Shown here one piece after another: positions 1 to 64,000 of a DNA stretch of 64,000 nucleotides; the stretch's first letter is position 1, and every line of letters begins with the position of its first letter. The translations under genes and the position numbers were made by a program. This stretch comes from Methylocapsa sp. D3K7 (GTDB lineage: Bacteria; Pseudomonadota; Alphaproteobacteria; Rhizobiales; Beijerinckiaceae). The notes beneath the pieces were generated by a model. The model had not been told where the DNA came from. It did not search any database and saw only the letters and a program-made list of their open reading frames with translations. The DNA lies in assembly GCF_029855125.1 (NCBI RefSeq), contig NZ_CP123229.1, forward strand, positions 1,674,001 through 1,738,000, written 5' to 3'.

Positions 1-1154
1 ACCCAAGAACCGGCATTGTCATGCAGGTGCCGATCGAGGCGATCGATGCGAGTGCGGGCACGCTGAGATGGCGTGATCCGGACACGCAAGAGCAATTCGA
101 GACCAAGGTGACCGGCGGCGCCTGCAAGCTGCAATGGAAACCGGATTGGGCGATGCGCTGGTATGCGCTCAAGGTTGACTACGAAATGGCCGGCAAGGAT
201 CTGATCGAATCGGTGAAACTCTCTGGCGCGATCGTGCGCGCGCTCGGGGGCACGCCGCCGGAAGGGTTCAATTATGAATTGTTCCTCGACGAGAAGGGCC
301 AAAAAATCTCGAAGTCCAAAGGCAATGGCCTGACCATCGAGGAGTGGCTCACCTATGCGAGCCCCGAAAGCCTCTCGCTGTTCATGTATCAGAAGCCAAC
401 CGCCGCCAAGCGGCTTTATTTCGACGTGATCCCGCGCACGGTCGATGATTATCTCACCTTTCTTAGCGCCTATCCAAGGCAAGAGGCAAAAGAGCGTCTT
501 GGCAACCCGGTCTGGCATATTCATTCAGGCGAGCCTCCTGAGCCGGAAATTTTGCACGGCGCCGGCAGCCAATCGACCGCGATCACCTTCGGCATGCTGC
601 TCAATCTCGCCGCCGTGGCGAACAGCGAGGATCCACAGGTCATTTGGGGATTTTTGCGACGCTATGCGCCGGATGTTTCACCCGAGGCGCATCCCCGCCT
701 CGATAGGCTGGTGACCTATGCGGCGCGTTATTTCCGCGATTTCGTCCGTCCAGCGAAAAGCTTTCGCGAGCCGGATGACATCGAGCGCGAAGCGCTTGAA
801 AAACTCTGCGCCGCGCTCGCTGTTTTGCCGGAAGGGTCCAGCGCCGAGGCCATCCAGGCCGCGCTCTATGATGTCGCGCGCAAAATACACCGTTATCAGG
901 ACATGAAAGCCAAGGGCGCCACGGCCGAGCGGCCAGGCGTTTCCAATGATTGGTTCACCATGCTTTATGCGGTGCTGCTCGGGGAGAGCCGTGGCCCCCG
1001 CTTTGGCTCTTTCGTGGCGCTTTACGGAATTGAGGAGACCCGCCAGCTGATCGCGGAGGCTCTCTCCGGCGTTCTGCAACGCAAGCACGCGGTGTTTTTG
1101 CAAGAAAGCAAGCCGGGCATTCGAAGCGAGAAGACGCCGCCGAAATCTTCGTGA
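1..1154 (+). CDS. lysK: Lysyl-tRNA synthetase, class I (C-terminal part, cut by window edge)
   Basis: This enzyme charges tRNA-Lys with lysine in the cytoplasm. About 383 residues are visible. The frame is open from base 3, before the ATG at 21, so the gene begins outside the window. The class I signature loop KISKSKGNG is encoded at about 303-329 and corresponds to KMSKS. It is followed by the helical anticodon-binding region typical of archaeal-type LysRS, which alphaproteobacteria use instead of the class II enzyme. The C-terminus ends naturally at 1154. The next gene starts 27 bp downstream on the same strand. Confidence 0.93.
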
Positions 1155-1181
1155 GAACTCTGTTCAAGGAATGCGCTTCTA

Positions 1182-1523
1182 ATGGATTTGATCTACAAAA
1201 TCGCTCCCGCCGCCTTGTGGCGCAAAGCCCAGGACAGGGGTAGATTCGAAGGCACTCCAGCCGATATCGCCGACAGTTACATTCATTTCTCGACCGCTGA
1301 TCAGGCCAAGGCAACTGCCGCGAAATATTTCGAGGGGCAAGATCATTTGCTTCTCATCGCGGTCGACTCGAAGAAGCTCGGCGAGGCCTTGCGCTTTGAA
1401 GCTTCGCGCGACGGCGCGCTGTTTCCCCATCTTTATGCGGACCTGCCGCTCGATGCGGTGGTTTTTGCAAAACCACTCCTTCTCCTGCCGGATGGCCAGC
1501 ATGATTTCACCGGGCTTCTCTAA
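1182..1523 (+). CDS. DUF952 family protein
   Basis: This is a 113-residue cytosolic protein of the DUF952 family, whose biochemical role is not established. The family hallmark YIHFSTADQ lies near residue 30, and the length is normal for the family. The stop codon TAA (1521-1523) shares its last base with the ATG of pyrD, so the two are translationally coupled. The DUF952-pyrD pairing is, to my knowledge, common in Rhizobiales, but it does not by itself show a role in pyrimidine synthesis. Confidence 0.85.
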   Translation: MDLIYKIAPAALWRKAQDRGRFEGTPADIADSYIHFSTADQAKATAAKYFEGQDHLLLIAVDSKKLGEALRFEASRDGALFPHLYADLPLDAVVFAKPLLLLPDGQHDFTGLL

Positions 1524-2626
1524 TGCCCTCTGTCTTCCACGCACTCATGCGTCCGCTGCTGTTCCATCTCGATCCCGAAATCGCGCATGAATGGGCGCTC
1601 AAGGCGCTCCGCAATATCCCCTTGCCAGCGGCCGCCCCAGACGACTCGCGCCTCGCCGTCAAGGCGTTCGGACTTGCCTTTCCAAATCCGCTTGGCCTCG
1701 CGGCGGGCTTCGACAAAAATGGCGAAGTTGCCGATGCGATCCTTCGGCTTGGCTTCGGTTTTGCCGAGATCGGCACGATCACGCCGCTCCCGCAGCAGGG
1801 CAATCCGCGCCCGCGCCTCTTCCGCCTCACGCCCGATCAAGCGATTGTCAACCGTCTTGGCTTTCCAAGCCAGGGCCACGCGGCCGTCCACACGCGCCTA
1901 ACAGCCCGAGCGCATCAGCCGGGGATTGTTGGCGTCAATCTCGGCGCCAACAAAGACGCGCGCGATCGTGTCCCGGATTATGTGCAAGGAATCGACGCCT
2001 TCGCCGATATCGCTGATTATTTCACGATCAATATTTCGTCGCCCAATACACCAGGTTTGCGCGATTTGCAGCGTGCCAATGCGCTCGATGATCTTCTCGC
2101 ACGCGTCCTCGCGGCTCGCGATAAAGCGGCGGAGGTTTTCCCGCACCGCCCCGTGCTCTTAAAAATCGCCCCCGATCTCACGCTGACCGAACTCGACGAA
2201 ATCATCACATGCGCGAGAGCACGAAACATCGACGGAATGATCGTTTCAAATACAACCGTCTCGCGGCCCTCATCCTTGCGTGATCCATCAGCGGCGGAAA
2301 CGGGCGGCCTGTCGGGTCGGCCGCTTTTCGCTCCCTCGACACAAATGCTGGCGCAAGCCTATCTGCGTGTCGAAGGACAATTCCAGCTGATCGGCACAGG
2401 CGGCGTCGAGAGCCCAGAAACCGCGCTCGCGAAAATCGAGGCAGGCGCCACTCTTTTGCAATTTTATTCGGCGCTGGTTTTCGAGGGGCCCTGGCTCGCC
2501 GCGACGATCAAACGCGGCCTCCTTCAACTGCTTGAACAAAAATCCTATCCCCGGCTTGCGGATGCGATCGGAGTGATGGCGCCGGACTGGGCCACCGGAA
2601 AACTCAACGCCGACAATTTCCGGTAG
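1523..2626 (+). CDS. pyrD: Dihydroorotate dehydrogenase, class 2 (quinone-dependent)
   Basis: The enzyme oxidises dihydroorotate to orotate with ubiquinone as acceptor, the fourth step of pyrimidine synthesis, at the inner face of the inner membrane. The 367-residue protein shows an amphipathic N-terminus, the FMN-barrel start NPLGLAAGFDKNGE, and NISSPNTPGLR with the catalytic serine that defines class 2. IGTGGVES lies near the C-terminus. The ATG overlaps the DUF952 stop by one base. The 3' end overlaps the convergent MATE gene by 82 bp (2545-2626). Confidence 0.95.
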   Translation: MPSVFHALMRPLLFHLDPEIAHEWALKALRNIPLPAAAPDDSRLAVKAFGLAFPNPLGLAAGFDKNGEVADAILRLGFGFAEIGTITPLPQQGNPRPRLFRLTPDQAIVNRLGFPSQGHAAVHTRLTARAHQPGIVGVNLGANKDARDRVPDYVQGIDAFADIADYFTINISSPNTPGLRDLQRANALDDLLARVLAARDKAAEVFPHRPVLLKIAPDLTLTELDEIITCARARNIDGMIVSNTTVSRPSSLRDPSAAETGGLSGRPLFAPSTQMLAQAYLRVEGQFQLIGTGGVESPETALAKIEAGATLLQFYSALVFEGPWLAATIKRGLLQLLEQKSYPRLADAIGVMAPDWATGKLNADNFR

Positions 2627-3945
2627 CGCCACGCAAGCGACAGGCCTCGCATGGCGAGAAACAGGAGCAAGGAAAGCCAAAGCCCTGTATTGCCGAGAGG
2701 CCGCAGCAGCATGAAGCTTGCAAGATAAACCGCGAGCGAAAGAAGCATCATATTGCGCATGTCGCGTGTCCATGTCGCGCCGATGAACACACCGTCGAAT
2801 TCATAGGCAAGGGCGCCAACGAGCGGCACCAGCGCGGCAAACATCAGATATTCGTTCGCCTGGATTCGCACGTGCGGATTGGTCGTCAAAAAAGCGATAA
2901 AGACATCGCCGAAGAGCAGCGCGGCCACCGACAATCCCGCCGCGAAAATGAAACACCACAATGCCGTCAATCGCACGGAAGCGTGAAAACTCGCGGCGTC
3001 GCGCGCGCCAATCGATTGGCCACACATTTGCTCGGCCGCCGTGGCGAAGCCATCGAGAAAGAAAGCTGCCACGAGAACGAGGTTCTGCAAAATCGCATTG
3101 CCCGCGAGAACGATGTCGCCGCCCCGCGCGCCTTGCGCGGTAAAAAACGCGAAGGCAAAAAGGAGTGCCGTGTTGCGGACAAAAATATCCCGGTTGATGA
3201 CAAACATCCGGGCAATTTTCTCGCGATCGAAAACTCGCCCGCACGGAACAGAAAACAGATCCCGGTACATGCGCCAAACGACAAATAACCCGCCCAGCGC
3301 ACCCAACACTTCGGCCGCGAGCGTGCCCGCCGCCGAGCCCTGCACCCCGAGCGAAAGTCCATAGACGAAGGCGATGTTGAGGCCGATATTGCCAAGATTG
3401 ATCATGACCTGAAGGGCAAGCGCGATATCGGTCCGGCCGCGCCCGACGATCGCGCCCATGACGGCGTAATTGGCGAGTGCGAAAGGCGCCGACCAAATTC
3501 TGATGTTGAAATAAAGCCGGCCCGCGTCCGTCACTTCTGGGCTCGCAGCAAGCGCACCAAAGCCAATCCAGGCGATCGGGGCCTGCAAGCAGATCATGGC
3601 GGCACCAATGAACAGGCCAACGATCAGCGCTCGCAGCAGCGTCGCGCGCTGCTCACTGCTGTCACCTGCCCCCAGGGCTTGCGCAGTCAGCCCTGCAGTC
3701 CCCATGCGCAGGAAACCGCAGCTCCAAAAGATGAAGTCGAAAATGATCGCGCTGGCGGCGATGGCGCCGAGAAGATGCGCCTGGCCGAGCCTGCCGATCA
3801 CCGCCGCATCGGCAACGCCGAGCAGCGGCGTCGTCATATGGGCGAGCGTCATCGGCAGCGCGAGCCTCGCCACGCGGGCGTGACTGACCTGCGGAGGATT
3901 TCCACCGCTGCTTGCCGTGGCACTTGGCTGGAAAGTCACCGGCAT
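2545..3945 (-). CDS. MATE family efflux transporter (DinF-like)
   Basis: This 466-residue inner-membrane protein has about 12 hydrophobic segments and the two-fold MATE layout. LPMTLAHMTTPLLGVADAAV in the first helix and the FFLDGFATAAEQMCGQSIGA block near the start of the second half match the DinF subgroup. Such proteins export drugs or metabolites using H+ or Na+ gradients. The substrate cannot be read from the sequence. It is convergent with pyrD and overlaps its 3' end, so the last C-terminal residues are encoded antisense to pyrD. DUF6460-like gene 3948-4313 lies directly upstream with a 2-bp gap, so the two probably form one operon. Confidence 0.9.
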   Translation of the reverse strand: MPVTFQPSATASSGGNPPQVSHARVARLALPMTLAHMTTPLLGVADAAVIGRLGQAHLLGAIAASAIIFDFIFWSCGFLRMGTAGLTAQALGAGDSSEQRATLLRALIVGLFIGAAMICLQAPIAWIGFGALAASPEVTDAGRLYFNIRIWSAPFALANYAVMGAIVGRGRTDIALALQVMINLGNIGLNIAFVYGLSLGVQGSAAGTLAAEVLGALGGLFVVWRMYRDLFSVPCGRVFDREKIARMFVINRDIFVRNTALLFAFAFFTAQGARGGDIVLAGNAILQNLVLVAAFFLDGFATAAEQMCGQSIGARDAASFHASVRLTALWCFIFAAGLSVAALLFGDVFIAFLTTNPHVRIQANEYLMFAALVPLVGALAYEFDGVFIGATWTRDMRNMMLLSLAVYLASFMLLRPLGNTGLWLSLLLFLAMRGLSLAWRYRKLSALSFPVAQSGAITPIASASRG

Positions 3946-3947
3946 GA

Positions 3948-4313
3948 TCAGCGGCCGTTGCGCATATTCATCAGCCGCAGCACCAGCCAGACGGGGATGA
4001 CAATCGCAGCCCCCGCGAGAATGTAATTGCCAATTTCACGGATCGCGTCAAAGCCAAGGCCCCAGATGCGATCGATGAGGTCTTTGATCCCGCGAAATAT
4101 GTCGATGGGCCTGATATCGAGCCACATCAGAAATGCGCCGACGATCAACGATACGAAGACCAGCCGCAGGAAGACGCCGCCGGGCGAGCCTCCCAGAAAA
4201 CGGTTCAGCGCCGTCTCGTCCCGCGGCAAAGGGGCGTTGAAGGGGTTTGACGGCTGTCCCGATGCCGTCCACTGGGGCGGCGCCTTGGGCGCCAAAGGGT
4301 CATTCTCGCTCAT
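3948..4313 (-). CDS. Small inner-membrane protein (DUF6460-like)
   Basis: This 121-residue protein has a proline-rich cytoplasmic N-terminus (about residues 1-45) and then two hydrophobic segments (about 47-68 and 95-115) separated by an amphipathic stretch with FRGIKDLIDRIWGLGFDAIR. It resembles the DUF6460 family of alphaproteobacteria, whose function is unknown to me. The family name is from memory and not certain. The gene lies 2 bp upstream of the MATE gene on the same strand, which suggests co-transcription. Confidence 0.7.
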   Translation of the reverse strand: MSENDPLAPKAPPQWTASGQPSNPFNAPLPRDETALNRFLGGSPGGVFLRLVFVSLIVGAFLMWLDIRPIDIFRGIKDLIDRIWGLGFDAIREIGNYILAGAAIVIPVWLVLRLMNMRNGR

Positions 4314-5087
4314 CTAAACCTCTTCAAACAAATGTGTTGAGGGGCAAAACCCCGGACGGCTTTTTAGCCGGTCATTACTTACGTCGGAGACGACGCGGAC
4401 GCTTAGAAGTTCAGATATCTTAGCCAAAGTAAGGGGCGAATGCGTCACTCCAATTACTAGAGGTTTCCCTCGCGCAAGCACTCGTTCCCTAATAGGCTTT
4501 GGCGGTGGTCGCTTGTCCACTTTGATAAATGCTACGTAGCCAGGCAACCCGAGCTCATAAACGTTGACTCCCTCATCTTTGGATAGCACAGTTGGTCTAA
4601 GCGTACTGGAGTCGAGCTCGCCTACAAGACGATAGATGAACATGGGAAACTCATCCGTGCAGCCTGGATTCTTATCTAACAGCATTCGGCGAATCGTTGC
4701 TTCGAACGGGCCGAGAACAACCCCCGGCGTGTGAACTGATATCGACATTCTCCAGAGAATTGAAAGAAGGCAGAGCTTCAAACTAGCATAGTCATAATCT
4801 TGAATAGTGTAGAAATCTTTGTCAGGTTTTGCCTGCCGAAACTGATCATAAGCACCATGCCTCACCAGCAGATTGGCTGTATACTGTTCCCAGGGAGAGA
4901 ATTTGTTGTCGCAATTGGCGCATAGAATTTTGCCGTCGTACCGGCCTTTTGGAAGTCGCTTTGGGTATGAATCTTTGCTGACGAGCGTCATCGGCCCGGA
5001 AGGGTCCTTCAGCGGCTCGAGCAGACACTCGGCGATGATGTGTGCGTTGATAAGCTTCTTATCTTCTTCGCAAAATCGGCAGAGCAT
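4314..5087 (-). CDS. HNH-like zinc-site protein of unknown function
   Basis: The 257-residue protein starts with a likely zinc cluster: CRFCEEDKK, then NAHIIAECLL, then CANCDNKFSPWEQ, which together look like an HNH/His-Me-type treble-clef fold at residues 1-70. The rest contains no motif I recognise. The region is AT-richer than its neighbours and its codon use differs, which suggests recent acquisition together with the next gene. The stop lies directly against the start of the 3948-4313 gene. A nuclease role is possible but unproven. Confidence 0.6.
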   Translation of the reverse strand: MLCRFCEEDKKLINAHIIAECLLEPLKDPSGPMTLVSKDSYPKRLPKGRYDGKILCANCDNKFSPWEQYTANLLVRHGAYDQFRQAKPDKDFYTIQDYDYASLKLCLLSILWRMSISVHTPGVVLGPFEATIRRMLLDKNPGCTDEFPMFIYRLVGELDSSTLRPTVLSKDEGVNVYELGLPGYVAFIKVDKRPPPKPIRERVLARGKPLVIGVTHSPLTLAKISELLSVRVVSDVSNDRLKSRPGFCPSTHLFEEV

Positions 5088-5204
5088 ATATGGTGTGCTC
5101 CTTTACTCAGGATAGCAATCGCTGCCAGACACCGTCGCATCAACCGCCGCAAGCTCAGCGATAAACTCGAAGCTAGCCGTCGAAGGCGCGGCTTCAGCGG
5201 CTGC

Positions 5205-5714
5205 TCACGATTCATTGTAAATACGCAATGAATCACAAACCGTTTTAACGTTCGTGGCGTTAAACCTGTGGGTGCCCTCGTGGACTTCATGGACTCCATT
5301 CGACAACCCCATCAGGGCCTTCGACGCAGCCCGAATTTCGCTGGGAAGAGGAAGTCTGAATACCCCTGCCACCACCGGGTAACAAGGAATGAGATACAAG
5401 TGAGACCGAAGCTGAGACGCCAGGTTCCTAAGCTCCCGAGATGTTTCGTCCAAGACGTCCGTCGTCAGAACACCTGGGTTGTAGATGACGTTAGCGCGTT
5501 CGATAAGCGCGTGCGAGATCACACCAATTGTCTTTTTCAGATCATGGACTGGCTCTATAACTAACTTAAGAGCAATCTGACCCAAAATATATACGACTGT
5601 GCCGGAGAACACAGTCCAAAACACGTTCTGGTTTGGCACGAATTCCTCCGGGAACATATTGCGACAAAATGGAAACCCTTTTCGTCCCATGCTTTGCGAA
5701 TTTTGAAGGCCCAT
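5205..5714 (-). CDS. Membrane-anchored protein of unknown function
   Basis: This reading frame encodes up to 169 residues. Starts at 5714, 5690 or 5657 are possible and none has a clear ribosome-binding site. One hydrophobic helix (VFWTVFSGTVVYILGQIAL) sits near the N-terminus and is followed by an alpha-helical cytosolic part of about 110 residues rich in polar residues. I recognise no family. It shares the AT-rich composition of the neighbouring HNH-like gene and lies 117 bp upstream of it on the same strand, so both may form one acquired unit. Confidence 0.5.
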   Translation of the reverse strand: MGLQNSQSMGRKGFPFCRNMFPEEFVPNQNVFWTVFSGTVVYILGQIALKLVIEPVHDLKKTIGVISHALIERANVIYNPGVLTTDVLDETSRELRNLASQLRSHLYLIPCYPVVAGVFRLPLPSEIRAASKALMGLSNGVHEVHEGTHRFNATNVKTVCDSLRIYNES

Positions 5715-5757
5715 TACAGTGCGCGGTGTCGTCTTGCTCAGGCTCGCTGTGTCAACA

Positions 5758-6948
5758 TCACAGCGCCTCTATCGCGATGGCGGTGGCCTCGCCGCCGCCG
5801 ATACACAGAGCCGCCGCGCCGCGCTTCAGCCCGTATTTTTGCAAGGCCGCGAGAAGCGTCACGACAATTCTGGCCCCCGACGCACCGATGGGATGGCCAA
5901 GCGCACAAGCGCCGCCATGCACATTGACTTTTTCATGCGGCAGGGAAAGCTCTTGCATCGCTGCCATGGTGACAACCGCGAAGGCCTCGTTGATCTCGAA
6001 AAGATCGACATCCGCCAAAGACCAGCCGGTCTTGTCCATCAGTTTTCTCACCGCACCAATCGGCGCGGTCGCGAATTGGCCGGGCGCCTGCGCATGGGTT
6101 GCATGAGCAATAATGGATGCCAAAGGCGCGATTCCTCGCTGTTCGGCCGCCGAACGTCGCATCAGGATGAGCGCGGCGGCGCCATCGGAAATGGAACTTG
6201 AATTCGCCGCCGTCACGGTGCCGCCTTCCCGGAACGCCGGTTTTAGGTGCGGTATTTTATCGAGTCTTGCCTTGAGCGGCTGTTCATCTTGCAAAATCAC
6301 CAACTCGCCGCTTTTGCCGTTCTTGACCGTGACCGCCGCAATTTCCTTTTCGAAACTGCCGTCGTTGATCGCCTGTTGTGCCCGCTCCAACGATGTGACG
6401 GCGAAGGCATCTTGGGTGGCACGGGTGAATTGAAAGCTTTCCGCGCAATCCTCCGCGTAGGCGCCCATCGGCAACCGCGCGCCATAAGCGTCCTCGAGCC
6501 CATCGACAAACATATGATCGAGAATTTTTCCATGCCCCATGCGGTAACCGGACCTCGCCCGATCCAGCAAATAGGGCGCGTTGGTCATGCTCTCCATGCC
6601 GCCCGCGAGAGCGATCCGGGCGCTGCCGGCCGCCAAAATATCATGCGCAAGCATAATGGCTTTCATACCCGACCCGCACATTTTGTTAACGGTCGTGCAG
6701 GGAGTTGATTCGGGGAGGCCCGCGGCAAGAGCCGCCTGGCGGGCAGGAGCCTGGCCCTGCCCGGCGGGCAAAACACAGCCAAGGATCAGCTCTTCAATGT
6801 CCCGAGGTTGCACGCCCGAGCGCGCCAGCGCCGCTTTCGCCGCCGCGGCGCCGAGGCTTACCGCACGGAGATCCTTGAAATCCCCTTGAAATCCGCCGAT
6901 AGGGGTGCGGGCGGCGGCCACGATGACGACTGGATCGGTTTTGGTCAT
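5758..6948 (-). CDS. Acetyl-CoA acetyltransferase / thiolase
   Basis: This thiolase joins or cleaves acetyl units: acetoacetyl-CoA synthesis for polyhydroxybutyrate, or the last beta-oxidation step. The chosen start gives 396 residues, the normal length (MTKTDPVVIVAAARTPIGGF). Active sites are visible: CTTVNKMCGSGMKA with the acylated cysteine near residue 90, NEAFAV, and CALGHPIGASGAR with the second cysteine. The frame extends upstream to 7131, but those residues are not thiolase-like. An ATG at 6960 is an alternative start. The presence of phaZ and a fadJ-type gene in the window fits either role. Confidence 0.93.
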   Translation of the reverse strand: MTKTDPVVIVAAARTPIGGFQGDFKDLRAVSLGAAAAKAALARSGVQPRDIEELILGCVLPAGQGQAPARQAALAAGLPESTPCTTVNKMCGSGMKAIMLAHDILAAGSARIALAGGMESMTNAPYLLDRARSGYRMGHGKILDHMFVDGLEDAYGARLPMGAYAEDCAESFQFTRATQDAFAVTSLERAQQAINDGSFEKEIAAVTVKNGKSGELVILQDEQPLKARLDKIPHLKPAFREGGTVTAANSSSISDGAAALILMRRSAAEQRGIAPLASIIAHATHAQAPGQFATAPIGAVRKLMDKTGWSLADVDLFEINEAFAVVTMAAMQELSLPHEKVNVHGGACALGHPIGASGARIVVTLLAALQKYGLKRGAAALCIGGGEATAIAIEAL

Positions 6949-7216
6949 GGCTGCAGACATCTGGCCGGAGAAGTGCGCCGAGAGAGAATTTCCACCCGAA
7001 TGGCTACCGGCAGACCCGAAAACTCCCCCCTTTGGGGCATGAACACAAGCAACTTGCAGGGTATTTGCATAAACATCATGCTCCAACGCGACAGGACGGG
7101 CGCGACCGCACTTCTGCCCGCGACGCTTCACCGCAAAGGTTGTTTCGCCTCAAATACGTGCAGCGATGCTATGGTTTGGCGTAAGATAAGCATGCAACAC
7201 GCAATAAGGAAGAGTG

Positions 7217-7879
7217 ATGGACCGGATTCTCGTACTCCTGCGTCACGGCCAAAGTGATTGGAACCTGAAAAACCTGTTTACCGGTTGGAAGGACCCAGAT
7301 CTCACCAGCAAAGGAGTCGAGGAGGCCCGCGCCGCCGGGATTTGCCTCAAGGAACGGGGCCTGACCTTCGACCGCGCTTTCACCTCAAGTCTCGTCCGCG
7401 CGCAGCATACCTTGGAATTGGTGCTTGCCGAACTCGGCACTCCCGGTCTCGAGACCGTGAAGGATCGCGCGATCAACGAACGGGATTACGGCGTGCTTTG
7501 CGGCTTGAACAAAGATGATGCCATCCGAAAATGGGGCGCCGACCAAGTGACGCAATGGCGCCGGTCCTACGATGTCCGGCCTCCCGGCGGCGAAAGTTTG
7601 AAGGATACGGTGGCCCGGGTTATCCCCTATTATTGCCAGAAAATACTCCCAGCGATTCTGAACGGCCAAAGGATTATCGTCGTCGCCCACGGCAATTCGC
7701 TGCGCGCGCTGATCATGGTCCTCGACCAGCTAACTCCGGAAACAATCCCGAAGATGGAACTCGAGACCGGCATTCCCGTCATTTACCGCCTCAAACCGGA
7801 TTCGACTGTCGACAGCAAGGAGATGCTCGCTCCAGGGCCGCTCCGGGAGATAGCCCCGGTGGCCGTGGCAAGCGCATAA
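7217..7879 (+). CDS. gpmA: 2,3-bisphosphoglycerate-dependent phosphoglycerate mutase
   Basis: This glycolytic and gluconeogenic enzyme interconverts 3- and 2-phosphoglycerate in the cytosol through a phosphohistidine. The N-terminal [12 protein letters not shown] contains the catalytic RHG motif. [16 protein letters not shown] and [11 protein letters not shown] carry the second catalytic histidine and phosphate-binding residues. The ATG at 7217 lies 4 bp after an AGGAAG Shine-Dalgarno sequence. The GTG at 7214 is too close to it. At 220 residues it is of usual length for the alphaproteobacterial dPGM. It stands alone between the divergent thiolase gene and alkB. Confidence 0.95.
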
Positions 7880-7929
7880 GTCCCAGCTGAACCCGTCGAA
7901 AGCTAGCCGGGCGCGCGCATAGTACCAAT

Positions 7930-8637
7930 ATGTTTCCGGGAAGAAACGATTTGGTGCGGTTGTCAAACATGGCGCGACAGAAAGAATTGTTCGCCGCCCC
8001 TGAAACCGGGGCGGGGCTTTGCCTGGCTGCGGGGCTCACTCTCTTCCGGTACTATCTCGACGGTGCGGCCCAACGTTCACTTGCCGGCGGGATCGCGGAA
8101 GCCGTTCTGAAGGCGCCATGGTATATTCCAACCATGCCTCGCTCGGGACACCCCCTTTCGGTCAAGATGACCAATTGCGGTGGCCTCGGCTGGGTGTCCG
8201 ACCGCGACGGCGGCTACCGGTATCAGGCAGCGCATCCGGTCACCGGGGAGGCATGGCCGCCGATCCCTCAGTTGGCGCTCAGCGCATGGCGGGCGCTGGC
8301 CTCCTACCCGCATCCGCCGGAAGCCTGCTTGGTCAATTTCTACGATCGTCACGCGCGGATGGGCCTGCACCAGGATCGCGATGAAGCGGAGCTCGCGGCG
8401 CCCGTGGTTTCGATCTCGCTCGGAGACAGTTGCTGCTTTCGTTACAGCGGCCTGAGGCGCGGCGATGCGGCGCGGAAAATCGAGCTCAACTCCGGCGATG
8501 TCCTCGTCATGGGGGGCGCCGCGCGGCTGACCTTCCACGGCGTCGACAAGATTTTTCCTGGCTCCTCGGGGCTGCTCCCAGACGGGGGTCGCATCAATTT
8601 GACTTTGCGGCGGGTGACGAGGCCGCGCGCGATGTGA
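7930..8637 (+). CDS. alkB: AlkB-type Fe(II)/2-oxoglutarate DNA dioxygenase
   Basis: The protein oxidatively removes methyl groups from N1-methyladenine and N3-methylcytosine in DNA. Iron ligands are visible in LHQDRDE (HxD) and TFHGVDKI (distal His). RINLTLRR supplies the 2-oxoglutarate-binding arginines. NFYDRHARMGLHQD is the typical AlkB core sequence. At 235 residues it is slightly longer than Escherichia coli AlkB. An internal ATG at 7969 (MARQKELF) is a plausible alternative start and would give 222 residues. No adjacent ada gene is present. Confidence 0.92.
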   Translation: MFPGRNDLVRLSNMARQKELFAAPETGAGLCLAAGLTLFRYYLDGAAQRSLAGGIAEAVLKAPWYIPTMPRSGHPLSVKMTNCGGLGWVSDRDGGYRYQAAHPVTGEAWPPIPQLALSAWRALASYPHPPEACLVNFYDRHARMGLHQDRDEAELAAPVVSISLGDSCCFRYSGLRRGDAARKIELNSGDVLVMGGAARLTFHGVDKIFPGSSGLLPDGGRINLTLRRVTRPRAM

Positions 8638-8689
8638 AATATATTGCGGATTGTGGTAAGCGCGGATGGCTGCGGTGCCGGAGTGTTTG

Positions 8690-9511
8690 ATGAAGATTTC
8701 CCTGATCCAGATGAACTCGGTGAGCGACAAACCCGCCAACATCGCCGCCGCATCCAAGCTTATCGAACAAGCCGTTGCCGAGGAACAGCCCGACTGGATT
8801 TGTCTACCCGAATGTTTCGATTTTCTCGGCGGCGACCGGGCCGCCAAAATGGCGGCGGCGGAAACGTTTCCGGGCGGCCCCGCCTATGGCGCGATGCAGG
8901 CGCTGGCCCGCAAACACACCGTTTACATCCATGCCGGCTCCATCCTTGAAAAACCCGAGTCAGGCGAACGCATTCACAACACGACCGTCGTCTTCGACCG
9001 CAGCGGCACGGAAATCGCGCGCTATCGCAAAATCCACATGTTCGACATCACGGCGCCGGATGGAACCAAATATCATGAAAGTGCGGCCTTCGCGCGCGGA
9101 GAGTCGGTCGTGACCTATCGCTGCGAGGATATGATCATTGGCTGCGCCATCTGTTACGACCTGCGGTTTCCGGAGCTTTTCCAAAGGCTCTCCGCCAAGG
9201 GCGCCGAGATGATCGCCTTGCCCGCCGCCTTCACCTTGCAGACCGGCAAGGACCATTGGGAAGTGCTGTGCCGCGCGCGGGCAATCGAGACGCAAACCTA
9301 CGTCTGTGCTCCCGCCCAGACCGGCACCCATATCGATGCAAAGGGACCGCGTCAGACCTATGGCCACTCCTTGGTTGTCGATCCCTGGGGCCATGTCATC
9401 GCCAAAGCCTCCGACGGCTGCGGCATTGTCTCGGCGCGAATCGACCGCGCGCTCGTCAAAAAGATTCGGGCGCAGATCCCGGTGGCGCAGCATAAGGTGG
9501 CCTTCGGGTGA
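8690..9511 (+). CDS. Carbon-nitrogen hydrolase (Nit2-like amidase)
   Basis: This is a 273-residue nitrilase-superfamily amidase. The catalytic triad is visible: Glu in LPECFDF, Lys in RYRKIHMFDI and Cys in GCAICYDLRFPE. The family includes omega-amidase and deaminated-glutathione amidase (Nit1). The sequence pattern fits the latter group but the substrate is not proven. The start MKISLIQMNSV was chosen over an in-frame upstream ATG at 8666 because family members begin there. The stop TGA overlaps the GTG start of the downstream peptide-binding protein, so the two genes are translationally coupled. Confidence 0.88.
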   Translation: MKISLIQMNSVSDKPANIAAASKLIEQAVAEEQPDWICLPECFDFLGGDRAAKMAAAETFPGGPAYGAMQALARKHTVYIHAGSILEKPESGERIHNTTVVFDRSGTEIARYRKIHMFDITAPDGTKYHESAAFARGESVVTYRCEDMIIGCAICYDLRFPELFQRLSAKGAEMIALPAAFTLQTGKDHWEVLCRARAIETQTYVCAPAQTGTHIDAKGPRQTYGHSLVVDPWGHVIAKASDGCGIVSARIDRALVKKIRAQIPVAQHKVAFG

Positions 9512-11145
9512 ACAGAACACCCGGGAGGCATGTCGGCGCATCGCGGGGTATTTCGCGCCGCACGGCCTTATCCCTTGCTCTCTCCGGACTCGCAGCGAGT
9601 GGCGCCCGCGCTGGCGACTCATCACCTCCCATGATTTGGCATCGGGGCGAACTCGGCGATCCCGGTTCGCTCGATCCGCATAAAGCCACGACTTTGATCG
9701 AAAGCAATATCCTCGACGAACTTTTCGAGGGGCTTGTCACCTATGATGCGCGCGGCGCGATTATTCCCGGCGCCGCCGCGAGCTGGTCGGCCGATCCCGC
9801 CGGGACGACCTACAATTTTAAGCTTCGCCCGGAGGCGAAATGGTCGAATGGTGACAGGCTGACTTCCGGCGATTTCGTCTTCGCATTCCGGCGGCTGATG
9901 GCGCCTTCGACGGGCGCGCCCTACGCCAATATTCTTTATACGCTAAAGAACGCCGCAAGGATCAACAAGGGCGAATTGCCGGTTGAAGATTTGGGTGCGC
10001 GCGCAGTCGACGAGGCGACTCTCGAAATCACGCTGGAATATGCAACGCCCTATTTCATCGGTCAGCTTGCCCATATGACCGCCAAACCGCTCCATCGTAA
10101 ATCCATCGAGGCCTTTGGGTCGGATTTCGTCCGCCCCGCCCATATGGTGACCAATGGTCCTTTCATGCTGAAGCAATTTATTCCGAACGATCGAATCATT
10201 TTGACCAAGAACCCCTCCCATTACGACGCGGCCCGCGTCGCTCTCGATGGTGAAATATTTTACGCTCTCGAGGATCGCGGCGCGGCACTGCGCCGCTTCA
10301 TGGCCGGCGAAATCCAATCCTACAATGATGTTCCGGCCGAGCAGATCGGTTTCGTGCGCGGCCATCTGGCGGAGGCGTTCAAGGTCACGCCAAACCTCGG
10401 CAGCTATTATTACGCCTTCGACACGCGCGGCAAAACCTTCGGCGACCGGAGGGTGCGGCAAGCCTTGTCGATGGTGATCGACCGCGAATTTCTCGCCGAG
10501 CGCATTTGGAGCGGCACGATGGACCCAGGCTATAGTTTCGTTCCGCCAGGAATTGAAAGTTATGGCCCGCCCGCCACGGTCTCCTGGAAGGACATGGATC
10601 TCTATGAGCGCGAGGACGAAGCCAAAAAGCTGCTCGCCGAAGCAGGCTTTGGCCCTGGCGGCCCTCGGCTTGAAGTGGAAATCCGCTTCAACAATTCGGA
10701 AAATCACCGCGCGACGGCGGTGGCGATTGCCGATATGTGGAAAGTGCTTGGCGTCGAGACACGGCTTCTTGCCACCGATGCCCGGACCCACTACGCTTTC
10801 CTGCGGGAAAAGCGGCCCTTCGAAGTCGCGCGATCCGGCTGGTTTGCCGATTACCCGGATGCGCAGAACTTTCTGTTTCTTGGTGAAAGCGGCAACATGG
10901 CGTTGAATGCCGCGAGTTTCACTAACAAAACCTATGACCGGCTGATGCAAGAGGCTCAAGCGGAAAGCTCCCCCGAACGGCGCCGCACCCTCTTGCACGA
11001 AGCCGAAACGATTCTCCTCGAGGAACAACCCTATCTGGTTCTCCTCATTTACCGCTCCCGCAATCTCGTCTCGCCCAAACTTCGAGGCTGGGAAGAAAAT
11101 GTTCTCGACAATCATCCCGGCCGCTACGTTTCGATCGCGCGTTGA
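9508..11145 (+). CDS. Peptide ABC transporter substrate-binding protein (family 5)
   Basis: This is the 545-residue periplasmic receptor of an oligopeptide importer. The N-terminus contains SRRTALSLALSGLAASGARA, a twin-arginine-like signal. The mature domain has the family 5 signature region around NFKLRPEAKWSNGDRLTSGD and the late FADYPDAQNFLFL segment. It begins with GTG inside the stop region of the amidase gene. Its likely partners, two permeases and a double ATPase, lie 3.4 kb downstream at 14542-18154 on the same strand and are separated by unrelated genes. The pairing is inferred from proximity and family. Confidence 0.9.
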   Translation: MNRTPGRHVGASRGISRRTALSLALSGLAASGARAGDSSPPMIWHRGELGDPGSLDPHKATTLIESNILDELFEGLVTYDARGAIIPGAAASWSADPAGTTYNFKLRPEAKWSNGDRLTSGDFVFAFRRLMAPSTGAPYANILYTLKNAARINKGELPVEDLGARAVDEATLEITLEYATPYFIGQLAHMTAKPLHRKSIEAFGSDFVRPAHMVTNGPFMLKQFIPNDRIILTKNPSHYDAARVALDGEIFYALEDRGAALRRFMAGEIQSYNDVPAEQIGFVRGHLAEAFKVTPNLGSYYYAFDTRGKTFGDRRVRQALSMVIDREFLAERIWSGTMDPGYSFVPPGIESYGPPATVSWKDMDLYEREDEAKKLLAEAGFGPGGPRLEVEIRFNNSENHRATAVAIADMWKVLGVETRLLATDARTHYAFLREKRPFEVARSGWFADYPDAQNFLFLGESGNMALNAASFTNKTYDRLMQEAQAESSPERRRTLLHEAETILLEEQPYLVLLIYRSRNLVSPKLRGWEENVLDNHPGRYVSIAR

Positions 11146-11162
11146 GCGAATTGGCGTTTGGG

Positions 11163-11972
11163 TCAGCGGCCAAAAGAGCGATTGAACAATAAGGCGGGCG
11201 CCGCCTCGTCACATGTCTTACCGATGGCATGTTTCAGCCGCGGACAGTTTGCGGCAAGAGTAGTGCTATCGAGGACATCCGGCAGGCGCGTGTGACGGAC
11301 GCAGACGGCTCCATCCGCCCGCCAGGCCGCCTCGAAGGTCATCCCCGGCGCCGGTTCGTCGGCCTGTATTCCAATCGTGTCGAAAATATCGATCGGCGTG
11401 CCGTCGCGCGTATGGCTGGTGCCGTCGCCGCAATAATCGGCTCGGACCAGCCGGACACAGGTTTGGTAATACGGCGCGAGCGGGACGTGGTCCGGTCCAA
11501 AGCCCCAGGGCTTATAGCCGAAGCGGATGCATTTGCCTTCGGCGCCACCGGTGCAGGTGAGCAGAATGCCCGCGTGCGTGGGCTCATAGTTTCCATCTTG
11601 CGTGAAAGCTCCCGCAAGCGGGAATCCAAGCTGCCTGCCCTCGGGATCTGGCAGACACAGATTACGCCAGTCGCCACTCTCCGTATCCTGTTCAAAGAGC
11701 GTGTAGAGAAGGACTTCGCCTGCTGTGTCTTTGAGATCGCGTTCCACCCCATCGATGCGGATGCGACGCTCCTTCCCACTGCCATCGCCAAGTACCAGAA
11801 TTGTGCCTGACAGCTGCTCTTGCGGGAGGGTTCGCCCGTCGTTCAAGGTGATGCGGAAGGCAGTTCCCTCCACCTCGACGCTGCGCACGCCAACATTTGT
11901 GGCCACTGCGGGTGGCGTGCAAAAGACAGAAAACCCGGCGGCGATCAGAAGACACACCGCCGGGTGTCGCAT
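11163..11972 (-). CDS. Secreted ADYC-domain protein
   Basis: This 269-residue protein begins with a signal peptide (MRHPAVCLLIAAGFSVFCTPPAVA). The mature part carries LVRADYCGDGTSHTRDGTPI, the motif that names the ADYC domain, and many cysteines (for example NLCLPD, LLTCTGG, ANCPRL) that would form disulfides in the periplasm. Function is unknown. The frame extends to 12035, but the internal ATG at 11972 gives the signal peptide and leaves a 19-bp gap to the upstream small gene. The two probably form an operon. It is convergent with the peptide-binding protein gene. Confidence 0.75.
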   Translation of the reverse strand: MRHPAVCLLIAAGFSVFCTPPAVATNVGVRSVEVEGTAFRITLNDGRTLPQEQLSGTILVLGDGSGKERRIRIDGVERDLKDTAGEVLLYTLFEQDTESGDWRNLCLPDPEGRQLGFPLAGAFTQDGNYEPTHAGILLTCTGGAEGKCIRFGYKPWGFGPDHVPLAPYYQTCVRLVRADYCGDGTSHTRDGTPIDIFDTIGIQADEPAPGMTFEAAWRADGAVCVRHTRLPDVLDSTTLAANCPRLKHAIGKTCDEAAPALLFNRSFGR

Positions 11973-11991
11973 GCGCAGGCCCCCCGCCCAC

Positions 11992-12237
11992 TCAGCGAAT
12001 AGTGGCGCCCGGGATAATGACGGCCTCGACCGCAACGCCGTTGAGATCGCCGAGCGCCGAGCCGGCCGTTATCCGCGTGCTGGCGGGGACTCCATTTTGC
12101 GCGACCCCATTTATGGCTATCCCGTTTATGGCTATCCCGGCTCCTACGGGCGTGATGCAGGCCAGCGGTGCGGCGAGGATCAAGGGCGCGCCTATGATCA
12201 AGGCGAACCGAGAAAAGTGTAACATCGCTTCCTCCAT
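11992..12237 (-). CDS. Small exported protein with NG-repeat
   Basis: This is an 81-residue protein with a hydrophobic N-terminal signal (FALIIGAPLILAAPLACIT), where LAAPLAC could act as a weak lipobox. A short imperfect five-residue repeat follows: INGIAINGVAQNGV. The DNA at 12103-12141 shows the matching 15-bp tandem repeat. No family is certain. It sits directly upstream of the ADYC-domain gene, and similar Asn-Gly repeat segments are, from memory, often fused to ADYC proteins. That suggests this is the detached N-terminal half of the same system. Confidence 0.6.
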   Translation of the reverse strand: MEEAMLHFSRFALIIGAPLILAAPLACITPVGAGIAINGIAINGVAQNGVPASTRITAGSALGDLNGVAVEAVIIPGATIR

Positions 12238-12349
12238 GGTTAAAAGTATGACGCTGGTAAGAACGAAAGCGGGCTACGGCCGACAGCTTGCCGGAACCCA
12301 ACTATAGCCCCGGTCTTAATGGCATAGCCCATATACTACGCAGGGCAGT

Positions 12350-13051
12350 TCATGGGGAGACCTTCAGCTGGTACGTAATATTCAGGGAGCCGGCGGATGG
12401 CACCGTGAATGTCCCGGTAAAATGGAGCAGATGCGACCCTGGCGAAAGTGGCTTAAGCATCACATACACCCCATCGTCCACGCCAATATAGGAGGCATCG
12501 GCGCCTGCAGGCAGACCGAACAAGTTGCCTTCAGGGACTACGAAGTCGAACACAGTCGATTGGAACCGGAGAATGCCCAAGTCATCGAGGCGCCGCCCAT
12601 CGAGATCGGCCTCAAGCTTTGTGGTTCCGTCGATGGTGTCCTGGTTGGCCTTACGAAATGAATTGATCGTATCCCCCAGCTTCGGGTCGGGGAATACATC
12701 GACCGCATTCACGATTGGAAAGAAAATATTCTTCCCGTTTGGCACGGTGCATTGCCGCTTCGCGGTAGCGTTCGCAGTACCGGGGTTAAACTTGCCGCCA
12801 AGGAAGAACACCTGGCCCGTTTGCCCGGTTGTGCAGTCCCCATTATCGAACAAGGGGTGCGAAGAAACGGGAATTGAGAGCGCCCATTGCCACCATGCAG
12901 CGGACCAGTCGCCGAAGGTCCTGCCTGCGATGACGGTATTTGGGTCAATCGCTCGGGACTTCTGACTATCCGCGGTTGCCACCGTGGATGAAAAGACGGC
13001 AACAGTCAGGATCGTGGCCGTCACGAGCGCCTTTGATCTTCGTCTGCCCAT
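12350..13051 (-). CDS. Secreted protein with WSAAWWQWAL motif, function unknown
   Basis: This 233-residue protein has an N-terminal signal peptide (KALVTATILTVAVFSSTVATA). Just after it lies a striking motif, FGDWSAAWWQWALSIP, followed by a cysteine pair (NGDCTTGQ and KRQCTVP). The remainder is predicted beta-rich (FDFVVPEGNLFGLPAG, LLHFTGTFTVP). I know that proteins with this tryptophan motif recur in proteobacteria but know no function. It is a single gene with its own promoter region, between the NG-repeat gene and the luxR-type gene. Confidence 0.65.
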   Translation of the reverse strand: MGRRRSKALVTATILTVAVFSSTVATADSQKSRAIDPNTVIAGRTFGDWSAAWWQWALSIPVSSHPLFDNGDCTTGQTGQVFFLGGKFNPGTANATAKRQCTVPNGKNIFFPIVNAVDVFPDPKLGDTINSFRKANQDTIDGTTKLEADLDGRRLDDLGILRFQSTVFDFVVPEGNLFGLPAGADASYIGVDDGVYVMLKPLSPGSHLLHFTGTFTVPSAGSLNITYQLKVSP

Positions 13052-13140
13052 CTTCCCCTCCCACTTCGTGGCGCTACATAAGCGCGCGTTTCCGGGCCTG
13101 TCGTCATCGGAACCGATGATGGGGGGAAACTTTTGGAATT

Positions 13141-14271
13141 TCAGACGCCCGCGGGCGAGCCAGGGTAACGGGTCTCGAAGAAGCAGCGGATGAGTTCGGT
13201 CTGACGGTTGGTTCCGGTTTTCGATAGGATGTGCTTCGCGTGGGTGCGTGCCGTAGCCTCGGTGATATTGAGCCGCGCGGCGGCCGCGAGAAGACCTTGG
13301 CCGCCAATGATTTCACTGAGAACGCGGGTTTCGGCGGCGGTGAGCCCGAATTTGGCGGCAAAGCGCTGGACTTGAGCGCCGAAATTGGCGGCGGAATCGA
13401 TAACGAAGACTGCGGCCGCTGGCCTATCAATATCGAAGATCGAAACCATGCGGTTCGCGGCAAGCGGGATGAGATGGGCGACAAGCGGCGGGCAATTCTC
13501 GCCGCGCGGCAGCTCAAGGGTTCCGCCGATATCGCCGCCGTCACGACCGGGCCGCGCCCCGCCGCGCGCGAGCGCATGTAGGCGCGCAGTGAGCACGGGA
13601 CTCGCCGCCGCGAGCCGCCCATTCTCATAGCGAAAGCCCATTTGACACCGCACGAGACTTTCGGCTTTGGCGTTAGCAAAGAGGACCCGGCAATCCCTGG
13701 TCAGGAGAAAGACGGCGAAACCGGCGGCCGCGACCGCCGCGCCGAGTGAGTCCGCCGTTGCTTTGGTACGGGAGAGGAGCATGGAAAGATCACCGGCCCG
13801 TTTCAAATGCGGCGCCAAGGTTTCCAGGAGTTGCCATTCCGCTGGTTCGACCCAAAGCGCGCCGGGCGACCTATAAAGTGTCAAAAGTCCGAACTCTTTG
13901 GGCGTGTGAAAAAGACCAACGCCGAGGATATCAGCCCACCCCTGAGGCAGCATAAGGTCATTGCATAAAGCCGAGGCTTTGAACGAATCTGTCTGGGTGA
14001 TGGGTGTGGCCGATCGCACCTCCCCCGGGGCTATTGCCGCCATAATTGGGTGGAGAGGGTTTGTCTTGTAGTAATGTTGGACATATAAATCGATATAGTA
14101 AGGATCGGTATTGCACAGTGCCGACATCTCTTCCGCGGAAACCAGTCGAATACCGAGACCGCCGGCCACCGATTTCGTCGCTTCGACGATGCCCTTGACG
14201 ACCTCATCCCATCCGGAGGGGTCGATAATGGCGTCATAAATTGCCGCGATGAGATCGTTGATGTCGGCCAT
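13141..14271 (-). CDS. LuxR-family transcriptional regulator
   Basis: This is a 376-residue regulator. The C-terminus is a LuxR-type helix-turn-helix (LTAAETRVLSEIIGGQGLLA through ITEATARTHAKHILSKTG, about residues 305-360). The N-terminal 300 residues, starting MADINDLIAAIYDAIIDPSG, form a PAS/GAF-like sensory region typical of orphan regulators in Rhizobiales that lack autoinducer-binding residues. The gene is divergent from the peptide permease genes, and the 270-bp space between them contains a 42-bp palindrome. A role in regulating the importer is possible but only inferred. Confidence 0.82.
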   Translation of the reverse strand: MADINDLIAAIYDAIIDPSGWDEVVKGIVEATKSVAGGLGIRLVSAEEMSALCNTDPYYIDLYVQHYYKTNPLHPIMAAIAPGEVRSATPITQTDSFKASALCNDLMLPQGWADILGVGLFHTPKEFGLLTLYRSPGALWVEPAEWQLLETLAPHLKRAGDLSMLLSRTKATADSLGAAVAAAGFAVFLLTRDCRVLFANAKAESLVRCQMGFRYENGRLAAASPVLTARLHALARGGARPGRDGGDIGGTLELPRGENCPPLVAHLIPLAANRMVSIFDIDRPAAAVFVIDSAANFGAQVQRFAAKFGLTAAETRVLSEIIGGQGLLAAAARLNITEATARTHAKHILSKTGTNRQTELIRCFFETRYPGSPAGV

Positions 14272-14461
14272 CGCGAGGCCCCCTCCCCGCTAGACCCCGA
14301 TAGAAGCACTGTTAGGAGCAATATTCCAGAGCTAAAATTAGGAGAAGCCAAATGCCGGCTTCGCGCTGGATGGCTTTACTTGACAAAAAGACATATTCTT
14401 CACGCCATGCCACCCGCCGCAAGCCGCCGCCGGTAAGATGCTGTAAAGACAAAGGCCCGGC

Positions 14462-14503
14462 AATCGTACCAAAACGTTTCACGTGAAACATTTTGGTACG
14501 ATT
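14462..14503. promoter_or_regulatory. 42-bp palindrome with embedded parS-like site
   Basis: Arms of 13 bp (14462-14474 and 14491-14503) are perfect inverted copies. They enclose CGTTTCACGTGAAACA (14475-14490), which matches the conserved bacterial parS sequence TGTTTCACGTGAAACA at 15 of 16 positions. It lies in the divergent spacer between the luxR-type gene and the permease gene. ParB binding is inferred from this match. The extra arms could be an operator or a cruciform. Confidence 0.7.
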
Positions 14504-14541
14504 CACCCACTCTGCCCTCGGAGGGGCTAACCGGATAAACC

Positions 14542-15474
14542 ATGCTTCGCTTTTTTCTATCGCGCATCGCCACGGCCATCCCCACGCTATTCATCATCAT
14601 CACACTCGCGTTTTTTCTCATGCGGCTGGCGCCCGGCGCACCCTTCGATTCCGAACGGGCGCTCGATCCGGAAATTGCGAACAATCTGCGCCGCATCTAC
14701 AAGCTTGACCTGCCGCTGACGGAACAATTTTGGTTCTATTTGCGCAGTCTTGCGCATGGCGATTTCGGACCGAGCTTGCATTGGCGCGATTTCACCGTGA
14801 ACGAACTTTTTGCGATGGCGCTGCCAATCTCGGCGACTCTCGGCATTAAGGCCATGCTTGTTGGAATCGTGGCAGGCACCGCGATCGGCATCACCGGGGC
14901 GGCGGGGACAGGCGGATTTGGTCCGCGCTTTGTCGATGGCGCGGCGATCTTCGGAATTGTACTGCCGGTCTTCGTCGTCGCGCCGATTCTTCAGCTCATA
15001 TTCGGCTTAAAGCTGCATGTCCTTCCCGTTGGCGGCTGGAACGATGGCGCGTGGAAAAATCAGGTCTTGCCGGTTATAGCGCTCGCCCTGCCGCAGATCG
15101 CCATCGTCGCGCGCCTCATGCAAGCAGCGCTCACCGATGCGCTTGCGATGCCCCATATCCGGACGCTGCGGGCTTTTGGAATGCCTTGGGTTCACGTCCA
15201 TAGTCATGCTCTTCGAGCCGCCTTTCCGCCGGTTGTGTCCTACCTCGGCCTCGCCGCCGCCAATGTGCTGACCGGCTCGGTGATCGTCGAAACCATCTTT
15301 GGGATTCCCGGCATGGGGAGGTATTTCGTCGATGGCGCGCTCGGCCGCGATTACACGCTTGTCATGGGCACGGTCATCGTCGTCGCGGCGGCGGTGCTCT
15401 TGTTTAATCTCATCGTCGATCTCGTCCTTGCCTGGCTTGATCCACGCGTCCGTTATGAATCGAGGCCGCGATGA
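14542..15474 (+). CDS. Oligopeptide ABC transporter permease, OppB type
   Basis: This 310-residue inner-membrane permease has six hydrophobic segments. The first is FLSRIATAIPTLFIIITLAFF, followed by RLAPGAPFDSERAL, the typical OppB/DppB start. The ATPase-contact loop lies around RTLRAFGMPWVHVHSHALR, and GSVIVETIFGIPGMGR is the conserved late motif. Its stop overlaps the ATG of the next permease (ATGA at 15471-15474). With the next two genes it forms a peptide importer operon. The substrate-binding protein at 9508-11145 is the nearest candidate receptor. Confidence 0.93.
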   Translation: MLRFFLSRIATAIPTLFIIITLAFFLMRLAPGAPFDSERALDPEIANNLRRIYKLDLPLTEQFWFYLRSLAHGDFGPSLHWRDFTVNELFAMALPISATLGIKAMLVGIVAGTAIGITGAAGTGGFGPRFVDGAAIFGIVLPVFVVAPILQLIFGLKLHVLPVGGWNDGAWKNQVLPVIALALPQIAIVARLMQAALTDALAMPHIRTLRAFGMPWVHVHSHALRAAFPPVVSYLGLAAANVLTGSVIVETIFGIPGMGRYFVDGALGRDYTLVMGTVIVVAAAVLLFNLIVDLVLAWLDPRVRYESRPR

Positions 15475-16562
15475 CTGAGACCGCGCGAGCGAGCCAGCTG
15501 CCGCTTGCAGCCCATCCCCCGCGCAATTGGCCGGTGCGGGTGAGCCTATCCCTCCTCGGTGCCATTGCGCTTCTTTGCCTTATCGGGCCGCTTTTCTCAG
15601 GTCATCCCTACGATCAGGTGTATCGCGACTATGTGCTTGTTGGCCCTTCCCTTTATGCGCATCCAGATGCCATAGAAATCGAAGGCGCTGTCGCTGCGAT
15701 TGCGCGTCGCATGCATCTGACGATCAAAGCCACGACTGGCGGCGAGACCCTTCATTTGACACTCGATGCAGAAAAGCCCATCGATCCGCGCGCTTTACGT
15801 AGCTTTGAGCGATCGGATCTCTTTGGACCCGCCGACATTGCCAGTACGGCAAACGAAGGGCGCCGCCTTGACATCGACGTGCCCGTGAAGCGAACCGTAT
15901 TTCTATTCGGGACCGATGCCAATGGCCGCGATCTTTTCACACGTGTCCTCGTCGCTGGCCGGATCTCGCTTGCCGTTGGTCTCCTTGCCTCTTTCGTTGC
16001 GTTGACAATCGGCGTCACCTATGGCGCGGTCGCCGGCTATGCAGGCGGTCTCACCGACACTTTGATGATGCGCGCCCTGGAAATCGTCTACGCGCTGCCT
16101 TTCATTTTTTTTGTGATCGTTCTCGTCATGGTCTTCGGGCGCCAATTCGTGCTGATTTTCGTTGCGATCGGCGCTGTTGAGTGGCTCGACATGGCGCGCA
16201 TCGTTCGTGGTCAGACGCTTTCGATCAAGCAGCGCGATTATGTCGCCGCCGCCGAAGCGCTCGGCGCGGCAACGCCCGCGATCCTCTGGCGTCATGTGAT
16301 TCCCAATGCATCGGGTCCGATCATCGCCTATCTCACCGTGCTTGTCCCTCGCGTGATCCTGCTCGAAAGCTTCGTGTCCTTCCTGGGACTTGGCGTGCAG
16401 GAGCCACTGACGAGTTGGGGTGTGCTGGTCGCGGATGGCGCCCGCAACATCCAAGGCTCTCTTCACCTCCTGATTTTTCCCGCGATCTTTTTGGGCATTA
16501 CGCTGGGCGCACTGCAGAGCCTTGGCGACGGCTTCCGCGCCCACGGACCGCGGTTCCATTGA
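15471..16562 (+). CDS. Oligopeptide ABC transporter permease, OppC type, with periplasmic insertion
   Basis: This 363-residue permease is longer than the usual 290-310. After the first transmembrane helix (about residues 23-43) there is an extra stretch of about 90 residues containing repeated basic and acidic blocks. The canonical FGTDANGRDLFTRVLVAGRI then begins near residue 145. The contact loop is AAEALGAATPAILWRHVIPN. The insertion is predicted to face the periplasm and might contact the receptor or peptide. Coupling is tight on both sides: ATGA with oppB and TGATG with the ATPase gene. Confidence 0.92.
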   Translation: MTETARASQLPLAAHPPRNWPVRVSLSLLGAIALLCLIGPLFSGHPYDQVYRDYVLVGPSLYAHPDAIEIEGAVAAIARRMHLTIKATTGGETLHLTLDAEKPIDPRALRSFERSDLFGPADIASTANEGRRLDIDVPVKRTVFLFGTDANGRDLFTRVLVAGRISLAVGLLASFVALTIGVTYGAVAGYAGGLTDTLMMRALEIVYALPFIFFVIVLVMVFGRQFVLIFVAIGAVEWLDMARIVRGQTLSIKQRDYVAAAEALGAATPAILWRHVIPNASGPIIAYLTVLVPRVILLESFVSFLGLGVQEPLTSWGVLVADGARNIQGSLHLLIFPAIFLGITLGALQSLGDGFRAHGPRFH

Positions 16563-18154
16563 TGGACACTTCCGCCGAGCCCATCCTGCAACTTCGCAAT
16601 CTTCGAGTGAGCTACGGTCCGCAGCAAGTCGTCAAAGATCTGAGTCTTTCGGTAAGGCGCGGCGAAACTGCGGCGATCGTCGGCGAATCCGGCTCCGGCA
16701 AAAGCCAGACCGTCCTCGCGGCGCTCCGGCTCGTGCCCCGGCAAGCCGTCACCCATGGGTCCGTGCTCTTCGAGGACAGCGAACTCCTCACGCTGCCGCA
16801 GAGCCGGCTCGACGCGCTGCTCGGGCGGCGAATCACCATGGTGTTTCAGGAGCCCATGTCATCGCTTGATCCTTTGTTTACGGTCGGCGCTCAGATCTGC
16901 GCTGTCTTGCGCCTCAAGGGGGGCCTGCCGCGCCGCGCGGCACAGGTCCGGGCCAAGCAACTCTTGGAACGTGTTGGCATCGATGAACCGGACCGCCGGC
17001 TGCGCGCCTACCCGCAAGAATTGTCCGGCGGCCAGCGTCAGCGTGTCGCGATTGCGATGGCGATTGCCTGCAATCCGGAGCTTTTGATCGCCGATGAACC
17101 GACGACCGCACTCGACGTGACGGTGGCCGCGAAAATTCTTGATCTTCTCGCACATCTCAAACAAAGCCTCGGCATGTCGATGATTTTCATCAGCCACGAC
17201 CTTGGCGTCGTCCGCCGTATCGCCGACACCATCCATGTGATGCGCGACGGAGACATCGTCGAAAGCGGCGCCGCCGCCCGTATTTTCGCCAACCCGCGCC
17301 ACGACTATACGCGCATGTTGCTCGCAAGCATGCCCCGCCCGCACCCGTGCTTCGTAGCTGCCGCGCCGGTGTTGCTGCGCGCGGAGAATGTCTCCGTCCG
17401 GTTTGCCTTGCGTGGTGGCTTGTTCGAAGCAAAGCATAAGATCAAGGCGGTCGATGGCATCAGCCTTCGTCTCGATCGGGGCCGCACGCTTGGGATCGCC
17501 GGCGAGTCCGGGTCCGGCAAATCGACGCTCGCCCGCGCGCTTTTAAAACTTGTGCCGGCAAGCGGCATAATCCATTTTGATGGACGCGATTTGACACGAT
17601 TGGACCGGGCGGCGATGCGGCCTTTGCGGCGCTCCATGCAGCTTGTGTTTCAAGACCCTTACAGCTCGCTCTCACCCTCCATGCGCGTCGGCGACATCGT
17701 GACGGAGGGATTGCGCGTGCATGAACCGGGTATGACAGGGCGCGAGCGCGACAAGCGCGCGGCCTTGGCGCTCGAGGAAGTTCTTCTCGATCCAGAACTC
17801 CGGCACCGGTTTCCGCACGCCTTGTCCGGCGGCCAGCGGCAGCGGGTCGCGATCGCCCGCGCGATGATCCTGAAACCGCGGCTCGTCGTGCTCGACGAGC
17901 CGACCTCGGCCCTCGATCGCACCGTGCAAACCGGCATTCTCGCATTGCTCGAGGATTTGCAGGAAGCGCACGGCCTGACCTATGTCCTGATCAGTCATGA
18001 CCTTGCGGTAATCCGCGCGGCCGCCGATGAGATCGCGGTGATGAAGAACGGGCGGATCGTCGAACAAGGGCCCGCACAAGAGATTGTCGAGCGCCCCCGC
18101 GAGCCCTATACAAGGGCACTCATCGCGGCGGCGTTTCAAACTGGCGAGGCGTGA
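16562..18154 (+). CDS. Oligopeptide ABC transporter, fused double ATPase (OppD-OppF)
   Basis: This 530-residue protein contains two complete ABC ATPase domains in one chain. Domain 1 has [26 protein letters not shown] and [12 protein letters not shown]. Domain 2 has [26 protein letters not shown] and [12 protein letters not shown]. It energises the importer from the cytosolic face. The ATG at 16562 shares one base with the oppC stop. The frame is open upstream to 16181, but that part lies inside oppC and is not ABC-like. Such fused ATPases replace separate OppD and OppF (YejF/GsiA-like). Confidence 0.95.
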
Positions 18155-18269
18155 CGGTGTCCCAGTTGCGCCCCTGGTCCAGGATTCGCATTGGTTTTGC
18201 GCAATACCCGTATTCATGGCCCGTCAGCGGTACGGGCCCAATGTTGTAGACAATGGCGAGGTCAGCCAC

Positions 18270-20420
18270 ATGCTTTTCGATGGTCAAACGATCAAAGCCG
18301 ATATCCTCGACGGGCGCATAGCCGAACTGCGCTTTGAGCGCGGCACTGAGGCGGTCAATAAGCTCGACTCTCTGACGTTTGGGGAATTAAGCCTCGCGCT
18401 CGATTCGATTGCCGCCACCTCCGCGATCAAAGGCGTTTTGATCACCAGCGCCAAGGAGACGTTCATCGTCGGCGCCGATATTTTCGAATTCACTCATATC
18501 TTCAAGCATCCGGAGGCCGAAATTGAAGCCTTCGTTGCCAGAAACAGCGCCATTATCACGGCGCTTGCCGATCTGCCGGTGCCGACGGTAGCAGCGATCA
18601 ATGGCCTCGCACTAGGCGGCGGTTTTGAACTCGCACTCGCCGCCGACTACCGGATCATGTCCAACGCCGCCAAAGTCGGTTTTCCGGAGATCACCCTCGG
18701 CCTCTTTCCCGGCTATGGCGGCACCGTCCGCCTGCCCCGCCTTGCCGGCCTCGCGACAAGCGTGGATTGGATCATTTCTGGAGCGCAGCAAAGTCCCGAT
18801 AAAGCCGTTCTCGCGGGTGTGGCCGACGCCATTGCCGCGCCGGACATCTTGCGTTTTGCCGCCCTAGCGGTGCTGGAGCGGGCGATCAGCGGCGAATCCG
18901 ATTGGCAAGCCAAGCGCGCCCGCCTGAAGCAAAGACTTGGAGTAAGCCGGGACGAGGCGGCAACCCTGCTTGCCCCGGCGAAGGCGCAAGCCGTCAAGGC
19001 GCTTCCGCATTTTCCTGCAGCCCATGCCGCGGTGGACTTGCTGGAACGAGCCGCTGACCTTGATCGCGATACCGCCCTGGAGCTCGAAGCGCAGATTTTT
19101 GCCAAGATCGCAAAGACCCAAGCGGCGGACTCGCTCGTGGCGATTTTCGTCAACGATCAGGCGGTGAAAAAGAGCATCCGCCGCTATGCCAAGGACGCGC
19201 CGCCTGTCCGCAAAGCGGCGGTCGCGGGAGCTGGGATCATGGGCGGCGGCATTGCCTATCAGAGCGCCTCGCGCGGCGTGCCGATCATCATGAAGGACAT
19301 CGCCGCCCCCGCGCTCGACCTCGGCATGGGGGAAGCGCGCAAACTGCTCGCCAAATCGGTGGAGACGGGACGGCTCAGCCAAGAGAAGGCCGATGTGATC
19401 CTTGCTTCCATCACGCCAAACCTCACCTATGAGGGGTTCGACACAGCCGATGTGGTGATCGAAGCGGTCGTCGAAAAAATCGGCGTCAAACACACGGTGC
19501 TGCGGGAAATCGAGGAACTGACGCGCCCCAGTACGATCCTCGCCTCGAACACCTCGTCATTGTTGATCGGCGCCTTGGCCGAAAATTTGCGGCGCCCGGA
19601 AAATTTTCTAGGCATGCATTTTTTCAATCCCGTGCCCAAAATGCCCCTCGTCGAAGTCGTGCGCGGTCCCAAAACATCGCCGCAAGCCATCGCGGCTGTC
19701 ATGGGCTATGCCGCCGCGATGGGCAAGACGCCGATCATGGTCGAGGATTGCCCGGGCTTTGTCGTCAACCGCGTGCTCACGCCCTATCTTATCGCGTTTC
19801 TGCGGCTCGTTCATGACGGCGTTGATTTCGTCGCCATTGATAAAGCCATGGAAGCTTTCGGCTGGCCGATGGGACCCGCTTATCTCATCGACGTCATCGG
19901 CATGGATATTTCCCATCATGTCGTCGAAATCGTCTCGGCGGGTTTTGCCCCGCGCATGGATGTCTCTTTCGAAACGGCGATCGATATTCTCTTGCGCGCC
20001 GGCCGCCTCGGCCAGAAAAGTGGCCATGGCTTTTACAAATATGAGGCCGATTCGAAGGGCCGTCCGCGCAAGAATATCGACCCTGACACGGAACGTCTTC
20101 TCGCGCCCATACAACCCAATGGCAAAACCAGCTTGACCGAGGAAGAGATCGTTTCCCGCATGATGCTGCCCTTGATTCTGGAGGCGGCGCGTTGCGTCGA
20201 GGACAAAATCGCGGCCTCGCCAGGGGATGTGGATATGTGCCTTCTCCTTGGCCTCGGTCTGCCGCGCTATCTCGGCGGCGCTCTCAAATATGCCGATCAC
20301 CTTGGTCTCAACACTGTCGTGGAAAGTGCCGAGAAATGGGTGAGCCTTGGACCTATTTATCGCCCGAGCGAACGCTTGCAGGCCAGGGCCGCGGCGGGAG
20401 ACGTGTTTTATCCCCTATAA
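18270..20420 (+). CDS. fadJ: 3-hydroxyacyl-CoA dehydrogenase / enoyl-CoA hydratase (FadJ/FadB type)
   Basis: This bifunctional beta-oxidation enzyme has 716 residues. An N-terminal crotonase domain contains SAKETFIVGADIFEF and the oxyanion-hole region ALGGGFELALAADYR, with the catalytic glutamates near PEITLGLFPGYGG. The NAD-binding domain starts near residue 315 with AVAGAGIMGGGIAYQSA. HFFNPVPKMPLVEVV and the catalytic histidine belong to the dehydrogenase. The frame extends upstream to 18084 inside the ATPase gene, but the ATG at 18270 follows a GCGAGG site and gives the family length. A thiolase in the window could complete the cycle. Confidence 0.93.
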   Translation: MLFDGQTIKADILDGRIAELRFERGTEAVNKLDSLTFGELSLALDSIAATSAIKGVLITSAKETFIVGADIFEFTHIFKHPEAEIEAFVARNSAIITALADLPVPTVAAINGLALGGGFELALAADYRIMSNAAKVGFPEITLGLFPGYGGTVRLPRLAGLATSVDWIISGAQQSPDKAVLAGVADAIAAPDILRFAALAVLERAISGESDWQAKRARLKQRLGVSRDEAATLLAPAKAQAVKALPHFPAAHAAVDLLERAADLDRDTALELEAQIFAKIAKTQAADSLVAIFVNDQAVKKSIRRYAKDAPPVRKAAVAGAGIMGGGIAYQSASRGVPIIMKDIAAPALDLGMGEARKLLAKSVETGRLSQEKADVILASITPNLTYEGFDTADVVIEAVVEKIGVKHTVLREIEELTRPSTILASNTSSLLIGALAENLRRPENFLGMHFFNPVPKMPLVEVVRGPKTSPQAIAAVMGYAAAMGKTPIMVEDCPGFVVNRVLTPYLIAFLRLVHDGVDFVAIDKAMEAFGWPMGPAYLIDVIGMDISHHVVEIVSAGFAPRMDVSFETAIDILLRAGRLGQKSGHGFYKYEADSKGRPRKNIDPDTERLLAPIQPNGKTSLTEEEIVSRMMLPLILEAARCVEDKIAASPGDVDMCLLLGLGLPRYLGGALKYADHLGLNTVVESAEKWVSLGPIYRPSERLQARAAAGDVFYPL

Positions 20421-20444
20421 GTCCATTATAGTGAGCGATCCGCG

Positions 20445-21431
20445 ATGTTGAGCTTTCATTCCTCTGCAACCAACGGCGAGATCTCCGTCCCCAAGGACGC
20501 AAAAATCTTACCATCAGATGTCAATTGGATCGACGCTCAGCGGCCGGATGCGTGGGAGATCGCTTTTTTGCAGCGCGTGCTTGGCATTCGGGTGCCGACT
20601 CTCGTGGAGCTCTCGGAAATCCAATCCTCCAGCAGGCTCCGCGCAGAGAAGGATTGGCTCCACATTAGCATTCCCATGATTTACCGGGCAGAAGGCTTCA
20701 TGCCGGCGTTGACACCGCTCGGCTTCGTCTTGTCGCAGGATGTGCTGCTGACAGTTCGTTTCAAGCACATGAAAGCTTTCGAGGATTGTAAGGACAATCT
20801 TTCCCGCTACCCACTGCAAGCCGGAGGGGCGGGCGCCTTGGTCAGCCTTATGGAAGTCATCATCGATCATTGCGCCGACATTCTGGAAGGTGCCGCTAGC
20901 GATCTCGATCAATTATCGGAGAAAATTTTTGGCGCACACAAAAAACAAGTGCCGCGCCATGGGCCGCGCGAAGATAGTGAACGGCTCAGCGCGATCATGC
21001 GGAAGATCGGAGTCCATGGCGATCTGACCTCGAAGGTCGAAGATGTTCTGCTCGGCACGGCCCGCATGTTGCCTTATGTCGCGACCAATGCCGCGCCCTA
21101 TCTTGAAGCTGACAAACGCGCGAAACTCAAAAGCCTGCAACGCGATGTCGCGTCACTCAACGATTACGAAACACATCTGACCGACAAGATTCAGTTCCTG
21201 CTGGATGCCACCTTGGGACTGACGAACATCGAACAGAACAATATTTTTCGCATTCTGACCATTGTCTCCGTTGTCGGCATCCCACCAACATTCTTTGCAA
21301 GCATGTGGGGCATGAACTTCAAAAATATCCCCGAATATGACTGGGCTTATGGCTATCCATTTGGACTTTCCGTCATCGCCGTGAGCGCGATCATCCCAAT
21401 CCTCTGGTTCAAATGGCGCGGCTGGTGGTAG
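20445..21431 (+). CDS. corA: CorA-family magnesium/cobalt transporter
   Basis: This is a 328-residue divalent-cation channel. It has a large cytosolic N-terminal domain (about residues 1-265) rich in charged helices and two C-terminal transmembrane helices. The diagnostic GMN motif appears in SMWGMNFKNIPE at the end of the first helix, where it forms the selectivity filter of the pentamer. The final residues KWRGWW are basic and aromatic as usual. The last 19 bases overlap the start of the pseudouridine synthase gene. Confidence 0.93.
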   Translation: MLSFHSSATNGEISVPKDAKILPSDVNWIDAQRPDAWEIAFLQRVLGIRVPTLVELSEIQSSSRLRAEKDWLHISIPMIYRAEGFMPALTPLGFVLSQDVLLTVRFKHMKAFEDCKDNLSRYPLQAGGAGALVSLMEVIIDHCADILEGAASDLDQLSEKIFGAHKKQVPRHGPREDSERLSAIMRKIGVHGDLTSKVEDVLLGTARMLPYVATNAAPYLEADKRAKLKSLQRDVASLNDYETHLTDKIQFLLDATLGLTNIEQNNIFRILTIVSVVGIPPTFFASMWGMNFKNIPEYDWAYGYPFGLSVIAVSAIIPILWFKWRGWW

Positions 21432-22147
21432 TTGCGGAGGCCCGACAGGCTGCCCCCACACTGACAGAAGAAAAGCTCCTCGCGAGACTTCTTTATCGCG
21501 ACGCGATGATGCTGGTGATCGACAAGCCCGCCGGAATCGCGGTTCATCGCGGCCCAAAGGGCGGCGAAAATCTTGAAGATTATTTCCTTCCCCTCCGCTT
21601 CGGCCTGCCCCGCAACCCCGCTCTCGCGCATCGGCTCGATCGCGACACGTCAGGCTGCCTTGTGCTCGGGCGCCACCGTAAGGCGCTCGAAAAGCTCGGC
21701 CTCCTGTTCAAGCAAGGCAAGATCGAAAAACGCTATTGGGCCGTGGTCGATGGAGCGCCTGCGGAAGATGAAGGCTTGATTGATCTGCCGCTCGGCCGCC
21801 TCGATGCGGATCGCGGCTGGTGGATGAAGCCAGATCCCGCCGGGCTTCCCGCAAAAACGATGTGGCGGGTCCTTGGCCGCGCGGATGGCCTTGCATTTGT
21901 TGAGCTCGCGCCATTAACGGGACGTACACATCAATTGCGGGTGCACTGCGCGGCGCTCGGCTGGCCAATTCTCGGCGATGCCATCTATGGGAAAGGCGGC
22001 GCCATGGGGTTGCAGTTGCACGCCCGGATGATCACCATCCCGCTCTACAAGACCAAGGAGCCGGTCACCATCGTGGCGCCGGTGCCTTCGCACATGCGCG
22101 AGACACTCGCAGCATGCGATCCAGGGTTACTCCTCGAATCAACTTAA
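21413..22147 (+). CDS. RluA-family RNA pseudouridine synthase
   Basis: This 244-residue enzyme isomerises uridine to pseudouridine in rRNA or tRNA. The catalytic motif HRLDRDTSGCLVLGR contains the essential aspartate near residue 79. LTGRTHQLRVHCAALGWPI and GDAIYG are the other family blocks. It lacks an S4 domain, as in RluA and RluC-like short forms. The target position cannot be inferred. The ATG lies inside the 3' end of corA (19-base overlap), which suggests coupled translation. The gene is convergent with the Sel1 gene and overlaps its end by 4 bases. Confidence 0.9.
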   Translation: MARLVVVAEARQAAPTLTEEKLLARLLYRDAMMLVIDKPAGIAVHRGPKGGENLEDYFLPLRFGLPRNPALAHRLDRDTSGCLVLGRHRKALEKLGLLFKQGKIEKRYWAVVDGAPAEDEGLIDLPLGRLDADRGWWMKPDPAGLPAKTMWRVLGRADGLAFVELAPLTGRTHQLRVHCAALGWPILGDAIYGKGGAMGLQLHARMITIPLYKTKEPVTIVAPVPSHMRETLAACDPGLLLEST

Positions 22148-23139
22148 TTCCCCACATATTGCCGCAAACGCGTCTCGACCGCAGTTTTGTCCGCCGCCGA
22201 GAGTTTGGCCAGCTCGCTATCGAGCCAGGCATCCTTGACCCCCGCGGCCCTTGCTAGAAGATGCCATTTCATGGCTTCGACCGCGTTCTTCGGCAGTCCA
22301 CGCCCGGACGCCAAAAGGCGCGCGGCGCGGTTTTGCGCGACAGGGTTGTCGCGCGCCGCAGCCTTGAGAAAAAGCTTCGCGGCCGCCGTTTCGTCCTTAT
22401 CGACACCGACTCCATTGAAAAGCATGATGGCATATTCGACTTCGGCCGGAACATTGCCGTCCTTCGCGGCGCGGCCAATCCATTGTGCGGCCAGTTCATC
22501 GCTTTTTTTGACCCCGGTGCCTTTCCGGTAAAGCAGGCCCAGCGCATAGGCGGCATCGGAATCGCCAAGATCCGCGGACTGCCGGAAAAGCCGCGCCGCC
22601 TTGGGAAAATCCGCGACAACACCATTGTTTTCGATCGCCATGACACCGAGGTTGTACAGCGCACCCGGATGATTTTGCGCCGCCGCCTTGACGAACAGTT
22701 CCGCCGCCCCGGCGCGATCTTGTGGCATGCCCTCACCTTTGAGTTTGGCGCTCGCCAAGGCGAAAATCGCCTGACGGTCGCCCGTTGCGGCGGCGAGCTT
22801 GTACCAGCGGCCGGCTTCCGTTGCATCGCGCCGCACGCCCATCCCCTGCGAATAAAGCTCTCCGACGAGGGTCATCGCGGGCCCGTCGGTGGGATCGGCT
22901 TCGATTCGTTTCATCGCCTCCTGCAAAGCGGTGAAGTAATAGCCGCGCTGATAGGCGCCGAAGGCAAGATCGGGGGCGCCACCAAGCCGCGCGGGAACCG
23001 CCACAGCATTCCTCTTAGCTGGTTGCTGCATGTCCGGAGCGGCCTGCGCATGCACGGAAATACAGCTGGAAGCAATCATGAGCCATGTAGCCGAAACGCC
23101 AGCGCAAAGCCGCAGATGCGGGCGAGGGCCGAGGATCAT
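22144..23139 (-). CDS. Exported Sel1-repeat protein
   Basis: This 331-residue protein has an N-terminal signal segment (LCAGVSATWLMIASSCISVHAQA) and a helical solenoid of Sel1-like repeats from about residue 75 to 310. Examples are ALASAKLKGEGMPQD, ALGLLYRKGTGVKKS and AIMLFNGVGVDKD. Such proteins act as scaffolds for protein-protein contacts. No partner can be read here. The start overlaps the stop of thiE (ATGA at 23136-23139), so the two genes are co-translated, although no functional link to thiamine is evident. Confidence 0.85.
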   Translation of the reverse strand: MILGPRPHLRLCAGVSATWLMIASSCISVHAQAAPDMQQPAKRNAVAVPARLGGAPDLAFGAYQRGYYFTALQEAMKRIEADPTDGPAMTLVGELYSQGMGVRRDATEAGRWYKLAAATGDRQAIFALASAKLKGEGMPQDRAGAAELFVKAAAQNHPGALYNLGVMAIENNGVVADFPKAARLFRQSADLGDSDAAYALGLLYRKGTGVKKSDELAAQWIGRAAKDGNVPAEVEYAIMLFNGVGVDKDETAAAKLFLKAAARDNPVAQNRAARLLASGRGLPKNAVEAMKWHLLARAAGVKDAWLDSELAKLSAADKTAVETRLRQYVGN

Positions 23140-23768
23140 TGAACCACTTCCTTGATGGAAGTGAGAAGGCGCGCCGCCTCGCTCAACGCCGTTGCCGCGC
23201 CGCGCGGATCGGCGAACACCGCATCGCCGACCGCAACGAAGTCGGCACCGGCGCGGACGAGATCGCCGATCGCGGAAAGTTCATGGGCGTAGCCGACGCA
23301 AGGAACGTTGAAGATTTCCGCCCACCAGGCGACGCGCTCGGTGATACTTTCCTGTGACTCCCCGCTGCCGGGGCCGCCGAACATCACATAATCAACGCCC
23401 GCCTCGCCCGTGGTCATCGCCGCATCCCGTGTTTTCAATCCTCCGGCACCAACAATATGAGCTGGTTGCAAGGAACGAACAGCCGATTGCAGCTCCCCCC
23501 CCGCGTCATCGAGATGAACCCCATCGGCGTCGAGGCGGACTGCCAATTCTGGATCGTCCGCGACAAGGCTGGCAATACCATGCTTTTGCAACATGGGGAT
23601 GAGCGCGCGCAGGGTTTCCTCTTTGGTGACTTCGCTGCCGGCGGCGGTTCGCAACAAGACGCAAGCAACGCCGCATGCTGCAACCGGCGCCTCGAAAAGG
23701 GACGCATAAGCGCTCCAATCGGACATGGGCGGGGTGATCAAATAAAGGCGGGTCGGGTCGGTTGGCAT
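23136..23768 (-). CDS. thiE: Thiamine phosphate synthase
   Basis: ThiE condenses the pyrimidine and thiazole phosphates to thiamine phosphate in the cytosol. The 210-residue protein has the TIM-barrel layout: RLYLITPP at the start, ADGVHLDD (phosphate-binding aspartate block) and DYVMFGGPG, equivalent to the usual DYxxxGPxFxT. The conserved lysine-rich parts are weaker than in canonical ThiE, so a ThiE-like paralogue is possible. The ATG at 23768 (MPTDPTRLYLI) is preferred over the in-frame ATG at 23846. No TPP riboswitch is evident upstream. Confidence 0.8.
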   Translation of the reverse strand: MPTDPTRLYLITPPMSDWSAYASLFEAPVAACGVACVLLRTAAGSEVTKEETLRALIPMLQKHGIASLVADDPELAVRLDADGVHLDDAGGELQSAVRSLQPAHIVGAGGLKTRDAAMTTGEAGVDYVMFGGPGSGESQESITERVAWWAEIFNVPCVGYAHELSAIGDLVRAGADFVAVGDAVFADPRGAATALSEAARLLTSIKEVVQ

Positions 23769-24034
23769 GGCAAAAAGCGGCTCCAGCGGAATTTCGGGTT
23801 CATTGTTAGAGGATATTGCGCCGGTTTTGTGCATGAGGCGAGACACCAGCTCTAAAAAGTTTTGCCCTTCACCGCGAGATTTATAAGATAAATCAATGAG
23901 ATCAAGCAGTAACGCCAGCGGCTTTGCAGGCGTGCTGGGGAAAAGCGGCGGGAGGACGCCAAGGCCGCTGTCCGGCCCGCTTGTTTGGACGGTGCATCCG
24001 TGTTACCCGCAGCCGCGCAGGAGATTTTTTAACA

Positions 24035-24529
24035 ATGGCAGACGGAAACGGAAACGGAAACGGCGACGCCTCTCAGGCGGATGCGGCGCCTTCGATCAAT
24101 GCGATGGTTCAATACACCAAGGATTTCTCCTTCGAGAATCCGAACGCGCCTCGCTCGCTGGGGCCGCAAGACAAGCCGCCGAATATTTCCATTCAGGTGA
24201 ATGTCAATGCACGGCAAGTGGCGGAAGCCGACTTCGAGGTCAATATCCTGCTGGAAGGGTCGGCTGGCGAAGGGGCAGCTCTGCTGTTCAAGTTCGAGCT
24301 AGACTACGCCGGTCTCTTCCGCTTGCGCAATATCGCCGCGAATGACATGCATCCTGTGGTCATGATCGAGTGCCCGCGCTTGTTGTTTCCCTTCGCCCGC
24401 CAGATTATCGCCGAGGCGGTCCGGGACGGCGGGTTTCCGCCGCTTTACATCGATCCGATCGATTTCGCTGCACTTTACCGCAAGCGCCTCAGCGACGCCG
24501 CTGCCACCGCCCCCGCGCCAGCCAGCTAA
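24035..24529 (+). CDS. secB: SecB protein-export chaperone
   Basis: SecB holds unfolded preproteins and hands them to SecA. The 164-residue protein shows the family core: YTKDFSFENPNAP, PNISIQVNVNARQ and the SecA-contact region around LLFPFARQIIAEAVRDGGFP. The tail LYIDPIDFAALY is the canonical C-terminal part of the fold. The start MADGNGNGN lies 110 bp inside a longer open frame and matches the family N-terminus. It begins with a short Asn-Gly stretch and ends in an alanine/proline tail. Confidence 0.95.
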   Translation: MADGNGNGNGDASQADAAPSINAMVQYTKDFSFENPNAPRSLGPQDKPPNISIQVNVNARQVAEADFEVNILLEGSAGEGAALLFKFELDYAGLFRLRNIAANDMHPVVMIECPRLLFPFARQIIAEAVRDGGFPPLYIDPIDFAALYRKRLSDAAATAPAPAS

Positions 24530-24531
24530 AA

Positions 24532-25311
24532 TTATTCCTGTCCGAAACGGAGCAGGCTGGAGCCATGCGCTTTAAGCCATGCCTCCGCGCGGCCGGTGTC
24601 CGGCGTTAAGCGGTCAACGGCGGCCCAGAACGCCGCTGAATGATTCATATGCACAAGATGCGCGGATTCATGCGCGGCGAGATAATCGAGGACAAAATGC
24701 GGCGCCATGATTAGGCGCCATGAAAAACTGAGCGCGCCGGAGGATGAGCAGGAACCCCACCGGCTTGTCGTATCACGCAAGGTGATTCTGCTCGGCACCG
24801 CGCCGAGTCTTTGAGTGTGGCTCTCCACGGCGGTCTTGATGTCGCGCAAAGCTTCCTTGACGAGGAAGTCCCGGACCCTGCGAGGCACGAAGGGCGCCTC
24901 GGCGTTGACACAAATGAGCGGCGGGCTCGTTGGGCCTTGTTCTTCAAGCCAGACGCCCCGGCGCCTTGCCTGGCAATGGGTGATCAAGTGTACGGTTCCA
25001 CGCAGCGGCACCAATCCCCCCGCCGAAAGAGGAATTTTTTCGGGGAGCAAGCGCAGTTTCGCGCCGATCCAGGCGGCATGCCGGTTCGCGAAGACTTTTG
25101 CCTCGCCGAGGCTCCCGCGCGACGGCATCGTCAAAACGACGTCCTGCGTCGCCGCGCGCACACGCAACGTAAACCGTCGCGCGGAGGCTATGCGCCGGAT
25201 AGCGATTCGATAGGTTTCGCCCGCATGGGAAACTTCGAGCGTCGTGATTCCGGAAACGCGGGGTGCGATTTTTCGCGGAGGCAGCATGGCCTCAGAATAG
25301 CCGGAGGCCAA
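24532..25311 (-). CDS. YgjP-type (M48/SprT-like) metallopeptidase
   Basis: This 259-residue protein resembles the YgjP/WLM-type zinc peptidases. The zinc site is AAHESAHLVHMNHSAAFW (HExxH plus a distal His), with WLKAHG at the C-terminus. DTTSRWGSCSSSGALSFSWR is the conserved block before the active site. An ATG at 25287 (MLPPRKI) is an alternative start. The substrate is unknown. It is convergent with secB, leaving only 2 bp between the stops. Confidence 0.85.
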   Translation of the reverse strand: MASGYSEAMLPPRKIAPRVSGITTLEVSHAGETYRIAIRRIASARRFTLRVRAATQDVVLTMPSRGSLGEAKVFANRHAAWIGAKLRLLPEKIPLSAGGLVPLRGTVHLITHCQARRRGVWLEEQGPTSPPLICVNAEAPFVPRRVRDFLVKEALRDIKTAVESHTQRLGAVPSRITLRDTTSRWGSCSSSGALSFSWRLIMAPHFVLDYLAAHESAHLVHMNHSAAFWAAVDRLTPDTGRAEAWLKAHGSSLLRFGQE

Positions 25312-25380
25312 GTGAGTCGCTAGGGCAATGATTTCAAAAAATGGCTGACCTATCGATTAAAGTGTGCCGGCGATTCACAT

Positions 25381-26670
25381 TTAAGCGGTTTCAACAAGCT
25401 TCAAGCCGATGTCCGGAGTCTTGACTGCACGATGGAAGGCGCGGATGCGGGGCACCACCTCGTTACGGAAACGCGACCCGTTGAACACGCCGTAATGTCC
25501 AACCTTGTCCTGCTGATAGTGGGCTTTCATATGTTGTGGAAGATTTTTGCATAGTTCTTGCGCGGCTTGGGTCTGACCGAGCCCGGAGATATCGTCGTTT
25601 TCGCCTTCTACGGTGAGCAGTCCCACACGGCGGATCGCCGATAAATCCACTGGCACGCCGCGATGGGTCATTTCACCGTTTGGCAAAGCGTGTTTGACAA
25701 AAACAGTATCGACCGTCTGCAAGTAAAATTCCGCCGGAAGATCCATCACCGACCGGTATTCATCGTAAAATTCCCGGTGCTTTCTGGCGGAGTCGCCGTC
25801 ACCCGAAACGAGATGATCGAAAAACTCCATATGCGCGGTTATGTGACGATCGATATTCATCGCCATGAAGCCGGTGAGCTGTAGAAAGCCGGGGTAAACC
25901 TGCCGCCCAGCACCGGGATAGCCAAACGGAACCGTGCAGATGCAATTGCTCTTAAACCACGCGCTGCCTCGCTCCTGCGCGAGCAGATTGACCTTGGTCG
26001 GGCTTCGCCGCGTGTCGATGGGGCCACCCATCAGCGTCATCGACGCTGGGACATAGGGGCTATCCGCCGCTTCCATCAAAGCGACCGCCGCGATCAAAGG
26101 CACCGCCGGCTGGCAGACGCCAAGTGTATGAACGGTGCCGCTCCAAGAGTCTTTGCTCAAGACCTCACAGATGGACATCACATAATCGATATAGTCGTCG
26201 AGATCGAAACGGCCGGCAGCGACCGGAATCGCGCGGGCATCGACCCAATCCGTGATGTAAACATCATAAAAAGGGAGGAATGCCTCAACGGTGCCGCGCA
26301 GGAGAGTCGCATGGTGACCAGACATCGGCGCGATGATGAAAAGCTTCTCGCGTGGCTCCGGTGAGCCGGTGTCGAACTGTTTTTCGAAATGCAGAAGCTG
26401 GCAAAACGGCCGCTCCCAAACCACGCGCTCGACGATAGGAATGGTTTTGCCGCCGGCGGCCACCGTACTGAAGCCAAATGTCGGCTTGTCGTAGCGCCTG
26501 GTCAGCCGTTCGAAAACTTTCGCCGAGGCCGCCAGATTGCGGCCCGCCGCCGTGTAGGAAAACGGATTGATGGGACTTTCGAGCCACGTCCGGGCAACAT
26601 CTGTCATGGCCCGCGCCGGAGCCAGCGCAAGATGCGCCATTTCATGCATTTCATAGGAAAAAGGCGGCAT
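25381..26670 (-). CDS. phaZ: Intracellular polyhydroxybutyrate depolymerase
   Basis: PhaZ mobilises native PHB granules. The 429-residue protein belongs to the i-PHB depolymerase family, an alpha/beta hydrolase with a cysteine nucleophile. HTLGVCQPAVPLIA provides the GxCxP nucleophile elbow, PMSGHHATLLRGTVEAFLP is an early core block, and GHYGVFNGSRFRNEVVPRI carries the catalytic histidine. The start MPPFSYEMHEMAHLALAPAR at 26670 matches the family, although the frame is open to 26793. With the thiolase this supports PHB metabolism in this organism. Confidence 0.93.
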   Translation of the reverse strand: MPPFSYEMHEMAHLALAPARAMTDVARTWLESPINPFSYTAAGRNLAASAKVFERLTRRYDKPTFGFSTVAAGGKTIPIVERVVWERPFCQLLHFEKQFDTGSPEPREKLFIIAPMSGHHATLLRGTVEAFLPFYDVYITDWVDARAIPVAAGRFDLDDYIDYVMSICEVLSKDSWSGTVHTLGVCQPAVPLIAAVALMEAADSPYVPASMTLMGGPIDTRRSPTKVNLLAQERGSAWFKSNCICTVPFGYPGAGRQVYPGFLQLTGFMAMNIDRHITAHMEFFDHLVSGDGDSARKHREFYDEYRSVMDLPAEFYLQTVDTVFVKHALPNGEMTHRGVPVDLSAIRRVGLLTVEGENDDISGLGQTQAAQELCKNLPQHMKAHYQQDKVGHYGVFNGSRFRNEVVPRIRAFHRAVKTPDIGLKLVETA

Positions 26671-27043
26671 TTTCCAAATCCTTGGCTCCAGCTCCCATAA
26701 GCTACCAAGCCATACGGCAACATAAAGGCAGTTTTGTCCGGTTCCCTGACCCAGCGGCGAAGTGTTCGATATTGCCCCAGAGCGATTTATCAAAGAAAAA
26801 TTTTTACTTTAAAATAATTCTTTGTCTCCATGCCGATGTCATACCGGGCGTGCGGCAATCTCTTCCGGGACACTCCAACGCCAATAATAGCAAGGGGTTC
26901 CACTGTATTTGATGAGCCTGCGGCAGTTCTGCAAGACCCAAACGTGAGCGGAAAAGAGAGGGCGGCCTTGCTGAGCACCTCGGCAGGCCGGCATGGCAAG
27001 ACCGGCCTGTTGATTCGCCTCCCAATGGGATAAACGGAAGGTC
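26671..27043. other. Divergent spacer between phaZ and regB with AT-rich inverted repeat
   Basis: This 373-bp spacer must hold both promoters. An AT-rich imperfect inverted repeat lies at 26791-26824: arms begin CAAAGAA and end TTCTTTG, and the inner TTTT and AAAA also pair. It is about 120 bp upstream of phaZ. It could be a regulator site or an old terminator. I see no RNA gene here. Confidence 0.4.
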
Positions 27044-28450
27044 ATGGCCGAATTGATCAACATCGACCTTGGCAGGCGCTCGCGACGGTTGCGCGTCGAT
27101 ACTCTGGTCAAATTGCGCTGGCTGGCCCTGCTCGGACAGGCGATCGCCCTTGTCGTCACCTACTACGGTTTGCGGTTTTCGCTGCCGCTCGGGCCATGTC
27201 TCCTCGTCATCGCCGCTTCGGCCTGGCTCAACATCGGTCTGCGTTTGCGGTTCGGCCGCACCGAACGTCTCGAGGACGCCCCCGCGGCGGCAATGCTTGC
27301 CTATGATATTTTGCAACTGACCGCGCTTCTTTATCTCACGGGCGGCATCGAGAATCCTTTTTCGATGCTGTTCCTCGCTCCCATCATGATATCAGCCGTA
27401 TCGCTGTCCGGCCGCATTACCTTGATCCTCACTCTCCTGATGGTCGGGGCGGTTTCGGCGCTCACCTTCAGGCACTATCCGCTCCCTTGGTATCCTGGAG
27501 AGCAGCTGCAACTCCCGTTGATTTATGACGCAGGGATTTGGGTCGCGATCGTTCTCGGCGCTGGGTTCATCGCCATCTATGCGTCGCGCGTCGCGGTCGA
27601 GGCGCGCAAACTGGCCGATGCCCTGGCCGCGACCGAACTCGTGCTGGCCCGCGAGCAGCATTTAACCCAACTCGACGGACTCGCGGCGGCGGCGGCGCAT
27701 GAACTCGGCACTCCCTTGGCCACAATCACGCTCGTTGTCAGGGAGATGCAAAAACAACTTCCCGCCAATGATCCGTCTGAAGAGGATCTCAAAGTACTGG
27801 CCCAGGAAGTCGGCCGCTGCCGGGCCATTCTCGGCACCCTGACCTCGCTCGGCTCGGACACCGGCGACATTCTCGATGAAATGAGCTTGGGCCTGCTGAT
27901 CGAAGAGGCGGCCGGCCCGCAGCGTGATTTTGGCATGCGCATTTCGATCTCAAAAGACGGCGAAGACCCCGAACCCATCTGCCGCCGTAATCCGGGGATC
28001 TTATATGGCCTCGGCAATCTTATCGAAAATGCGATCGACTTCGCCGTCTCGGACGTGCGGATCGCAACGAAATGGGATTCGCAGCAAGTCACCATCGTGA
28101 TCGAGGACGATGGTCCTGGATTTTCCGCCGATGTCGCCGGCCGGGTGGGCGAACCCTATGTCACGACCAAGACCGACCGGCGCGCCAAAACGGAAGAAGG
28201 GTCCGGGCTTGGTCTTGGATTGTTCATTGCCAAGACGCTCCTCGAACGCTCCGGCGCGACCGTCAAGACAGGCAACCGGGCGCCGCCAGAAACGGGAGCC
28301 TCCATTGCCATTTCCTGGGAACGGCCGGTCTTCGAGCGCGGGACCAGGGGTTTGCGTGCCGGGCTCGCCGCCGCCGCGGTCAAGCCCGTGGCCGGATTCT
28401 CGCCGCCTTCGGGGGATAGTCCGGCTCCGGTTAACCCCAGGAAATCGTGA
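27044..28450 (+). CDS. regB: Redox sensor histidine kinase RegB (ActS/PrrB)
   Basis: RegB senses the redox state of the respiratory chain and phosphorylates RegA. The 468-residue protein has about six N-terminal transmembrane helices. The quinone-binding heptad region reads LTGGIENPFSML. The H-box is AAAAHELGTPLATI. Exactly 40 residues after its histidine lies the cysteine of VGRCRAI, equivalent to redox-active Cys265 of Rhodobacter RegB. The C-terminal ATPase domain has NLIENAIDF, EDDGPGFS and GSGLGLGLFIAK. regA follows on the same strand 67 bp downstream. Confidence 0.95.
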   Translation: MAELINIDLGRRSRRLRVDTLVKLRWLALLGQAIALVVTYYGLRFSLPLGPCLLVIAASAWLNIGLRLRFGRTERLEDAPAAAMLAYDILQLTALLYLTGGIENPFSMLFLAPIMISAVSLSGRITLILTLLMVGAVSALTFRHYPLPWYPGEQLQLPLIYDAGIWVAIVLGAGFIAIYASRVAVEARKLADALAATELVLAREQHLTQLDGLAAAAAHELGTPLATITLVVREMQKQLPANDPSEEDLKVLAQEVGRCRAILGTLTSLGSDTGDILDEMSLGLLIEEAAGPQRDFGMRISISKDGEDPEPICRRNPGILYGLGNLIENAIDFAVSDVRIATKWDSQQVTIVIEDDGPGFSADVAGRVGEPYVTTKTDRRAKTEEGSGLGLGLFIAKTLLERSGATVKTGNRAPPETGASIAISWERPVFERGTRGLRAGLAAAAVKPVAGFSPPSGDSPAPVNPRKS

Positions 28451-28517
28451 AAAAACTCGCTATTTTCTTGCTTTGTCGGATTTTCTGCCGGAAATGGTCC
28501 AAGCGAGGCAATTGGTT

Positions 28518-29114
28518 ATGCAAAATGACGCATCCCCGAAGACGGGAGATCAGAGCAAAGACACGGACGGCGCGCCGGATGGCCATGGGCCAGACCGCTC
28601 GCTGCTGATCGTCGACGACGACAATACCTTTTTGACGCGCTTGAGCCGCAGCATGGAGACGCGCGGCTTCACGGTGACGGCGGCAAATTCCGTCGCCGAG
28701 GGGCTCGCCGCCATCGCTGCAACGGCCCCCGCCTTCGCGGTGATCGATATGCGTCTTGCCGACGGAAATGGCCTTGACGTCATTCGCGAGCTGAAGGCGA
28801 AGCGCCCCGACGCGCGGGGGATCATCCTGACCGGCTATGGCAATATCGTCACCGCCGTCACCGCCGTGAAGCTCGGAGCCTTCGATTATCTGGCAAAGCC
28901 CGTCGACGCCGACGAGATTTTCAATGCGCTCATGGCGACCCGGCACGACAAAGCCGAACTTCCCGAAAATCCCATGTCCGCCGACCGTGTGCGGTGGGAG
29001 CACATTCAGCGGATTTACGAGCTTTGCGGCCGCAATGTCTCGGAGACCGCCCGCCGCCTCAACATGCACCGGCGCACCTTGCAGCGCATTCTGGCGAAAA
29101 AAGCGCCGCGCTAG
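28518..29114 (+). CDS. regA: Redox response regulator RegA (ActR/PrrA)
   Basis: RegA is the partner regulator of RegB and controls respiration, carbon and nitrogen genes in alphaproteobacteria. The 198-residue protein has a receiver domain (LLIVDDDNTFLTRL, phosphoacceptor in FAVIDMRLADGNGL, switch Thr in GIILTGYGN, Lys in YLAKPVD). It ends with the near-invariant Fis-type helix-turn-helix NVSETARRLNMHRRTLQRIL. An ATG at 28494 is an alternative start. 28518 was chosen because a GCGAGG site precedes it. Confidence 0.95.
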   Translation: MQNDASPKTGDQSKDTDGAPDGHGPDRSLLIVDDDNTFLTRLSRSMETRGFTVTAANSVAEGLAAIAATAPAFAVIDMRLADGNGLDVIRELKAKRPDARGIILTGYGNIVTAVTAVKLGAFDYLAKPVDADEIFNALMATRHDKAELPENPMSADRVRWEHIQRIYELCGRNVSETARRLNMHRRTLQRILAKKAPR

Positions 29115-29250
29115 GGCATGATCTGTGCTGTCCACAAGCGCTTGCAGCAGCCATTGCTTCGGGCCGAAAAATAGGTGTAATGCGCGCTTCCTCGGCCCTA
29201 CGGCGGCGTTCCAGCCATATGGGTAAAGCGGTCTTGATCGAGACCCGCCG

Positions 29251-29326
29251 GGGCCGGTAGCTCAATGGTTAGAGCCGGCCGCTCATAACGGTCTGGTTGC
29301 AGGTTCGAGTCCTGCCCGGCCCACCA
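29251..29326 (+). tRNA. tRNA with CAU anticodon (Ile2 or elongator Met)
   Basis: This 76-base cloverleaf has acceptor GGGCCGG pairing with CCGGCCC, discriminator A and encoded CCA (29324-29326). The anticodon stem GGCCG/CGGTC encloses loop CTCATAA, giving anticodon CAU. The T arm reads CAGGTTCGAGTCCTG. A G1-C72 pair and the absence of the three G-C anticodon-stem pairs exclude the initiator. Similarity to ileX-type genes favours the lysidine-modified tRNA-Ile2, but elongator Met is possible. Its 3' end is the integration site of the following element. Confidence 0.95.
29312..29326. repeat. attL core (tRNA 3' end)
   Basis: The 15-bp sequence CTGCCCGGCCCACCA is the last part of the tRNA T-arm and acceptor strand including CCA. 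The identical sequence occurs at 46789-46803. The base before the core differs (C here, T there), as does everything after it. Confidence 0.9.
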
Positions 29327-29352
29327 TCTATTCTATTCTCCATTGATATTGT

Positions 29353-30426
29353 TTAGGATTTTCCGTTCTTTCCCGCACCTGATACCTGGGTAAGGGAATA
29401 GATGTTCGCTTTTCTCCCCGATGACAGCTTGCCCATATTCTCCCTCGCGAGCCGTGCACGATTAGCGTTCTTGGTATAAAGGGACGCCATTTTTCCGCCC
29501 TTCCAGCCGAAAATAGCCTCAAGTGCGGCCTCTGTGGCGCCGTCGTCCGCTGCTCGCGTCGCGGCCGCTTTGCGCAGCCCATGCGCGGAGCCGGGAACCC
29601 CTGCCGCCTTGCAAGCTTCCCGAAACCAGTTCCCAAAACTCTGCTTCGCCATTGGCTTACCTATCGGCGTCGCCACGAAAGCAAGATCCCCTGTCTTGCT
29701 TCCCTCAATGATCTCGGCAAGCTCTGGCAAAATCGGGATCTCAACCTTCGTGCCGTTCTTTTCGGTGTTCACCACGATCACGCCGTTGCGGACATGCTGG
29801 CGACCGAGTCGCGCGGCGTCGCCAAGCCTAAAACCCGTATAAAGCAGGACACCGAACGCCAGACGCTCGCGCGTGCCAATTGGCCAACGAGTTTCAAACT
29901 TGAGGATTTCCTCCTCACTCCAAGGGTGAAATCCCTTTGTACTCGGAACGCGACCCTTGACGCCTTCGGTCGGATCGGAATCCACGAACCCGGCTTCCAA
30001 TGCCCAGCGGAAAAGACCGCGCATCGTTTTGAGAAAGTTGTTTGCAGCGAACGGGGTATCCTTGCGGCGGTCCCGAGCAGCCGCGATGGTCTTGCGGGTG
30101 ATCTTCACGAACGGCTCTTCGCCAGCCAATTTGATGATATTCAGGAAGATATTTTCGCGCTGTTTCTTTGTCGCCTGCGAGAGATTTGCCCACGCGGCGG
30201 AATCCCGGTAGCGAGAGATCAACCAGGCAAGCGTTCCGGTCTTCTCTCCCGCTTTTTTCGGCGTGGGTTCCCCAGCGATTGCCGCGTGATAAGCAGCCTC
30301 GAATTCCGGCGTTCCATATTCCTCTTTGATACGGACGCGCGGACCGTGATCTATGCGCACAAACCAGACGATCTTCCCGTGACGGGTGCGTTCCTTATGA
30401 AGGTGCGGCGGTCGAGGACGTGGCAT
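29353..30426 (-). CDS. Tyrosine recombinase / phage-type integrase
   Basis: This 357-residue integrase catalyses recombination between attP and the tRNA gene. The C-terminal catalytic domain shows LLYTGFRLGDAARL (Arg I), NTEKNGTKVEIP (Lys), SAHGLRKAAATRAAD (HxxR), IFGWKGGKMASLYTK (Trp in place of the second His, then the nucleophile Tyr). An SAM-like arm-binding domain precedes it (about residues 65-160). The ATG overlaps the stop of the small upstream gene. Its stop lies 25 bp from the ATG created at attP (29327), so in the circular form transcription could run on into the nuclease gene. Confidence 0.95.
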   Translation of the reverse strand: MPRPRPPHLHKERTRHGKIVWFVRIDHGPRVRIKEEYGTPEFEAAYHAAIAGEPTPKKAGEKTGTLAWLISRYRDSAAWANLSQATKKQRENIFLNIIKLAGEEPFVKITRKTIAAARDRRKDTPFAANNFLKTMRGLFRWALEAGFVDSDPTEGVKGRVPSTKGFHPWSEEEILKFETRWPIGTRERLAFGVLLYTGFRLGDAARLGRQHVRNGVIVVNTEKNGTKVEIPILPELAEIIEGSKTGDLAFVATPIGKPMAKQSFGNWFREACKAAGVPGSAHGLRKAAATRAADDGATEAALEAIFGWKGGKMASLYTKNANRARLARENMGKLSSGRKANIYSLTQVSGAGKNGKS

Positions 30427-30620
30427 CAGAGGATGATATCACGCAATTCAGGGGCCGTTTTAGGCGCTGCTATTGGAGCATCCGGCTCCATGGGAATTAG
30501 ACTAAAGGTTCCATCTTTCCCAATATTCAAACGGAAAGGAACGCCCGCCCGCTTTCCTGCACGAAGCAGCCGTGCAACTTCGGTTTCCTTAAATACACAC
30601 CGCTCTCTTCTTCCGGCCAT
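30426..30620 (-). CDS. Small integrase-linked protein, candidate excisionase
   Basis: This 64-residue protein is encoded directly before the integrase. Its TGA overlaps the integrase ATG by one base. The sequence CVFKETEVARLLRAGKRAGV followed by FRLNIGKDGTFSLIP resembles small proteins often found beside integrases in Rhizobiales islands. The position and size suggest a recombination directionality factor. No helix-turn-helix is certain, so this remains an inference. Confidence 0.65.
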   Translation of the reverse strand: MAGRRERCVFKETEVARLLRAGKRAGVPFRLNIGKDGTFSLIPMEPDAPIAAPKTAPELRDIIL

Positions 30621-30956
30621 TGTGACTTAACCTTATGAATTAGACAAATTGCATGTTGAGACACGAAAACACAGCCGCACCTCGAAAGCATGGAAAATTA
30701 TTGCTCATCGTCGGGGTTGTCCCCAATTTTACATCACGATTCCGTGATATAGCAAAGTCGCACTCGCAGAGCGGGTTGACGATTGACAACTATTGTCAAG
30801 CTTGGCATGAATCCTGCTCATTCATTTTAGCTTGGTTCCTCCCCAGGCTCATGGATGACTTCCCCCTGGTCTGCAGACCGGATCAGGGGGCTTTTTGCAT
30901 CCGTTGTGCTGTGCGCCATTTTTCCGGTAGAAAGCATAAATCAATCGGGAGCATTC
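30621..30956. promoter_or_regulatory. Control region with two palindromic operators
   Basis: No gene longer than a few codons is supported here. Two perfect palindromes are present: ATCACGATTCCGTGAT (30733-30748) and TTGACAACTATTGTCAA (30783-30799). The second contains TTGACA, usable as a -35 box on the plus strand. A strong intrinsic terminator follows at 30862-30897. The arrangement suggests repressor-controlled transcription of a short RNA of about 80 bases or of the small gene at 30957. No repressor with a matching helix-turn-helix is obvious nearby. Confidence 0.55.
30862..30897 (+). terminator. Intrinsic terminator
   Basis: The stem CCCCCTG (30862-30868) pairs with CAGGGGG (30884-30890), with a smaller inner palindrome GTCTGCAGAC, and is followed by CTTTTTGC. 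It terminates plus-strand transcription starting from the operator region upstream. Confidence 0.8.
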
Positions 30957-31091
30957 ATGTCTGTTGTGCCGTCAATGATTATTCTTATGGTAACGGCATT
31001 GGTTGTATTTCGCCGTGAGCTTACCTCTTGGCGCGTCTCCGGCGCTAAGTCGCGTCCTTGGCATCGCAACAGGCCGCCGCCGCCACAATGA
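30957..31091 (+). CDS. Small membrane protein (44 aa)
   Basis: The reading frame MSVVPSMIILMVTALVVFRR has one hydrophobic helix and then a basic tail ending in RNRPPPPQ. A good GGGAG ribosome-binding site lies about 8 bp upstream. I recognise no family. Because it is short, expression is uncertain. Confidence 0.4.
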   Translation: MSVVPSMIILMVTALVVFRRELTSWRVSGAKSRPWHRNRPPPPQ

Positions 31092-31418
31092 ACAACCCAG
31101 ACAGCAGACACGCCAGGCTGTTGTGATGATTAATAACTTAACCCAAACGGGTGATGTTTTTCCGTATATTTCTCATATGTTAAGCCCGTGCCGCATTTCG
31201 GCATGCTGGTGTCCTCGTCCCCCGTACGGCATCAGCTGCAAGTAAAACTTGATGATGCCCCTGATCCCGTCCGCTGCGTATCTGCGGCGAGGTCAGGGGC
31301 TTTTTTTGCTTTCCGCTTACGCCCGCCGCGCCCGCCACCGTGCTCCAGATGGAACTTTTCAAGCCTTGAAGCGATCAATGCATCATATCGAGCATGCTCG
31401 TAGCCAAGGGACACGTAC
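31092..31418. other. Spacer without a supported gene
   Basis: Apart from the terminator at 31257-31308, I see no convincing gene. A 40-codon frame ending at 31245 has no clear ribosome-binding site. A 62-codon minus-strand frame (31232-31420) runs antisense through the terminator and was not accepted. Confidence 0.4.
31257..31308 (+). terminator. Intrinsic terminator
   Basis: GCCCCTGA (31257-31264) pairs with TCAGGGGC (31293-31300), followed by seven T residues. The interior can also fold (CCGC/GCGG). It lies between two small reading frames and resembles the terminator at 30862-30897. Confidence 0.8.
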
Positions 31419-31505
31419 ATGGATACCAATACGCTTCTTATCATTATAGTTCTCGTTCTGCTGCTTGGCGGCGGCGGCTGGTATGGTCGCGGACGCTGGT
31501 TCTAA
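31419..31505 (+). CDS. 28-residue hydrophobic membrane microprotein
   Basis: The sequence is MDTNTLLIIIVLVLLLGGGG followed by WYGRGRWF: a single transmembrane helix, a glycine hinge and an aromatic/basic tail. An AAGGG site lies 8 bp upstream of the ATG. It resembles the very short DUF3309-like membrane proteins of Rhizobiales, whose role is unknown. Confidence 0.6.
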   Translation: MDTNTLLIIIVLVLLLGGGGWYGRGRWF

Positions 31506-31747
31506 GCCCTGAGCGATAGCCGCACGCGGTAGAGACGATAGTTTGTGGCCGGAGAACGAGATCCCCGGCCGATAGCCAGAAACGCGGCACTAATTCACCT
31601 ATGACAGAGCAATCCCAGATAGTTTTTTATCGCTCCAGCTGGAACCTTTGAAGGCAGTTCAGCGATAACCTTGGGGAGTGCCCTCCGTTATCGAGCGCCT
31701 TGGCCGGATTAGGGGCTGCTCGGCAATACTTGACCAGGGAGGTATCT

Positions 31748-31876
31748 ATGCACCGCTTGTTAGCTTTGCTGTTTGCGGTTTTTGCTTTGGGAGCGTGCGG
31801 CAAATACTCTCAAGAATCACCGTCGGATCAAAAAAATTCCGGCAAATCGTCGGCAACTCTTACGCTGCCCCAATGA
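31748..31876 (+). CDS. 42-residue lipoprotein (entericidin-like size)
   Basis: The N-terminus MHRLLALLFAVFALGACGKY has a short signal with lipobox LGAC, so Cys17 would be lipidated. The mature part is only about 25 residues, rich in Ser, Gln and Lys. A strong GGGAGGT ribosome-binding site precedes the ATG. The size and style resemble entericidins, but no toxin-antitoxin partner is visible. Confidence 0.65.
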   Translation: MHRLLALLFAVFALGACGKYSQESPSDQKNSGKSSATLTLPQ

Positions 31877-31926
31877 GACGAGGGCCATCTAATCTTTGAT
31901 CGGGTCCGCCGCGTTTTTGACGTAAT

Positions 31927-31945
31927 GCCGGACGCAACGTCCGGC
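31927..31945. repeat. Perfect hairpin
   Basis: GCCGGACG (31927-31934) and CGTCCGGC (31938-31945) pair perfectly around a 3-base loop. No T tract follows on either strand, so it may be a processing or regulatory hairpin rather than a terminator. It lies 51 bp after the lipoprotein stop. Confidence 0.5.
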
Positions 31946-32029
31946 GCGGGAGGAAGCGCAAGCTGCGTCGGGATTGGCAAAGAAGCCCTATAAGAGGCCC
32001 AGGTCAAACCCGTCGCCGCCCTGCCGTTG

Positions 32030-32140
32030 TCAGCCCCGCCGCAGCCGGTCCCGCTCGTTTAGTAGCGTCTCCAGCACCCAGCACCAGAATTTCAGGACCG
32101 TTATGCGGTAGCGGAGTCGCAGTCGCCGGTAGAGGGTCAT
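32030..32140 (-). CDS. 36-residue basic microprotein, coupled to the upstream gene
   Basis: The reading frame MTLYRRLRLRYRITVLKFWC continues to a 36-residue end (RDRLRRG) and is rich in Arg, Leu and aromatics, which suggests an amphipathic helix. Its ATG overlaps the stop of the 32137-32637 gene as ATGA. Coupling supports translation, but the function is unknown. Confidence 0.45.
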   Translation of the reverse strand: MTLYRRLRLRYRITVLKFWCWVLETLLNERDRLRRG

Positions 32141-32637
32141 AGTTTATCTAACAATTCAGAAGTTCCGAGACGATTGGCGACATCCAGAGAAAAGAGGTAG
32201 CGCAAGCGCATCTTTTCCATCCCCTCCTTATGTGCTGACCTCCTTTCATCACCTTGCACGATGCGCAGGCCATTGCGAACATTCTTAAGCAAAGCGATGA
32301 TGTCATCATCTTCCACGTCGCTGTGTCCGACAAGGTTGGTCGCATAATCAAGCATGGTGCGGCACTCCAAAAAAGTCTCGGGTCTCTTGTCAATAAGCTT
32401 TCGCAAGATTTCCGCTTTCTCGCGCTCGTGCAAATCAGCGGCCCTGTCACATTCATCATCGGTTGTAGAAATATCGACCTGATAGTTTTTATCGGCATCA
32501 AGCCATTTCCAGCGGGCAATAAGTTGCTGGATTTCGCTGACCTGTTCCTTTGTTTCCGTGGCCGGTGCTTTCGGGGCGGCCTTGAAAGCCCTTGCCTTCG
32601 CCGCCGGTGCTTTGCGTGTCTTCGGTTTCGTGGCCAT
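32137..32637 (-). CDS. Hypothetical island protein, lysine/alanine-rich N-terminus
   Basis: This 166-residue soluble protein has a basic, alanine-rich N-terminal tail (MATKPKTRKAPAAKARAFKA) that could contact nucleic acid. It is followed by an all-helical acidic domain (HEREKAEILRKLIDKRPETF and similar). No family is recognised. It is the first gene of a minus-strand pair with the 36-residue gene. The 216 bp upstream, to the next gene at 32854, hold its promoter region. Confidence 0.6.
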   Translation of the reverse strand: MATKPKTRKAPAAKARAFKAAPKAPATETKEQVSEIQQLIARWKWLDADKNYQVDISTTDDECDRAADLHEREKAEILRKLIDKRPETFLECRTMLDYATNLVGHSDVEDDDIIALLKNVRNGLRIVQGDERRSAHKEGMEKMRLRYLFSLDVANRLGTSELLDKL

Positions 32638-32853
32638 GTGTTACTCCAATTTTTCGGTGGAAAGCGCGTTTCCGCAGTTCGCTTGACGTGATAGTTGGCG
32701 ATATAATTGGCGAGCGACGGGGATGGCTAAGGCCATCTGCTAAACTCAGACCACGTGTGCTGTCCTCGGCGCACCATCAATAGTTACGCGGCTATGCGCG
32801 CGTGATAAGATCGTCGTCAGCCATGTCGACTTAACTCCCTCATGTCGGCACGG

Positions 32854-33117
32854 TTAGAGACGGTCGAGTGTCATTGCGGGCTTGGCCGTCTCGCTCGCCG
32901 CAGCAATGCGCTTGTCGAGCAGGGCGATGAACCCCGTTATGATACGCCCCAATTCCAAGCCCAGGCTGCCGATGTCGTCAACGTTGACATCGGTACGAAT
33001 GCGGAAATCATCCAAGGCCGCGTCGGCCTTCCTTAGACAGGCACGATTGTGGCGGAGCCACCGGGGATTGTCGGTTTGTATTCTGGGCGGTGATTCTTTA
33101 ATGCTTGTCTTAGCCAT
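32854..33117 (-). CDS. Hypothetical island protein (87 aa)
   Basis: This small protein, MAKTSIKESPPRIQTDNPRW..., has a basic N-terminus and helical C-terminal part (GLELGRIITGFIALLDKRIA). No family is recognised. It lies 81 bp downstream of the 33199-33411 gene on the same strand, so the two may share a transcript. Confidence 0.5.
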   Translation of the reverse strand: MAKTSIKESPPRIQTDNPRWLRHNRACLRKADAALDDFRIRTDVNVDDIGSLGLELGRIITGFIALLDKRIAAASETAKPAMTLDRL

Positions 33118-33198
33118 TTGAACATCCTCTCAGGCGAATCGATGTGATCGATGGTTAGGGGCTTGCGAGCGGGTGACACGCTCTGCAGGCCCCGCTTG

Positions 33199-33411
33199 TT
33201 ACGCGTCGCCATAGATGCCGCGCACCTCATCGAGGTATGCCTGCCGTAGCTCGCCCGCCTTAGCCTCGAACTGAAGCTCAAGGTCTCGGAGCTTTGCCTC
33301 GTATCTGAAACCGGCTGACCGGATTTCATTGACTGTGGTCGCCGCCTCGGTGGCCTCAATGACGGCCGTCGAAGGGACGCCAAAAACCTGTTTAATAAGC
33401 TGTTTTGCCAT
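33199..33411 (-). CDS. Small coiled-coil-like protein in a divergent regulatory pair
   Basis: This is a 70-residue protein (MAKQLIKQVFGVPSTAVIEA...) with a heptad-like acidic/basic helix (GFRYEAKLRDLELQFEAKAG). The start at 33411 is preferred over 33483 because an AAGGA site precedes it and the upstream residues are cysteine-rich and unlike it. It is divergent from the ribbon-helix-helix gene, with two palindromes in the 83-bp spacer. It could be the regulated partner of that regulator. Confidence 0.6.
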   Translation of the reverse strand: MAKQLIKQVFGVPSTAVIEATEAATTVNEIRSAGFRYEAKLRDLELQFEAKAGELRQAYLDEVRGIYGDA

Positions 33412-33433
33412 GTAAGTTTCCTTGCAATTTCGC

Positions 33434-33476
33434 CTAGCACATGCTAGTGAAGTAGTACTTACATAAGGTAAGTACT
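33434..33476. promoter_or_regulatory. Two palindromic operators between divergent genes
   Basis: CTAGCACATGCTAG (33434-33447) is a palindrome with 6-bp arms. A second, stronger one has 9-bp arms, AGTACTTAC (33454-33462) and GTAAGTACT (33468-33476), around a 5-bp spacer. Both lie between the starts of the 33411 gene and the ribbon-helix-helix gene (33495), where an autoregulator would bind. Confidence 0.65.
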
Positions 33477-33494
33477 TTGTCAAGGTGCTTGGGA

Positions 33495-33674
33495 ATGAAA
33501 AAATTAAGCAAGCTGCCTTCCATAGAGAACCGAACTGTAGTTCTCTCTATTAAGGTGCGCCCGTCGCTTGCTAAGGCACTCGTCAAGGCAGCTAAGGATA
33601 GCGGCCGTACGAAAGCTAGATTTACGGAAGAGGTGTTAGAGCTTTATCTGCGCGAGTTAGGTGTGCTTAAATAA
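33495..33674 (+). CDS. Ribbon-helix-helix type small regulator
   Basis: This 59-residue protein fits the MetJ/Arc/CopG fold: a short beta strand (RTVVLSIKVRP), then two helices (SLAKALVKAAKDSGRTKARF and TEEVLELYLREL). Such proteins bind palindromic operators as dimers of dimers and often repress their own gene. The ATG at 33495 lies 18 bp after the 9-bp-arm palindrome. The gene is divergent from the 33199-33411 gene. No toxin gene follows. Confidence 0.65.
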   Translation: MKKLSKLPSIENRTVVLSIKVRPSLAKALVKAAKDSGRTKARFTEEVLELYLRELGVLK

Positions 33675-33722
33675 TCGGCGGCCTAAGATCATCGGGAATC
33701 CAAGATAGCGAAAGGCAATGGA

Positions 33723-34109
33723 ATGAACCTCTCCCGCGCTTCTGCTATCTCTGCGACCGTATTAATCGGCGCAAACTTCTCGCCCTGGATCGACGCGGCA
33801 CATGCTCACCTCAGGCAGCGCGCCCAGGATGGTGTCTATGTTGTCGATATCACGACACGGCAAGGTAATTGCGGCAATGCCCTTCATTTGACGATCTCAG
33901 TGTCCGGCGGCCACGTTACTGCGGTAGGAGATACGCCGATAGAATCTAGTGGTCAGATCGACCAGCGCGGGATCGTGAATCTTACATTTCAGGGCATGGA
34001 CAAGGTCGCGTATGCCACCGGAAAGCTTGCGGACGGTTCTGGCTCTGGCACCTGGTCGTCGCCATCTCTGCAATGCGCTGGGTCCTGGCACGCCATTCGG
34101 CATAACTGA
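33723..34109 (+). CDS. Exported protein with two conserved cysteines
   Basis: This 128-residue protein has a signal peptide (about residues 1-28, ending AHA). The mature part is beta-rich: QDGVYVVDITTRQGNCGN near the start and GSGTWSSPSLQCAGSWHAIR at the end, with two cysteines likely bridged. Similar short exported proteins are widespread in Rhizobiales without known function. It lies 48 bp after the regulator gene on the same strand and could be co-transcribed with it. Confidence 0.6.
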   Translation: MNLSRASAISATVLIGANFSPWIDAAHAHLRQRAQDGVYVVDITTRQGNCGNALHLTISVSGGHVTAVGDTPIESSGQIDQRGIVNLTFQGMDKVAYATGKLADGSGSGTWSSPSLQCAGSWHAIRHN

Positions 34110-34292
34110 AGCCGCTCGACCCCAAGGATCCCGGCGTCGAAGTTCATGGGGCGAATGCACAGGGGCGTCAGGGCCAGCAATCATCGTGACCTAGGCGCTA
34201 CAAGAGCCATCCCCTTAATTAAGCAAGGTTCATTGATTCGCCAACCACGCGAATTAGTTAATTCCCTAACATCAAACTTAGGGAGAAACGCA

Positions 34293-34457
34293 ATGGCCGA
34301 CTGCCCCGTTTGTGAAGGCAAAAAAACCATCGAATGCCCAGATTGTAAGGGAACAGGAAAGTTGGGAAGCAGAACCCCAAGCGTAAGGGAATGCAATCAT
34401 TGCAGCGGGACCGGACAGAAAACGTGCGACAATTGCAAAGGAAGCGGGAAAGTCTAA
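34293..34457 (+). CDS. DnaJ-type zinc-finger microprotein (54 aa)
   Basis: The whole protein is made of four CxxCxGxG-type motifs: CPVCEGKK, CPDCKGTG, CNHCSGTG and CDNCKGSG. That is the cysteine-rich zinc-binding region of DnaJ without the J domain. A GGGAGA site precedes the ATG. It would bind two zinc ions and might act as a mini-chaperone or protein adaptor. The frame is open upstream to 34146 but that part is not related. Confidence 0.7.
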   Translation: MADCPVCEGKKTIECPDCKGTGKLGSRTPSVRECNHCSGTGQKTCDNCKGSGKV

Positions 34458-34458
34458 A

Positions 34459-34737
34459 TTTTCGGGCTTTTGCCGACGGGAAGGGCGGCGGCTTGGGCGT
34501 TTCCTCGCACCAATCTAGGAGCGCGTCGGCTTCGTCTGGGGGAAGAGCGGCAACCTCGGCATGATGCTTAAAGGTAAGATTGTCCCGCCGGCGGGACAAT
34601 TCAAACGCGTTAGCTATACTGGCAGCGTTCCGACACGTTTGGTATTCCGGCCCTTCCCAATCCTCGGCCTCGACGATAGCCTTGCGCTCGCCGTAGCGAG
34701 CCTCACCATAGGCTCACCAATCGCCAAGCCACCAAGA
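34459..34737 (-). pseudogene. Remnant of a phage-type HTH/ParB-like gene with internal stop
   Basis: Conceptual translation reads SWWLGDW, then an in-frame TGA (34716-34714), then AYGEARYGERKAIVEAED, later SRRRDNLTFKHHAEVAALPP and DEADALLDWCEE. I recall intact proteins of this pattern, with WW-GDW followed directly by the AYGE block, in Rhizobiales prophages and plasmids. The stop breaks that block and neither a proper start nor C-terminus is present. The 3' end fades out against the zinc-finger gene. Family recognition is from memory. Confidence 0.55.
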
Positions 34738-34772
34738 AAAGCCGGGAACGAAATAAAATGATGATTATGAGT

Positions 34773-35159
34773 CTAGGAGGGCGTGCCGGATTCTTTGACA
34801 ACTCTCCCCCACATCGTCTTGCGACGGCGCCCAGCCCACCAGCATCCGACGAAGCAAATAAGACCTAGAACGATAAGTACCCACGCACCGAACTTTGCCA
34901 AGACGACACCCTCTGGCGTCACCTTTTCAGTAAATACGTCGGTAATCCAAATTCCTGCGGCCAGGGAAACCAGCCCAACGCCAATAGTCAGCAGAACCGT
35001 ATTTAAGGTATTCATGGTAGTTAGTGCGTCAAGTTCATGCTCGGCAATAGGATATATTTTCATGTTGCGGCACGCATAGAAGGATTCCACAGTCGCGCCG
35101 CGATGTGTCTCCACAGACACCCCGCGTCCCACGAATATGTCCCCATCCTCTGCTGACAT
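34773..35159 (-). CDS. Membrane protein with two transmembrane helices
   Basis: This 128-residue protein has a cytosolic N-terminal part (about residues 1-50), two hydrophobic helices (TVLLTIGVGLVSLAAGIWI and FGAWVLIVLGLICFVGCWWA) and a basic C-terminus (GRRRKTMWGRVVK). The layout resembles small membrane proteins of phage moron loci. No family is certain. It lies 4 bp downstream of the 35164 gene on the same strand. Confidence 0.6.
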   Translation of the reverse strand: MSAEDGDIFVGRGVSVETHRGATVESFYACRNMKIYPIAEHELDALTTMNTLNTVLLTIGVGLVSLAAGIWITDVFTEKVTPEGVVLAKFGAWVLIVLGLICFVGCWWAGRRRKTMWGRVVKESGTPS

Positions 35160-35163
35160 GATT

Positions 35164-35481
35164 CTATTTCTTTTCTACTTCGGTAGGGTGAGTGGCCTCT
35201 TCTGGTGGCTTTACGCTCGGATAAACCCCGAGCATGACAGCATTGAAAAATCTCGTATATCCGCAGGGAGAGATTACCATTACTAGCGGATAGACTTGTC
35301 CTCCTAGCTGAAATGCACCACCCGCCCCCAACGTCGTTGTGGCTACGAAATGATCCGCAATAAGCCATTGAGTGCTTCCACAGATCGGGCACGCCTCCGA
35401 GCGCCCGGCCCATTTGGCGGATATCGCCTCCGAAATCTTTTCTTTCTCGGCTATTGACAGTTTGCCTGGGATGTCCGCCAT
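35164..35481 (-). CDS. Zinc-ribbon-like protein of unknown function
   Basis: This 105-residue protein begins MADIPGKLSIAEKEKISEAI. CPICGSTQW and the later cysteine in SPCGYTRFFNAVMLGV suggest a zinc-ribbon-like fold. The frame is open upstream to 35598, but the first ATG with family-like sequence is 35481. A second reading frame starting at 35590 (MARFTKQEMADHPGTGF) overlaps its start and may be a separate short gene or the result of a frameshift. The gene belongs to the minus-strand small-gene cluster. Confidence 0.55.
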   Translation of the reverse strand: MADIPGKLSIAEKEKISEAISAKWAGRSEACPICGSTQWLIADHFVATTTLGAGGAFQLGGQVYPLVMVISPCGYTRFFNAVMLGVYPSVKPPEEATHPTEVEKK

Positions 35482-35598
35482 TCTTGTCCCGCGTTTCCAC
35501 GACAGAGGCAAAAGAGTAACACTCTTCCCATGGCTTGACGAATCCGGTGCCCGGATGATCGGCCATCTCTTGCTTGGTGAAACGTGCCATAATACCAC

Positions 35599-35811
35599 CT
35601 ACTTCCAAACCGGCTTGGCAACTGGCGCTGGGGGCGGTCCCTGCATTGATTTTATATATTCAGCCCGGGCGGCCGCCGCACATTTAGAACGCCATGCTGC
35701 CAGCTCGGCCGGTGTGCATTCGATAAATCTTGCGCATTGCTCCAACGCCATACCGGCGAGTTCGTATTCAGCGATTCTCTCCAAATCAGCCCTCTTCGGT
35801 TGCCACGCCAT
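35599..35811 (-). CDS. Small helical phage-type protein (70 aa)
   Basis: The protein starts MAWQPKRADLERIAEYELAG and has the helix-turn-helix-like pattern ARFIECTPAELAAWRSKCAA. That pattern is similar to DTSPAEYAAW in the 41794-42066 gene near TerS, so the two may be related. Its ATG shares one base with the preceding stop. The frame is open to 35877 in another register, but the overlap supports this start. Confidence 0.5.
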   Translation of the reverse strand: MAWQPKRADLERIAEYELAGMALEQCARFIECTPAELAAWRSKCAAAARAEYIKSMQGPPPAPVAKPVWK

Positions 35812-35906
35812 CAAAGTTTCAATCCCCGCAGTTTCGTAATGACCCACAGCCGGGCGACGCGATAAGCCGCGATGCAAAGATTGCGAAATGCCAGTGTGAT
35901 GTTCAT
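35811..35906 (-). CDS. 31-residue overlapping microprotein
   Basis: The frame MNITLAFRNLCIAAYRVARL continues to LWVITKLRGLKL and is hydrophobic with basic residues, so it may insert in a membrane. It starts in an ATGA overlap with the upstream gene and ends in a TGATG overlap with the downstream gene. Only this tight packing supports it. Confidence 0.4.
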   Translation of the reverse strand: MNITLAFRNLCIAAYRVARLWVITKLRGLKL

Positions 35907-36076
35907 GACTTATCCTGAATCCAATTCATAGAATCCCAATCCCATTTGCCGCCATCGAATTGGCCGAACACGATGATTGCCGCCTTTCGCATTGTGCGAT
36001 TCATCGCGAATGCGAGATCGTCATCCATCCCAAATTTGATGAGCAATAAGGGCTCAACGAACCCAGGATGGTTCAC
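35903..36076 (-). CDS. 57-residue overlapping protein, possible second tail-chaperone part
   Basis: The frame starts at a GTG that overlaps the stop of the upstream gene (GTGA) and encodes VNHPGFVEPLLLIKFGMDDD..., ending in WDWDSMNWIQDKS. In many phages the second part of the tail assembly chaperone is a short protein of this kind expressed by coupling or frameshift. The assignment rests on position and overlap only. The sequence is not in any frame longer than 60 codons. Confidence 0.5.
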   Translation of the reverse strand: MNHPGFVEPLLLIKFGMDDDLAFAMNRTMRKAAIIVFGQFDGGKWDWDSMNWIQDKS

Positions 36077-36486
36077 GAGTTTTTTATTGCGTCCAAGTCC
36101 TCGTCGAGGCCGCCAAAACGGGACACCGCACTCATGGCAGCCTTAACGCCATGGAATCCGAGTCGCTTCATGATGGCGCGCACTTGCAAATGGCTTGCAG
36201 GAATATCAACGGGATCGCCGTCAATCTCCGCGACAGATGCAACAGCCAAAATTTGGTTGAACGCGGGGCCGTTACTCGCTAGCTCACCGCCAACATCGAC
36301 CGTCAGATCATGAACCGCCAAGAAATCCAGTTGGCGCACGCCGATACGGCGCCCGGTGACATCATTTTCATATTCGATGCGGTTGGCATCAGCTTTGATG
36401 CGTTCCGCGATAGACGGGGCGCGCATCGCGGTTTGAGACCCTTCGGTTTCAATCGTAGGACCGTTATTAATTCTTACTCGTGCCAT
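36073..36486 (-). CDS. Tail-assembly-chaperone-like protein
   Basis: This 137-residue protein begins MARVRINNGPTIETEGSQTA. Its central part (VRQLDFLAVHDLTVDVGGEL, then SVAEIDGDPVDIPASH and IMKRLGFHGVKAA) has the pattern of phage tail assembly chaperones, which bind the tape measure protein. It lies 63 bp downstream of the tape measure gene, the reverse of the usual order in which chaperones precede it. Its stop overlaps the next start. Confidence 0.5.
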   Translation of the reverse strand: MARVRINNGPTIETEGSQTAMRAPSIAERIKADANRIEYENDVTGRRIGVRQLDFLAVHDLTVDVGGELASNGPAFNQILAVASVAEIDGDPVDIPASHLQVRAIMKRLGFHGVKAAMSAVSRFGGLDEDLDAIKNS

Positions 36487-36549
36487 GTCACACCTCAAGT
36501 TAGGTTGGATCGTTTCGGAAAATTTGGAACGCGAAAGCTGTATCCCGCG

Positions 36550-38454
36550 TCAGCCTTGCTCGGTTGCGTATGCACTCGGGCCAAGCCATTGCCCACGGCC
36601 ATCGGCGCCAGACGCGCTCGTGGGATAGGTCGCGGTCGCAACCATTTGGCTCGTCACGACCTGCGCAAGCCTACGACCATCAATGTTCATGTTTGATGTG
36701 ATGTGCACCGATGTCTGACGCGACGGTGGAGGGGTCATTGGTGCGGCTGCACCGTTCCCTGGCAGCGACGTTGGCGAGGGACCAATTTTCATGCTGTTGC
36801 CAATAAGCGGAATCGATCCGGCAAGACTATTCCATGCGCCAACGATTTTGTCGCGAAGCCAGTCGAAACTCAAATTTAGACCGTTGGCGAGCGACTTCCA
36901 TCCATCCGTCAATTTGTGGCCAAGTTGATTCATCAAGTTGTTGATACCTGCAACCGTATCCATGGCGTCCTGATAAAGCACGGTCTTGAAATCAACCTGA
37001 CCGAACACCACCGCAATGCTCGAAATGCCATCCTTCAGCCCGGAGAGGCCGTTTAAGACAGCGGGCCAGTTCGCCACAGCAAGCCCGGTGAGGCCACCGA
37101 GGACCGCACCGCCAGCCATTCCGAGTGGACCGCCCAGCGCTCCCAGCGCGCCGCCCGCGAGTGCCCCGCCAAGCGCGCCCCCGCCCGCGAGGACAAGATT
37201 GGTCGCCAGTTTCGGATTGGCGTTTGCTGCGGCGCCAAGGCTAGACAGCGCACTCGTAAGGCTTCGCAAAAATGGAATGGTGCCTTGAATCATCGGCGCG
37301 CCAACAGCTTCCTTAAAGCTCTCGAACTGCGCGGTCAGGGCCTTCATCGCGATCACTGGATTATTGTTGACGGCGTTTTGATAGCCCTTGTCAAGACCAG
37401 GCACCATTGACGCCAGACGCTTGTCCTTCTCTGCCTGTTGCACAAACTCAGGGTCGCCGAGCATGAAGGCCGCGCGGTTTTGCGATTGATTCGGAAACAG
37501 CTTGGATCGCATCGCACTCGCGAGCGCAGGATCGCCATGTGCATATGCTTCGATTGCAGGCTGTAGGACATTACGCACCCAGCCGGGATCGTCGCTCGCA
37601 TATTTCAGCGAATCTTTGATTGCGCCAATATCAAGCTGCGTCTTGCCGCCACCAAAGCCGGTCTTGTGTATCTTGGTTGGGTCAAGCAGGCCAAGAGTGT
37701 TTAGGGCTTCCGTTTGCTGTTTGCTGAGAACAGCGCCGCCCTGAATAAACTTGTGCAGCTGGTTCATGGTGACGCCAGCCGTGTCGCCCCGCAAATCAGC
37801 AATGAGCGGCAAAAGGTAGGGCGCTGTCTTCGCGAGATCCGTGGTTATCCAGGCCGCACCCGCACGCGTTGCAAAGTTGGAAACGTCGCCTGCTTTGACC
37901 TTTTCTTTGAACAATTGGAGATAAGGATAAAGCTCGCTCAGAATCTGTTGCTGCTTCTCTGTGTCCCCGGTCACGCCCTTTTTCTCAAACGCCCGGAAGA
38001 CATCATAGGCAGATTTATCGCCAAGCAAGGTATCGATCTTAGCGGCCTGCGGTGCAGCTGCGATTGCCGCACTATCTGAACCAAGCACACCACGCAAATC
38101 CTGCACGGTCTTTAGATATTCAACAGCATTGACGGTCGGAACTGCCTTCGCGATTTTGTTGAAATAATCAGCTTGGATACCCAAAACATTGTTAAGCTCA
38201 ATGCCTTTATTCACCATTTGCTGCTGCTGATCGACCAGCTTCATTCCCGCTGGCCCAAACTCTTTGAATGCCGCGACGACACCGAGAGCGCCGCCTGCAA
38301 TACCAGTGAACCCAGCAGTCAAAGCCTTCTGACCCGCCGTCATCGTGTCGAAATGCTTTTGCAGAGATTTGAGCCCGGCTGCAATGGTCGCCAGACCTGG
38401 AGAGAAGTGATCAATTAATCTCAGTTCAATGAAAACATCATAGGGACCGGCCAT
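36550..38454 (-). CDS. Phage tail tape measure protein
   Basis: The 634-residue protein is typical of tape measures that set tail length and help DNA enter the host. It begins DVFIELRLIDHFSPGLATIA, contains a long helical body and a glycine/alanine-rich hydrophobic segment (around residues 425-475) that would span the membrane. The C-terminus carries the common phage block SVHITSNMNIDGRRLAQVV. At this length it would fit a tail of about 90-100 nm, by the rule of roughly 0.15 nm per residue. Its ATG shares one base with the stop of the preceding gene. Confidence 0.9.
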   Translation of the reverse strand: MAGPYDVFIELRLIDHFSPGLATIAAGLKSLQKHFDTMTAGQKALTAGFTGIAGGALGVVAAFKEFGPAGMKLVDQQQQMVNKGIELNNVLGIQADYFNKIAKAVPTVNAVEYLKTVQDLRGVLGSDSAAIAAAPQAAKIDTLLGDKSAYDVFRAFEKKGVTGDTEKQQQILSELYPYLQLFKEKVKAGDVSNFATRAGAAWITTDLAKTAPYLLPLIADLRGDTAGVTMNQLHKFIQGGAVLSKQQTEALNTLGLLDPTKIHKTGFGGGKTQLDIGAIKDSLKYASDDPGWVRNVLQPAIEAYAHGDPALASAMRSKLFPNQSQNRAAFMLGDPEFVQQAEKDKRLASMVPGLDKGYQNAVNNNPVIAMKALTAQFESFKEAVGAPMIQGTIPFLRSLTSALSSLGAAANANPKLATNLVLAGGGALGGALAGGALGALGGPLGMAGGAVLGGLTGLAVANWPAVLNGLSGLKDGISSIAVVFGQVDFKTVLYQDAMDTVAGINNLMNQLGHKLTDGWKSLANGLNLSFDWLRDKIVGAWNSLAGSIPLIGNSMKIGPSPTSLPGNGAAAPMTPPPSRQTSVHITSNMNIDGRRLAQVVTSQMVATATYPTSASGADGRGQWLGPSAYATEQG

Positions 38455-38777
38455 CAGTTCGATCCCTTTCGTATTTCAAGTTCTGAGACGCGAATGATTT
38501 TCGATAGGCCATCCGACCCCTCGCGAATGCCGCCAGCGCCGCCCTTAATCTCATTTCCAATTTTAGTAAGAGCGCCGCGTAGCCAATCCAAATTTTCCCG
38601 CACAGCAATGGCATCTTGGGGAATGGCCCTAGCAAGCGCGTCGAGATCGCCTATAACGGTATCGGTGGCCGTACCGAGGCCAACCATCATGCTTTCGTAT
38701 CGATCTAGGCCGTCACGCAATCTGCGGGCAGAAGAAACAAATTTACGAGCGTCATCGGGAGTCATTAAATAATCCAT
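38454..38777 (-). CDS. Hypothetical helical protein before the tape measure gene
   Basis: This 107-residue protein (MDYLMTPDDARKFVSSARRL...) is entirely helical with heptad-like runs (LRDGLDRYESMM). The start at 38777 is preferred over 38861. The stop TGA overlaps the tape measure ATG by one base. The position is where a tail chaperone would normally be, but the sequence does not look like one. Confidence 0.55.
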   Translation of the reverse strand: MDYLMTPDDARKFVSSARRLRDGLDRYESMMVGLGTATDTVIGDLDALARAIPQDAIAVRENLDWLRGALTKIGNEIKGGAGGIREGSDGLSKIIRVSELEIRKGSN

Positions 38778-38951
38778 TTCAAAATCCACTATCCAATATC
38801 CAATTTGTGAAAAAGGGCGGGCGACGTTGGATGCCGTCGCCCGCCAATGCCTTCCGACCATCCGGTCATCCAGCTAGGCCCATTTTTCAACACCTAGGCC
38901 CCGGTGCATCGGCGACGCGGGCGGAAAGCAAAACACGCCGCCAATTCCTAA

Positions 38952-39539
38952 TCAGCCACGCGCAATAAAGTCTGAAGCAACGCTCGCCGCAGCGAGAACA
39001 GCCTCCGACTCATCTTCCAACGCCGCTAACTCAGCGCTGCGAGTTTGGAACCGGGCAGAAACAATCTTGTCAACGATCTGCTCGTGAACCACAGCTGGCA
39101 CGCCACTCAATACGGGAGTTGCAAGCGCAACAGCGTCGCGGATTTCAGCATCGTCGCTCATCGCCAACCGGAGGCGTTCTGTTTCCGGCAAGCCCCGCAG
39201 CATGGTCCTGATTTCTGCTGCTCGCATTTCGGCCAAGGGGTCTTCGGGGCGCTTCAAAACTTCCCTCTTGAACGAATCGCGCTCAGATTTGATGCTGTTC
39301 AATTGCTTCTGTGCCTGAGTGCGGATTTGCACGAGATGGCCGTTTGTTGATGTCGCTGCCTTAAGTTCCGCCAGCTTCTCCGCTTGGCCTTCCGCTGACA
39401 AACGGCCGTCAGCGCGAATCTCCGCTGCCTTCTCACTGAAACCATTTGCAATCATGATGGCCGAGCGTACGTTGTGGCGCGCGTTGTCTGACGCAGACTT
39501 TGGAAGTCTGCTTTCAAATTGTGAAATGTTCAAATTCAT
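38952..39539 (-). CDS. Coiled-coil protein of the packaging/tail cluster
   Basis: This 195-residue protein (MNLNISQFESRLPKSASDNA...) consists of long amphipathic helices with high Glu, Arg and Ala content (EKAAEIRADGRLSAEGQAEK). Scaffold or head-completion proteins look like this, but no family is certain. It follows the 39551-39814 gene on the same strand, with 11 bp between them, in the terminase operon. Confidence 0.5.
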   Translation of the reverse strand: MNLNISQFESRLPKSASDNARHNVRSAIMIANGFSEKAAEIRADGRLSAEGQAEKLAELKAATSTNGHLVQIRTQAQKQLNSIKSERDSFKREVLKRPEDPLAEMRAAEIRTMLRGLPETERLRLAMSDDAEIRDAVALATPVLSGVPAVVHEQIVDKIVSARFQTRSAELAALEDESEAVLAAASVASDFIARG

Positions 39540-39550
39540 TGTTTTGTCCT

Positions 39551-39814
39551 TTAAAATTTAGCCAGCAATTCATTGGTCCGTGCTTTGATTTCATCACGCC
39601 AGCATGTCACCGTGTCCGCCGGGGCAAAGACAGGATGCGCAAGCGTCGAGAGATTCTGTGGCGTGTCGAAGAACGTCCGAAGATGTTCGCCGCGATTGGC
39701 CAACACTGCATCAACGGCGGCAAGTTCAATCAACGATTCGTGCAGTTCGAAGGTAGCGTTTCGATACCGCTCACCGGCTACGGCGCGTTGTGATTTTAAT
39801 TCATCAAGTGTCAT
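39551..39814 (-). CDS. Small helical protein downstream of TerL
   Basis: This 87-residue protein (MTLDELKSQRAVAGERYRNA...) starts with a helix-rich region and ends TNELLAKF. It sits 16 bp after the terminase large-subunit stop, in the place where a portal gene is normally found. The size excludes a portal protein. No family is recognised. Confidence 0.5.
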   Translation of the reverse strand: MTLDELKSQRAVAGERYRNATFELHESLIELAAVDAVLANRGEHLRTFFDTPQNLSTLAHPVFAPADTVTCWRDEIKARTNELLAKF

Positions 39815-39830
39815 TGTGCTCTCCTTCTAT

Positions 39831-41099
39831 CTAATCAAGTTTCATGTATCCACGTGACCAAAAATCATAATCTATCTTCCAAGGTCCCGGCCCCGAGATC
39901 TGAAGATCCGTCAGTGCGTAAACCATCGCGTCCAGCCTATCTGGCGAGTCTTTCGTCCCCGGTTCGAACGAGCACATTTCATCCTCCAGATCGGGAAAGC
40001 ACCCAACATGGTGAACCTTGTGTTGCTCATAAATCGCACTGATCGGCTCGGCCCGAACAATCTTCCCACGGCTTGCATGAACAGCACGTAACGGAACGCT
40101 CTGGTCAACCATTCTCAAGGTGTGAGCGACCATGTCGCCACCTTGGTTCTGTTCGTAAATAATCCTGTCAGCACGGTGCTCGCGATACGCTGCGATTGCC
40201 CTTCGCGCCCACTCAGTCGGGCTGTATTTGCCGGACAGATCCTCGATGATATATCCGTGCCGATTGCGGCATTTGCCTGCGACCACGATGCCGGTGGCGT
40301 CACTCGTTTCGCTGACACTCACCGCAGGATCGATGGCGACAACAATCCGCGTCATCTCCGGTTGTTCGGCCTTGGGGATGCGCGTTTTTTCGATAAGATC
40401 CCTCGACCAAAGCGCACCGGGATTGTCGTCTAAAATATCGCCGTCGAGTTCTTGCCTCCCGAGCCTCGTGCCCTCATACCTCGAGACAATCGCAGAGAGG
40501 AATGTCGGAGCAAGATTTGCAGCATTATCACTGGTCTTGCCCTTCGTGACATGCACATCCGGCCGTGCGATGAGTTCCTTTAAAATCTTTATAGGACGCG
40601 GCGTTGTCGTAATCAAAGCGCGTGGCTTTTTACCCAGCCGCAGCCCAAACATTGACATATTGAAAACATCCATCGCGTTGTCCATCGCAGCAAGCTCATC
40701 CATCCAAATAAAATTATGCTGCGGGCCACGAAGCCTGTTTGGTTCCTCTGCGCTAAACAACGTGATTATCGAGCCATTTTTGAATGTGACGCGTCGCTTG
40801 CTGGGTTCATAGAGAGGTCGATCCCAATCCGAGCAAACGGACAAAAGCCCTGACTCGCCCTCAACCATGGTGTCTCTAACATCGGCTGCAGTCGGACCGA
40901 TGAAGGCAACGCGCCTGGCCTGCTCGCTTATGATTAAAGATTTGACCCATTCGGCGCCGGTGCGGGTCTTTCCCCACGCCCTCCCCGACAAAATAAGCCA
41001 TATATTCCAAGCGTCATCGATGGGCGGCAACTGTTCTGACCGTGCACGAACGCTCCAGTCATCACTAAGGACCTCGGCAAGGCGTTGAAAGATGCTCAT
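39831..41099 (-). CDS. Terminase large subunit (TerL)
   Basis: TerL is the DNA-packaging motor and nuclease of tailed phages. The 422-residue protein has Walker A GRAWGKTR at residues 39-46, Walker B with catalytic Glu in IWMDELAAMD (131-140), and the coupling ITTTPRP. The RNase H-like nuclease domain starts around VVAIDPAVSVSETSDATG and includes DRIIYEQNQGGDMVAHTL. It resembles the TerL of gene-transfer agents and related siphophages. It overlaps the TerS stop by four bases. All motifs are intact. Confidence 0.93.
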   Translation of the reverse strand: MSIFQRLAEVLSDDWSVRARSEQLPPIDDAWNIWLILSGRAWGKTRTGAEWVKSLIISEQARRVAFIGPTAADVRDTMVEGESGLLSVCSDWDRPLYEPSKRRVTFKNGSIITLFSAEEPNRLRGPQHNFIWMDELAAMDNAMDVFNMSMFGLRLGKKPRALITTTPRPIKILKELIARPDVHVTKGKTSDNAANLAPTFLSAIVSRYEGTRLGRQELDGDILDDNPGALWSRDLIEKTRIPKAEQPEMTRIVVAIDPAVSVSETSDATGIVVAGKCRNRHGYIIEDLSGKYSPTEWARRAIAAYREHRADRIIYEQNQGGDMVAHTLRMVDQSVPLRAVHASRGKIVRAEPISAIYEQHKVHHVGCFPDLEDEMCSFEPGTKDSPDRLDAMVYALTDLQISGPGPWKIDYDFWSRGYMKLD

Positions 41100-41797
41100 T
41101 CGGCCGCCTCATGCTCAATCAGCTTCGGGTCATTGGTGGCGTGTTTGGCATCAAGGTCGCGGAACAGCGCCGCGATATCGGCCCTGGCCTCAGGATGGGC
41201 TTGGCATATCGAAAGCAGGCCAGCTTGAAGCTGGAGGAACGGCGGGCTACTCAAAATTTGGGTGTTGTTCGTGATATTGAGCGTCACGCCTGCGATTTTT
41301 GAAACTTCGCCGGTAATGGAACCCATTTCGCGGAGTACTTCGATCAGTCTGCCCGCAACTCGTTCGACGCCATAAGGGCGGTTTGCCTGCGATTCCCGAT
41401 CCAATTGGTTCATCAGGATGCTGCGGATAATCGCCAGATAATCGATGATGGCGCGGCTTTCGTCTGCCGCTGCATTGGCCAGATCGGCGATTTTGGCCTT
41501 GCCAAGCAGGTAACCGACCTTGGTCTCTTCCGAGACATGCCTGGTCATATGCCGCCAAATGGCGTCCCGATGGATTCCGAACTGTTCGGCCAGTTTATCG
41601 ATGCCGTTTCCAGCGACGTGCAGCGCCTCAATCCGAACCCGCTCAGCGTGGTTGCAAACCGCACAATTTCGATGACGCTTCATCGGATGGGTTTGGGTAG
41701 CGTCTGGCTCTCGATGCGGGCGTGCAGCCTCGAGAGCGGACGGAATAGGCGTTCCGTTCTTGAAGCAGCCCGGCGGGGCTGGGGGCAATGGTTTCAT
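41096..41797 (-). CDS. Terminase small subunit (TerS) candidate
   Basis: This 233-residue protein has a CxxC pair (RNCAVCNHAERVRIEA) and a helix-turn-helix (IDKLAEQFGIHRDAIWRHM) in the N-terminal half, followed by a long helical central region, the layout of a DNA-recognising TerS. Its position before TerL with an ATGA-type overlap supports the call. It starts with the ATGA overlap to the preceding small gene. Confidence 0.7.
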   Translation of the reverse strand: MKPLPPAPPGCFKNGTPIPSALEAARPHREPDATQTHPMKRHRNCAVCNHAERVRIEALHVAGNGIDKLAEQFGIHRDAIWRHMTRHVSEETKVGYLLGKAKIADLANAAADESRAIIDYLAIIRSILMNQLDRESQANRPYGVERVAGRLIEVLREMGSITGEVSKIAGVTLNITNNTQILSSPPFLQLQAGLLSICQAHPEARADIAALFRDLDAKHATNDPKLIEHEAAE

Positions 41798-42066
41798 CTA
41801 CGGCCTCGGTGTCTGTGCTGTTCTGCGCGGGCGATGCCACGGGCAAACTTTGCGTGGCTGGGATTCGGTGCCCGGCGCGGTGAAGGGGGTTTTGTGGGGA
41901 CAATCCAAAGCCCCGTGCCGTTTTCGACACGGCTGCGCCACCAGGCCGCGTATTCGGCCGGTGAAGTGTCCAGCAATTCTGCGATAAAACTGATGCCCAT
42001 GCGGGCGATGGTCGCCTCGACGATTAGCTCAACCTGAGCCTTGTCGGGCTTAAAGGGTTTTTTCAA
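41794..42066 (-). CDS. Small protein upstream of TerS
   Basis: This 90-residue protein (MKKPFKPDKAQVELIVEATI...) has the helix-turn-helix-like stretch GISFIAELLDTSPAEYAAWW and a basic C-terminus (AEQHRHRGRR). Its stop overlaps the TerS start. It may assist packaging or regulate the operon. The motif ...SPAEYAAW is shared with the 35599-35811 protein. Confidence 0.55.
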   Translation of the reverse strand: MKKPFKPDKAQVELIVEATIARMGISFIAELLDTSPAEYAAWWRSRVENGTGLWIVPTKPPSPRRAPNPSHAKFARGIARAEQHRHRGRR

Positions 42067-42291
42067 ATTTCATTCCCGATATTGACAGGGCCTATAACCG
42101 TGGCTATAAACCCAGTACGTGTTGAAGCTGAGCCGCACAAAATCGGCGCGACTCAGCGTGGTTAAACCGGCCGCAAAGCTCTCCCTTTGCAGTCGGGTAG
42201 ATATGATTAACGCCGTCAAACAACCGCGCGCTGTCCAGCGATTCGCGGGACTTTGCGTTATTACCCTACTTTAGAAGTATATAGTGTCCCA

Positions 42292-42312
42292 CGCTAATTG
42301 TAAAGGTTAGCG
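42292..42312. promoter_or_regulatory. Inverted repeat in the terminase operon leader
   Basis: CGCTAA (42292-42297) and TTAGCG (42307-42312) form an inverted repeat 226 bp upstream of the 42066 start. On the minus strand a TATATA element follows downstream, so the repeat may be an operator over the terminase promoter. The plus strand has a T run after it. Confidence 0.35.
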
Positions 42313-42328
42313 CGATTTTTCGTTGCGT

Positions 42329-42613
42329 TTACGGTAGGCTACGAGGTGTAGCTGCAGGCATCCGCCAACCGAAACGGCGACGAGCAACGCGCAGGCATCC
42401 GCAGCTCCGAGTATGCAGAGATTGCAATAGACCGTGGCGGACGACCGCCTCCTTGCCGCAGTCGCAGGTGCATTTCCATGAGGTTTTCCCGTGCGCGTCC
42501 TTCCCCGCTTTTTCTATAACCGTGAGCCGCCCAAAGCGGAGGCCGCTTAAATCGGCGCGGGGTTTGGCTCGGGGCTCGCCCTGCTCATTCAAAAGGTCGT
42601 CATAGCCATTCAT
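42329..42613 (-). CDS. Zinc-binding phage protein (HNH/AP2-like C-x-C-x-C type)
   Basis: This 94-residue protein contains GLRFGRLTVIEKAGKD, then WKCTCDCGKEAVVRHGLLQS and SCGCL. That is the short zinc-binding module found at the N-terminus of phage AP2/HNH homing-endonuclease-like proteins. Here only this module is present, without the nuclease part. It probably binds DNA. It lies between the serine recombinase gene and the terminase leader, all on the minus strand. Confidence 0.65.
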   Translation of the reverse strand: MNGYDDLLNEQGEPRAKPRADLSGLRFGRLTVIEKAGKDAHGKTSWKCTCDCGKEAVVRHGLLQSLHTRSCGCLRVARRRFGWRMPAATPRSLP

Positions 42614-42636
42614 CAGTCAGCTCCGGTTATTGGCGA

Positions 42637-43191
42637 TTAGGTCGAGGCTTGCTCCAGCACTCGATAAACGCTGGCTCGGCTCACGCCGGTCTCCGCGACA
42701 ATCTCGGGGATCTTCTTCCCCGCCGCATGAAGGGCAAGGATGCGGGAGGCTTTCAGCATCGCTGTAGGCTTGCGCCCCTTGTACTTTCCAGCTTCCTTGG
42801 CCGCCGCAATGCCTTCACGCTGGCGCTCCAGCATAATCTTTCGCTCGAATTGAGCGATGCTGCCCAAAACATTCAAAATCAATTCGCCGCTGGCGCTGCT
42901 TGTGTCTAAGCCCAGGTCCAGAATTTTGAGGCCCACGCCCTTGGCCTTCAGGCGTTCTTGGATGTCCATAAGATTGGCCATCGACCGAGCAAGGCGATCT
43001 AATTTAGCGACAACGAGCGTGTCTCCCTCGCGAGCGAAATCTAAGGCTTTCTGCAGCTCGGCCCGCTCTGCGACGGATGAAACTTGCTCTGAAAATATCT
43101 TGTCTGCGCCGAGCGCTTTCAGGTCTCGAACTTGCGCCGCAAGCCCTGCGGCCTGTTCGGCGGTCGAGGTTCGGCAATATCCAATCAACAT
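42637..43191 (-). CDS. Serine recombinase (resolvase/invertase)
   Basis: This 184-residue small serine recombinase has the catalytic serine in GYCRTSTAEQ, the conserved LDRLARSMANL with active-site arginines, the long helix ILNVLGSIAQFERKIMLERQ, and a C-terminal helix-turn-helix (IPEIVAETGVSRASVYRVL). It could act as an invertase or as a resolvase of replicated multimers. A series of TATTGAGA repeats lies directly upstream. No invertible gene segment is obvious nearby, which favours resolvase function. Confidence 0.9.
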   Translation of the reverse strand: MLIGYCRTSTAEQAAGLAAQVRDLKALGADKIFSEQVSSVAERAELQKALDFAREGDTLVVAKLDRLARSMANLMDIQERLKAKGVGLKILDLGLDTSSASGELILNVLGSIAQFERKIMLERQREGIAAAKEAGKYKGRKPTAMLKASRILALHAAGKKIPEIVAETGVSRASVYRVLEQAST

Positions 43192-43628
43192 GACGTCACC
43201 TGTCTAACAGCATCTAGGATGCTATTGAGATAGTCTCAAATTTCCCCTGTGTCAATACCCTATTGAGACAATATTGACGGCATCCCACAAGGGCAAGGTC
43301 TATTGAGACATCCGGGCGCGGTGTTGACCAGATGCTGCGCGGCAGACCGGGATAGTATTTGGTTTACCGCCAGGAGCCACAGAAACCGGCCTAAAATTGG
43401 AAAGTCAGCAAAAACGCTGTCTGACAGCTAGGTAGGCACAAACCAAGGCCAGCGGGCTTCCCAGGCTTGTTAATAATTCAACAGATTATGTGTGTAGTTT
43501 GCTAAGCTTTAGCTATACAGTTGCGAGGCAATAGCGCGAGCGAGACGGGCACAGCTCAATTGGAAGGGGAACCTTAAAACCGAAACGGGATTGGCAAGGC
43601 ATACGGGGCTACGGAAATGGAGCTTGCA
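43192..43628. promoter_or_regulatory. Spacer with recombinase-site-like repeats (res candidate)
   Basis: TATTGAGA occurs at 43223-43230, 43261-43268 and 43301-43308, spaced 38 and 40 bp. The last two are part of an identical CTATTGAGACA. The first forms a palindrome with TCTCAA (43225-43239). GTCAATA (43251-43257) and TATTGAC (43272-43278) form another inverted pair around the second copy. This is the organisation of a resolvase res region. Further to the right, GCTAAGCTTTAGC (43502-43514) may belong to the csbD promoter. Confidence 0.55.
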
Positions 43629-43826
43629 ATGGATTGGAATCGTGTTGAAGGAAACTGGAAGCAGCTAAAGGGCAAGGTCAAGGAGCAATGGGGCAATCTT
43701 ACTGACGATGACCTTGATAAGATTGCCGGCAAGCGTGATCAGCTCGAAGGCATAATCCAGGAGCGCTACGGCCTTAATAAGGATGCGGTCCGCAAGCAAC
43801 TCGACGACTGGGTAAACAAGCAGTGA
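43629..43826 (+). CDS. CsbD family stress protein
   Basis: This 65-residue protein starts MDWNRVEGNWKQLKGKVKEQ and matches the CsbD family (with later DLDKIAGKRDQLEGIIQERY). Members are induced by general stress in bacteria, with unknown molecular role. The ATG at 43629 is preferred over 43617 because family members begin with this sequence. It is a likely cargo gene of the element. Confidence 0.9.
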   Translation: MDWNRVEGNWKQLKGKVKEQWGNLTDDDLDKIAGKRDQLEGIIQERYGLNKDAVRKQLDDWVNKQ

Positions 43827-43910
43827 TCGTAAGCTTGCGTATCTAACATTCTTGCATAACCGGGGGCCGCGTTAGCTATTTGTAGTGTGGCCTCCCCCTC
43901 AGTAGCAGAT

Positions 43911-43954
43911 TGGCGGGTCGATTCAGGCCGAGAATTGGGCCGCCCGCCAGTTTT
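43911..43954 (+). terminator. Possible terminator after csbD
   Basis: TGGCGGG (43911-43917) pairs with CCCGCCA (43943-43949), with GGCC elements pairing inside the loop, followed by GTTTT. The T run is short, so activity is uncertain. Confidence 0.4.
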
Positions 43955-44010
43955 GGTGATCGGGTTTTGTTAGTGCGAGGCGCTGCGGGTAAGACCAATA
44001 ATACATATGA

Positions 44011-44088
44011 TAGTACCACTTTCCGAACCAGTAGCGGGGGTTTCTGTAGTACCACTTTCCGAACCAGTGGGAGGCCCACTTTCCGACC
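44011..44088. repeat. Direct repeats (two exact and one partial)
   Basis: GTACCACTTTCCGAACCAGT occurs at 44013-44032 and 44049-44068, both preceded by TA, with a period of 36 bp. A degenerate third copy, CCCACTTTCCGACC, lies at 44075-44088. They are just upstream of the 44126 gene. Such iteron-like repeats may bind a replication or partition protein, or be remnants of a small repeat family. Confidence 0.6.
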
Positions 44089-44125
44089 AAAAATGACGTT
44101 TTCGATCGTCAGCTGAGGTTTGGTT

Positions 44126-44344
44126 ATGGATGAATTTTTGCGCGATATCGAAGAATGTCGAATCCCTGACTTGCGCGCTCAGCTTGAACCGCTGGAGTCG
44201 GGCAAGATACGAATCGCGGAGATTCGAGAGGGCGTCCAAGTCGATACTACGCAGGCAAGAATTCTGTGGCTGAAACGCTGGATAACCGCCTATGAGGCAA
44301 TGTCCTCCAAGATTCGCGCTAGCCTCGGCCTCCCCGCCAAGTAA
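44126..44344 (+). CDS. Hypothetical island protein (72 aa)
   Basis: This small protein (MDEFLRDIEECRIPDLRAQL...) is helical, with the amphipathic run RILWLKRWITAYEAMSSKIR. A GAGG site lies 7 bp before the ATG. No family is recognised. It is followed directly by the 44379 gene on the same strand. Confidence 0.55.
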   Translation: MDEFLRDIEECRIPDLRAQLEPLESGKIRIAEIREGVQVDTTQARILWLKRWITAYEAMSSKIRASLGLPAK

Positions 44345-44378
44345 GTTATCGGACGGCCTCTTTCTTCGGATGCTCGCG

Positions 44379-44738
44379 ATGCAATTGCCCTCTATGACTT
44401 CCGTGATGCAATTCTTACTGAGCCTCGCCGCGCTATTTGTCGCAGCAAGTGCGCTTAATTTCACAGTCTGGACATGGCGTGAGAAGCGCAATGCCGATCT
44501 CGTGCAGATTGGCATAAACGTTTTGCGAGTTGATCCAGAAAAGGAAAAGCAGATCAGCGCTGCACGCGAGTGGGCGCTCAACCTAATAGACGCCAACGCG
44601 GGAGGGGTGATGTTTTCGCCCGACGCTCGGGCGCAACTGCTAAAGAATCGGTTAGAAATTGCTGACGTAAAATGGGGCAACTTTAGTTGGGGCAGTGGCG
44701 AAACGCTTCCACCGAATCCCGCTCAAATTCCCAAATAA
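44379..44738 (+). CDS. Membrane-anchored hypothetical protein
   Basis: This 119-residue protein starts MQLPSMTSVMQFLLSLAALF, with one transmembrane helix followed by a soluble helical domain (INVLRVDPEKEKQISAAREW). Similar one-helix proteins occur in phage and plasmid loci of unknown role. The longer open frame to 44292 overlaps the previous gene and was not used. Confidence 0.55.
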   Translation: MQLPSMTSVMQFLLSLAALFVAASALNFTVWTWREKRNADLVQIGINVLRVDPEKEKQISAAREWALNLIDANAGGVMFSPDARAQLLKNRLEIADVKWGNFSWGSGETLPPNPAQIPK

Positions 44739-44749
44739 TGAAACAGCGG

Positions 44750-45646
44750 TTATTCCGCCGCCTCCAGGTATTCACACGGGTACGGCGTGCCAGACGCCAA
44801 GGTCCAAATTTCGATGATCGCCGGGGCGTGCCAGACCATTGGCGCTATGGGTGTGTCCGGTGCAGGCCGGTGCGGCGCCGCAAGGCGTCTATCCTCGATA
44901 CGCATCTCATGTGCAGGTAGTGACGCAACGCTAGTGACGAGTGAGTTCTCGGCCAGCCCCTTTGCAACATTGGTGTCAGCTATAGGGGTGACAGGTGTGT
45001 CCAGAGTAGAGATACAAGAGTATGCGACGGACGGACCTGTCACCCCCCTCGTTTGGCTATTGGCTTTAGCTTGGCGCTTGTACCATGTTTTGCGGGAAAT
45101 CCCCTCGGCCTCCCAAGGCTTGGTCCTTGATAGGTCGTTCTTCATCAGCCATTCCTCTCTCGGTTTTGAGCCTTGGATCCGTCGAATATTTGCTTTCCGT
45201 TCGGCGTCACGTTTGCGCAGCCACGCCTTTCGCTCGGCTGTTGTTTCGTCGCATGGCAGGATTTGCCATATTTTGAACTCCACTCTTTCGGCGGCGGTTA
45301 GATTGAGCATTTCGCCGAGTTCGGCCCGCGACACCATTCGCTTGCCGAATTTTCGATATGCGTGATCAACACATCGAGCGATTGCCGGGTCGTCGGGTTT
45401 TGTCTCAACTCCGATTTGGCGAAGGTTTCGCCGCAATGAATAATTGGTGAGCCCCGGCCATGTGAACGGGCGCCCTTTGATTGTAAATTTCCCATCGTCG
45501 GCCATCAGCAATATGGCGGCTAATGGGGGTGCCCATTCCCTTGCGGTTAGGATCTCCCCATAGTGTTTACGCCGGGCTGCCGCTAGGCGCCGGGCGTGCC
45601 CTCGGACGGATGTCGCCACTACCCGCCGGGCCGAAGCCTTACCCAT
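44750..45646 (-). CDS. Phage-type DNA-binding protein with central HTH
   Basis: This 298-residue protein has a basic N-terminal region (ARRLAAARRKHYGEILTARE), a central block KPWEAEGISRKTWYKRQAKA that looks like a helix-turn-helix of phage regulators, and a low-complexity C-terminal part. It is the last gene of a three-gene minus-strand operon (46240, 45899, 45646) with overlapping starts and stops. It could be a replication or late-gene activator, which is only an inference. Confidence 0.6.
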   Translation of the reverse strand: MGKASARRVVATSVRGHARRLAAARRKHYGEILTAREWAPPLAAILLMADDGKFTIKGRPFTWPGLTNYSLRRNLRQIGVETKPDDPAIARCVDHAYRKFGKRMVSRAELGEMLNLTAAERVEFKIWQILPCDETTAERKAWLRKRDAERKANIRRIQGSKPREEWLMKNDLSRTKPWEAEGISRKTWYKRQAKANSQTRGVTGPSVAYSCISTLDTPVTPIADTNVAKGLAENSLVTSVASLPAHEMRIEDRRLAAPHRPAPDTPIAPMVWHAPAIIEIWTLASGTPYPCEYLEAAE

Positions 45647-45899
45647 TACCGCGCGGCCGCCGTTTGGCTCGCGGTAATGTCCGCCTAACCCGTGCCGGGG
45701 AGATGCCCATGGCCAGAAGGTTGTCGCAAGACTGGTGTAGCCAGGTTAGATCTGCATCAGAGACAACTCCTTTGCTTTTGAATCCGACGACCAAGTTATG
45801 AAGTCTTTGCTTTTCACTGAAAGTGAAAACATCATAACAGCGGTCACGAACGGAATCGATCAGTTGCCACATGTCTCGTGCGGGCATAGGAACACTCAT
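45639..45899 (-). CDS. Hypothetical protein in the three-gene operon
   Basis: This 86-residue protein (MSVPMPARDMWQLIDSVRDR...) contains two short helical repeats and a basic tail (RRTLPRAKRRPRGNG). It overlaps the next gene by 8 bases and the preceding one by 4. No family is recognised. Confidence 0.5.
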   Translation of the reverse strand: MSVPMPARDMWQLIDSVRDRCYDVFTFSEKQRLHNLVVGFKSKGVVSDADLTWLHQSCDNLLAMGISPARVRRTLPRAKRRPRGNG

Positions 45900-46240
45900 T
45901 GCCGCGACTCCTTACGGAGTGCGGACAAGCGTTCGGCATCAGCAGCAACCAATTCCTTGGCCGACTCTGAGACCGCTACCCAATAGGCTCGAACTCGCCG
46001 AAGCGCGTAGATCAGCCCAGCAGGATCGCCAGCCTCATGCATGGCGGCAGCCGCGTTGAGCATCGCCCCCATTGCATTAATGTTGGGGCCAATGTCATCG
46101 AAGAGTTGATCTATTTTTGCTTGCGCTGTTTCGAATTTTTCGATAGTGGTTTGTGTGTCAGTGCTGCAAATCAATGTACCTAAATCAGAGCCCGGGGCGC
46201 CTGCCAGCGCAGCCGGGCTTTCTACTTCTAAAACATCCAT
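45896..46240 (-). CDS. Helical hypothetical protein, first gene of the operon
   Basis: This 114-residue protein (MDVLEVESPAALAGAPGSDL...) is helical with a long acidic run (TTIEKFETAQAKIDQLFDDI) and ends SALRKESRQ. It is the first gene after the spacer behind the nuclease, on the same strand. No family is recognised. Confidence 0.5.
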   Translation of the reverse strand: MDVLEVESPAALAGAPGSDLGTLICSTDTQTTIEKFETAQAKIDQLFDDIGPNINAMGAMLNAAAAMHEAGDPAGLIYALRRVRAYWVAVSESAKELVAADAERLSALRKESRQ

Positions 46241-46351
46241 ATTTATTCACCTTAAATCATCGCGCTTTTCCTTGGGGTAAAAGCCTCCATGCCGCGTGCC
46301 TTGGATGCACGGCATGGAGGCGCTCTTAGCGGGGGACCGGCCGCCGCTAAT

Positions 46352-46803
46352 TCAGTCGATGGGGGATGGCATTCCATGCACAGTCGCAGCGGCAATTTGA
46401 GCTGCGAGACGCAAGGGCAGGATTACAAGCGCGTCGCGCCGGTCTGCTTTGACGACCAGCACGTCGCGATTTTCTAGCCATGCGTAGAGTTGCGAGAATC
46501 CAGAGGCTCTGGCCTTTGCCTCAATGCAGATATCGCGGCCAAGAACTGGGACCGTCAGGTCGCCAAGGTATGAACCTCCGGCTGCGCCCGACAACGGCAC
46601 CCGTTCAGCATCGAGGCTGTGTGCTTGCAATAGGCGGACAATGGCCCGTTCGAGGCGATTGCCCTTGTCGCGTGAAGCCTTGCCGCCACGAGGTGCGGGA
46701 GGCGCCGGAAATAGCCTTTTGTTATCAGAAGTGCTTAATTCGCCCGCACCTTGCGGAAGCGCATTGTTTTCACTAGATTTTTCTAGATCTGCCCGGCCCA
46801 CCA
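46352..46803 (-). CDS. PD-(D/E)XK-like nuclease, start completed only at attP
   Basis: The coding part encodes about 150 residues. The nuclease core shows GNRLERAIVRLLQ (Glu), GGSYLGDLTVPVLG (Asp) and CIEAKARASGF (ExK), a layout of Holliday-junction-resolvase-like or VRR-type enzymes. The frame is open through attR into the flank to 47005 without a ribosome-binding site. The only in-element start candidates are GTG codons in the att core (46804-46799). In the excised circle, T29327 next to the core creates an in-frame ATG with GGAG 10 bp upstream, giving a 150-residue protein. Confidence 0.75.
46789..46803. repeat. attR core
   Basis: CTGCCCGGCCCACCA is identical to attL (29312-29326). To the right the host sequence CTAAAATCAAGG resumes. 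This copy lies inside the reading frame of the nuclease gene. Confidence 0.9.
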
Positions 46804-46910
46804 CTAAAATCAAGGTGTTAGCCCTTCTGTACTTCGACTTACTAAGTGTTCCGTAAAGAAAATAAGCAACGAAACAATCATCGTGGCGGAGACTCGGAGA
46901 GGAAACAGCA

Positions 46911-47099
46911 ATGTCAGTTCCCAGCAACATCGCAACGATAATTGGCGCTTCACTGATTCTCGGCCGGGTCGCATTCGCCGTGTTTCGAGCGGTGGCCCCG
47001 TCCAAAACCCCGCCTCAGATGGGAGGGGGATTTGCGGGTCTTGCGGTGGTCATTATTGGTGTTCTCTTTCTTGTCATCGGATCCCTCACAGGCCACTGA
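46911..47099 (+). CDS. Small membrane protein (62 aa), first chromosomal gene after attR
   Basis: This protein has two hydrophobic helices (SNIATIIGASLILGRVAFAV and FAGLAVVIIGVLFLVIGSL) joined by a proline-rich loop. An AGAGGAAA site precedes the ATG. No family is recognised. It lies outside the element and before DUF72 on the same strand. Confidence 0.65.
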   Translation: MSVPSNIATIIGASLILGRVAFAVFRAVAPSKTPPQMGGGFAGLAVVIIGVLFLVIGSLTGH

Positions 47100-47141
47100 A
47101 ATTCATCCTTTCGGCTGGTTTTTCGCGGATGGAGAACCGTC

Positions 47142-47882
47142 GTGAGAGGCACAATCTACACCGGAATCGGCGGCTGGACCTATGAGCCATGGCGCGGGGT
47201 CTTCTACCCCGACGGGCTGCCGCATAAGCGCGAGTTGGAATATGCCAGCGCCCACCTCACCTCCATCGAGATCAACGGCACCTATTACTCCACCTTCAAA
47301 CCCGATAGCTGGGCCAAGTGGCGCGATGAGACGCCAGAAGGATTTGTTTTCTCGGTGAAGGCCTCGCGATTTTGCACCAATCGCAAAATTCTTTCCGGTG
47401 CCAGCGAGTCGATTGCCAAATTTATCGGCCAGGGAATGAGCGCTTTGGGCACCCGGCTGGGGCCGATCAATTGGCAGTTCATGGCGACCAAAAAATTCGA
47501 GCCGGAGGATTTTGAGGGATTCTTGAAATTACTCCCTTGCGAGACCGATGGCGTGCCGCTTCGCCATGCGCTGGAAGTGCGTCACGACAGTTTCAAGAGC
47601 GAGCAGTTTTATGACATGGCGCGCCGGTATTCGGTGGCCATTGTCCTTGCCGACGGCGACAATTTTCCTGCGATCGAGGCGGCGACGGCGGACTTCAATT
47701 ATTTGCGGCTGATGCGGGGCAAGGAAGACATCGAAACGGGCTACGCCGCTGTTGAGCTCGGCCGCTGGGCCAAACATGTCCGCGCCTTGGCAAAAGACGG
47801 TGATGTCTTCGTCTATTTCATCTCGGGAGCCAAGGTCCGCGCCCCGGCGGCGGCGCAGGCCTTCATCAAGCAAGTCAAATGA
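47142..47882 (+). CDS. DUF72 family protein
   Basis: This 246-residue TIM-barrel-like protein of the DUF72 (YecE) family has typical blocks: GIGGWTYEPWRGVFYPDG, EINGTYYSTFKPDSWAKWRD, LGTRLGPINWQF and VFVYFISGAKVRAPAAA. Its enzymatic role is unknown. It starts with GTG after GGAGAAC. Its stop TGA lies inside the first copy of the 36-bp repeat that flanks the protease gene. Confidence 0.9.
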   Translation: MRGTIYTGIGGWTYEPWRGVFYPDGLPHKRELEYASAHLTSIEINGTYYSTFKPDSWAKWRDETPEGFVFSVKASRFCTNRKILSGASESIAKFIGQGMSALGTRLGPINWQFMATKKFEPEDFEGFLKLLPCETDGVPLRHALEVRHDSFKSEQFYDMARRYSVAIVLADGDNFPAIEAATADFNYLRLMRGKEDIETGYAAVELGRWAKHVRALAKDGDVFVYFISGAKVRAPAAAQAFIKQVK

Positions 47883-47915
47883 GCGTCAACCCTTCGCGAA
47901 ATCCTCGACGACGCT
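47880..47915. repeat. Direct repeat, copy 1, left of M43 gene
   Basis: This 36-bp sequence matches 48992-49027 at 33 positions. In that second copy it encodes the C-terminal residues SVVEDFAKG of the DUF4239 gene. This copy has the same coding content but no gene, and overlaps the DUF72 stop. It is a relic of the ancestral junction. Confidence 0.75.
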
Positions 47916-47929
47916 AAAAATTAATACAT

Positions 47930-48943
47930 TCAAGTTCCCACCACTCCGCCCGGCGGCACGTTTCTGTACGTCGTCTCGTGAACGACTCCGGCGCGTGGAC
48001 CCGCGAGCGTTGCATGCATCCGCTGAACTTGGCCCGCGGTGAACATGAACATTGCCTCGTCGTGTACATAATCCATATAGTTCATGTACATTTCACCCCC
48101 AGGTCCAGAGTCGTAAGTGAGTATCGACCCTTCCGGCTTCCCAAAATTCGGATTCTTCTGTGGTGGTGTGTCATCGACGAAGTCGTCACTCCCGGTCTCC
48201 GACGAGCCCCAAAGGTGCTCGAGGTTGAGCCAATGGCCGACCTCGTGGACCGCAGTCCGTCCAAGATTGAACGGGGCTTTCGCGGTGCCCGTGGTGCCAA
48301 ACGCCGTGTGAATAATTGCCACTCCATCGTCCGCAGGATTCGGCTCACCAGGAAACGTACCGGCTCCCATAACCTGCTTGGGGGAGCCAAACCAACCGTT
48401 GTCCTTTGTGAGGATGTTTGGGCACACCCAAAAGTTCAGATATCGCGTTGTATCCCAGGCGTCCCAGCCACCGGTTTCTGGTTTATTGAGACTGCCATGT
48501 TTCATATCATTATTGTCCCAAAAGTGCTTTAATTTCGTTTCAGTGCACGTAATTCCCTTCGTCGCATGACCCCAGGGATTGATCGGGGCAAGCCGGAATT
48601 CGATACACGCGTCACTAGCCAGTTCTTTATATGGCCATGGGGTTTTAAGCACATCTGCGTTCTTCATGCGGTAGTCACGGTTAAGTGCATCGATCTGGCT
48701 GTGGACTTGTTCGTCGGTAATAAGCGATGTTGGGTCGTGGCGGTTGTAGAGGATGTGCACGGCCACCCAGATGATCTTCACAACCGAAGGCTCGATCAGC
48801 CCAACATCGCGCTTCTTTCGCGCCGCTTCGACAAAACTCGATGTTTGTTGCTCAATTTCGGCACGCTTACGCTCATATGCTGGGTTGGATTTCAACACCC
48901 TAGTGCGGTAGTCAGAAGCACCACAGGTACGACCATCTTTCAT
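47930..48943 (-). CDS. M43-type (pappalysin-like) metallopeptidase
   Basis: This 337-residue protein has the metzincin zinc site HEVGHWLNLEHLWG and a Met-turn in GGEMYMNYMDYVHDEAMFMF. The upstream region (WVAVHILYNRHDPTSLITDE) is typical of M43B peptidases. No signal peptide is visible at this start, so secretion is uncertain. The gene is flanked by two 36-bp direct repeats and appears inserted between DUF72 and DUF4239. Confidence 0.88.
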   Translation of the reverse strand: MKDGRTCGASDYRTRVLKSNPAYERKRAEIEQQTSSFVEAARKKRDVGLIEPSVVKIIWVAVHILYNRHDPTSLITDEQVHSQIDALNRDYRMKNADVLKTPWPYKELASDACIEFRLAPINPWGHATKGITCTETKLKHFWDNNDMKHGSLNKPETGGWDAWDTTRYLNFWVCPNILTKDNGWFGSPKQVMGAGTFPGEPNPADDGVAIIHTAFGTTGTAKAPFNLGRTAVHEVGHWLNLEHLWGSSETGSDDFVDDTPPQKNPNFGKPEGSILTYDSGPGGEMYMNYMDYVHDEAMFMFTAGQVQRMHATLAGPRAGVVHETTYRNVPPGGVVGT

Positions 48944-48991
48944 CAGAATATCATCCTTTGGTTTGATGCACGCAATCCCAACGGGGGACGG

Positions 48992-49027
48992 TGAGCGTCA
49001 GCCTTTTGCGAAATCCTCGACGACGCT
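48992..49027. repeat. Direct repeat, copy 2, right of M43 gene
   Basis: This 36-bp copy contains the 3' end of the DUF4239 gene. It matches copy 1 at 47880-47915 at 33 of 36 positions. Confidence 0.75.
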
Positions 49028-49777
49028 TTGAAGCGGCTCGCTGCCCACATGAACTGAGCCTGTGAACGGATGGTCGATCGAGACAATGACAAGCAGGCCC
49101 ATGAATACGAGGAGCGACAGAATACCTGTCATCATGACTTGGGCCGGTAAATTCTTGGTGCCGAAAAAGAACGTGAACACCACGGTCAATACCGCGCCGA
49201 CATAGAGGGTCAGCCATAAGATTCCAGGGACGACACCGGTGGCCAGATGCAGGCGGGTGCGGCGCGCCTTCGTAATCGAATCAAGCTGGCTCAACATCTC
49301 AGCAAAAATCGCGGGATGCTTCGATCCCGTCTGGGTATGTTGCATCGTGGTGGCGTAGATCGTATTGAGCGCCAGCGTCGTCTCGCGGCTTTCCTCTCCA
49401 ATTTCCATCATGGGCCAGTCTCGTTCGATTGCGAGCCGGAGATAATTGCCAAGGGCTATCCGCGTCGCCGCAGCTTCGGGTTCGGGTCCGGCAGCGAGCC
49501 GGTACAGCGTCGCGGCGGCCCCCGCTTCCTGAATCACAGCCGTCTCCGCGTCGCTGAATTTCTCCCAAACAACAATCACGGCGAAGGCCAACAGCACCGC
49601 AAAGATAACACCCACCGTGGCGAATTTGAAGCCTGCGATCTCATTGTTGCTGACCAAGCGCTCAAGGCCGATCCGGCGGCGGATGAGCACCGGGCCGCAC
49701 ATGGCCGCGGCCGTCGGAAGAAGCACCAACAAAATCGTCGCGATCCAAAGCGGAAGACCAGCCAGCCAGATTGACAC
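48998..49777 (-). CDS. DUF4239 family membrane protein
   Basis: This 259-residue inner-membrane protein has four hydrophobic segments: two near the N-terminus (LPLWIATILLVLLPTAAAM, FATVGVIFAVLLAFAVIVVW) and two in the C-terminal third. Between them lies a periplasmic or cytosolic helical domain of about 110 residues. This is the DUF4239 (bestrophin-like) layout, with function unknown. The C-terminus SVVEDFAKG is duplicated on the other side of the M43 gene. Confidence 0.82.
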   Translation of the reverse strand: MSIWLAGLPLWIATILLVLLPTAAAMCGPVLIRRRIGLERLVSNNEIAGFKFATVGVIFAVLLAFAVIVVWEKFSDAETAVIQEAGAAATLYRLAAGPEPEAAATRIALGNYLRLAIERDWPMMEIGEESRETTLALNTIYATTMQHTQTGSKHPAIFAEMLSQLDSITKARRTRLHLATGVVPGILWLTLYVGAVLTVVFTFFFGTKNLPAQVMMTGILSLLVFMGLLVIVSIDHPFTGSVHVGSEPLQSVVEDFAKG

Positions 49778-49947
49778 TTTCTTTTCCTTGTAGCTCGGGC
49801 GACGGGCTGAAATCGCGTCGTACCGCCCATGATCGAATTAAACCTGAGCTTGGCACGCGAAAAAAGTCCCCGCAAGGCGCACGGTGGATCAATTGACGCC
49901 CGGTCCAGCAGCGAATAGCAATTGCTCGTCCGTCGGCGGAGTCAGCC

Positions 49948-50286
49948 ATGCGCTTCAAAAGTCTCGTATCTTTTATTACGATTGCCGCCACGGTTCTGGG
50001 TCTCGGAGTTGCCGCGCAGGCCGGCCCTTGCACGGCAAAGATCAAACAATTTGATAAAGCTGTGCGCGAGTCGAAGTCCAGCCATAACCTCGGGCCGGGG
50101 TTGCCCCAATCGATTGACGCCCAACTGAGCTATCAGCCAACCCCCAAATCGGTGAAGCAGGCGGAGCGGCGTGCCTGGGCCGGATTTGAGGCGGTGCTGG
50201 CGCGGGCCAAGAAACTCGATCGGGAGGGCAAGCGGGCGGCCTGCACGAGGGCCCTCACCGACGCGAAGCTCATCTATTTTCAATAG
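49948..50286 (+). CDS. PsiF-like small exported protein
   Basis: This 112-residue protein has a signal peptide (LVSFITIAATVLGLGVAAQA), then CTAKIKQFDKAVRESKSSHN and a helical region ending AACTRALTDAKLIYFQ. It resembles the PsiF family (phosphate-starvation-inducible, function unknown). Two cysteines may bridge. It is convergent with poxB with a 10-bp gap. Confidence 0.65.
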   Translation: MRFKSLVSFITIAATVLGLGVAAQAGPCTAKIKQFDKAVRESKSSHNLGPGLPQSIDAQLSYQPTPKSVKQAERRAWAGFEAVLARAKKLDREGKRAACTRALTDAKLIYFQ

Positions 50287-50296
50287 ACCCTGGCAC

Positions 50297-52024
50297 TTAG
50301 CGCCGGAGATTTGTTTGCGCCAATTCGATTACCTCGTCACCCCTGCCGTTGATGATCGCCTTCAGCATGTAGAGGCTAAAACCCTTGGCCTGTTCGAGAT
50401 GAATCTTTGGTGGCATGACGAGCTCCTGCTTCGCCGTCACCACATCGAGAAGCACCGGCCCATCATGCGCAAGTGCGTCCCTGACCGCGGCTTCAAGGCT
50501 CTCCGGTGTCTCCACCCTGATTCCGCGGATGCAGATCGCTTCCGCCATGGCGGCAAAATTCGGATTTTCGAGATTGGTCCCGCTGTCGAGATAACCGGCG
50601 GCTTTCATCTCCATGGCCACGAAGCCGAGCGACCCGTTGTTGTAGACAATAATTTTCACGGGAAGTTTCAGTTGGGTGAGCGTCAGCACGTCCCCCATGA
50701 GCATCGTAAAGCCGCCATCGCCCGAAAGGGAGATCACCTGCCGGCCAGGACAGGCGGCTTGCGCGCCGATCGCCTGCGGCATGGCGTTGGCCATTGAGCC
50801 GTGGTTGAACGAGCCAATCAGCCGCCGCTTGCCGTTCATGGTCAGATACCGCGCCGCCCAAACGGTCGGCGTACCGACATCAGCGGTGAAAATGGCGTCG
50901 TCGTTCGCAAGCGTGCTTATGATGCGCGTCAGATATTGGGCATGGACGCGGGTGTCGCCCGGCTTCGGTATCGCAAGATCGTCGAGACTGGCGCGAGCCG
51001 TGACGTAGTGCTTCTTGGCGTCATCGAGGAAGCGCCGGTCTTCCTTGCGCCGCACGCGCGGGAGAACCGCCGCAATCGTCGCCTTGACATCGCCGGTGAG
51101 CCCGAGGTCAACCGGCGTCCGCCGGCCGAGAGCTTCGGGATGGAGGTCGATCTGAATGATCTTCGCGTTCACCGGATAGAAATTGCGATAGGGAAAATCC
51201 GTTCCAAGCATCACCAGCGTGTCGCAGTTGAGCATGGCGTGGTAACCGGACGAAAAGCCGATAAAGCCGGTCATTCCGACATCGAAAGGATTGTCCCACT
51301 CGAGATATTCCTTGCCGCGCAGCGCATGGACAACCGGAGCTGCAAGAGCATCGGCGAGCGCGACGACCTCGTCATGCGCGCCAGCACATCCGCTACCGCA
51401 AAGAAGCGAGATTGTGTCCAAACCTTCGAGTATTTCGACGAGCCTGTCGATATCGGCCGCCGCCGGAGCCACGACCGGCGATAGGGACTCAAGAGAGCGA
51501 ATCACCGCGCCGTCGGGTGCCTGCATCAGCGCGACATCGCCGGGCAACACAATGACGGCGACGCCCTTCTTGCCAATCGCGGTGCGGATCGCGGTCTCCA
51601 AAATGCGCGGGAAATGGTTTGGGTTGGAAACGAGTTCGACATAGTGGCTGCACTCGCGGAACAGTTCCTGCGGGTGGGTCTCCTGAAAATAGCCAAGTCC
51701 AATCTCGGATGAAGGAATATGCGCGGCGATCGCGAGGACGGGCAGATGGCTGCGATGGCAGTCGAACAGACCATTGATGAGGTGGAGATTGCCTGGCCCG
51801 CAACTGCCGGCGCACACCGCGAGATCGCCGCTCGCGGCGGCCTCGCCGCCGGCCGCGAAGGCTGCCACTTCTTCATGCCGTACGTGCATCCAATCGATCC
51901 GGCCAAGCCGGCGAAGGCTGTCATTGAGGCCGTTGAGGCTATCGCCAGTGACACCCCAGATCCGCTTCACACCAGCATCCGCAAGTGTGACGGCCATCAA
52001 GTCTGCGATGGTTCCGTTGGCCAT
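50297..52024 (-). CDS. poxB: Pyruvate dehydrogenase (quinone), PoxB
   Basis: PoxB decarboxylates pyruvate to acetate and CO2, passing electrons to ubiquinone. The 575-residue protein is close to the 572 of E. coli. The thiamine-pyrophosphate motif is [20 protein letters not shown]...VYNNGSLG, and [14 protein letters not shown] holds the catalytic Glu. The central FAD domain contains [14 protein letters not shown]. The C-terminal tail normally binds lipid. Dps and an oxalate decarboxylase lie upstream. Confidence 0.92.
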
Positions 52025-52152
52025 TCGTCCATCCTATCCGCCCCGCGCGAAGGAGCGCAGTGGTGTGTAACGGCCCGATCAGCATGGCGAAGGCTCCGCG
52101 TTGCACGGAGCCTTCCATCTGTGATGGACGTTGAATTGGTCTATGGCAGGCG

Positions 52153-52665
52153 TCACGCGCGGCCGGTCTCGAACAGGAACCAGGTGCGCCGCTCGGCTTC
52201 GTCGATCCAGACCTCGATCAGGCTGGCGCTGGCAACGTCGCCATGCTCGTCGCAGAGCGCATGAACCTCGCGCAGGCTTGCCGTGAGCTGCTTGTTGTCC
52301 TCCCGTAGTTCGGCCAGCATGTCGGGCGGCGTGACGTAGTCGGCATCATTGTCGAGGATGCGCTGCAACCTTGCGATCTCGCCAATCGAATGAAGGGTCT
52401 TGCCGCCAATCTTGCGGACTCGTTCGGCGATGGCGTCTGTTGTCGCAAAAATCTGGTCGCTTTGCTCGTCGAGCAAGAGATGATAGTCGCGAAAATGCGG
52501 ACCCGACATATGCCAGTGAAAGTTTTTTGTCTTGATGTACAAGGCAAAAATGTCCGCCAGCAAGGCCGTCAGCGCAGCCGAAATATCCCGCGTCGCGTTC
52601 GATTTCAAATCCGTCGGTGTACTGAGCGCGGCCGCCTGCCGCGCCTTGACATCAGTCTTATTCAT
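52153..52665 (-). CDS. dps: Dps DNA-binding ferritin-like protein
   Basis: Dps stores iron and protects DNA during stress. The 170-residue protein shows the inter-subunit ferroxidase site: KTKNFHWHMSGPHFRDYH (His) and LDEQSDQIFATTDAIAERV (Asp/Glu). The N-terminus is basic (KTDVKARQ), which could bind DNA. It stands 128 bp upstream of poxB on the same strand. Confidence 0.93.
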   Translation of the reverse strand: MNKTDVKARQAAALSTPTDLKSNATRDISAALTALLADIFALYIKTKNFHWHMSGPHFRDYHLLLDEQSDQIFATTDAIAERVRKIGGKTLHSIGEIARLQRILDNDADYVTPPDMLAELREDNKQLTASLREVHALCDEHGDVASASLIEVWIDEAERRTWFLFETGRA

Positions 52666-52707
52666 CCTTCGTATCTCCTTTTTAGCATGCCATCCACTAC
52701 CGATGCA

Positions 52708-53952
52708 TCACTCCGGCATGACAGCCGGCTTGTTGTTTGGGAATTTTGCAATCGTCGCCGCGTCCACATTAAGATGCTGGGCAACCAGCTCAGGCGGCGT
52801 ATGCGTCAGCCAGTCGGACAGAGACACATCCGCGTAATAGGAACTTCTGAACACTTCGAGGAACTGCAAATCCGTATCTCCGGTGTTCTTAATATAGTGC
52901 CCATTGCTGCGTTTGACATAACCAATATCACCTGGATTGAAATCCATTGTAACGGCGCGCGGCCCGGAGTCGAACACGGTCATCCGCCCCTTGCCCTTGA
53001 TCCAATACTGCCATTCGTCGGCATTGTGATGCCAATGCATTTCGCGAAGGCCGCCCGAATGCAACGTCACGAGCGCGGCGGCGATTGTCTTGGAGACGTT
53101 GAAATTGTTGCTGTCGGCGATTCGCACCTCGCCGCCCTTCGTATGCTTTACCGGCGCGCTCGATCCAAGCGAGAAGGTAAATGGATGCGGCGGCAATCCC
53201 AATGCACTCTTCACCGACGCTTGATCGGCGGCGAGGGCGCCGGGCAGCTTACCTTGAAAAATGTAAAGCTGGTGGAGAGGAATCTTGGCGAAGGTTTCCG
53301 CCGGAACGCCGAAATTCTCGGCCAATATGTCGGGCGGCGTATGGGCAAACCAATCCGTGAGCAGGATGGTGTTGTACTCAGTGGCTTTCCCATCGTCGAA
53401 ACACAAGAGGAACTCGCAGCCATCCGGCCCAAGCCCTTGCAGCGAGTGCGGCAGGCCCGCCGGAAAGTACCAAAGGTCGCCTTCTTTCACATCGGCGACT
53501 TGCGCCCGCCCCATTTCATCGAGGATCGTGATCCTGCAGTTGCCGTAGGACATATATCCCCATTCGGCGGCCAAGTGCCAGTGCAATTCCCGGATGCCTC
53601 CCGCCGTGAGACGCATGTCGACGCCGGAGATGGTTTCTGCGATCGCGAAATCGGCCTGCGTCACCTGACGGGCCCAGCCGCCGTCCTGGACGCGCTTGGC
53701 GGCATTGTTGAACGAGGCCCAAAAGTGCGGCATGTCGCTAACGTCGGTCGGCGGCGGAAACTGCGCCGACGGAAACTGGCCGCCGATCGCCGGATTTTGC
53801 GGACCTGGATCAGTGAGACTTGCCGGATTTCCTTTGGTGTTGATGACGCCTTGTGGCGGCTCATCCGGATTGCCGAAGGAGGCCGCCCGCACCGCCGTGG
53901 AGGCCACGGAACCAGCCGCCGCCGCGGTCAATATTTTGCGTCTTGAAATCAT
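52708..53952 (-). CDS. Oxalate decarboxylase, bicupin, Tat-exported
   Basis: The protein converts oxalate to formate and CO2. The start at 53952 gives 414 residues with a twin-arginine signal (ISRRKILTAAAAGSVASTAV). Two cupin domains bind Mn: GIRELHWHLAAEWGYM with FPAGLPHSLQGL, and GLREMHWHHNADEWQYWI with NGHYIKNTG. The lid that carries the catalytic Glu162 in Bacillus OxdC reads TEYNT here, so the glutamate is kept. The periplasmic location differs from the cytosolic Bacillus enzyme. Confidence 0.9.
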   Translation of the reverse strand: MISRRKILTAAAAGSVASTAVRAASFGNPDEPPQGVINTKGNPASLTDPGPQNPAIGGQFPSAQFPPPTDVSDMPHFWASFNNAAKRVQDGGWARQVTQADFAIAETISGVDMRLTAGGIRELHWHLAAEWGYMSYGNCRITILDEMGRAQVADVKEGDLWYFPAGLPHSLQGLGPDGCEFLLCFDDGKATEYNTILLTDWFAHTPPDILAENFGVPAETFAKIPLHQLYIFQGKLPGALAADQASVKSALGLPPHPFTFSLGSSAPVKHTKGGEVRIADSNNFNVSKTIAAALVTLHSGGLREMHWHHNADEWQYWIKGKGRMTVFDSGPRAVTMDFNPGDIGYVKRSNGHYIKNTGDTDLQFLEVFRSSYYADVSLSDWLTHTPPELVAQHLNVDAATIAKFPNNKPAVMPE

Positions 53953-54228
53953 ATGAAATTGCTCCTGCGATGGAGTGGTCAATGATGAGAGGGGCGCCGG
54001 TAATTTTTGGGATTCGACAAGAACTACGCACGATTCAACACGCGATGGTCTCGCAAATGTGACGCCTCGCGGGATGGCACATTTTTACGCCCGGCGAAGG
54101 CAATATGCCTTTGCGCATGATGCCTTTGCGCATGACGTATTCACAATTTTTTTGAAGCGCGGCTGCCACGTCTATGCCGCCGGTCAAGGGGTGGGAAGCG
54201 GCGGCCGCCCGCATGCGAACGTCGCCTT

Positions 54229-55017
54229 TCAGCGTGGCGCCGGTTCCACAACCTTCCGGTACAGATGCCAGGTCGAATGCGCGAGCACGGGAACCACAAC
54301 GGCGAGGCCCGCGAAAACCAAAAGAAAGCCAAGGGCCAGGGAGACGGCAACGATCAGTCCCCACAGCGCCATGATCATCGGGTTCACCAGCACGGCCTTG
54401 ACAGATGTATAAATGGCAACCGGAACGTCAACCTCGCGGTCGAGAAGCATGGGGAAGGAAACCACACTCACGCTCAGGGCGAGTACAGCGAAGACAAAGC
54501 CGATCGCGGTGCCAAATCCAATCAATTTCCAACCCTCTGTGGTGCCAAAGATCTGACCGAAGAATTGGGTGAAGGATTGCGGCCAGGTGGTGCCGAAGAG
54601 CGACCTGTACAGCGCAAGCGCCGAATATTCCCAGCAGGCGAAGATCACCAGCAATAGCAATCCGAGAGAAAGGATTGGAAACATCGCGTGCGACCGCACC
54701 ACGCCGAAGGCGTCTTTCCAGGACGCGTCGAGACCGAGTTCCCGGCGGCGGCTGACCTCATAAAGACCGATCGCCGCGAAAGGCCCAATGAGCGCGAAAC
54801 CCGAGAGAAGCGGGAAGAGCAAAGGCAGAGGATTGCCGATCATGAGCCAAATGCCGGCAACGGGATAAATGAGACCGAGGAAAACGAGATGCGACGGCAT
54901 CGCCGAGAAATCGGCAAGCCCTTCAACCAAGGCTTGCTTAAGGTCCGCCAGACCAATCTTGCGGACCTTGGGACCGTCCAGGACGTCCGGGCGAAAAAGC
55001 GTATGGGAATTCGACAT
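54229..55017 (-). CDS. DUF2189 family membrane protein
   Basis: This 262-residue inner-membrane protein has about five to six hydrophobic segments (SHLVFLGLIYPVAGIWLMIG, LLLLVIFACWEYSALALYRS, IGFVFAVLALSVSVVSFPML). The sequence VRKIGLADLKQALVEGLADF near the N-terminus and FALIGPFAAIGLYEVSRRRE are typical of DUF2189. Members often sit near cytochrome oxidase genes, which are not present here. Function is unknown. The start MSNSHTLFRP at 55017 is preferred over 55092. Confidence 0.85.
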   Translation of the reverse strand: MSNSHTLFRPDVLDGPKVRKIGLADLKQALVEGLADFSAMPSHLVFLGLIYPVAGIWLMIGNPLPLLFPLLSGFALIGPFAAIGLYEVSRRRELGLDASWKDAFGVVRSHAMFPILSLGLLLLVIFACWEYSALALYRSLFGTTWPQSFTQFFGQIFGTTEGWKLIGFGTAIGFVFAVLALSVSVVSFPMLLDREVDVPVAIYTSVKAVLVNPMIMALWGLIVAVSLALGFLLVFAGLAVVVPVLAHSTWHLYRKVVEPAPR

Positions 55018-55120
55018 AGTCGTTCCTCCTTGACCGGCTTGACCGGATGCGGTCACGAGGCTTCGAGGTGCGCCAAACGCAACGCCAGTCACGCAGGACC
55101 GCGATTTTATGTTTTGACAA

Positions 55121-55912
55121 CTATACGCTCAGGACCAGCGGCCGGTCGAGACAATTCTGAACTGTAAATCGCGGACCAGGATCGCCCTGAAAATTGTAGA
55201 CGCCAACATGGGTCAGCTTCCCTTCCGTGTCGAGCCAGATCTTGCCGCCAAGGTCTCGCCACTTTTGACAAAAACCAAAGTCCTCGCTGACATAGGCGCC
55301 GGTTTCCTTGTCGATCATGCAATCGAAAAGTGCGTAGCTTTCGGCCGCCTTGGCGTTTGAAAACGCATGCACGCTTTTGTAGCGGCTTTCGGGGTAGGCC
55401 GCGATCATGCGTTCGATCACCTGCCGCTTGAGCAGCATGAAACCGCCGCCACAGTAGACGGCGGTGGCAAACCTTCCCTCGTGTTCCCGCTCATTGCCAG
55501 TGCAGAGCGTGCCGACATAGAGCAGCGGCGCGGTTTGGAATGGCTCCTTCGCGGTCGCGGCTCGCTTGATCGCCGGATTGCTCCAGTCGATGACTTTCAA
55601 GGGATAGATCCCAGCCACGAATTCGTGGTCGAAGGCAAGCATCGCATGGACTTGCTCCGCGTCGAACCCGATGTCGGCGTCGATGAACAAAAGATGCGTC
55701 GCCTCTGGCGTGTTTAAAAATTGGCTGACCAGTGTGTTGCGGCTGCGGGTGATCAGCGAATCATGCCCCAGCAGGGCAAGCGCCGCGTCGAAATTGGCGC
55801 GCGAAGCCAATTGGATGAGGCTGATCACCGACTGCATATAGTGTTGCGAAACAAGTCCTCCGAAACAAGGCGTGGCGATGAAGACCATTGGCCGGCGGTT
55901 GGATTCGGTCAT
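55121..55912 (-). CDS. Glycosyltransferase-like protein (GT-A fold)
   Basis: This 263-residue protein begins with a nucleotide-sugar-type segment (MVFIATPCFGGLVSQHYMQS) and has HLLFIDADIGFDAEQVHAML with a DxD-like metal site, then CGGGFMLLKRQVIERM and YVSEDFGFCQKWRDLGGKIW. The pattern resembles viral and bacterial GT-A glycosyltransferases (COG1216-like). No signal peptide or sugar specificity can be read. No other glycan gene is adjacent. Confidence 0.75.
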   Translation of the reverse strand: MTESNRRPMVFIATPCFGGLVSQHYMQSVISLIQLASRANFDAALALLGHDSLITRSRNTLVSQFLNTPEATHLLFIDADIGFDAEQVHAMLAFDHEFVAGIYPLKVIDWSNPAIKRAATAKEPFQTAPLLYVGTLCTGNEREHEGRFATAVYCGGGFMLLKRQVIERMIAAYPESRYKSVHAFSNAKAAESYALFDCMIDKETGAYVSEDFGFCQKWRDLGGKIWLDTEGKLTHVGVYNFQGDPGPRFTVQNCLDRPLVLSV

Positions 55913-56465
55913 GCCTGTCCTTGGGCTGTCTTGAGGCGCAAAAGATACGAAGGCGCAGGCGGTCGCGTCTCACGGCCCCAGCCGCGGATGGCGCGAGGCG
56001 GGGTCCGTCTTAAAGAACAAACCCTGCGTGAAACCTGCATGAGTCATCGCTTGGCAGCTGTTTGAAGCGCAGACTCACAAGGAACCCTCGTGCGGTAGTC
56101 TCTTTTTGGCGGCGTTTGATCGGAAAACATCCTTCGCGCAAAGATATGATGGAACATTTTGTCCCAGCCCAAGTTGCTTGGGCGTTGGGCACCGTCCTGA
56201 GGAGAAAGCGGAACGGTCGCCTCCTGCGGCTATGGTTACGGCTATAGTTACGGGTATCCTTATAGCTGCGGCTACTATGGTTATCCAGGCTATGCCTATG
56301 GATGGTGATTTACGGAAATAATTCAGCAATCTGTTCAACCAGACCTTGTATATCGAGCGAGACAGCACAACCATAATGTTAGATTCACAGGTGATTGGGC
56401 TTGTGCCGTGATCGAGCCAAAGCGGATATCCCGCTCTGGGTGCCGAGGTAGCTAGGGAGAAAGTG
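55913..56465. other. Gene-free stretch containing a decayed tyrosine/glycine-rich relic
   Basis: The frame ending at 56309 reads CGYGYGYSYGYPYSCGYYGY then PGYAYGW and stop, but it has no start: an in-frame TGA lies just upstream of about 56205. It looks like the end of a third relative of the glycine/tyrosine-rich proteins downstream. The rest of the spacer shows no feature except a possible promoter before the 56466 gene. Confidence 0.45.
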
Positions 56466-57182
56466 ATGAAACGCGCGGGTATAGGAATGGCGACAGCTGC
56501 GCTTGGCTTGGCTCTGTTGGCGAGTGGCCCCGCCGAGGCATTCCGCGGAGGCGGCGGATTTGGCGGTTTCCATGGCGGCGGTTTCCATGGCGGCGGATTT
56601 GGTGGCGGCGGCTTCCGTGGTGGTGGTTTTGGTGGCTGGCATGGCGGCGGGTTCGGCCGAGGTGTCGCAATGGGTGGCTGGGGCCGTGGCTGGCATGGCG
56701 GCGGGTTCGGCCGAGGTGTCGCAATGGGTGGCTGGGGCCGTGGCTGGAATGGCGGCGGTTGGAATCGTGGCGGCTGGAATCGCGGCGGCTGGAATCAGGC
56801 CGGCTGGAATCGCGGCGGCTGGCGCGGCGGCCGCTGGAACCGCTGGGGATGGAATCGTGGCTGGAATAATGGCTGGGGCTGGAACAACGGCTGGTGGCCA
56901 GCCTACGCTGGGTTAGGGCTTGGATTGGGCTACGGCCTGAGCGCCTGGGATTACGGATACCCTTACGACTATGGGTATGGTTACCCTTCTTATGATTATT
57001 CCTATGCCGCTCCAACTTATGCAGCGCCGCTCGTGACAGGCCGCAGCGTGGCGACCGGGCAATGGGGCAATTTTTGCACCACATCTGTGAAAACATGTGA
57101 ACTCACGCGCGCGTCTTTCCTTGGGAACGGGTGCTCGTGCCGGGTGCCGGGCGGACGCGCGAGGGGGACCGTTTCCCCTTGA
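56466..57182 (+). CDS. Secreted glycine/tryptophan-rich protein with four-cysteine C-terminal module
   Basis: This 238-residue protein has a signal peptide (IGMATAALGLALLASGPAEA) and a low-complexity region from about residue 22 to 140 (FRGGGGFGGFHGGGFHGGGF, later GWNRGGWNRGGWNQAGWNRG). A tyrosine-rich stretch follows, then a compact C-terminal module: TGRSVATGQWGNFCTTSVKT, CELTRASF, GNGCSCRVPGGRARGTV. The same module ends the 57388 protein. A 54-bp tandem duplication (56634-56741) encodes two identical 18-residue units. GGGAGA precedes the ATG. Confidence 0.75.
   Translation: MKRAGIGMATAALGLALLASGPAEAFRGGGGFGGFHGGGFHGGGFGGGGFRGGGFGGWHGGGFGRGVAMGGWGRGWHGGGFGRGVAMGGWGRGWNGGGWNRGGWNRGGWNQAGWNRGGWRGGRWNRWGWNRGWNNGWGWNNGWWPAYAGLGLGLGYGLSAWDYGYPYDYGYGYPSYDYSYAAPTYAAPLVTGRSVATGQWGNFCTTSVKTCELTRASFLGNGCSCRVPGGRARGTVSP
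56634..56741 (+). repeat. 54-bp perfect tandem duplication inside the glycine-rich gene
   Basis: Copies 56634-56687 and 56688-56741 are identical and encode GWHGGGFGRGVAMGGWGR twice. It is likely the result of slippage and a source of length variation. Confidence 0.85.
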
Positions 57183-57208
57183 GTGGCTGGCTTAATAGCT
57201 GAGCGATC

Positions 57209-57235
57209 ATGGCCGGGATTATCCCGGCCATTTTT
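57209..57235 (+). terminator. Intrinsic terminator
   Basis: ATGGCCGGGA (57209-57218) and TCCCGGCCAT (57222-57231) form a strong stem with a TTA loop, followed by TTTTT. It ends the 56466 gene transcript. Confidence 0.85.
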
Positions 57236-57387
57236 GTGATAAATCACCGCGGGAGCAGTTCTTTACCAAGTCCAAGCTCCGCCCCAATTGATGGAACGAT
57301 ACAGACCAAGCGATGTTTCGCGCCCCTTTAAGGGGCTTCACAGGGCCTCTACTCGCGCCAGCTGGGCGCAGACAGGAAAACCGATCG

Positions 57388-57969
57388 ATGGAGAGTCGAA
57401 TGAATCGCATGGCAGCGTTTTTGGCGGCGGCCGCGGTCGCGGCAGTGAGCCTCGCGGCGCCTGCGTGGGCCCAAGTGCCGACGCCCGCGGAGCGCGGAAT
57501 CATGACCCCGCCCATGGACCAGCAGAGCATGCCCGCGGACACGCAGGTTAACTGGGTGAACGGTCAGCGCTATATTGACAGAGGAAATCCGGCGGATCGT
57601 GTGTATGGCAACCCGCCATTCGCCTCTGGCTACGGTTATCCCTACGCGGCCGCCTATGGGTATGGATATCCGGACACAGCGCCCTATGGGTACCCTTACG
57701 CCAATCCCTATGGGTACTGGAATGAGTCCGCCAATCCGTTTTCGGTGGTGACCGCACCGATCGCGGCTCTCACCGCGCCTGTGTCAGTATTGGCAGCCTT
57801 CGAAGCCACGGCTCCCTCGGTGACGGGCCGCAGCGTCGCGACGGGCCAGATGGGAAGAATGTGTTCGACGCCGGTTAAATCTTGCGAGTTGTATCGCGAG
57901 TCCTTCGTCGGCAATGGATGCAGCTGTAAAGTTTCTGGTGGACGCGCGCGAGGCACCGTGGCGCCGTAA
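57388..57969 (+). CDS. Secreted tyrosine/proline-rich protein with the same C-terminal module
   Basis: The protein has a signal peptide (MAAFLAAAAVAAVSLAAPAW, ending AWA), a tyrosine/proline-rich middle (SGYGYPYAAAYGYGYPDTAP), and a C-terminal module TGRSVATGQMGRMCSTPVKS, CELYRESF, GNGCSCKVSGGRARGTV. That module is nearly identical to the end of the 56466 protein. The two genes are separated by a terminator. The start at 57388 follows AGGAAAA. 57400 is possible too. Confidence 0.75.
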   Translation: MESRMNRMAAFLAAAAVAAVSLAAPAWAQVPTPAERGIMTPPMDQQSMPADTQVNWVNGQRYIDRGNPADRVYGNPPFASGYGYPYAAAYGYGYPDTAPYGYPYANPYGYWNESANPFSVVTAPIAALTAPVSVLAAFEATAPSVTGRSVATGQMGRMCSTPVKSCELYRESFVGNGCSCKVSGGRARGTVAP

Positions 57970-57996
57970 TCCTGGATCTCTGACGCGAACTCAACC

Positions 57997-58027
57997 GTGG
58001 CCGGGCTCAACCCCGGCCACGCTTTTT
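57997..58027. terminator. Intrinsic terminator between convergent genes
   Basis: GTGGCCGGG (57997-58005) pairs with CCCGGCCAC (58012-58020), followed by GCTTTTT. It ends the 57388 gene and touches the end of the epimerase gene. Confidence 0.8.
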
Positions 58028-59031
58028 CAAACGCCAAAATAATCGCGGTACCAAGCGACAAACCGGCGAACGCCCTCGGTGAGCGGTGTCTTAGGCCGGA
58101 AGCCGGTCAGCCGTGAAAGCAGCGCCGTGTCGGCAAAAGTGGCTGGAACGTCGCCTTGCTGCATCTCCATGAAATTGCGCTCGGCTTTCAAGCCGGTGGC
58201 CGCCTCGATGGCGGCGACAAAATCCATGAGGCCGACAGGCGATTCATTGCCGATATTGATGATCCGCCAGGCGGCCACCGGCGAAAGGCTGTCTCCCGCT
58301 GGAGGCGGCGCTCTCCCATCCACCGGCTCCGGCGGATGGCTGGCGAGCCGGAACATCGCCTCGACGAGATCGTCGATATAGGTGAAATCCCGGGTCATTT
58401 TCCCGTGATTGTAAATATCGATGGGGCGGCCGTCGAACAGTGCCGAGCAAAATTTGAAAAGCGCCATGTCGGGGCGGCCCCAGGGGCCGTACACTGTAAA
58501 AAATCGCATCATCGTGACCGGAACTTTGAAGAGATGGCTATAGGCATGCGCCATCTCCTCATTCGCCTTTTTCGTCGCCGCGTAGAGCGTCAGCGGGTGG
58601 TCGGCGCGGTCGGTTTCGTGAAACGGAATCTTCGCATTGGCCCCATAAACGGAGGATGTCGATGCCATGAGCGCGTGCGAAGGTGGCGCATGGCGCATCA
58701 GTTCCAGAAGATTAAAGGTTCCGTTGAGGTTGGCATCGACATAGGCGCGCGGGTTGTCGAGACTGTATCGCACCCCTGCCTGCGCGGCGAAATGATAGAT
58801 GACATCGAAACCGCCGCCATAAATTTTTTGCAGTGCGGCGAAATCCTCGAGCATCGCCTCATGGCCGCAAAATCCTGGCCGTTCTTGCAAAATCCCGTGC
58901 CGCCGCAACTTCAGGTTGCGATCGTAATAGGCCGTAAACCCATCGATGCCTACAACATCATGACCCTCGTCGAGAAGACGGCGGGCCATGTGGAACCCGA
59001 TGAAACCGGCGCTGCCGGTGACCAGAACACG
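58027..59031 (-). CDS. NAD-dependent epimerase, UDP-glucuronate 4-epimerase-like
   Basis: This 334-residue SDR-type enzyme has the NAD motif MRVLVTGSAGFIGFHMARRL, the catalytic Tyr/Lys in YAATKKANEEMAHAYSHLF and Ser/Thr in MASTSSVYGAN. The C-terminal FTVYGPWGRPDMALFKF and RDFTYIDDLVEAM are typical of the UDP-glucuronate epimerase and related group. It would make nucleotide sugars for envelope polysaccharides. The start at 59031 is preferred over 59112, because family members start with MRVLVTG. Confidence 0.9.
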   Translation of the reverse strand, partial: RVLVTGSAGFIGFHMARRLLDEGHDVVGIDGFTAYYDRNLKLRRHGILQERPGFCGHEAMLEDFAALQKIYGGGFDVIYHFAAQAGVRYSLDNPRAYVDANLNGTFNLLELMRHAPPSHALMASTSSVYGANAKIPFHETDRADHPLTLYAATKKANEEMAHAYSHLFKVPVTMMRFFTVYGPWGRPDMALFKFCSALFDGRPIDIYNHGKMTRDFTYIDDLVEAMFRLASHPPEPVDGRAPPPAGDSLSPVAAWRIINIGNESPVGLMDFVAAIEAATGLKAERNFMEMQQGDVPATFADTALLSRLTGFRPKTPLTEGVRRFVAWYRDYFGV

Positions 59032-59269
59032 CATGTTTGATTCCAAAGTTGAAAGCACTCCCCGGGATGGGGGTTTGACCTGCCTCAAGAACCTAATTAA
59101 AGCCTTGTGCAAGAAGGGTCTAAGGAATTACCATAAAGGTCCGGTCCGCACGAATTTTGAGGGGCGCCCCGCCGCCATTTCTGGCGTTCGCCTAATGTAT
59201 AAGAGACAATAAAACCATCCGGCCTTTTTATAATCACGCCGCGACCGGAGTATCGGGAGACCGTTCAAT

Positions 59270-60562
59270 ATGCCCTATTCGCGCTTCTTCGATGACGCGA
59301 TTTCAAAGTTGAAAGGGGAACGCCGCTACCGGGTCTTCGCCGACCTCGAGCGCGACGCCAAGGTGTTTCCGCGCGCCCTTTGGCACGGCCCAGACCGCAT
59401 CGAGGAAGTCGTCATTTGGTGCTCCAACGACTATCTCTGCATGGGCCGTCACCCGCAGGTGATCGAGGCGATGACAACGGCGGCGGCACGGCACGGTGCC
59501 GGAGCTGGCGGCACCCGCAACATTTCCGGCACCAATCATCCGCTTGTCGAACTCGAATCCGAACTGGCCGATCTCCACGGCAAAGAGTCGGCGCTCGTTT
59601 TTACCTCGGGCTGGATTTCCAATCTCGCGGCGATTTCGACCATCGGCGATCTTTTGCCCGATTGCCTCATTCTCTCCGATGAGCTCAATCACAATTCGAT
59701 GATCGAAGGCATCCGCCGCTCCAAGGCGCAGCGGCAGATTTTCCGCCACAACGATCTCGCCCATATCGAAGAACTCTTGCGCGCGGCGGGACGCGAGCGC
59801 GCCAAGCTGATCGTCTTCGAAAGCCTCTATTCAATGCATGGCGATATCGCCCCGGTTGCCGCGATCGCCGATCTTGCCCGCCGCTACAACGCCATGACCT
59901 ATATGGACGAGGTGCATGCGGTGGGGCTCTATGGCCCGCGCGGCGGCGGCATCGCCGAGCGCGAAGGCGTCATGGACCAGATCGACGTTATCGAGGGCAC
60001 GCTCGCCAAGGGATTTGGCACGCTCGGCGGCTATATCGCCGCAAAGGCGCCGATCGTCGATGCCGTGCGTTCGCATGCGCCAGCCTTCATTTTCACCACC
60101 GCTCTGCCGCCCGCAATCGCGAGTGCCGCGACGACCGCCGTGCGCCTTTTGAAGCAGGATCACGGCCGGGAGATTCGCACCCAGCACCAGCGCCAGGCCA
60201 TGCTGACCAAACATGCGTTGAGCGCGGCGGGTTTGCCAGTCATGCCGAACCCGTCCCACATCGTGCCGGTTTTCGTCGGCGACGCTGAACTCTGCAAACG
60301 CGCCACCGACATGCTGCTCGATCGCCACGCGATCTATATCCAACCGATCAATTACCCGACGGTCGCCAAGGGCGAAGAGCGTTTGCGGATCACGCCAAGC
60401 CCGCTGCATACGGATGCGCATATCGCGCAGCTCGTGGAATGCATGGCCGATGTCTGGCAAACATTAGGGCTGCCTTTTGTCGAGCCGGCCAAGATTCTCG
60501 CCTTCAAGCGCGAGAGCGATGCGCATTGCACCTTCCCGGAATTCAAGCGCGCCGCCGAATAG
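59270..60562 (+). CDS. hemA: 5-aminolevulinate synthase
   Basis: HemA condenses glycine and succinyl-CoA to 5-aminolevulinate, the first haem step of the Shemin pathway used by alphaproteobacteria. The 430-residue PLP enzyme shows [42 protein letters not shown] and the PLP lysine in [17 protein letters not shown]. The length and start [20 protein letters not shown] are normal. It is a single gene, and ligA follows 71 bp downstream on the same strand. Confidence 0.96.
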
Positions 60563-60588
60563 GCTGCGCTTTGGTTGGCATCGGGTGA

Positions 60589-62739
<2,151 letters not shown>

Positions 62740-63120
62740 AGCGAATCTTAAAGCCTGTTTCGAAATCCCGCCCTCATCCTGAGGAGCAGGCGAAGCCTGC
62801 GTCTCGAAGGATAAAGAGCCACGAAGGCGCCATCTCGAAGCACGAGGGCGCCAAATCACAGCAAGGCATCTGGGGCAGCGTCATGCGCGGAAAAATTCAT
62901 TCATCGCACGGCGGCAGAAAAGCGTATCTGAACTTTGAACTCAAGGATCATGGACGGCCGGAGGCCGCGCGCCTCTGGCGCGTCCTTGACTTCAAAGTTC
63001 AGATACGCTCGGGTCAGCCGTCCGATGAATGGGGTCGTGTGGCCGGAGCGGCCCTAGATTTCCAAAACTTGTAGCCAGCCTCAAGCTGCTTCACTGAGTG
63101 AGCTAACCCAAGGCAAATCT
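62740..63120. repeat. Repeat region after ligA: REP-type palindrome and a long hairpin
   Basis: At 62772-62812 there is a palindromic repeat of the type common in Rhizobiales, starting CCTCATCCTGAGGAGC and ending GCGTCTCGAAGGAT. At 62899-63030 lies a 132-bp imperfect inverted repeat: GCGTATCTGAACTTTGAA (62922-62939) pairs with TTCAAAGTTCAGATACGC (62991-63008), and ATTCATCG/CGATGAAT extend it. The region also has a GC-rich centre. A frame of about 120 codons through it is not considered coding. Confidence 0.75.
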
Positions 63121-63744
63121 ATGGACGAAACTCCGCCCTCTTCTACCTATCAGGCGCTCTCGCAATTCTGCGAGGAGCACAATAGCGCTACGCGATTGCT
63201 GCGCGTAGCAGCACAAGATTACGCGGCGGCACGATGTTTGTTGCTGAATGGCCTGTTTGCAGGACATGTGCTGGGCGCGCAGGCCATTGAAAAATTTCTC
63301 AAGGGTTATCTCCTCTTTAAAAACCCCAAATGCCCTGTGAGAAAGTTGAGCCATTCGCTTCCTAAGCTCTTGGCGAGCGTTGGGGAGTGCTTTCCTCATC
63401 TGCAACTGGCCGGATTTGCACCACTCGCTGAAAAATTTATGAACCATTACGAAACACGCTACCCAGACAATCCTGACGCATCGCAATCCATGACAACGGC
63501 GGATTTGCTTGAGCTGGACACGTTCATCATCTTCCTCAGTGAAAACATACCCTGTGCGCGTCACGTGAAATATCAGACTGGCATTTACCCTTTCATTTCC
63601 TTCTCAACGGGCTACCAATCCACAGTCTCGCCTTGGGAGTATTGGATCAAGAATGCAAACCAAGCTCTTGCACCGCTGTTACCGCATATAAAAATGGAGT
63701 ACGCAGCGGTATTGACGGAACTTCATCCCTCAGCCCAACACTAA
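63121..63744 (+). CDS. HEPN-domain protein
   Basis: This 207-residue protein has a HEPN-like helical core: AQDYAAARCLLLNGLFAGHV, AQAIEKFLKGYLLFKN and HSLPKLLASVGECFP. HEPN proteins are often toxins or RNases, usually paired with a nucleotidyltransferase antitoxin. None is visible here, and the RxxxxH RNase motif is not seen, so the RNase activity is doubtful. Its composition is AT-richer than ligA, which suggests acquisition. Confidence 0.65.
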   Translation: MDETPPSSTYQALSQFCEEHNSATRLLRVAAQDYAAARCLLLNGLFAGHVLGAQAIEKFLKGYLLFKNPKCPVRKLSHSLPKLLASVGECFPHLQLAGFAPLAEKFMNHYETRYPDNPDASQSMTTADLLELDTFIIFLSENIPCARHVKYQTGIYPFISFSTGYQSTVSPWEYWIKNANQALAPLLPHIKMEYAAVLTELHPSAQH

Positions 63745-63897
63745 TATTCTTCTCAGTTCTCGCCACATAACATGGCTTCGTTTACTACAGGGTAGCGTTA
63801 AAAACTGGTAAGCGACGAGACAAACCAGCAGCGGCTCATGTAACAGCCTCGAATCGGCGAGCCAAGCTTACACCGGCGACGTCTCGGAGATCTTGGC

Positions 63898-64000
63898 CTA
63901 CCCCTGCTTGGCGAGCTCTTGGAATTTCACGAGGTCGAGCGCGAGCGTCGGGGTCTCGACCGGCAGGCGGGTAAACCCGTGGTGAAGATAGAAGGCTTCG
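63898..64000 (-). CDS. GNAT acetyltransferase, C-terminal end (cut by window edge)
   Basis: The last 33 codons read EAFYLHHGFTRLPVETPTLA, then LDLVKFQELAKQG and stop. The A-FYLHHGF pattern is the final motif of GNAT-fold acetyltransferases and is common in TacT/AtaT-type toxins. The rest of the gene and any antitoxin lie beyond the window. Confidence 0.75.
   Translation of the reverse strand, partial: EAFYLHHGFTRLPVETPTLALDLVKFQELAKQG

Follow-up and report, generated by a model that had tools for sequence, protein, structure and literature searches.

In the window analysed here, a 64,000-nucleotide stretch of the genome of Methylocapsa sp. D3K7, an integrated element carries a nuclease gene for which a normal start codon and ribosome-binding site are probably in place only in the free, circular form of the element. 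As judged from the sequence, the first ~39 codons of this gene correspond to an attP site, its core and P' arm, of the kind used by a widespread family of tRNA-targeting integrases. The presence of a start codon at attP, proposed in an initial annotation of this DNA, is confirmed in the predicted joined sequence; the interpretation built upon it is, as a whole, partly supported.

The integrated element

The 15-bp word CTGCCCGGCCCACCA, found at 29312-29326 and 46789-46803, is the longest word common to both ends of the element, and was the sole match of at least 12 bp when the int end was compared with the 32 kb searched. Its two copies bound a 17.5-kb element inserted at a tRNA-Met (CAT) gene (29251-29326), whose 3' end is formed by the left copy. 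The features to which we refer below are the following.

29251..29326, plus strand: tRNA-Met (CAT), target of integration, with its 3' end restored at attL
29312..29326, plus strand: att core, left copy (attL), word shared by both ends
29327, minus strand: A (T on the plus strand) that completes ATG with the TG of 46803-46802 in the circle, from the sequence
29338..29341, minus strand: GGAG, Shine-Dalgarno (SD)-like, on the int side, 10 nt upstream of the ATG at attP
29353..30426, minus strand: tyrosine integrase, 357 aa, uninterrupted frame, from family matches
29372..29379, minus strand: GGTGCGGG, putative integrase arm site of the P arm (int side), from the motif
30426..30620, minus strand: 64-aa ORF before int in the ORF list, xis candidate by position only
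36550..38454, minus strand: tape-measure-like protein, from a profile match
39831..41099, minus strand: terminase large subunit, from profile matches
45896..46240, minus strand: 114-aa ORF after the nuclease, with its own SD-like site (-6.9)
46352..46804, minus strand: nuclease frame read from attP/attR, 150 codons plus stop
46502..46675, minus strand: PDDEXK_15 / Holliday junction resolvase-like domain, residues 44-101, from profile matches
46692..46699, minus strand: CCCGCACC, second putative arm site in the P' arm, nuclease codons 36-38
46743..46750, minus strand: GGTGCGGG, first putative arm site in the P' arm, nuclease codons 19-21
46789..46803, plus strand: att core, right copy (attR), word shared by both ends

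Flank matches to 15 genomes of the genus showed no clean attB (empty site): the left flank was matched in 13 of them and the right flank in 8, own genome included, with only partial and weak right-flank matches in the others. No portal, capsid or lysis family was found among the ORFs scanned, not all of which were compared with both libraries; a terminase and a tape-measure gene were identified, but not the set of portal, major capsid, head-tail and lysis genes expected of a complete tailed prophage. This is a tRNA-integrated phage-like element, probably defective or a satellite. The candidate xis that the initial annotation placed in an operon with int and the nuclease is a short ORF, a candidate by its position, which is 28% identical over 39 aa to its Pam5 counterpart and for which profile searches gave no family match.

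Start codons in the circle and at attR

When position 46803 is joined to 29327, the minus strand reads GGAGAATAGAATAG-ATG-GTG-GGC-CGG-GCA, and this ATG shares its frame with the nuclease ORF that ends at 46352. The attP core thus lies at the start of an element ORF, as in attP-split genes. The ATG follows the int stop codon (29355-29353) by 25 nt on the same strand, and its predicted SD pairing with the anti-SD is -6.4 kcal/mol, a strength equalled in 12% of shuffled upstream stretches and hence not rare. At attL the same ATG opens 14 codons and then meets a stop (read by eye). In all three respects, the in-frame ATG, the 25-nt distance and the dead end at attL, the original description was accurate.

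At attR, the base of 29327 is replaced by a G (46804), resulting in GTG instead of ATG, and a scan of the nuclease frame found no ATG, GTG or TTG in the part that separates the core from the nuclease domain. Upstream, no stop interrupts the frame as it passes into host DNA, where the in-frame starts, together with those at attR, are GTG 46804, GTG 46801, TTG 46813 (preceded by AAGG 9 nt upstream), TTG 46927, ATG 46930 and TTG 47005; predicted SD pairing is -2.1 kcal for GTG 46804, -3.6 for TTG 46813 and -6.2 for TTG 47005. The earlier statement that the frame lacks an ATG upon integration is therefore too strong. Likewise, that the start codon is created only in the circle is not supported in that form, because a GTG and further start codons remain in frame at attR.

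The attP origin of the nuclease N-terminus

The D3K7 integrase is a related, uninterrupted member of the tRNA-targeting family delineated in this analysis and converges on a tRNA 3' end, and its attP has the family geometry of a TGG core, ~54 nt, an arm, a spacer of 41-43 nt and an inverted arm. The GGTGCGGG motif recurs near the int 3' ends of many relatives, while some have other arms, or none detected by the script. Att core pairs were found in 11 of 19 elements examined, and the 8 without a clear pair were left out of the junction comparison; a predicted tRNA adjoins int and has the core as its 3' end in 10 of these 11, none being predicted for the other (G264a). The arm pattern by itself is unspecific, matching 39 of 298 genomes, many of them by chance since a reversed control also matches, and only matches with consensus-fitting spacers (32 rows) were kept. 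A peptide model made from 19 attPs, none with a stop in the first 36 codons and with D3K7 and the phage locus L228 excluded, matched the N-terminal extension of the D3K7 nuclease with 51.9 bits (E 6e-15), as against 8.4 bits for the best of 2560 shuffles.

How much of this layout could be explained by chance was assessed in 39 attPs, from which the IMG/VR duplicates L210, L225 and L264 were omitted and attL-type loci (tRNA after int) left unused; several cores, such as those of L207, L243 and L253, were picked by eye. The core frame is open over the first 17 codons in 27 of the 39, with 25.8 expected from column composition. We thus rejected the argument that a frame open across attP points to coding, as column shuffles reproduce it: an open frame is cheap in this geometry and therefore weak evidence on its own. 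An ATG occupies the core position in 17 of the 39 attPs, so that chance alone would place one in frame with a following ORF in about 7% of elements (17/39, multiplied by ~1/2 and by 1/3). SD-preceded ORFs across attP occur in 8 of 37 elements (L266 and D3K7 excluded) versus 3.5 under the null (P 0.01), with cuts of -6 kcal and 40 codons that were picked after the data had been seen; at -7 kcal with 40 codons the excess is weaker (3/37, P 0.06-0.23). What raises the layout above coincidence is its recurrence, described below, with another nuclease-type domain and, by an aligned M-V-G extension, in the nearest nuclease homologue.

The nuclease and its homologues

The nuclease matches PF24608 with 30.3 bits (curated cut-off 27) and phrog_244 with an E of 7e-16; an NCBIfam profile search gave no match. 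The A4 profile matches PDB entry 7bgs, named as a Holliday junction resolvase (E 1e-14), with residue 2 of 7bgs aligned to residue 44 of the D3K7 protein, and Holliday-junction resolution is the putative activity. The family proper begins at residue ~43 of the attP-started frame. This frame is uninterrupted; of the 56 columns with conservation of 90% or more across 77 homologues, it keeps 52 and departs at 4. A first structure model was poor (pLDDT 49.6) and a deeper one modest (63.6), with residues 1-43 as coil. The nuclease was found neither in viral sequences, in a single-sequence scan, nor in plasmids, in a plasmid search.

Relatives in other contexts (L008, L009, L010, L011 and L114; L113 is the same sequence as L008 and was not counted separately) start at the domain with a start of their own, and a class of homologues of ~110-120 aa also starts further in. 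The nearest homologue among the matches listed (120 of 1410) is P0002 (73%), which starts with M-V-G and has an aligned N-terminal extension; its score against the D3K7 extension is 32, reached by none of 5000 shuffles, whereas the best score of 34 other ~150-aa PDDEXK_15 homologues among the matches listed is 2. Against the attP arm model P0002 scores 7.2 bits, which is the shuffle level. The prospect that homologues would share the circle-encoded start is apparently realised, among the matches listed, by P0002, but not by the relatives from other contexts, which start further in. The idea that the whole ~150-aa class is attP-fused found no support, as those 34 others among the matches listed do not align to the D3K7 extension and only P0128 and P0121 exceed shuffles with the attP peptide model among 128 listed proteins.

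Recurrence in other phages

In L228, an attP ATG with AGGAG 8 nt upstream opens a 193-aa ORF that runs into a MUG113 domain. Two relatives of the L228 protein keep the attP-encoded start by the attP peptide model: P0121 (82% identity, 18.7 bits) and P0128 (45%, 48.3 bits). In P0122-P0127 the N-terminus is conserved but differs from the attP type. Residues 1-40 of L228, used on their own as a query, gave no matches, but this search is insensitive, since P0121 and P0128 were also missed. The D3K7 nuclease itself was found at attP in no other element among L117-L269 and four phage loci, with the exception of a C-terminal nuclease remnant upstream of int in L220. The anticipated related elements with an in-frame attP ATG are therefore represented by L228 with its MUG113 domain, and by none with the D3K7 nuclease in the loci searched. 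Of the four annotated phages opened, three have a nuclease gene immediately upstream of int (Pam5, MUG113; MW202613, HNH; phi2LM21, HNH; none annotated in Pan3). The related phages suggest that the attP-start layout has arisen more than once.

Discussion

The explanation we favour, and consider reasonably probable, is that the attP-fused nuclease is produced chiefly, alongside the integrase, while the element is excised or infecting. The integrase would recombine the element at the tRNA 3' end, with the nuclease gene fused in frame to attP such that the int side provides the ribosome-binding site and start codon, and the core and P' arm the first ~39 codons. In phage or circular DNA, xis, int and the nuclease would form a single transcription unit with a good start. 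Integration would cut off the ribosome-binding site and ATG, leaving beside host DNA a GTG without a good ribosome-binding site, and expression would therefore be expected mainly in the free state. The geometry, the frame, the attP identity of the N-terminus and the recurrence with another nuclease-type domain are read from the DNA; excision, co-transcription, loss of translation on integration and Holliday-junction resolution are what we infer.

It is also conceivable, although we regard it as unlikely, that the nuclease lost its own start when attP was acquired, the in-frame ATG being a by-product of attP geometry and the gene a cryptic pseudogene in a defective prophage. The dependence of the open core frame on attP geometry, the frequency of ATG in attPs (17/39), the lack of portal or capsid families among the ORFs scanned, the starts that relatives elsewhere carry themselves and the four departures from conserved columns would all fit such a leftover. 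However, the frame is uninterrupted with 52 of 56 conserved columns kept, P0002 retains the aligned M-V-G extension, and the MUG113 proteins preserve the same design down to 45% identity. Less likely still is expression in both states, from the circle ATG and, in attR, from GTG 46804 or TTG 46813 or as a host fusion of 217 aa. In-frame starts do exist in attR, TTG 47005 has its SD-like pairing, and the 217-aa form, a host chimera (P0001), is present in the protein database; yet a crude scan limited to sigma-70 found no promoter-like site in 46200-47300, the attR starts closest to the core have weak SD pairing, and the host part of the frame lies antisense to a possible gene, an ORF of 62 aa.

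The D3K7 arrangement is best read as a new variant among attP-split genes (Mx8 int, SSV int, BPs repressor), namely an excision-coupled, attP-started nuclease. A full-text literature search, with most subscription journals outside its reach, returned no report of an attP from which a gene of the same element takes its start codon. In mycobacteriophage BPs, integration removes 33 C-terminal residues of the repressor, resulting in a stable and active form (PMC4557955). As in this integration-dependent immunity, attP lies inside an element gene, whose product integration would change, but the D3K7 nuclease gene loses its 5' end, ribosome-binding site and start codon rather than the codons for a C-terminus. 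In phage Mx8, also bacterial, attP lies in the int coding sequence, to which integration gives a new 3' end, whereas the D3K7 attP is the start of a different gene (PMC6070905, PMC4383910). The suicidal integrases of SSV type are likewise split by their own attP and intact only when free, but these elements are archaeal and the integrase itself is split (PMC8371274). Genes of Tn916 are expressed through the joined ends only once excised, though by a promoter reading across the junction, with no supplied start codon mentioned in the portion available (PMC11658703). In HK022/torS, att recombination also alters what drives an adjoining gene, but there a promoter of the integrated prophage switches on a host gene (PMC6814406).

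If the favoured explanation is true, control would be coupled to excision without a regulator, with recombination giving or removing the ribosome-binding site, the start codon and the first ~40 residues of the nuclease, which would be silent in the lysogen and, in the presence of free DNA, paired with the integrase. One may speculate further that attP doubles as a translational switch, in which the int-side ribosome-binding site, the core ATG and the open P' arm act together as a portable start module, and that PDDEXK_15 and MUG113 nucleases have been fused to this module, so that phage or circular DNA would yield the nucleases and the prophage would not; we hold this broader model tentatively, at slightly less than even chances. 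The attP-start layout provides a sequence rule for finding further cases, and gene callers may mis-start such prophage genes, as exemplified by the 217-aa chimera.

Results

The window carries a 17.5-kb element inserted at the 3' end of a tRNA-Met gene, in which a 64-aa ORF precedes the integrase gene (int) and a nuclease frame lies at the other end:

29251-29326: tRNA-Met gene, the integration site
29312-29326 and 46789-46803: att cores, exactly 15 bp common to both element ends
29353-30426: tyrosine integrase, uninterrupted, adjoining the left end and directed at the tRNA (PF00589 E 1e-16, phrog_1 E 2e-41)
46352-46804, minus strand: nuclease frame at the right end, whose residues 44-101 form a PDDEXK_15 domain

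The nuclease domain matched PF24608 above the cut-off, and also phrog_244 ('RusA-like Holliday junction resolvase'). The element carries a terminase and a tape-measure-like protein; because portal, capsid and lysis families were not found among its ORFs scanned by profile, it is probably defective or a satellite. Comparison of the flanks with genomes of the genus showed no empty site. The element also holds a serine resolvase/invertase-like gene (42637-43191, PF00239 E 3e-39), a CsbD-like protein (43617-43826), a small protein whose DnaJ-zinc-finger-like matches are weak and fall under the cut-offs (34146-34457), and a plus-strand terminator-like hairpin of 12 pairs (30862-30890) separating the int genes from the rest.

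The initial annotation had claimed that circularisation places an ATG in the nuclease frame, and joining 46803 to 29327 reproduced this: on the minus strand, the int stop is followed by 25 nt that include GGAG, and then by the ATG and the nuclease, with no alternative in-frame start between the core and the nuclease domain. That the start exists only in the circle was too strong a claim. The right end of the integrated element (attR) has G where the joined ends (attP) have A, so that an in-frame GTG remains, and the frame there extends into host DNA, with starts at TTG 46813, ATG 46930 and TTG 47005. Predicted anti-SD pairing is -6.4 kcal for the attP ATG versus -2.1 and -3.6 kcal for the nearest attR starts, and the distant TTG 47005 reaches -6.2 kcal. 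The claim therefore becomes a prediction that circularisation is needed for the nuclease to have a good start.

Of 298 genomes in the same family, 67 (the window's own counted) contain an integrase relative at E <= 1e-40; a looser cut gave relatives in 25 phage records, and 80 of 228 viral-contig stretches with relatives were kept. An att core pair was identified in 11 of the 19 elements examined (window counted). Ten of these 11 have a core that forms the 3' terminus of a predicted tRNA (Met, Leu, Cys, Arg, Tyr, Val or Asn); for the remaining element, G264a, no tRNA was predicted near the core pair. Many attPs share one geometry: int stop, TGG-initial core, ~54 nt, an arm of GGTGCGGG or a variant, 41-43 nt, and an inverted arm. 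The window attP matches it, with arms at 46743-46750 and 46692-46699; in some loci of the integrase family the script detected no arm.

We assembled 39 attPs, 11 rebuilt from prophages and 28 from phage contigs or records. The base before TGG forms ATG in 17, GTG in 9, TTG in 9 and CTG in 4, and in 21 the core frame stays open for 38 codons or more, versus 8 and 7 for the other two frames. Column shuffles give the same openness for the first 17 codons (27/39 observed versus 25.8 expected) and nearly the same for 36 codons (18/36 versus 13.8, P for stops 0.14), so the open frame is inherited from attP geometry, and a single in-frame fusion is therefore no great surprise. The excess of SD-preceded ORFs crossing attP (8/37 versus 3.5 expected, P 0.01, window excluded) is suggestive and depends on the chosen cut.

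A peptide profile built on 19 open-frame attPs, with the window and the viral contig L228 excluded, scored 51.9 bits (E 6e-15) against the nuclease N-extension, the best of 2560 shuffles reaching 8.4. Judged by sequence, the extension is attP sequence, and the nuclease family proper starts where attP ends. Residue 2 of 7bgs, a Thermus phage protein named Holliday junction resolvase, aligns to residue 44 of the window nuclease. Its relatives at L008 (identical to L113), L009, L010, L011 and L114 start directly with the domain, in some cases behind an evident SD; a shared M-V-G start, raised in the initial annotation, thus fails for these and holds for the nearest database homologue, P0002 (73%). 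Of the 56 columns with 90% or higher conservation across 77 homologues, the window nuclease retains 52, deviating at K42, S63, T141 and V142. Many PDDEXK_15 homologues of ~147-153 aa among P0003-P0116 carry ~40 extra N-terminal residues, variable in sequence and without a match to this attP family.

L228 (IMGVR_UViG_3300037424_000186) contains an attP with AGGAG, 8 nt and ATG at the core, from which a 193-aa ORF crosses the P' arm (the nuclease side of attP) and enters a MUG113 domain (PF13455 E 4e-7). Its relatives P0121 (82%) and P0128 (45%) start MVGK/MVGE and score 18.7 and 48.3 bits against the attP profile, whereas the six others found, P0122-P0127, have an unrelated, conserved N-terminus; one MUG113 enzyme thus apparently occurs with and without the attP start, which seems to have persisted through wide divergence. 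The M-V-G extension of P0002 aligns to the window's above all 5000 shuffles (32; among 34 further long homologues the top score was 2). Against the arm profile it reaches 7.2 bits, which is shuffle level and no match, so its arms, if arms, would belong to another type. We infer the attP context of P0002, P0121 and P0128 from protein sequence, and ATG for database proteins written with M from others listed with V. L228 with its relatives P0121 and P0128, and P0002, argue for more than chance.

Discussion

A nuclease gene lies directly upstream of int in three of the four annotated phages examined (MUG113 in Pam5, HNH in MW202613 and phi2LM21), with none annotated there in Pan3, and L220 has a PDDEXK_15 remnant just upstream of int. 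In L228, as in the window, the nuclease is across attP from int, and the two are therefore adjacent only in phage or circular DNA. From such DNA they may be co-transcribed; integration would remove the nuclease's transcription unit, RBS and ATG, and would thus silence it in the prophage. Its activity may be Holliday-junction resolution. The one promoter-like site found ahead of the 64-aa ORF (30755-30726) compares with 1.3 expected by chance.

In the literature consulted, attP lies inside an element gene in the BPs repressor (PMC4557955), Mx8 int (PMC6070905, PMC4383910) and SSV suicidal integrases (PMC8371274), and expression is coupled to excision in Tn916 (PMC11658703); sib control of lambda int is mentioned in PMC6379469. 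Both principles are thus already known. What is new is that recombination would equip a nuclease gene with an RBS, a start codon and its opening ~39 codons, and that the attP-started layout recurs with two unrelated nuclease-type domains.

Other frames also meet attP. At L045/L097 (G264:C38) and, by eye, L046, the integrase frame crosses the core, and integration would alter the integrase C-terminus, Mx8-like. An annotated 117-aa gene of MW202613 (L070, 7101-7454), whose AAGGAG and GTG lie on the int side of attP, spans the core and P' arm and is another that integration would decapitate. The G114 attP (L109/L110), which shares its RBS context (ACAAGGAGTTAAG) with L070, has AAGGAG-ATG 5 nt ahead of the core TGG, opening a 69-codon frame across the P' arm. 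At L215/L155, a GIY-YIG-like frame (by eye) begins at an ATG within the P' arm, in a frame different from that of the core ATG.
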